From a virus: 20,883 bases of DNA. A program made the position numbers and the translations under genes. Position 1 is the first letter of the stretch. Every line of letters starts with the position of its first letter. Where the stretch lies: the IMG/VR virus record IMGVR_UViG_3300047495_000035, positions 1 through 20,883 of that record. One strand, given 5' to 3'. Below, one piece after another: positions 1-20,883 of the stretch. The notes below the pieces were generated by a model. That model saw only the letters and a list, made by a program, of their open reading frames with translations, was not told the DNA's origin and searched no databases.

Positions 1-233
1 CCATACAGCGCGTAATTCTTGGGATTGATAAGCACACCTACAAAAATAGCATTGGTGCCGCCGCCCGCCGCCGCGACACCCTGTGAAACATACGTGTAGG
101 CAGTAGCGCCAATGATATTCGGCACGCCGCTGCTTTCAAGCGTCCAAGGCCCCGCGCGAGTGCCAGGATCATCTAGGAAAAATTCACCTGGAACACCAAA
201 CGCGGTAAATTCGTTAACAACTGTCTGAGGCAT
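1..233 (-). CDS. Capsid cement/decoration-like protein (partial)
   Basis: This is an open frame that starts at an ATG at 233 and runs off the left edge, giving 77 visible residues beginning MPQTVVNEFTAFGVPGEF. It is preceded by a strong ribosome binding site (AAGGAAG, 8 bases before the ATG). The N-terminus and a Gly/Ala-rich stretch (residues about 58-63, AAAGGG) resemble phage structural cement (Gp24-like) proteins. In many phages these lie directly after a DUF2213 protease/scaffold gene and before the major capsid gene, which is the order seen here. The role in stabilising the head is therefore inferred from family resemblance and position. The end of the gene and the expected capsid gene are outside the window. 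Confidence 0.7.
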   Translation of the reverse strand, partial: MPQTVVNEFTAFGVPGEFFLDDPGTRAGPWTLESSGVPNIIGATAYTYVSQGVAAAGGGTNAIFVGVLINPKNYALY

Positions 234-263
234 TTTGAAACTTCCTTATCGTGTTCTGTTTAA

Positions 264-1529
264 TTACGCTGCGGTAGACTTAAGAAAGCTAGTCACGCTG
301 CTACCGCCCTTATCCTTTCCGTCCATACCAGTTCCTTCGGTGCGACGGCGCGGAACAGAACGCCCGTTAAGGTAAGCCTCGACTGCAACAAGTTCCTGAC
401 CGGCTGCATTAAGATTAAGCTTTTCGGCGCCATACTTGGCAACTTCCGCAAGCGTCATTTCCGCGTGGTCGAATGTGCCCACAAACGGAGACAACTTCTG
501 CACAAGTGCGTCACGCTGGCGAATTTCCGACATGAAACCTTTAGGCGCGGCAGCGGCAGCACTCTTGAGCGATGCAATCTCATCAACAAGCGGCTTCACA
601 GCCTTATCAATTGCAGCGTCCATAGTTGCAATCATCTTGGCGTCCATGCCAGTTTCGTCCATATCTTCATCCATACCTTCTTTCTTATCTTTAGCGTCAA
701 TAGGTGACTTAGGATCACCCTTCTTAACCGTGCCAATCTTAGCGGTCATAGCATCCATAGCTTCTTTAATCGGCTTAATCGCAGCGTCCATAGCATTCTG
801 CATGTCGGACGGCGTAACCGAGTTGGCAAGCTTCTGATGCAAATCCGCAATCTGCGGACCAATTTTATCAAGATGACCTTTCATCTCAGCAACCGTCATG
901 CTGTCATCAGGTGCAGTCTGCTTTTCAGCCATTGGTTTAAAATCCTTTGTGTCAAACGTTGCAATTAAAACGCCGTCGATATCAGCAGCATCTAGAACCG
1001 AAACGTCAGGCCCCATACGCCCATCTTCTACAAGAGCAAGATGGTTAAACCTTATGTTGCGCTGAATAACATCATAAGGTTGACCGTTGTATGTTGGTCT
1101 AGGATTTTGACTAGACGGAGACCAATCATACTGACAGCGGTATCCGCAAGATAATTCGTCTTTACCGCTATCAATCAAATTTCTAAGAAATAGAGACCAT
1201 ACCTTGATATTGCCGTATATCGTATCATCCTTAAAGAAAACGTCTTCACCGATAACACCTTGAACACCTTTCTTTTCTGGTGGCGTGTAACCGTTGATTG
1301 CAGGATCACCGAGCATAGTGTGATCATCAATCCAAGGCAGAAGTTTTAAACTCTGCAACGTCTCAGGTTTAGACAACTCCATTGCAGGACGATACACCTG
1401 ATAAAGTGCATCAGGGTTAGGCGCTTTGATTGAACTACCACGATAGGGATATACACCGACACGGCTAAGCGGATTGGCTTTAATTTCATACCAACCATTT
1501 GCGTCAGGTATTCTAGCGCTAGCGCTCAA
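264..1529 (-). CDS. DUF2213 prohead protease fused to scaffold-like domain
   Basis: A 421-residue head-maturation protein. Residues about 1-190 resemble DUF2213: DDH (His70), LSCGY (Ser127) and NHLALVEDGR (His163) are in the order expected for a serine prohead protease, so these are the likely catalytic residues. Residues about 200-330 are charged, Ala/Met/Lys/Asp-rich and probably helical, as in a scaffold. A basic/Gly tail follows. The protein would help assemble the procapsid and be cleaved during maturation. The start is a TTG at 1529, supported by AAAGGAG seven bases upstream; there is no usable ATG before residue 50. An in-frame ATG at 932 (Met200) has its own AAAGGA sequence ten bases upstream and could give a separate scaffold. 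Gene order with the portal and MuF proteins supports the call. Confidence 0.85.
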   Translation of the reverse strand: MSASARIPDANGWYEIKANPLSRVGVYPYRGSSIKAPNPDALYQVYRPAMELSKPETLQSLKLLPWIDDHTMLGDPAINGYTPPEKKGVQGVIGEDVFFKDDTIYGNIKVWSLFLRNLIDSGKDELSCGYRCQYDWSPSSQNPRPTYNGQPYDVIQRNIRFNHLALVEDGRMGPDVSVLDAADIDGVLIATFDTKDFKPMAEKQTAPDDSMTVAEMKGHLDKIGPQIADLHQKLANSVTPSDMQNAMDAAIKPIKEAMDAMTAKIGTVKKGDPKSPIDAKDKKEGMDEDMDETGMDAKMIATMDAAIDKAVKPLVDEIASLKSAAAAAPKGFMSEIRQRDALVQKLSPFVGTFDHAEMTLAEVAKYGAEKLNLNAAGQELVAVEAYLNGRSVPRRRTEGTGMDGKDKGGSSVTSFLKSTAA

Positions 1530-1564
1530 GTTTTAGCTCCTTTGGGCATACCCGCTTCTACCAT

Positions 1565-1588
1565 AACCCTTTCTAGGTTCAAAGGGTT
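1565..1588 (-). other. Intercistronic hairpin
   Basis: Perfect 8-bp arms AACCCTTT/AAAGGGTT separated by 8 bases span the stop codon of the MuF-like gene. No T-run follows on the minus strand, so it is not an intrinsic terminator. It could affect message stability or coupling to the TTG-started DUF2213 gene downstream. Confidence 0.45.
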
Positions 1589-2499
1589 TCATCGGCTTCT
1601 GTGGTGTCGTCATCGCTGCTAAGTGTAACTATTGGAACGAAAGTGCATCTGCAATTAGGCTCTTCACCCGGCATAACGTTGTTACCGTCATCGTCACCAA
1701 CTGGCGCACCTTCGTCTAGGTTAAATGACTTACCATCGTAATCTTCATGTAGCTGCCTAGGATGTTGCGAACCTCCGCTATGTATCCATTCACCTTGTTT
1801 GATACCTGCGTTTTTCATGCGCGACAAATTCAAGTTGTTGAATGTCTTGCGCGTTTGATCCATCGCAGTATTGCCAGCCCAATTTTTAACCTTTTCTCCT
1901 TGCTTTTCAAGATAAGGGTTCAAATCAGCTAGACCTTGGCCGGTTGTAATACTGTTATAAACGGCTTGTTGCACGTCGTTTAGATATTGCTCAGGAATTG
2001 ATTTGATAAAACCGGCAGCGCGCGCGGCAGAAGCTTTCAATATCTCGCGTGTAACGCTATCCATCTTTGTTTGATCAAGTGTAAATTCAGCCGAGATTGT
2101 CTTCAAACTCATCTCAGTTGCAACGGCGCTATTGTTGTTTGTATCTTGCGCTAGCTGTTGAGATAAAATAGTAGATAAATTGCCGAATATTTGATCAAAC
2201 TTCTTTTGAAACCCATTCATCAAGATACGAGTGTCACTGCCCACAGTGGCATCTAAGCCAACCGCGTCTTGATGGGCTTGCATTGCGTCAGTTGAAAAAA
2301 GCTTTTCAATACCTGCGTTTACTTCTGACACCATGCTAGCCACAGCTTTGTTGATCGGTGATACAAAACGCTCTTGCATCCCTGCGCTAATGCGTAGCGT
2401 GCGACCTTTGATCTTTCCGCCGCCTTTGGAGCGTGCTTTCCGAGCCTGCTTAACTTTGCTCGATAAGTCTAACATGCGTTTGAGACGTGCGGACGGCAC
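1579..2499 (-). CDS. MuF-like minor head protein
   Basis: A 306-residue protein with a long, probably helical N-terminal half. The C-terminal signature is typical of the phage Mu gpF family: W238 in GEWIHSGG, H251 in RQLHEDYDG, then PG and a closing CRC triplet (283-285). These proteins are minor head components, often ejected or involved in head morphogenesis, and usually lie next to the portal gene as here. The start is a GTG at 2499, three bases after the portal stop codon, with a TAG immediately upstream in frame, so no longer form is possible; a G-run at the portal end may serve as the ribosome binding site. An ATG at 2475 is the alternative, but it lacks a visible site. The N-terminus is Lys/Arg/Gly-rich (residues 15-35). 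Confidence 0.88.
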   Translation of the reverse strand: MPSARLKRMLDLSSKVKQARKARSKGGGKIKGRTLRISAGMQERFVSPINKAVASMVSEVNAGIEKLFSTDAMQAHQDAVGLDATVGSDTRILMNGFQKKFDQIFGNLSTILSQQLAQDTNNNSAVATEMSLKTISAEFTLDQTKMDSVTREILKASAARAAGFIKSIPEQYLNDVQQAVYNSITTGQGLADLNPYLEKQGEKVKNWAGNTAMDQTRKTFNNLNLSRMKNAGIKQGEWIHSGGSQHPRQLHEDYDGKSFNLDEGAPVGDDDGNNVMPGEEPNCRCTFVPIVTLSSDDDTTEADETL

Positions 2500-2502
2500 C
2501 TA

Positions 2503-4152
2503 TTAAGCCCCCGGCATTTGAGGCACAGATGGGGTTTTCGGCCTACCAGGGGTAAGCTTCTGAGCCGCCGAGGCAACCCCCGGATCACCGCCGCCCTGTG
2601 GCGTAGGTTGCCCCGGCTGACCGGCTGGCGCGGGTAGCGACCCACCGTGCTCAGGCGTCAGCGAGGCGCCTGGAACAATGGGGGCATTGGGCGTCAGATC
2701 GTTATAGCCACTCTGATCATCGTTCCTGACCCGATTGCGCACGTCCACACCATCGATCGCGCCCACCGCCGTCAATACCTCATCAGTTTGGGATTTAAGC
2801 AAGTTCAATGCCGCCAATTCTTCTTCGGTCATTGCATCGAGCTTATTCCACATATGATCAATTCCTTTGATGTTCGGGAATTGATATTGCAGTTCGCTTG
2901 CTATCAAACAAACATGATGCTTATCGACAACCGGGCTTAAATCGTTCTCTTGAATTGTTTCTAGAAATTCGTGGTAGCTGCTTTCTTCATATTCGCCTGT
3001 CGAATTGAAGCCTTTTGGTTGTGTGCCTAGAAGCTTGGTGCCGGGAACTTCCGCAATAGCCGCGACAAGCTGATACTGCGTCATAATCAAGCTATCCATG
3101 TCGGATAGCGTTGTATCAAACTGACTTATCTTTTCGTCTGTGCCTACAACCTTAATTCCATAGTTGTCGCGAAATTGCGACCACGTATCCATTTTTTCGG
3201 CAAACTTGTTTGGATTAGTTATCGCCGCTTCTAGTTCAACATTAAGCACAGTTGAACGCTTGCTGAGTGCGAGCAACGGTGCTTCATTGGCTGTGCGCTC
3301 TGCTGCATAAATTCGCTCAGCAATGCGCTGCGGAACGCTAACGCCACCATAATAATACGCAGGCTTCAATATATCTGCGACTTTGCCAGTGCGATAAATA
3401 CACAAATGGCTCTTGTGTATCGACAAACCGTTGACGCGCCAGTAAGTAGGCTCGTAAAAACTTTGGCTAGACGGATCAACAACCGCTGCGTTGTTTAACT
3501 CTGGCACAATCCAATAAGGATCAATCTGGCTGATACCTTTGTATGTGCCGGGTTTTATCGCATCTGGATTAAACGGATTTTTGTAATATTCCTCTGGATT
3601 TGCACTATCAACGCAAAACATAGCAATACGAATGCCAAACATCCGACCAAAATGCACATACTCTTCAAGTTGTTTCTTGATTTGAAAATGCTTGTCACGT
3701 TTCTTGATGATTTTAATCATCTTCGTATCAGGTTTATCCTGATCCGCACCTATATCAATATCTAGCTCGTATCCTTTGCGGACTGCATCGGCGCCCGGCA
3801 TTTTGCACGCTTTATCTACAAGCCAATGCTGAGCTAACACCGCACAAACTTGGTAGCCGACAAAAGCCTGTGTTGCAAACCACATAAGCGCTGCTGTCGG
3901 CAATCCGGCTTCAAAAGTGCTAAATGTAAGCTGTGGTTTTACACCAGTTAGAAAACTATCCTGCCCTGTTTCGGTGTCAGTCCAATCGGCAGTTGGCGGC
4001 TTAAATGAAAATAGCTCTTGTGTTAGACGGTCACGTCTATCTCTGTTGTAAACAATGTTTGTAGAAAACAAAGACAGAATGCTTTTGCCGTTTGGCTCAG
4101 GTTGAGCGATTGGCTTAGTTTTGGCAAATAGTCGCTTCAACCAATTGAACAT
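2503..4152 (-). CDS. Phage portal protein (DUF1073-type)
   Basis: A 549-residue portal, the dodecameric channel at the head vertex through which DNA is packaged and ejected. It resembles DUF1073-type portals: an aromatic-rich segment (residues 85-115), a long central region with DPYWIVPELN (211-220) and the conserved-looking PKGFNSTGEYE stretch (379-389), where many family members have a Gly/Asn-Thr-Gly loop. Residues about 485-549 form a Pro/Gly/Gln-rich, probably disordered tail encoded by visibly more GC-rich DNA. The ATG start has AGGA upstream. It lies just downstream of TerL and just upstream of the MuF-like gene, the normal packaging order. Some DUF1073 proteins carry an anti-CBASS phosphodiesterase domain; I see no paired HxT/HxS motifs here to support that. 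Confidence 0.88.
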   Translation of the reverse strand: MFNWLKRLFAKTKPIAQPEPNGKSILSLFSTNIVYNRDRRDRLTQELFSFKPPTADWTDTETGQDSFLTGVKPQLTFSTFEAGLPTAALMWFATQAFVGYQVCAVLAQHWLVDKACKMPGADAVRKGYELDIDIGADQDKPDTKMIKIIKKRDKHFQIKKQLEEYVHFGRMFGIRIAMFCVDSANPEEYYKNPFNPDAIKPGTYKGISQIDPYWIVPELNNAAVVDPSSQSFYEPTYWRVNGLSIHKSHLCIYRTGKVADILKPAYYYGGVSVPQRIAERIYAAERTANEAPLLALSKRSTVLNVELEAAITNPNKFAEKMDTWSQFRDNYGIKVVGTDEKISQFDTTLSDMDSLIMTQYQLVAAIAEVPGTKLLGTQPKGFNSTGEYEESSYHEFLETIQENDLSPVVDKHHVCLIASELQYQFPNIKGIDHMWNKLDAMTEEELAALNLLKSQTDEVLTAVGAIDGVDVRNRVRNDDQSGYNDLTPNAPIVPGASLTPEHGGSLPAPAGQPGQPTPQGGGDPGVASAAQKLTPGRPKTPSVPQMPGA

Positions 4153-4160
4153 AATGTGTC

Positions 4161-5804
4161 CTAACTAAACCAACCGACGGAACGCTTAGCGGGTGCAAAT
4201 GCAATCATGATGCTATCGGCCATGTTTGGCGATCTAGTTCCGTCTGGTGCTTTATCAATCAAAATCTTACCAGCGGTATTGATCGTGTATGTTGGCTGCG
4301 ATAATTCCATCATCAACTGTTTCAACTTATCCAAATCTGGTGACAAAGATATAATATCGTCTTTGTCATACTGAAAATCTACAACGCCATTCTTAATTGC
4401 TTCGATTGCTCGGAACGTGTTCTGAAATTTGAACCTAAGCGACCACCACGATTGCGCTTTGAAGTTGGCAAAAAAGTCTTTGTTCTTTCTACCCTTTACC
4501 ATTTCCCGATCCGGCTTTGCAACTTCGCCCGAGCCTCGAAACGGATAAACTAACAACTCTTTTTCTTTGTTCTCTTTACGCCGTGCATTGATTTGGTTTG
4601 CGTCACCTTTTACGCCAGCGCCTAAACCATCAGCATCATAATCAAATTCTTCAATGCCTAATTCATCACAAATCATAAATGCTTTTTCGGTCGTCTTGAA
4701 TATATCGCTTTCTTTACCTGACCAAGTTTTGATAAAATCAACAGATATACCATGCCGACCACAAAACGAATTTAAGTCAATACCTTCGTCAGCAACGTCT
4801 AACGCGCCGAATTTTTTACCTGTTATCTCAATACCAAGTTTTTTTGCCGCATCAACAGCACATTCAATCCACTTATACGGAATAACAATTCCTTCAACAG
4901 AAGCTTGATAATTGATATCAACTTCCTGAGCCAATGAAACCGGATCAAGTTCCGCTTCCATTTTGGCATACCAACTGATCAACTTATCGCCGTATAGCTC
5001 AGTTTTGTAAGCTAAATTACTTTCTGCTTTGCGCGGATCATCACGCCAATTAAAAGTAAATACCTTGAACTTTCCCGAATGCCGCTTTTGAGCAAATGGG
5101 TTAGCCATACCTTTGCTAGTCGAAATATCTTGCCTACAGTTGGTAGTCGCAGACAATGACGCATCAACTAAAGCCGGACGTTCTAGAAATGCACTCTCAT
5201 CAACAAAGTATATTGATTGTCTGTCGCCACGTCCAATGCCGTCGCCACTTTCACCCGTTATGGTGCTTTCGCTTTCTGGAAATATGATGCGCATGTGTGG
5301 CGCATGTTTTGCTTTGTTCCAGCCGCCACGAAACTCAATTGGCAACATATCCATAAACATACGAGCTTTAAAAAACAGGCTTTTAGGATCACCGATTTTG
5401 TCAACGTATTCTTCTTTACGGCTACCAAAACCTACAGCAAAACCGTCATGAAAAAGGCACATTGTGCAAGCAAATGCCACGCTCAACCATGACATTCCCA
5501 TGTCGCGGGTTTTCTCAGTAATGCCAGGACGTTGATTTTTCCAATTGTCATATACCCATCTCAACCATTCCTCTTGTTTATCAAACAACAGAAAAGGAAT
5601 GCGAGTGTCTAGACCGCGTTCCGCATTGCGCGGATCAAACGTCATACCCCAATGAGTGATAAAATCCCATGGATTTTCCGCATAGTATTCTTTTAGATAA
5701 CCAATTACATCCGGGTTTTCACGAATGCGCCAGATACGTTCTAGGCGCCAATCGTAAACTGTATCGTAAGTTGGTTTTGTGAAATCAAAATCAAACGGTA
5801 GCAT
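4161..5804 (-). CDS. terL: Terminase large subunit (TerL)
   Basis: A 547-residue packaging motor with both expected halves. In the ATPase domain a Walker A-like KTRDMGMSW (98-106) and a Walker B IYFVDESA (198-205) with catalytic Glu203 are visible. The C-terminal RNase H-like nuclease shows acidic residues in GALDVADEG (Asp336), FDYDADGLGAG (Asp389/Asp391) and NMADSIMIA (Asp530), as in other terminases. With the small subunit and portal it cuts concatemeric DNA and pumps it into the prohead. The start codon overlaps the upstream stop (TAATG), so translation is probably coupled to the small-subunit gene. Length and domain order are normal, with no sign of damage. Confidence 0.95.
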   Translation of the reverse strand: MLPFDFDFTKPTYDTVYDWRLERIWRIRENPDVIGYLKEYYAENPWDFITHWGMTFDPRNAERGLDTRIPFLLFDKQEEWLRWVYDNWKNQRPGITEKTRDMGMSWLSVAFACTMCLFHDGFAVGFGSRKEEYVDKIGDPKSLFFKARMFMDMLPIEFRGGWNKAKHAPHMRIIFPESESTITGESGDGIGRGDRQSIYFVDESAFLERPALVDASLSATTNCRQDISTSKGMANPFAQKRHSGKFKVFTFNWRDDPRKAESNLAYKTELYGDKLISWYAKMEAELDPVSLAQEVDINYQASVEGIVIPYKWIECAVDAAKKLGIEITGKKFGALDVADEGIDLNSFCGRHGISVDFIKTWSGKESDIFKTTEKAFMICDELGIEEFDYDADGLGAGVKGDANQINARRKENKEKELLVYPFRGSGEVAKPDREMVKGRKNKDFFANFKAQSWWSLRFKFQNTFRAIEAIKNGVVDFQYDKDDIISLSPDLDKLKQLMMELSQPTYTINTAGKILIDKAPDGTRSPNMADSIMIAFAPAKRSVGWFS

Positions 5805-6292
5805 TAGCCCATCACACTCTGATAAAGCCGCTGCAAAGCTTTCGGATCAGAACGATCAACAGTGACACGCTGTGAAACACCAATTTGATTGTTAACTATC
5901 ACTTGCGCATTGCGATCGGACGGCTTTTCAACCCATCCTTTCAGTTCTCGCAATTCCTTAAGCATAGCAGCATAGGTCTTGCCGTCTTTTTCAACTTCCA
6001 TCAAAGCTTCTAAATCGCGGATATGCTCAAGCCGCGATTTAGTCTTACAGAAAAACTCAATTCCAAACTCATCAATCAAATCGTCTCGCAATTGAATGAA
6101 ATCTGCATTAGTTTCCAACAATGTCTTAACAAGCAAAATCTTGTTTTGATCACCGTTGCACATTTCAGTCAACGCAGCATCACCACACTGCTTACCTTTA
6201 ATAGTTTCGCCAGCGTAAAATTCGCAAAATTCCTGCGTGATAAAACTCACGTCACGGCTAAAAACGTCTTTGACAACAACTTGAGTTCGCAT
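5804..6292 (-). CDS. terS: Probable terminase small subunit
   Basis: A 162-residue, charged, largely helical-looking protein immediately upstream of TerL and sharing the TAATG junction with it. The call rests mainly on position and size; the sequence itself is divergent. Residues about 90-115 look like a coiled helix (LEHIRDLEALMEVEKDG) and the C-terminus (DPKALQRLYQSVMG) is short and basic. By position it would recognise the packaging site and load TerL. Its promoter region carries an inverted pair of the recurring TGTGGGCA word, so it appears to head its own regulated packaging/head operon after the GC-rich cassette. A general head-packaging accessory protein is the alternative. Confidence 0.65.
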   Translation of the reverse strand: MRTQVVVKDVFSRDVSFITQEFCEFYAGETIKGKQCGDAALTEMCNGDQNKILLVKTLLETNADFIQLRDDLIDEFGIEFFCKTKSRLEHIRDLEALMEVEKDGKTYAAMLKELRELKGWVEKPSDRNAQVIVNNQIGVSQRVTVDRSDPKALQRLYQSVMG

Positions 6293-6299
6293 AACCTTA

Positions 6300-6351
6300 T
6301 GCCCACACTGATGCTGTTATGTATAATGTGGGCATTGCATTTAGTAAAGTT
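6300..6351 (-). promoter_or_regulatory. Putative promoter/operator of terminase operon
   Basis: In the 69-base gap before the terminase small subunit, the minus strand has TTTACT, a 17-base spacer and TATACA, a moderate sigma70-like promoter (4/6 matches in each box). Two copies of the recurring word lie as a perfect inverted pair, TGCCCACA at 6300-6307 and TGTGGGCA at 6327-6334, 19 bases apart. One falls within the promoter spacer and the other just before the start codon. They could be a protein operator, and in the message they could pair as an 8-bp stem near the ribosome binding site. Function is inferred. Confidence 0.5.
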
Positions 6352-6361
6352 ATGTGGAAAA

Positions 6362-7456
6362 TTAATGCCCTGGTATGCAGTGCACAGTAGTTCCATTGGC
6401 GTTGGCTTGCAGTTGTGCTCCCCAGCGCATTATCTGATCCGGCGGGACTGCTTGCTGAAAATAACCAGTCGTTGTGCCCGGCCAGATTTCAATATCGGTA
6501 GCCCCAACATTGATCCCATAGTTTATTGTGCTGGTCCAATCTTCCAGCGCGGTATCGCTTTGTAGATTTATTGGTTTTCCAAGCTGCGTGAATAAGCCAT
6601 ACATCTGAGAGACCGTGCCATACTCCGGCATCGGCGTGCCGTTGAGGGTGCCGTTTCGAAGGGAGTGATTGGCCAGAATTGCCATTGAACCCTTAGCTAG
6701 CCGCCATGCTTGGAGTATCTGATTGGTTGTTGCCTGATCAATAACAGCAACTCCCGAGTCCAAGTGCTCAAAATTGTTGAACGCCCAATGCAGGGGCGTA
6801 TTGACCCAGGCAGCGTAGGACGCCGGCGAGTTCTCCAGGCAGCTAAGATATTGCGCATCTGTGTAGCCCGCAGCTTGCATGTTCGTGATAGCAAGCGGGG
6901 TGCCCCGTATCACGAAAGGTTCGCCGGTCGCTGATGAGCAAGAGGTATTCGAAATCTCGTGTATCAGCGGGTTCGTGTCGTATATTGCTGCGAGCTGGTT
7001 TTGTAGGCTGGTCCAAGCCGCTTGATAGTCGGCCATCCAGAACCGGCCTACGTGAAACACCTCGTCTCCGTTTATGTAGTTGATCACAGATGGGCCGTCC
7101 AGCGTCTTTGCCCAGTCAGGCGCAAGCAGTGCCTGCTCGACATTGAGGCGCACGCCGAGAGGCGTCTGCGGATACTCGGCGTTGTATGCGGAGACTACGG
7201 CAAGCGCGCTGTCAATGGTCGATGTGTCTACCGTCGCCCCTTGTGTCGCCTGAAGCGCGCTCCAGGCTATATTGATGACGACGCCGTTGAAGACGCCGGG
7301 CTCATTCTCGATCGGCGTCATGTCGTTGTCGGGATAACCGTCAGGCAGCTCATCGACCGGCCCCATGGAGATTATCCCCACGAGGGGAGATTTAACAGCA
7401 GCAAGAACGGGCGATGAAACCAGCAGCGCCCCTACGATGATCAGAAGGGCTCTCAC
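6362..7456 (-). CDS. Exported TIM-barrel-like putative glycoside hydrolase
   Basis: A 364-residue protein starting with a classic Sec signal peptide (MRALLIIVGALLVSSPVLAA, cleavage near residue 20), so it is made for export. Alternating hydrophobic strands and helices (VVINIAWSALQ, PLGVRLNVE, HEISNTSC, DIEIWPG) suggest a TIM barrel like clan GH-A glycosidases. Glu167 (in HEIS) and Glu323 (in DIEIW) are candidate catalytic acids, although I cannot assign a family. It starts at a GTG three bases after the SGNH-hydrolase stop codon, so the two are probably co-translated. Base composition is clearly more GC-rich than the phage backbone. It may digest a capsular or exopolysaccharide together with its neighbour, either as a phage depolymerase or as a lysogenic-conversion factor. 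The substrate is unknown. Confidence 0.6.
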   Translation of the reverse strand: MRALLIIVGALLVSSPVLAAVKSPLVGIISMGPVDELPDGYPDNDMTPIENEPGVFNGVVINIAWSALQATQGATVDTSTIDSALAVVSAYNAEYPQTPLGVRLNVEQALLAPDWAKTLDGPSVINYINGDEVFHVGRFWMADYQAAWTSLQNQLAAIYDTNPLIHEISNTSCSSATGEPFVIRGTPLAITNMQAAGYTDAQYLSCLENSPASYAAWVNTPLHWAFNNFEHLDSGVAVIDQATTNQILQAWRLAKGSMAILANHSLRNGTLNGTPMPEYGTVSQMYGLFTQLGKPINLQSDTALEDWTSTINYGINVGATDIEIWPGTTTGYFQQAVPPDQIMRWGAQLQANANGTTVHCIPGH

Positions 7457-7459
7457 GGA

Positions 7460-9505
7460 CTAGAACCCGACCAGATTGGATGCTGCAAAGGCTGTTGCTC
7501 CCATGTTGCCATTAAGCCCCGCTGCGATGTCGGCATGGCCCAGGTCCGTAGGATGGATGCCGTCCGACCAATGCGTCGCCCAGATCGACACGGCAGCCCC
7601 GGCAGCGGGCGCAGAGGTCAGGCCAGAGATGGTCAGCGTAGTCGACGTGTTGTCTGAGATGACCGCCGTCTGCCCGCTGGTGCTTCCCGAGGTGATCTGC
7701 ACAACCCGGTTGCTCAGGGTGTGAGCAGCATACGACGCAGCGCCGATCGTCAGAGAGGTCGTCGTCGGCGTGCCAGTGAGAACCTGGCCAGTATAGAGCG
7801 CGGTGGTAGGCACCGGCAAGAAACCACCGTTGACGGTCGGAACACCAGCCGAGTTGACCTCTCCGGCTGCCTGAGCCTCGTCGAAGCCCTTGTAGATGCA
7901 AGTGCAGGACGCGCCACCGCTGGTGACAGGGACGCCAGCCAACACCTGGAAACCGTTGCGCATCCATGTGTTTACGAATACGCGGTAGCTCTCGTAGGTG
8001 CTGTTCGCGATGGACTCATTCGCGAGCGTCAGCATGTGGTCGGTTGTGGCAACGCGCGGAATAAGATTGGAAACGATCACCCGGCGGCCGGTCTCATGAG
8101 CAAGCTGAGCCACTTTGAGGATGCAGCTAGCGGTCTGCACGCCCGTGGATGTGCCTCCGTAGATGTCGTTGGTCCCGAGGGCGATCCACACATACTGCGC
8201 ATACTGCATCAGGTTCCAACGGACATTGGACCCATATTGCCCATTCGAGAGCATCGAATTGCAGGTGGTCGAGGGTAGGCTTGCGTTGATATAGTCATTG
8301 TTGCCGCTGCCCGACATGGCCAGGCCGAACCAGCTATCGTAGAGCGCCGTCGTGCCCAAAGCCGTGCTGCCGGGAAGGATATTGTAACCAGCCCCGATGC
8401 TGTCGGCCAACAACATCGTGCTGAACCCACTGGCGGTCTGGCCGAGCAGATAGGGGCGGCTGATGAGGCCCGCATTAGGTCCGACTTCACCGAGTGCGCC
8501 GACGCCCCCGACCTGATAGGCATCGCCACCGCCGGCATACAGTGCATTGGTGCTGGCCGGGACGCCGCTGTTGTTTGCGCCCTCAACCGTGTCGTTAAGC
8601 GCATAGGTGTGGTAGGCCGACGATGGCGGCGTGGCGACGGTCGTAGGAATTGAACCGTTGTCGATAAACGTCAGGCCGGGAACTGACAGGGACCCAAGAT
8701 AGGCTTCGCTGCCGCTGGTCAATCCCCTGTAGATTTTATAGGTCTGGTAGACCGGCTGACTGCCGACTGGCGCCACAAGGGTCAGAGTAACCGTCTGATT
8801 GCCAGAGGTTGTTGCTACGGATATCTCGTTTGATGGGCTGCTTTCAACACCGTTTGCGACCGCCGTCACTTCGTAATAGTAGGTCCCGACAAACAGCGAT
8901 CCGCCGGAGGTTGCGGCTGCTGAAACGCTCGCAGGGTGACGCGTGACATAGGTCCCGAGGCGCACTGAAAAGGTGCTGCCGCTTGGAATAAAGATGCCCT
9001 GCGCTTCCGTCGTTACGCCCGATCCCTGCGTGCCGACCAACATTGAGGTCTGGCCGGCCAGCGTGAAGAAGTCGGGAGCAGTCAGCGCGGAAGATGCGCC
9101 GGAAGGGCTATATTCCGTCGAGCCATAGTAAAAAACTGGGTTGGGGAGGTTTACCTCTAACCCGCTGACGGCCGTCTGCGTCGGAAAGAAGAGTTTGAGT
9201 GACCAGATGTCGAAGGGCTCGTTATACGTGACACGAGTCGTCTCACCGTTGCCGCCTAGGATCGGTGTGAAGCCCTGCTCTGCGCCGATGAAGCTGTTCT
9301 GGCCGATAAAGCGATAGCCCGTCGTCGGGTAGATTTGTGATGCGGCGATTTTGGCATTGCTGTCGGTGGGGGCTACGCCGTTCGCAACGCCGATGGAAGA
9401 TGCAGGCACGCCGGGCGCTGTAACCGCAGCGGGCACTGCAAAAGCAGAGGGCGCCGCAACGCAGAAGGATAGCGCCGCAATTAGTGATATAAGATGCTTG
9501 TTCAT
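7460..9505 (-). CDS. Exported SGNH/GDSL hydrolase with beta-rich domains
   Basis: A 681-residue protein with an N-terminal Sec signal peptide (MNKHLISLIAALSFCVAAPS, then AFA, cleavage near 23). Residues 24-200 are beta-rich. About 205-290 resembles a fibronectin III-type repeat (TYYYEVTAVANGV, QTYKIYRG). An SGNH hydrolase follows: nucleophile Ser369 in ADSIGAG, oxyanion-hole GTND (444-447) and the catalytic dyad in DGIHPTDLGH (Asp648, His651). About 110 residues of Thr/Ser/Gly-rich beta sequence (530-645) are inserted before the last block. Such enzymes remove acetyl or acyl groups from polysaccharides. The ATG at 9505 overlaps the upstream stop (TAATG); a TTG at 9520 is less likely because it precedes the signal peptide. 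It is GC-rich. A surface depolymerase or receptor-modifying enzyme is inferred. Confidence 0.8.
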   Translation of the reverse strand: MNKHLISLIAALSFCVAAPSAFAVPAAVTAPGVPASSIGVANGVAPTDSNAKIAASQIYPTTGYRFIGQNSFIGAEQGFTPILGGNGETTRVTYNEPFDIWSLKLFFPTQTAVSGLEVNLPNPVFYYGSTEYSPSGASSALTAPDFFTLAGQTSMLVGTQGSGVTTEAQGIFIPSGSTFSVRLGTYVTRHPASVSAAATSGGSLFVGTYYYEVTAVANGVESSPSNEISVATTSGNQTVTLTLVAPVGSQPVYQTYKIYRGLTSGSEAYLGSLSVPGLTFIDNGSIPTTVATPPSSAYHTYALNDTVEGANNSGVPASTNALYAGGGDAYQVGGVGALGEVGPNAGLISRPYLLGQTASGFSTMLLADSIGAGYNILPGSTALGTTALYDSWFGLAMSGSGNNDYINASLPSTTCNSMLSNGQYGSNVRWNLMQYAQYVWIALGTNDIYGGTSTGVQTASCILKVAQLAHETGRRVIVSNLIPRVATTDHMLTLANESIANSTYESYRVFVNTWMRNGFQVLAGVPVTSGGASCTCIYKGFDEAQAAGEVNSAGVPTVNGGFLPVPTTALYTGQVLTGTPTTTSLTIGAASYAAHTLSNRVVQITSGSTSGQTAVISDNTSTTLTISGLTSAPAAGAAVSIWATHWSDGIHPTDLGHADIAAGLNGNMGATAFAASNLVGF

Positions 9506-10323
9506 TACGGTAGGTTCCAAAAGTTACCACTAGTTCCAGTTCCGAGCGTTAGCTGAGTAGCAGCAAAGGGAAGTGTTTGCAGAGCAGCGCTGGCTACGAC
9601 CGGAAAGGTCATGGTATTCCCGCTGCCAAAGGTGAGCGTAATATTGCCAGCTACCGTCACCACAAAAGCGATTGATCGCCCAGCAGTGAATGTGTTGCCC
9701 GGCGTTATGGCGATTGCGTTTGCGAAAGGCGCATTGTTGGGATCGGATACCGACCACGCACTGCCGCCCGGCGATCCCTGATTGGCAGTGACCGAGCCGA
9801 TAGCATTCGATCCAGCGGGAAGCGCGGGCAGTGAACTGACGCCGACGTTACCAGAAATGGGCTGCGTCGATGGGAAGTTTGATACCGCAACAGAGCCGAT
9901 AGCATTCGATCCAGCACCCAGGCTTACTGTGGAATTTGCGACTTCCGCTGCATACAAGGCTTTGAGCAAAGCTATCAACGTGGCGCTGCCCGAGCCGGTC
10001 CAAGCCGCGTCCGCTTTTGTGCCCATCGTCGTAATGGCGCCATCGGCATATGATCCGATAGCGGCCGTGACTGCACCGCCTCCACCGCCTCCACCGCCTC
10101 CACCGCTAGTGTTGCTAGCAATTTCCTGCAAATAGAAACACGCATTTGCATCATAAACCTGATCAATGATAATCATATTACCATTAACATCGATTACAGG
10201 AACACCAGATGAATTAACCAAAGCAATTTCAGCTTTAGTTCTTTTTATACCAGGGATTGAAACAGAACCGGAACCATCTTGAACAAGCAACTGGGCTTGA
10301 ACAATAGTTTGCGAGCCGCTCAT
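9505..10323 (-). CDS. Poly-Gly-hinged probable tail/virion structural protein
   Basis: A 272-residue protein, mostly Ser/Gly/Ala/Thr with predicted beta structure, as in phage fibre or receptor-binding accessory proteins. Residues 1-73 are encoded by AT-rich phage-like DNA. A run of ten glycines (74-83) follows, encoded by a 9-bp tandem repeat, and the rest is GC-rich. It contains two GSNAIGS repeats about 33 residues apart and a beta-rich end (TAGRSIAFVVTVAGNITLTF). Its first residues, MSGS, are shared with the 72-residue protein upstream because both starts lie in the 104-bp direct repeat. The layout suggests a conserved virion-attachment N-terminus joined by a flexible hinge to a swappable C-terminus. 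Virion location is inferred, not shown. Confidence 0.6.
   Translation of the reverse strand: MSGSQTIVQAQLLVQDGSGSVSIPGIKRTKAEIALVNSSGVPVIDVNGNMIIIDQVYDANACFYLQEIASNTSGGGGGGGGGGAVTAAIGSYADGAITTMGTKADAAWTGSGSATLIALLKALYAAEVANSTVSLGAGSNAIGSVAVSNFPSTQPISGNVGVSSLPALPAGSNAIGSVTANQGSPGGSAWSVSDPNNAPFANAIAITPGNTFTAGRSIAFVVTVAGNITLTFGSGNTMTFPVVASAALQTLPFAATQLTLGTGTSGNFWNLP
9794..9915. repeat. 23-bp direct repeat pair inside structural gene
   Basis: A 23-bp word beginning GAGCCGATAGCATTCG occurs at 9794-9816 and again at 9893-9915. The copies are offset by 99 bases, which keeps them in frame, and encode the repeated GSNAIGS motif. Recombination between them would delete 33 codons without a frameshift. 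Confidence 0.85.
10074..10106. repeat. 9-bp tandem repeat encoding poly-glycine
   Basis: Three full copies of CACCGCCTC (10074-10100) plus a partial fourth encode ten glycines in the minus-strand structural protein. The repeat sits at the border between AT-rich backbone and the GC-rich cassette. Slippage would change hinge length by three residues per unit. Confidence 0.9.
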
Positions 10324-10414
10324 ACAAAATTTCCTTACAGATACATACTGTTGCGAGGATCAGAAAAATTTAACGACGGATCAAAATAACCAGCCGGTAA
10401 AATTGGTAAAGGAA
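10311..10414. repeat. 104-bp perfect direct repeat, copy 1
   Basis: Identical to 10541-10644, with a 230-bp offset. Read on the minus strand, each copy holds the last 26 codons of one small gene (ending PAGYFDPSLNFSDPRNSMYL), its stop, a ribosome binding site and the first four codons (MSGS) of the next gene. Confidence 0.95.
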
Positions 10415-10553
10415 CATTCATGATTGGCAACGCTATGTCAAAATTAAACTGCCTAGAGTCTAACAATGTAATTGACAAGCGAACACCATACGTTATGCCG
10501 GGTGTTCCATCTTCACATAAAAAACCGACAACTGTTGTAGGCGAGCCGCTCAT
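10335..10553 (-). CDS. Small probable virion-associated protein, 72 aa
   Basis: A 72-residue protein of unknown function, beginning MSGSPTTVVGFLCEDG. Both ends lie inside the 104-bp direct repeats, so its first four residues match the downstream poly-Gly protein and its last 24 or so match the upstream 102-residue protein (PILPAGYFDPSLNFSDPRN then SMYL). Between them are only about 44 unique, hydrophobic beta-like residues. GGAA lies upstream of the ATG within the repeat. It appears to have arisen by duplication of the gene junction and would be removed exactly by recombination between the repeats. A structural role is inferred from neighbours. Confidence 0.7.
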   Translation of the reverse strand: MSGSPTTVVGFLCEDGTPGITYGVRLSITLLDSRQFNFDIALPIMNVPLPILPAGYFDPSLNFSDPRNSMYL

Positions 10554-10644
10554 ACAAAATTTCCTTACAGATACATACTGTTGCGAGGATCAGAAAAATT
10601 TAACGACGGATCAAAATAACCAGCCGGTAAAATTGGTAAAGGAA
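10541..10644. repeat. 104-bp perfect direct repeat, copy 2
   Basis: Second copy of the 104-bp repeat. Flanking bases differ on both sides, so the repeat boundaries are sharp. Confidence 0.95.
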
Positions 10645-10873
10645 GAAAATCGATTATGTCTAATGTTGTAAGACTATTATCTTCATATATAAGAGAAAAT
10701 TCAAAAGCTGATATCTCGCCGTTGTTTTCAGCTAACCATGCTGTCAAATCAACCCAAAAATCACTTGTATCTAAAGGATGCTTAGGTGTCCAAGAATACG
10801 TCAAAGAACAACCGCAGCCAAAAGACTGCGGTTGAATTGTAACAGTTCTAGACGCAGTAGGCACAAGAGCCAT
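10565..10873 (-). CDS. Small probable virion-associated protein, 102 aa
   Basis: A 102-residue protein of unknown function. Its N-terminal half (VTIQPQSFGCGCSLTYSW, then TSDFWVDLTAWL) has a Cys pair and aromatic residues suggesting a compact beta domain. Its last 24 or so residues are identical to those of the 72-residue protein because they lie in the 104-bp repeat. The ATG at 10873 is one base after the stop of the 26-residue membrane peptide, so translation is probably coupled. A strong hairpin (9-bp arms, 10809-10834) lies 40-65 bases into the gene. Position before the fibre-like gene suggests a tail accessory or decoration protein. Confidence 0.7.
   Translation of the reverse strand: MALVPTASRTVTIQPQSFGCGCSLTYSWTPKHPLDTSDFWVDLTAWLAENNGEISAFEFSLIYEDNSLTTLDIIDFLPLPILPAGYFDPSLNFSDPRNSMYL
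10809..10834 (-). other. 9-bp perfect hairpin inside coding region
   Basis: CAACCGCAG and CTGCGGTTG are perfect inverted arms with an 8-base loop near the 5' end of the 102-residue gene. No T-run follows on the minus strand. It could influence translation or RNA stability, or be chance within coding sequence. Confidence 0.5.
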
Positions 10874-10874
10874 A

Positions 10875-10955
10875 TTAAATTCCGCCGCGCAACAGAACGA
10901 TAACGATGATAATCACCAAAATCAAACCTAATCCACCGCCACCGTAATAATACAT
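10875..10955 (-). CDS. 26-residue glycine/membrane mini-protein
   Basis: A very short gene: MYYYGGGG, a hydrophobic helix LGLILVIIIVIVLL, then RGGI. The ATG overlaps the stop of the upstream holin-like gene (TAATG) and its own stop is followed after one base by the ATG of the next gene, so it sits exactly in the coupled chain. The Tyr/Gly-rich head and single TM helix resemble the general form of YjcZ-like and other tiny phage membrane proteins, but this is only a likeness of shape. A holin-accessory or membrane-perturbing role is possible; the function is unknown. Confidence 0.7.
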   Translation of the reverse strand: MYYYGGGGLGLILVIIIVIVLLRGGI

Positions 10956-11437
10956 TACGTCACCTTTCCCAAACTTGTCACGTTACCAGATGCAATCGCA
11001 CCACTAGCAACAGCCATTGAACCTGACGCTGAAACAGGTGTGCCAGAATTTGCAAGCTTGCTAAGTGTCTGATTAGCGATTGTCACAGCAACAGATGTCG
11101 GATTGATATTCAACGTTGCCATGGCAGCGGAAACAGGAATATTGTTTTTAAGCGTTGTCAAAGCAGAAATAGCTTCTGACTTAACGCTAGCTTCGGTCAA
11201 TGAAACTTTACCGGCTGAAACATCAGCATGAATACCGTTGGCCGTCGCATCGATTGCAGTTTGCAAAATCTGCGTTGCAGCATTCTGCTGCTGAGTAGTC
11301 AAAACTTCCTTTTGAAAACCAAGGTGCGAAGCAACAAGGTTGTAACCTCGCACACCAAACGTTACAACAGTTGCAGCAATTGTGCCAGCCGATGCGACAA
11401 TTACCGCCGTAGCAATATCAACAATAACGTTATCCAT
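10955..11437 (-). CDS. Membrane-anchored holin-like protein
   Basis: A 160-residue protein with an N-terminal hydrophobic segment (VDIATAVIVASAGTIAATVV, residues 6-25), then RGYN and a long Gln/Ala/Thr-rich helical region (35-100), ending in a Ser/Ala/Gly-rich tail. One N-terminal TM followed by a helix resembles LLH-type phage holins in outline, but I do not see a diagnostic motif. It has a strong site (AAAGGAATTTTAATAATG) and lies just downstream of a lipoprotein and a candidate endolysin, so a lysis role is a reasonable inference. A TGTGGGCA copy lies at 11460, in the gap before its start. Confidence 0.5.
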   Translation of the reverse strand: MDNVIVDIATAVIVASAGTIAATVVTFGVRGYNLVASHLGFQKEVLTTQQQNAATQILQTAIDATANGIHADVSAGKVSLTEASVKSEAISALTTLKNNIPVSAAMATLNINPTSVAVTIANQTLSKLANSGTPVSASGSMAVASGAIASGNVTSLGKVT

Positions 11438-11470
11438 TATTAAAATTCCTTTTGATTGGTGCCCACAGTC

Positions 11471-11827
11471 TTAAGCAGAAGGAACAGTTGTCTTTGTCAC
11501 TCCATTTCCAGGCGCAGACGTAAGCAAATATTCAGCAAGCGCTGCAACCGCGCCAATAGCAGTTGTAGCTTCCGGTCCATACTGATTAATTGCAGCATGT
11601 GCGGCGCTATCCAACTTAGCCGCTTCAACAATAACCGACTGCGAAGGATTTTTGGTTGACGCATAAGCATACATAGCAGCCTCGGCCACAGTAAGCGCCA
11701 CAGTGGCATCGGTGACAGCCGTTGAAACCCCAGCGGTTGCGGTAGCCGCGTCACTTGAAACCGTCGCAGCACCGCTAGCACAGCCAGCAAGAGCCAAAAG
11801 ACTAAACCCAACAATCAAAATTTTCAT
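11471..11827 (-). CDS. Small lipoprotein
   Basis: A 118-residue protein beginning with a lipoprotein signal: MKILIVGFSLLALAGC with the lipobox LAGC ending at Cys16, so it should be lipidated and membrane-attached. The rest is Ala/Thr/Val-rich and helical (AATVSSDAATATAGVSTAV, then a second helix about 80-105). The start has AGGGG eight bases upstream. Its place between the transglycosylase-like gene and the holin-like gene suggests envelope work during lysis, for example an outer-membrane spanin-like part, but its length and composition are not typical of Rz1 and I cannot assign a family. Confidence 0.65.
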   Translation of the reverse strand: MKILIVGFSLLALAGCASGAATVSSDAATATAGVSTAVTDATVALTVAEAAMYAYASTKNPSQSVIVEAAKLDSAAHAAINQYGPEATTAIGAVAALAEYLLTSAPGNGVTKTTVPSA

Positions 11828-11832
11828 AATTA

Positions 11833-12156
11833 TTACCCCTGATTAAAATTCGGCTCGGCATTTGCTTCGGTATGATCAACCGAAGGCTCATTCTTCTCAC
11901 GTTCGCCAAAAGGCAATTCCGGCTCATCAGATGGCGGATTTAGCAAATGTGCGTTGTCGTCAATCATCTGTTGCGGCATTTCCGGCTGTTCCACTTCCGT
12001 TACCAGAATGGATACGCCTTTCCAAGCGTTGAATGCGAGAGACGAATGATGCGCTCCGGTGAAAGGCCCAGCTAGCACGGTCCTTTCACCGTTTTCTTCG
12101 ATGCGCTCCACAATCACATAATGACCTTGCGGAAAAACTTGAACTGAAATCGTCAT
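11833..12156 (-). CDS. Hypothetical phage protein, 107 aa
   Basis: Unrecognised. The N-terminal 55 residues are beta-like (ISVQVFPQGHYVIVERIEENG, then TVLAGPFTG) and the C-terminal half is acidic, Pro/Glu/Asn-rich and probably disordered. The ATG at 12156 follows AAAGGAA at good spacing, preferred over an in-frame TTG six bases earlier. It overlaps the end of the 47-residue gene upstream. A 7-bp hairpin (12172-12188) lies directly before its ribosome binding site and may modulate it. Confidence 0.65.
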   Translation of the reverse strand: MTISVQVFPQGHYVIVERIEENGERTVLAGPFTGAHHSSLAFNAWKGVSILVTEVEQPEMPQQMIDDNAHLLNPPSDEPELPFGEREKNEPSVDHTEANAEPNFNQG

Positions 12157-12158
12157 TG

Positions 12159-12302
12159 TCAATTTCCTTTATCTGCTGTTTCAGCAGAAGCGGTTTGCTC
12201 TGCTGCTTTAAGTTGCGTTTGTAGTTGGGTTATCGTGCGTGGATAATGTTGCACGTTCTGCAATCCGTGCTGATGTTGAGGCACGGCAGAATTTTGTGTC
12301 AT
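12159..12302 (-). CDS. Short Gln-rich coiled protein, 47 aa
   Basis: A 47-residue frame starting MTQNSAVPQHQHGLQNVQ. The ATG overlaps the stop of the candidate endolysin gene (ATGA) and its stop lies just before the start of the next gene, so it fills the coupled chain exactly. The C-terminal half (ITQLQTQLKAAEQTASAETA) is a likely short coiled helix. No family is recognised. Rival long frames in the same stretch conflict with the endolysin gene and are rejected. Confidence 0.6.
   Translation of the reverse strand: MTQNSAVPQHQHGLQNVQHYPRTITQLQTQLKAAEQTASAETADKGN
12172..12188 (-). other. Hairpin before ribosome binding site
   Basis: TCTGCTG and CAGCAGA are perfect 7-bp arms around a 3-base loop. 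The hairpin ends immediately before the AAAGGAA of the 107-residue gene, so it may shape access to that site. Confidence 0.45.
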
Positions 12303-12796
12303 GCTGATATTGCCAGTTGAAATTTAGCTGTGTTAGCAACAACATCAGCCGCACCAAGCGCGCTGTTGTATATCGACTTATGATAGTCTGCCAATCCTTG
12401 CGCATCGGTTGCATTCGGCAAAGGATCGGGCGAGCGATAATATTTGATGCGCGCCATGGCACACGCAAAGAAAGCGTTACCGTATAGGTTTTGCTCGTAT
12501 GTCAAACTAGCGATAGAAAGACTTTCGATAGAAGCTCGCAAAACATAATTAGCAGGATAATCTAAAAAAGTGCTGAATTGATCCTCAAGTGTGAGAGGTT
12601 CCATCTGATCTAATCCGATCGCCGGACCATTCGGCACTTGATAGATGTATGTCAAATCGCTTTCTACTAGCGCTGTGCCAGTCAGCAAATTGATTGACGC
12701 TTGGTTGTTTAGAGATGCTTTAGCTTTGCCCAAGATTTGCAATGTGGGCACAACTACAAACTTTTTGTATTGTGATAATTGAACTAGGTCTGTCAT
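12299..12796 (-). CDS. Candidate endolysin (lytic transglycosylase-like)
   Basis: A 165-residue protein resembling a widespread phage family with a lysozyme/SLT-like pattern: LLTGTALVES with candidate catalytic Glu45, then GPAIGLDQMEP (57-67), MARIKYYRSPDPLP (114-127) and YNSALGAAD (143-151). It would cleave peptidoglycan to release phage, or locally during infection. There is no signal peptide, so it would need a holin or other export. It lies among several membrane proteins and a lipoprotein, as expected for a lysis cassette. The ATG directly follows the upstream stop. The family memory is fairly strong but enzyme activity is inferred. Confidence 0.65.
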   Translation of the reverse strand: MTDLVQLSQYKKFVVVPTLQILGKAKASLNNQASINLLTGTALVESDLTYIYQVPNGPAIGLDQMEPLTLEDQFSTFLDYPANYVLRASIESLSIASLTYEQNLYGNAFFACAMARIKYYRSPDPLPNATDAQGLADYHKSIYNSALGAADVVANTAKFQLAISA

Positions 12797-13291
12797 TTAT
12801 TGACCTGTGTATGGAATTGTGAATTCAAGAGGTTTGGATATACGCACCGAATTTGAAAACATACTTGTCAACCAATTGCAGTTATCAAATGCAACAGTTT
12901 GAATATACCATTGCCCTGACGGTAAATCTTGCGGTATCAAAATCGGAACAACAAAACGTTGTTCCCCTAAAGTAGGATAAACAAAATCAGGTGTTAGCAA
13001 TGGAAAAACAACACGCTCTGATTTACCATTGATTATAATATGGCTGAGCAATACGTGTTGCGGATGCACGTCACAATATGTATTGCGAGTGCGATCGATA
13101 ACCAATCCAAGATAAAATTTATTGATGCTGATTAAAGTTGGTTGAGTGTCGTTTATGACAGCGGGCGGTGCAAATAATGCGCGAACAATTTCACTGCCAA
13201 GACAACCAAGCGATATCCAAATGATCATCGCTATAAACCATTTGAACCATTCGTATTTTGTGCGAGCTACAAAGTTAATTGCCGCGTTCAT
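12797..13291 (-). CDS. Single-TM membrane protein with beta-like ectodomain
   Basis: A 164-residue protein with a short charged N-terminus, one TM helix (WFKWFIAMIIWISLGCLGSE, about residues 15-34) and a long beta-like domain (VVFPLLTPDFVYPT, FVVPILIPQDLPSGQWYIQTV) ending in FTIPYTGQ. The topology suggests an N-in inner-membrane protein with a periplasmic domain. The start overlaps the preceding stop (ATGA). No family is recognised. By context it may take part in lysis or superinfection exclusion. Confidence 0.65.
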   Translation of the reverse strand: MNAAINFVARTKYEWFKWFIAMIIWISLGCLGSEIVRALFAPPAVINDTQPTLISINKFYLGLVIDRTRNTYCDVHPQHVLLSHIIINGKSERVVFPLLTPDFVYPTLGEQRFVVPILIPQDLPSGQWYIQTVAFDNCNWLTSMFSNSVRISKPLEFTIPYTGQ

Positions 13292-13638
13292 TTTGAAAAC
13301 ACCCGTAGCATTTCATAAAGCAAACCCGCTCCAAATGCTAAAACACCAAATAGGACTTGTGCGGTTAGAGACGAAAGTATGTCTCTCATTGTGCGCTTAG
13401 TGTTGCTCTTTGAAGATTTACGTTCGGCTAATTCGGTATCCATAAATGCAATCGCATCTAGTAATTTTTGACGCAAAGGCCGCATCTCGTTTACGAAAGA
13501 GAAATTAGCTTGTGTCTGCTGTCGCTTGTCAAATGAGCTATCGTCAATTCCGATACCTTGAAAGCGATTTGTAATTTGTTCGTTTGTCGCTTCTTTGACT
13601 AGGTTTTTAATGTGCTCTTGCTCTGGTGTATCACCCAT
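13288..13638 (-). CDS. C-tail-anchored small membrane protein
   Basis: A 116-residue protein (ATG at 13638; the frame is open to a TTG at 13662). The N-terminal helical region (EQEHIKNLVKEATNEQITNRF, then GIGIDDSSFDKRQQTQANFSFV) matches the general form of a phage protein class in which an acidic amphipathic region precedes a C-terminal TM. The TM is VLFGVLAFGAGLLYEMLRVF, near the end. TAGGGG lies about 10 bases before the ATG, while the TTG start has no visible site. It is the first gene after the terminator/small-RNA segment. A holin or lysis-regulator role is possible but unproven. Confidence 0.65.
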   Translation of the reverse strand: MGDTPEQEHIKNLVKEATNEQITNRFQGIGIDDSSFDKRQQTQANFSFVNEMRPLRQKLLDAIAFMDTELAERKSSKSNTKRTMRDILSSLTAQVLFGVLAFGAGLLYEMLRVFSK

Positions 13639-13707
13639 CGATGCGCAGCCCCTAGGCGTCAAAAGACGTAGCCCGCACCATGACGGAAAAGTGTTTGGAT
13701 CACAAGC

Positions 13708-13728
13708 AAAAGCCCGCCATGCGGGGGC
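13708..13728 (-). terminator. Rho-independent terminator
   Basis: On the minus strand CCCGC-ATG-GCGGG is followed at once by CTTTT, a compact GC stem with a U-run. It would end transcription coming from 13834 and above, or define the 3' end of the candidate small RNA. Confidence 0.7.
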
Positions 13729-13801
13729 ATGACGAGCTTCTGTCTGCTCAGGTTAGGGCACCAATCACAGAAACGTGCCGATGGAAAAGACCGGACCACG
13801 C
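13708..13801 (-). ncRNA. Candidate structured phage small RNA
   Basis: The gap 13639-13833 has no convincing gene and is visibly more GC-rich than its surroundings. On the minus strand it holds TTGACG (13837-13832), an 18-base spacer and TAGACA (13813-13808), followed about 95-105 bases later by an intrinsic terminator. Between them CAGGTT (13807-13802) pairs perfectly with AACCTG (13754-13749), enclosing a second stem GTGCC/GGCAC with a 13-base loop. Promoter, nested stems and terminator together suggest a discrete RNA of about 94 nt. I recognise no family; the promoter's -10 box is weak. Confidence 0.4.
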
Positions 13802-13833
13802 AACCTGTGTCTAGGCTAGTCGGCTAGCTCGCG

Positions 13834-14070
13834 TCAATCTTTCAATAGCGAGCCGTCTAGAACACCTTCAACAGCTTTGTTGAAACCCGCTAGATATCCA
13901 GCTTGTTCAACCGGATCATCAACAGCAGCAAGTATAGCACCAACAACACCAGCCAAGCCGCCCAAAATTACCATAGGGGTATCATCTTTACGAAACCCTT
14001 GGAAAATATAATTACCAATTTCCTCGGCTCGCAAACCAGCAACAACTTCATCAGTAGTGTATTCAACCAT
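13834..14070 (-). CDS. Hypothetical protein with hydrophobic centre, 78 aa
   Basis: Unrecognised. Acidic N-terminus (MVEYTTDEVVAGLRAEEIG), a hydrophobic Gly/Ala/Val segment (MVILGGLAGVVGAILAAV, residues about 33-50) that could be a TM helix, and an acidic C-terminus (GVLDGSLLKD). The start overlaps the end of the VRR-NUC gene by 8 bases, which suggests coupling. The terminator/small RNA lies after its stop. Confidence 0.65.
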   Translation of the reverse strand: MVEYTTDEVVAGLRAEEIGNYIFQGFRKDDTPMVILGGLAGVVGAILAAVDDPVEQAGYLAGFNKAVEGVLDGSLLKD

Positions 14071-14488
14071 CGCTATACATTCCTAATTTCAAATACCAAA
14101 ACAAAACTGATCTAGCTTCAATCCAACCGTAGCATGTTGCAACATAATACCCTTTTTCTGATAATGCTACTTTCCAATCAATTTGGTTAGTGCCCACAAT
14201 TCCTTCACGCTTCATATTCGTTTTGATGCGCTTCAGCTCGATAAATAAACCATGCCAGCTACGTGAGGCTACAGGCAGCATCAAGTCAGGAACACCCGAC
14301 TTGACACCTTCTGCTTTCAACCGACCGGCTGTGATCTTGTCGCGCAACCCGCCGTTAGGTATGGCAAACAACAATTTCAAATCTGGATGTTCGCCATACA
14401 ACGGAGCGATAGACATAAACAACGCCGTTTGATGCGCGTGTTCTGTATTCGGTTTAGCATACTCAGCCGGATCAATCTGCTTAGGCAT
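14063..14488 (-). CDS. VRR-NUC-type nuclease
   Basis: A 141-residue PD-(D/E)XK enzyme of the VRR-NUC type: EHAHQTAL (Glu16, Gln20), FAIPNGGLR (41-49), GVPDLMLP with Asp68, and FIELKR with Glu84 and Lys86, then Gln-Trp and GYYVATCYGWIEA. The metal-binding and catalytic pattern looks complete. Stand-alone phage copies are thought to act on branched or packaged DNA or in recombination; the exact substrate is not visible here. It is typical for a phage late or middle region. The start directly follows the upstream stop codon. Confidence 0.85.
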   Translation of the reverse strand: MPKQIDPAEYAKPNTEHAHQTALFMSIAPLYGEHPDLKLLFAIPNGGLRDKITAGRLKAEGVKSGVPDLMLPVASRSWHGLFIELKRIKTNMKREGIVGTNQIDWKVALSEKGYYVATCYGWIEARSVLFWYLKLGMYSDG

Positions 14489-14875
14489 TTATCCTGCTAT
14501 CTCTTTAACCATCCATTGAAGCACTTTCATCAATCCGAAAAATGCCACAAGTCCGAGCAAGATACAAACGCCATAAAACAAAATAGCAATTTGTGGCGCC
14601 TCGTTTGCAGTTGTCACACCGCTAACTGTCGCCACACCGCTATCAGTCATCAACTGAGATTGCGGAATGCCTAAAATGTATTGCCAGACAAGCGGCTTAG
14701 CAAGATAGCTATACATAGCACCGACTACAGCAAAGGTCACAATAGGCGACCAAAACTTAGCACGCGCGGAATGCTCTGTTTCTCGCTCGTCATCAGTTGC
14801 CTGATGATGCCATTCCGACCACTCTTTTTTACCCTTCTCAATCTCAGCTAGATAATACTTTTCACTATCTGTCAT
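14489..14875 (-). CDS. Two-TM membrane protein
   Basis: A 128-residue protein with a charged cytoplasmic-like N-terminus (about 1-40, rich in Glu/Lys/His), a TM at about 43-60 (WSPIVTFAVVGAMYSYLAKP), a polar loop, and a second TM at about 96-116 (IAILFYGVCILLGLVAFFGL), then an amphipathic end. The ATG overlaps the stop of the SAP-like gene (ATGA). Two-TM topology and neighbourhood would suit a holin, but no signature is recognised. Confidence 0.7.
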   Translation of the reverse strand: MTDSEKYYLAEIEKGKKEWSEWHHQATDDERETEHSARAKFWSPIVTFAVVGAMYSYLAKPLVWQYILGIPQSQLMTDSGVATVSGVTTANEAPQIAILFYGVCILLGLVAFFGLMKVLQWMVKEIAG

Positions 14876-15357
14876 AGAATTTCTCTAATGCGTTCTACAG
14901 TTTCCATTTTACTACGCGCAGGCTTTATATTGAAATACCGGCAAACTTCGCGCAATTGCACAAAATCATATTGGTGTATTGTTTGACGCAAAAGGTCGCG
15001 ATATTGTTTATCTGCATCCGCCTTATCAGCGTCAATGTCAGCTTGTTCGGCGATCTCTTCGCGATCCTGTTTCACCACAGCTACCGTGCGCTGTGCCAGT
15101 GCGATCGATCGGGCGGCAGCGGGATCACCCTGACCGGGCCAGCGTCCGGCTGCGAGCCGGGCTAGGCGCCGTTTCGCCTCCCTCATCTCCCGGTTGGTAG
15201 GCTGGAAGCCATCAGCCGTCCTAGCCTGCCTCTGAGCCCGCTGCTGTGCGGCAGCCTTGGCGTAGGCATCGCTATCCTTCAAAAGCTCAACTGTGTTTTC
15301 AGCACGTCGAGCAACAACTTGCGCCAGCGGTGACGTTGAAGCATGCAAATTCTTCAT
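14872..15357 (-). CDS. SAP-domain-like DNA-binding protein
   Basis: A 161-residue, highly charged protein. Its C-terminus (about 131-161, FVQLREVCRYFNI then KPARSKMETVERIREIL) has the helix-turn-helix-like pattern of a SAP domain, a small DNA-binding fold. Residues 36-90 are basic, Ala/Arg/Gln-rich (AQQRAQRQARTADGF, REAKRRLARLAAGRWPGQG) and encoded by a sharp GC-rich island (about 15080-15260). The middle is acidic and helical. AAGGTG lies six bases before the ATG. A role in DNA handling is inferred from the fold; the target is unknown. Confidence 0.65.
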   Translation of the reverse strand: MKNLHASTSPLAQVVARRAENTVELLKDSDAYAKAAAQQRAQRQARTADGFQPTNREMREAKRRLARLAAGRWPGQGDPAAARSIALAQRTVAVVKQDREEIAEQADIDADKADADKQYRDLLRQTIHQYDFVQLREVCRYFNIKPARSKMETVERIREIL

Positions 15358-15359
15358 TC

Positions 15360-15539
15360 TTACTTCACCTTATACTTTTGAGTGAACAAATATTCAACGC
15401 CATGCACTACGGCTTGCTCACGAGTTGAAAATAATACCCTTGGGGAAAGCTCATTCTGATACAAACCGCAAGTGATCACAACTCGCTCTTTTGCGATTTG
15501 ATAAAACTCTTTAGCCTCATCCAACAAATCATCATACAT
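15360..15539 (-). CDS. Hypothetical protein, 59 aa
   Basis: Unrecognised small acidic protein beginning MYDDLLDEAKEFYQ. The ATG at 15539 overlaps the stop of the upstream TM gene and has GGGA nine bases upstream; an ATG at 15548 is a near alternative. The sequence (REQAVVHGVEYLFTQKYKVK) suggests a small alpha/beta protein. Confidence 0.6.
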   Translation of the reverse strand: MYDDLLDEAKEFYQIAKERVVITCGLYQNELSPRVLFSTREQAVVHGVEYLFTQKYKVK

Positions 15540-15669
15540 CGTAGTCATTCCCGATAGCTGTATTAATCGAGCGTGCAACAGTATCGTCAGCCGCACGCAT
15601 CAACAGCGTATAGCAAATGATGCAAGAGATGATGAAAACAATCAAACTACAATAAAGTAGGTAAATCAC
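15532..15669 (-). CDS. Small single-TM protein
   Basis: A 45-residue membrane protein (if the GTG at 15669 is used): VIYLLYCSLIVFIISCIICYTLL forms one TM helix, followed by a polar tail (RAADDTVARSINTAIGNDYDV). The GTG is preceded by GGGAAG at a good distance. The frame also holds an ATG at 15723, but that would overlap the previous gene by 77 bases and has no visible site. Unknown function. Confidence 0.6.
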   Translation of the reverse strand: MIYLLYCSLIVFIISCIICYTLLMRAADDTVARSINTAIGNDYDV

Positions 15670-15835
15670 TTTTTTCTTCCCATTCGATTGCACATTCTGG
15701 CGACATGCTGCCAGCAAGCTCATACAATAGCTTAGAGTATGTCACAGCGTCAATATGTTTCACGTGAAACTTCTGCATATAAACTGCCGTGCAATAATTA
15801 ATCCAATGCTGACGAAACTTGCTGCGCTGCTTCAT
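15647..15835 (-). CDS. Hypothetical protein, 62 aa
   Basis: Unrecognised. Basic N-terminus (MKQRSKFRQHWINYCTAVYM) and acidic C-terminus. The start overlaps the upstream stop (TAATG), part of the coupled small-gene chain. Confidence 0.65.
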   Translation of the reverse strand: MKQRSKFRQHWINYCTAVYMQKFHVKHIDAVTYSKLLYELAGSMSPECAIEWEEKSDLPTLL

Positions 15836-16200
15836 TAGTTCAACGTGCTGTTTGCAGCCTCTTGCATTGCATCAAATTGTTCTTCGGTGATCAAACTAGT
15901 TCGCACTAAATCTACACCGCGCAAGCCGTTAGACGAAAGAAATTCCATAACCTGAATGCCTTGCAATGCCGTGGATACCGCCACCGATCGCAGCAGCAAT
16001 TCAAATTCCTCTTTACCTTGCAAAGCGGCTAAGTATGACGCACCGCTCATAAACTCGGCTGCTGCTGGCGCATAAAGCTGCTCAGGAAGCTTGCGTGATG
16101 GAAGTGCATCAACAAAAGCCTTACAAAGAATATCGACAACCTCGACATTCTTTGGATCAAGCTTATTAATGTCTGTGGGCAATTGATATGGCTTACTCAT
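15835..16200 (-). CDS. Hypothetical protein, 121 aa
   Basis: Unrecognised, probably helical, starting MSKPYQLPTDINKLDPKNVE. The ATG at 16200 overlaps the previous stop (ATGA) and is preferred over an in-frame TTG at 16215. Residues 20-95 alternate hydrophobic and acidic helices (VVDILCKAFVDAL, ELLLRSVAVSTALQGIQVME). A TGCCCACA copy lies near its 5' end and encodes LPTD. Confidence 0.7.
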   Translation of the reverse strand: MSKPYQLPTDINKLDPKNVEVVDILCKAFVDALPSRKLPEQLYAPAAAEFMSGASYLAALQGKEEFELLLRSVAVSTALQGIQVMEFLSSNGLRGVDLVRTSLITEEQFDAMQEAANSTLN

Positions 16201-16388
16201 AGCACATAATGCCAATCGCCATCATCATACACTTCCAATATATTGCGCATCTGCAAGTTAGAATAAACTTCAAACGCTTTGTTGTTCTGCGCCCGAATGC
16301 CCACAATTGCTAGATTGTAATCGGGTGCGGCAGTTTCGTAAACCGTGCCACCCGCACTAATACGATACTTAAAAGTCTGATATGCCAT
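16197..16388 (-). CDS. Hypothetical protein, 63 aa
   Basis: Unrecognised beta-like small protein (MAYQTFKYRISAGGTVYETA, then AFEVYSNLQMRNILEVYDD). It starts at a TAATG junction with the gene upstream and ends in ATGA overlap with the next. It contains a TGTGGGCA copy in the minus orientation, encoding IVGI. Confidence 0.65.
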   Translation of the reverse strand: MAYQTFKYRISAGGTVYETAAPDYNLAIVGIRAQNNKAFEVYSNLQMRNILEVYDDGDWHYVL

Positions 16389-16591
16389 TAGTCAACATGC
16401 TCCTTCAACCGCTTGTTAAGCCAGCCGCGCAGCCGCTTAGCTTGCGCATGTGTCAACCACATTTCAACTTGTCGCTCGTCAGAAGTAACACATATTTGAA
16501 CGTGTTGATAATCGTTACTTGTATCAACAGTCATCAAAGTGTCGTCTTGACTATCAGAAAAATACAATTTATCTGGTATTGTGCTTGCCAT
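16388..16591 (-). CDS. Hypothetical protein, 67 aa
   Basis: Unrecognised, beginning MASTIPDKLYFSDSQDDTLM. The ATG at 16591 has AAGGAG nine bases upstream and overlaps the stop of the upstream 53-residue gene (TAATG), so it is preferred over the ATG at 16621. The C-terminal part (MWLTHAQAKRLRGWLNKRLK) is an amphipathic, basic helix. Confidence 0.7.
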   Translation of the reverse strand: MASTIPDKLYFSDSQDDTLMTVDTSNDYQHVQICVTSDERQVEMWLTHAQAKRLRGWLNKRLKEHVD

Positions 16592-16752
16592 TACAACATG
16601 CTCCTTATCTCTTCCAAACATTGACGATGATAGGCGACGTTATCAAGCTCCGTCCAACTGCTATTGATCGCATCGAGATTGTCATAGAATGATGCGATCA
16701 CGTCGTCAGATACCCAATGATTGTCAATTGGCATCCAGCAATAACCGTTCAT
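16591..16752 (-). CDS. Hypothetical protein, 53 aa
   Basis: A 53-residue frame starting MNGYCWMPIDNHWVSDDV. It fills the gap between two neighbours exactly: its ATG follows the upstream stop by one base and its stop forms TAATG with the next start. The composition (Trp, Asp, Asn-rich; acidic) is like other small phage early proteins. No family is recognised. Confidence 0.65.
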   Translation of the reverse strand: MNGYCWMPIDNHWVSDDVIASFYDNLDAINSSWTELDNVAYHRQCLEEIRSML

Positions 16753-16753
16753 C

Positions 16754-16921
16754 TTACAACCTCATTACCCAGTCGTCGGTATTATGATGCACTTCGATAC
16801 CATAGCGAAGGCCAACAGTCACAAGCTTATATGTGGCTTCATCGTCATCACGATTGAGAATTTCAATCATCTTTTCCACATACTTGTAATCGCTATACAA
16901 GCAGCCGAATTCATTGTCCAT
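16754..16921 (-). CDS. Hypothetical protein, 55 aa
   Basis: A 55-residue acidic frame, MDNEFGCLYSDYKYVEKMIE then a beta-like end (YKLVTVGLRYGIEVHHN). GGAG lies seven bases before the ATG, within an 11-bp leader (TAACCAACTCC on the plus strand) that is repeated before the next upstream gene. No family is recognised. Confidence 0.65.
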   Translation of the reverse strand: MDNEFGCLYSDYKYVEKMIEILNRDDDEATYKLVTVGLRYGIEVHHNTDDWVMRL

Positions 16922-16946
16922 TAACCAACTCCATTTGGTTGTGAAA

Positions 16947-16966
16947 GCCAGTATATTTCAACTGGC
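16947..16966 (-). other. Intergenic hairpin, possible weak terminator
   Basis: GCCAGT and ACTGGC are perfect arms around an 8-base loop between two small genes. On the minus strand only TTTC follows, so any termination would be partial. It may instead be a processing or stability element. Confidence 0.4.
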
Positions 16967-16974
16967 AATCATAA

Positions 16975-17154
16975 TCAAATGGTTTCGACTTCAACTAGAT
17001 ACCTAGCATATCTCCAACCATCTTGACCGTCATCCCATTTAACATAACAGTCAGGATTGTATTTATCAGTGTTGTCAACCTCATCAACAACACCTGTATA
17101 GTCAGGATGCCAAAGACAAGAAATCTTGTCGCCAACCTTCGGAAAGCCATTCAT
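16975..17154 (-). CDS. Hypothetical protein, 59 aa (first gene of leftward operon)
   Basis: A 59-residue frame, MNGFPKVGDKISCLWHPDYT then VVDEVDNTDKYNPDCYVKWD and a WRYARYLVEVE end. The pattern of short strands (KVGDKISCLW, CYVKWDDG) looks like a small SH3-like barrel, but no family is recognised. The ATG at 17154 is preceded by GGGAG at good spacing and lies just downstream of the strong promoter at 17186-17214, so this is the first gene of the operon. Confidence 0.7.
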   Translation of the reverse strand: MNGFPKVGDKISCLWHPDYTGVVDEVDNTDKYNPDCYVKWDDGQDGWRYARYLVEVETI

Positions 17155-17185
17155 CTAACCAACTCCCTACCGTTTCAATACAAGC

Positions 17186-17214
17186 ATTCTATCAAGCGCA
17201 AAGAATTGCGTCAA
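17186..17214 (-). promoter_or_regulatory. Strong sigma70-like promoter with internal palindrome
   Basis: The minus strand has TTGACG (17214-17209), a 17-base spacer and TAGAAT (17191-17186), upstream of the small-gene operon that starts at 17154. The spacer holds a perfect short palindrome, CGCAA-AGAA-TTGCG (17197-17210), which overlaps the -35 box and could be an operator. Confidence 0.75.
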
Positions 17215-17617
17215 ATCACAACATGTATCAAGCAACACAACCGTAGATTTTATCCTGCAACCTGAGCGTGAACAGTGCGGTATACCCCGATCTAGTAGGC
17301 TTGCTAGTAGCTGTAAGTCTTTGTTCTATATATATATAGTATATATAGTATATATAGTATAGTAGTAGTAGAGATACCTGTTATATAAAACGTATATGTT
17401 TAATATAAAAAAATATTTGCTGCTTAAATTTGATGTATTCCAAATGTATTCCAAATGTTTAATACAACTGAATAAATACAACCAAGAGTAGGTAAAAAAC
17501 GTAAAAATCGTCAAAACCATACTTTTCCTACTAACTCAATCTTTTCAATAACTTAACCCTACTACTTTCATACTTTTTCATACTTTATTCCATACTTTAT
17601 TCGGCAGGCACCACAAC
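17215..17617. other. AT-rich repeat-filled non-coding segment, candidate replication origin
   Basis: About 400 bases without a convincing gene lie between the DUF3987 ATPase gene and the leftward promoter. It holds three copies of ATATATAGT (17332-17358) running into an AGT/TAG run, two tandem copies of ATGTATTCCAA (17433-17454), and four copies of CATACTTT (17518, 17569, 17579, 17591), the last three spaced 10 and 12 bases apart. It is strongly AT-rich and easily melted. Such iteron plus AT-rich layouts next to primase/helicase genes are typical of phage origins. This is inferred, not shown. A 64-codon frame here is low-complexity and was not counted. Confidence 0.5.
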
Positions 17618-19222
17618 CTAGAGTTGAGATATTATCGGCTCGAATATTTCCATATTTAATTTGACGCACTCAATACGGCTACCTTCAATGATATGACGTG
17701 TTATTTCACCATCGCGCAACATTGAATTATAAGCATCATCAAATGCGCGAGTCTCGCCTAATTTATGTCTTCTAAACACAGCTAGCACACGACAATAATT
17801 TTTGACCGCTGATATTTGTATAATTCCTGCATCAATTAATTCTTTTTTGATCATTGGATAACCTTTGAATTTCTCGTATCCGCCAACATACATGCGTGCT
17901 ATTTGCTTGCGTATCTCGGACACCAGACGACTATCACCTTCGCCGGTTTCACCTTTGGCAACTTTGCCAGTTAATCTAGCCACGCCATTAGAAACAATCT
18001 TCCACGCGATATCGACGTGTTGCCTATCAATTGTGGGCATATAGGGATTACAGCCGATTGCTATTAGGCTGGCTATCTGTGCTGTGTGTTCTTTAGCGCG
18101 CGTCCATACGCCAGATGTTGGCAGATTGTTTGCTTGAGCCTTGACAACCTCACGCATACAGTAATTTTCAACCCAATTGAGTTTATCGCGTGCGGCGGGA
18201 TTAGCCACTACATCTGTGATATCTTCGACCGATGTTTGATGATTGATCGTGAGAGAAATATTAAACGTGTGATCAAATAGAGTAATAAGCTTATCCATAA
18301 GGCTTTTAGTTGGTGTGCTGATAGGATTTGCATTTTTAGCTGGCATAGAACCTGTGTACTCAAAAACGGTAAAACGCGGCAGAAATCCGTAAGTAAGCAA
18401 TGTGCTATTAAGATCATCATAAAACGCTTCTGGTGTGCCTGTCGCCAAGATTGTGAGACTTGCCATGTAAACATCAATCTCTGCCTGTGCTGTTGATGAT
18501 CGCTTAGAGTATTTAGCGGCACGATAAACTCGTCCCGGTCCTGACTTTTCTGTCAGCTTCAATAGCTCGTCTCTGAGTTGTTGAATGTGTGGCGGAGGAA
18601 ATGGTTGCGACATAAGTTTAATAGCATTGACAAACTCATCAGCATGCCAAAGTGTTGATGGTGAATTAGGAATGTGCTGTTGCAAACCTTGTGCTGAGCC
18701 GAAAGCATCAACAATCATTTTTTTAGTTGCTTCAACTCGCTTCTGTGCCTCAGCCCAATGCGGCGGCTTGATTTGCTCATAATGCTTTTGCAATGCGTTA
18801 ATGAGATAATCATTCGATTGAAATCCGAATGATTTTCCCATTGATGTTTGAGCTAAAACCAACAGATACATATTTAAGCCGAGTGTGCCATGTCTGTAGG
18901 CACGCGAACAAAGCAGCGACATTAGCGACAATGCTGATGCAACTGCAACTTCTGCTAGCTGCGAACTAGCTGCATTCCAACAGTAGTTTACTATTTCACC
19001 AACAAGGCCAGGAATTTCAATTGGCGGGCGAGCAACTTCTAGCTCTAGATGTCTACCTGGATCATCGATGCCCACAGGTGCGGACGTGTAATGCTTACCG
19101 TTAAGTTTGGGTTGTTCCCATGAAGGCTTAATATCCTCGCTCAGCTTAAACGGCGTGAATGGGGATTTGTTAGCCCATGGATCGTAGTCATGCGCATTAA
19201 ACCACGGCTTGTCATTGTCCAT
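17618..19222 (-). CDS. DUF3987 P-loop ATPase (helicase-like)
   Basis: A 534-residue protein of the DUF3987 type, common in phages and mobile elements beside primases. A P-loop is visible (AQTSMGKS, about 124-131) with a likely Walker B Asp-Glu (HADEFV, 194-198). Residues 1-70 are a Pro-rich N-terminal arm, about 75-420 the ATPase core with helical insertions, and about 430-520 a winged-helix-like C-terminal region (ARMYVGGYEKFKGYPMIKKE). It probably acts as the replicative helicase or helicase-like motor with the upstream primase, whose stop overlaps its start by 11 bases. No canonical DnaB-type gene is visible in the window. Confidence 0.8.
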   Translation of the reverse strand: MDNDKPWFNAHDYDPWANKSPFTPFKLSEDIKPSWEQPKLNGKHYTSAPVGIDDPGRHLELEVARPPIEIPGLVGEIVNYCWNAASSQLAEVAVASALSLMSLLCSRAYRHGTLGLNMYLLVLAQTSMGKSFGFQSNDYLINALQKHYEQIKPPHWAEAQKRVEATKKMIVDAFGSAQGLQQHIPNSPSTLWHADEFVNAIKLMSQPFPPPHIQQLRDELLKLTEKSGPGRVYRAAKYSKRSSTAQAEIDVYMASLTILATGTPEAFYDDLNSTLLTYGFLPRFTVFEYTGSMPAKNANPISTPTKSLMDKLITLFDHTFNISLTINHQTSVEDITDVVANPAARDKLNWVENYCMREVVKAQANNLPTSGVWTRAKEHTAQIASLIAIGCNPYMPTIDRQHVDIAWKIVSNGVARLTGKVAKGETGEGDSRLVSEIRKQIARMYVGGYEKFKGYPMIKKELIDAGIIQISAVKNYCRVLAVFRRHKLGETRAFDDAYNSMLRDGEITRHIIEGSRIECVKLNMEIFEPIISQL

Positions 19223-20129
19223 TATACAAGCCTAATTTAGTCAGCACTTCAATGCGCTTGTTATATTCTCTATCTAGTGCGTCAGGTGTAAGCGATTTTG
19301 GCGCGCGGTCAAATGAGCGATTAATCATGCCATGCACATACGCATCACGCTTAGCTTTGTCGCGCTGGCCTAGACCAGATGCGCGAAACAGCCGCGCAAC
19401 TTGCTCACGATTTTTGCTATAGAATGTCAGCATATCAATTAGTGCGAAGTCCGCTTCTGACTGCGATTGATTGCCATAGTGCATTTGCCAGTCACCATGC
19501 CACAACGCACCAAATTTAATATTGTTGCGTGCAGACATAGCTTGTCTGACGATAACCGCATCATCTTGGCTTTGTGGCTCGCGTCCTAATTCCCAAATCT
19601 TTAGACTATCATCATTTTTTTCATCTTTTGATAATTCAGAATAGATCGCTTCAACTTCCGTTTGGCAGTTTTGGAGCGTGATGCGATTATATGATGACGG
19701 ATCAACAAGATTACCCGTAATGGTAAAAAACCTTGCTGTATCATAAACTTCGATACCATTGCGACGTTTACCTGATCCGGGTAAGCTCGCAACACAGAGT
19801 ATATGAACGCCCTGTCCGCTAGGGCTGTATTCTGCATATGAATGTGTATTCTGGTAATATGCTTGTGCAATTGTATTGGATGCAATCCTATCGAAGTCAA
19901 TGCCGCATATTCCGGCAGTTTTAGTAAATACAAATCCAAGTCCGATATCAACTGTAACGCGCCTGACGGCTGTATCAAAGGTGCTCCAATCAAGGGGGTT
20001 GGTAACGGAAGCGTTTCGCCCATCGATTGATAAGATTGGCACTTTTGTTTGTTTTCCATCTCGCTCCTCATACTTCCAATTCACCCAATTTCTAAGTTGC
20101 TGCATCTCTCGCGGAACGTTAGCAAACAT
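19212..20129 (-). CDS. AEP-type primase/polymerase
   Basis: A 305-residue protein with the archaeo-eukaryotic primase pattern: GIDFD (76-80; metal-binding Asp78 and Asp80), SGQGVH (104-109; nucleotide-binding His109) and GIEVYDTARFFTITG (125-139). A C-terminal helical region (QSQSEADFALIDMLTFYSKN, then ARLFRASGLGQRDK) resembles the helicase-binding domain of NrS-1-like phage polymerases. It would prime, and perhaps extend, phage DNA at the origin. The ATG at 20129 has AGGA upstream; the longer TTG start at 20147 is not needed. It lies between a Cro-like regulator and the DUF3987 ATPase, apparently one early operon. Confidence 0.82.
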   Translation of the reverse strand: MFANVPREMQQLRNWVNWKYEERDGKQTKVPILSIDGRNASVTNPLDWSTFDTAVRRVTVDIGLGFVFTKTAGICGIDFDRIASNTIAQAYYQNTHSYAEYSPSGQGVHILCVASLPGSGKRRNGIEVYDTARFFTITGNLVDPSSYNRITLQNCQTEVEAIYSELSKDEKNDDSLKIWELGREPQSQDDAVIVRQAMSARNNIKFGALWHGDWQMHYGNQSQSEADFALIDMLTFYSKNREQVARLFRASGLGQRDKAKRDAYVHGMINRSFDRAPKSLTPDALDREYNKRIEVLTKLGLYNGQ

Positions 20130-20143
20130 TATCACAATCCTAG

Positions 20144-20359
20144 TCAAGAATTGATCAAAGACTTTCCTGTTAGAAACTCATAAACAGCTTGAATTTTAGT
20201 GACCGATGGATGAGTTAACTTACCGGCTGCCAGTCTAGTCAAGAAAGTATAAGTAATCTCCACTGGCTGGCATCCATCAATTATCACCTCATAGGTGATT
20301 TTGCGTGATCGGTTATTAAGTAATTCTTGAGTATGCGATACCAAATCAACGCGCGTCAT
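20144..20359 (-). CDS. Cro-like small DNA-binding protein
   Basis: A 71-residue protein. Its C-terminal two-thirds (about 33-66, VEITYTFLTRLAAGK then LTHPSVTKIQAVYEFLTGKS) follows the pattern of Cro/CI-type helix-turn-helix proteins found in many phages, in which a recognition helix precedes a conserved-looking V-x-x-x-Q-x-V-Y segment. AAAGG lies about eight bases before the ATG. It heads the leftward replication genes and faces a control region with opposed TTGACA elements, so it probably regulates its own promoter and the divergent one. No partner repressor is visible here. Confidence 0.7.
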   Translation of the reverse strand: MTRVDLVSHTQELLNNRSRKITYEVIIDGCQPVEITYTFLTRLAAGKLTHPSVTKIQAVYEFLTGKSLINS

Positions 20360-20504
20360 GTATGTGGCCTTTGCCTATATATGTGTCAGGGTCGCAAGGC
20401 ATAAGCGCCGAGTGGTCAGGTGTCAATGCCGATAAAGTCGCTTGACACACCCATTTTCTAGGTCTAGCGTGACTGTGGGCACTAGACACAGGACACCAAC
20501 TATA
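20360..20504. promoter_or_regulatory. Divergent early control region
   Basis: This gap lies between the Cro-like gene and the rightward genes. It carries a perfect inverted pair GTGTCAA (20420-20426) and TTGACAC (20442-20448), so each strand has an ideal -35 box TTGACA pointing away from the other. On the plus strand TAGCGT follows after 17 bases (3/6 match, at the most conserved positions). The minus-strand -10 is weak (TATGCC). TGTGGGCA lies at 20474-20481, just downstream of the plus-strand -10. Probably an operator/promoter region, like other phage immunity switches. Confidence 0.55.
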
Positions 20505-20672
20505 ATGGTTCACATAGAAGAGCTATGGGCGGCATTTATCGCGTGCTGCGAAGAATTACACAAAATAGAAAACACAGCCCGCGATAGGATTATAGCTCGT
20601 GCCAACCTAAAGGCATTCTGTGACAAGCATAATTTGCCGATAGATTGGACACAGGCTGACGATGAAACCTGA
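20505..20672 (+). CDS. Hypothetical early protein, 55 aa
   Basis: Unrecognised helical protein, MVHIEELWAAFIACCEEL then ENTARDRIIARANLKAFCDKH and an acidic end. The ATG at 20505 is preferred over the TTG at 20442, because that TTG is the -35 TTGACA itself; AGGA lies about 11 bases upstream. It overlaps the next start by 11 bases. First gene of a rightward operon opposite the Cro-like gene. Confidence 0.6.
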   Translation: MVHIEELWAAFIACCEELHKIENTARDRIIARANLKAFCDKHNLPIDWTQADDET

Positions 20673-20883
20673 AATTCCGTTGCGCCAATTGGTTTACAAT
20701 TGGAAGCTAGCTGAAATGCGTTTGAAGCGCTGGAAGAAAGCAGAGAAAGAGCTACGTGAGCTTGTGTTTTCTCGCACATTCAAAGCACCTAAAGCAGGCA
20801 CTAACACCCAACCGATTACCAACAGTGCTGACATTAAAGCGGTCATGCCGCAGTCAATTAAGGTGATCGATAAGAGCGAAGGT
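20662..20883 (+). CDS. Phage early protein (partial), helical N-terminus
   Basis: An open frame from the ATG at 20662 to the window edge, 74 codons visible: MKPEIPLRQLVYNWKLAEM followed by a Lys/Arg/Glu-rich helix (RLKRWKKAEKELRELV) and a Pro/Thr-rich linker. It resembles the N-termini of small phage proteins that precede recombination genes, but no family can be assigned from this fragment. It overlaps the upstream gene, suggesting an operon. Confidence 0.65.
   Translation, partial: MKPEIPLRQLVYNWKLAEMRLKRWKKAEKELRELVFSRTFKAPKAGTNTQPITNSADIKAVMPQSIKVIDKSEG

What the first reader, a model, noticed from the sequence alone, without database searches (positions are those of the whole stretch)
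476..20481. A phage-specific 8-bp word (TGTGGGCA) occurs 12 times
I counted 12 exact copies of TGTGGGCA or its complement, against about 0.5 expected from length and composition. They occur on both strands, in coding and intergenic DNA, often as A-N-TGTGGGCA-Y. They are absent from the GC-rich acquired cassette and sit at regulatory positions (terminase promoter, early control region, gap before the holin-like gene). Orientation does not follow transcription, unlike stoperators of L5-type phages. No codon or protein motif explains them, although in genes they encode Val-Gly or Pro-Thr. A protein-binding or replication/packaging site specific to this phage is the simplest reading.
Basis: partly seen in the sequence, partly recalled or inferred. 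Interest (0 to 1): 0.75.

Follow-up and report, generated by a model that had tools for sequence, protein, structure and literature searches.

The report
Evenly spaced phage primase start sites
The repeated 8-letter word is most likely the spot on single-stranded DNA where the phage's own primase starts new DNA strands; it recurs about every 2-4 kb on each strand, in phages of unrelated hosts that share this primase, so it maps where their replication starts DNA pieces.

Summary
In detail: TGTGGGCA occurs 12 times in 20,883 bases (0.5-1.1 expected) and is the most enriched 6-12-mer. It is not specific to this phage. Two related metagenomic phages carry 28 and 23 copies, and phages of Pseudomonas, Rhodobacter, Acinetobacter, Xanthomonas and Achromobacter have TGTGGGC(A) enriched, usually as top word. 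They share a replication module whose primase is an NrS-1-type PrimPol; the window encodes one (Pfam NrS-1 HBD; profile E about 1e-45 to solved NrS-1 polymerase). Host-type genomes are not enriched, and the structural-gene relatives fetched otherwise lack the word. Sister PrimPol lineages use TGTGGTCA. The word contains GTGG, an efficient template site of NrS-1 PrimPol; phage JG054's second word TGTGGTTA is one base from its measured site TTTGGTTA. Sites are spaced per strand: 0 of 183 same-strand gaps are under 500 bp (26 expected), while opposite-strand sites can lie 27 bp apart. Best explanation: strand-specific priming sites, probably for lagging-strand synthesis, read by the PrimPol's helix-bundle domain. 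Chi, uptake-sequence, stoperator and HTH-operator readings fit worse. Binding and priming are inferred, not shown.

The parts
476..483 (-). TGTGGGCA site, in head gene
2238..2245 (-). TGTGGGCA site, in head morphogenesis gene
6300..6307 (-). TGTGGGCA site, intergenic, upstream of the small-terminase-position gene
6327..6334 (+). TGTGGGCA site, intergenic, 27 bp from the previous one on the other strand
11460..11467 (-). TGTGGGCA site, intergenic
12743..12750 (+). TGTGGGCA site, in gene
14191..14198 (-). TGTGGGCA site, in VRR-NUC-like gene
16174..16181 (+). TGTGGGCA site
16298..16305 (-). TGTGGGCA site
18032..18039 (+). TGTGGGCA site, inside the PrimPol helicase gene
19069..19076 (-). TGTGGGCA site, inside the PrimPol helicase gene
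20474..20481 (+). TGTGGGCA site, intergenic, early region
19212..20147 (-). PrimPol (archaeo-eukaryotic primase) domain with NrS-1-type helix-bundle domain: the proposed reader of the word
   Evidence: Pfam PF22763 37.5 bits, cut-off 27.9; PHROG DNA primase; profile match to NrS-1 polymerase structures
17618..19222 (-). C-terminal helicase-like half of the PrimPol, here a separate overlapping ORF
   Evidence: phrog_3022 DNA primase; 39% to the C-terminal half of the G001 PrimPol
20144..20359 (-). small protein (71 aa) just upstream of the primase, relatives annotated as HTH; considered and disfavoured as reader

Best explanation
TGTGGGCA is the template recognition site of the phage's own NrS-1-type primase-polymerase (PrimPol). 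The helix-bundle domain reads the word on exposed single-stranded DNA, with GTGG as core and the last bases (GCA here, TCA in sister lineages) adding specificity. The active site then starts a primer just 5' of the word on that template, and the phage DNA polymerase extends it. Because single-stranded template is read, a site works for one strand only, and each strand needs its own set. Selection keeps one site per roughly 2-4 kb of each strand and lets redundant nearby copies decay. The set is in effect a map of preferred start points of lagging-strand (Okazaki-like) synthesis. Shown here: enrichment, sharpness, per-strand regular spacing, retention between related phages, tracking of the word with the PrimPol module across hosts, and a shift of the word between PrimPol lineages. 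Inferred: that the PrimPol is the protein that reads the word, that it primes there, and that the purpose is lagging-strand priming.
For: (1) The window encodes a PrimPol with the NrS-1 helix-bundle domain; 12 of 13 PrimPols compared have that domain and their profile matches the solved NrS-1 polymerase at about 1e-45. (2) NrS-1 PrimPol recognises TTTGGTTA and, more efficiently, GTGG/GTGA in the template via the HBD (PMC8718748); pRN1 primase needs GTG (PMC8076596). TGTGGGCA contains GTGG; JG054's second word TGTGGTTA is one base from TTTGGTTA. (3) TGTGGGC(A) is enriched, usually top, in phages of unrelated hosts that share the PrimPol and its module: phage 73 and RcHartney, Halfdan, Pavpe01, IMEAB3, Langgrundblatt1, phiAxp-1. 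(4) Other PrimPol lineages carry another word in the same register: BRET, JG054 and Siara TGTGGTCA, Erebus CTGTGGA, G412 CCTGTGG. (5) Strand-specific spacing: 0 of 183 same-strand gaps under 500 bp against 26 expected, while opposite-strand neighbours may be close; window alone p 0.001. (6) Sites are retained between G001 and G409 at 7 of 22 aligned places against 6.3% for other 8-mers (p 3e-4). (7) E. coli and Pseudomonas genomes are not enriched. (8) In phage 73, RcHartney, Halfdan and phiAxp-1 the template bases -8 to -5 almost lack A, and BRET has them reduced, inside the footprint of an 8-nt primer.
Against: No binding or priming was measured. The whole replication module (polymerase, clamp, SF2 helicase, Cas4-like exonuclease, SSB, Sak4) is co-inherited, so another member could read the word. 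NrS-1 itself has only one TTTGGTTA and no evenly spaced word. More distant PrimPol phages (phi105, Vibrio 83AMN, the part of 9NA held) show no such word. The A-depletion upstream is absent in the window, G001 and G409. NrS-1 PrimPol is also reported to tolerate short GTG sites, which would not need an 8-mer. The tendency of '+ then -' neighbours to be close is unexplained.
Confidence: 0.8

Rival explanations
1. A phage-encoded Chi-like site: the phage's own SF2 helicase, Cas4-like exonuclease or Sak4 set, not the primase, reads the asymmetric word while moving along DNA and changes from degradation to recombination.
For: Chi is also an asymmetric 8-mer; the exonuclease, helicase and Sak4 genes travel with the PrimPol; strand-specific even coverage would suit an enzyme entering from either side.
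Against: No known precedent in such phage exonucleases (own knowledge). The GTGG core and the match to NrS-1 and pRN1 primase sites point to the primase. The depletion of A lies exactly where a primer would be templated.
Confidence: 0.1
2. A host word (host Chi or DNA-uptake sequence) that the phage has accumulated.
For: The same statistic finds E. coli Chi in enterobacterial prophages; density is of the order seen for uptake sequences.
Against: The same word is enriched in phages of Pseudomonas, Rhodobacter, Acinetobacter, Xanthomonas and Achromobacter and not in the Pseudomonas and E. coli genomes tested; no genome of 399 in one order has phage-like density. For uptake, orientation should not matter, but spacing is regulated per strand.
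Confidence: 0.03
3. Operators or stoperators of a phage repressor, or sites of the small HTH-like protein encoded just upstream of the primase.
For: Copies lie in the gap before the terminase genes and in the early region; 4 of 12 are intergenic; the small gene accompanies the primase in most of these phages.
Against: Orientation does not follow transcription; most copies lie inside genes; the small protein is replaced or not recognisable in phage 73, JG054 and BRET, which keep the word or its sister word. Operators would not space themselves evenly per strand.
Confidence: 0.04
4. Site-specific nick sites as in T5-type or phiKMV-type virion DNA.
For: Short asymmetric words with strand-specific placement are known for such phages (own knowledge, not tested here).
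Against: Both strands carry sites, some 27-135 bp apart on opposite strands, which would tend to break the genome. No shared nickase was identified.
Confidence: 0.03

Closest known systems
Primase recognition site of deep-sea phage NrS-1 PrimPol (TTTGGTTA; GTG/GTGG), PMC8718748
   Same: 8-nt or GTGG-cored asymmetric template site; same enzyme family with the same helix-bundle domain; one-base neighbour word TGTGGTTA in JG054
   Different: in NrS-1 the 8-mer occurs once; here 12-28 copies spread evenly on both strands
GTG recognition motif of the plasmid pRN1 primase ORF904, PMC8076596
   Same: GTG core read by a helix-bundle domain; primer made 5' of the motif on the template
   Different: 3-nt motif on a plasmid; no genome-wide spaced 8-mer described in the text read
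T7-type primase sites (GTC) (own knowledge)
   Same: sequence-specific priming of the lagging strand
   Different: 3-nt sites, far too frequent to set fixed start points; unrelated enzyme family
Escherichia coli Chi (GCTGGTGG)
   Same: asymmetric 8-mer over-represented across the genome (picked up by the same statistic in enterobacterial prophages)
   Different: a host word; TGTGGGCA is independent of host
L5-type stoperators (own knowledge)
   Same: many short asymmetric sites over a phage genome
   Different: orientation there follows transcription; here it does not

Membership tests
NrS-1-type PrimPol recognition site | A PrimPol with the NrS-1-type helix-bundle domain is encoded in the same genome | tested here: met
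NrS-1-type PrimPol recognition site | Word contains a GTG/GTGG core or resembles TTTGGTTA | tested here: met
   TGTGGGCA contains GTGG; 5 of 8 bases as TTTGGTTA
NrS-1-type PrimPol recognition site | Presence of the word follows the PrimPol lineage, not the host | tested here: met
   exceptions among distant PrimPols (phi105, Vib83AMN, 9NA)
NrS-1-type PrimPol recognition site | Sequence-specific binding and primer start 5' of the word | not testable with these tools
   needs purified enzyme
Chi site of the host | Over-represented in the host chromosome | tested here: not met
   Pseudomonas and E. coli genomes not enriched; the window's own host is unknown
DNA uptake sequence | High density in the host chromosome | tested here: not met
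   399 genomes of one order: at most about 1 per 11 kb; the true host is unknown
L5-type stoperator | Orientation follows transcription | tested here: not met
   nearly all main genes are on the - strand while sites are 5 + and 7 -
T5-type nick site | Single-strand breaks in virion DNA at the word | not testable with these tools
   needs virion DNA

The most novel reading that the evidence does not exclude
A whole class of phages of Gram-negative bacteria carries a genome-wide, evenly spaced, strand-specific map of long primase start sites whose word drifts with the PrimPol lineage (TGTGGGCA, TGTGGTCA, TGTGGTTA, CTGTGGA and others). Their Okazaki start points would thus be hard-wired in the sequence and readable by computation, unlike in the well-studied phage replisomes.
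Probability: 0.65. Interest if true: 0.85.

Novelty: new variant of a known kind. Interest (0 to 1): 0.78.

Why it matters
It would tell, from sequence alone, what NrS-1-type PrimPols recognise in vivo and where they prime, in cultivated phages (phage 73, RcHartney, BRET and others). Fixed start sites at 2-4 kb spacing would make the question of how Okazaki start sites are chosen directly testable, and the pairing of enzyme lineage with word offers a natural specificity code for the helix-bundle domain. It also gives a computational marker that links metagenomic phages to their replication system.

Tried and rejected
Host-word idea (Chi or DNA uptake sequence): favoured at first when only metagenomic phages had the word, dropped. 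Search for the host by word density in 399 genomes of one order found none. Single-protein scans with the portal and the primase found no close relatives in the virus collection. Pfam named almost none of the small window genes. A single-sequence structure model of the PrimPol was poor (pLDDT 37) and was not used. Literature searches for the word, its sister word, or primase sites in these genera found no earlier report in the open-access library; subscription papers are not covered, so an earlier report cannot be excluded. The idea that absence from the cassette is meaningful was rejected. TTTGGTTA as a spaced word in NrS-1: one copy only. Small upstream gene as reader: disfavoured.

Full report
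Observation. TGTGGGCA is present 12 times at the stated coordinates, against 0.5-1.1 expected for Markov orders 0-4. It is the most enriched word of 6-12 bases under orders 2-4 with correction for the number of words. Single-mismatch copies are at chance level, and all TGTGGG hexamers of the window lie in full copies. The window is a whole 20,883-base virus record, probably a fragment of a tailed phage of about 45 kb by comparison with its relatives: TerL is 63% identical to Burkholderia phage Magia, portal 47-50% to other phages.

Which relatives share it. Of the loci fetched through TerL in genome and virus collections, only one metagenomic phage (L117, record G001) shared the word; a portal search added one more (L174, record G409). 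G001 has 28 copies in 44.7 kb and none of the reversed control word; G409 has 23 and one. The two are syntenic and share TerL, portal, head genes and primase with the window, most of them at 35-61% identity. In enterobacterial relatives the same statistic found the Chi octamer, which at first suggested a host word.

The word follows the primase, not the host. [quoted passage not shown] Annotated phages with related PrimPols were then fetched. Pseudomonas phage 73 and Rhodobacter phage RcHartney, phages of other hosts and of other structural type, have TGTGGGC as top word (20 against 0.98; 26 against 1.64). Halfdan, Pavpe01, IMEAB3, Langgrundblatt1 and phiAxp-1 have it too. The Queuovirinae BRET and JG054 have TGTGGTCA (21 against 1.12; 17 against 1.5), as has Stenotrophomonas phage Siara (20 against 1.36). 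JG054 also has TGTGGTTA (10 against 0.4). Erebus shows CTGTGGA and G412 CCTGTGG. Phi105, Vibrio 83AMN and the part of 9NA held, with more distant PrimPols, show nothing comparable. E. coli and Pseudomonas chromosomes are not enriched in either word.

Strand-specific regular spacing. In G001, G409 and the window no two same-strand copies are closer than 913 bp; 14.3 closer gaps are expected, and none of 20,000 simulations did as well. Over 12 phages, 0 of 183 same-strand gaps are below 500 bp against 26 at random, whereas 26 of 129 adjacent opposite-strand pairs are. Per-strand coefficients of variation are 0.36-0.42 in G001 and on the + strand of G409 (p 5e-5 to 2e-4). The window alone gives p 0.001. 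Some genomes are skewed to one strand (G409 17:6, RcHartney 18:8), and the majority strand is then covered evenly from end to end. Sites are retained between G001 and G409 at 7 of 22 aligned places against 6.3% for other 8-mers (p 3e-4). Related phages share some sites, so the phages are not fully independent samples.

Mechanism. NrS-1 PrimPol recognises TTTGGTTA and, better, GTGG/GTGA on the template strand; the HBD is the domain held responsible, and synthesis starts at the first base upstream (PMC8718748). The pRN1 primase of the same superfamily needs GTG and makes 8-nt primers (PMC8076596). TGTGGGCA contains GTGG. In phage 73, RcHartney, Halfdan and phiAxp-1 the template bases -8 to -5 almost lack A (1-4% against 22-25%) and in BRET A is reduced (12% against 29%), inside an 8-nt primer footprint; this is not seen in the window, G001 or G409. 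The best reading is therefore a primer start site read by the phage PrimPol on single-stranded DNA, needed separately on each strand every few kb, most simply for lagging-strand synthesis. Binding and priming are inferred.

What does not fit yet. '+ then -' neighbours are closer than '- then +' neighbours (medians 842 and 1567 bp, p 0.009), with no ready explanation. NrS-1 itself lacks a spaced word. Other proteins of the replication module are co-inherited, so a phage-encoded Chi-like function remains possible at lower probability. The small gene upstream of the primase is disfavoured as reader because it is not recognisable in phages that keep the word.

Novelty. Primase recognition sites are a known kind. 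An 8-nt site placed at even intervals on each strand over whole phage genomes, and drifting with PrimPol lineage, was not found described in the papers searched.

Noticed in passing
window 17618-20147, - strand: The PrimPol is split into two overlapping ORFs (primase+HBD and helicase-like), where G001 and G409 have one 782-827 aa protein; the junction lies in the linker, with the new ATG overlapping the stop region. Natural split, frameshift or sequencing error cannot be told apart; Xanthomonas phage Langgrundblatt1 is also annotated as split, elsewhere.
   Followed up: partly
L254, L255, L256, L259, L261: bases -8 to -5 before the word: A is almost absent (1-4%) in four phages and reduced in BRET at these template positions, while T is not; a primer made there would lack T/U in its second half. 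Absent in the window, G001 and G409.
   Followed up: partly
window, G001, G409, L254, L255: Convergent neighbours ('+ then -') are closer than divergent ones (all phages: medians 842 and 1567 bp, p 0.009). No explanation found.
   Followed up: partly
window 6362-10323: GC-rich block (about 60% against about 44% around it) with a 686-aa protein bearing a weak GDSL-esterase match; possibly acquired receptor-binding or surface-modifying genes.
   Followed up: no
G409 (L247-L249): A second repeated word, CGGCTACGGC, 16 copies against 0.33 expected, unrelated to TGTGGGCA.
   Followed up: no
L026, L041, L044, L047, L063: Enterobacterial prophages related by TerL have the E. coli Chi octamer (GCTGGTGG) as their most enriched 8-mer (18-23 copies against about 2).
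   Followed up: no
L253 (Nitratiruptor phage NrS-1): AAAGTGTAAC, 10 copies against 0.08 expected, clustered (as close as 12 bp) like operators or iterons; the measured PrimPol site TTTGGTTA occurs once, at 17198 on the - strand, just after the PrimPol gene.
   Followed up: no
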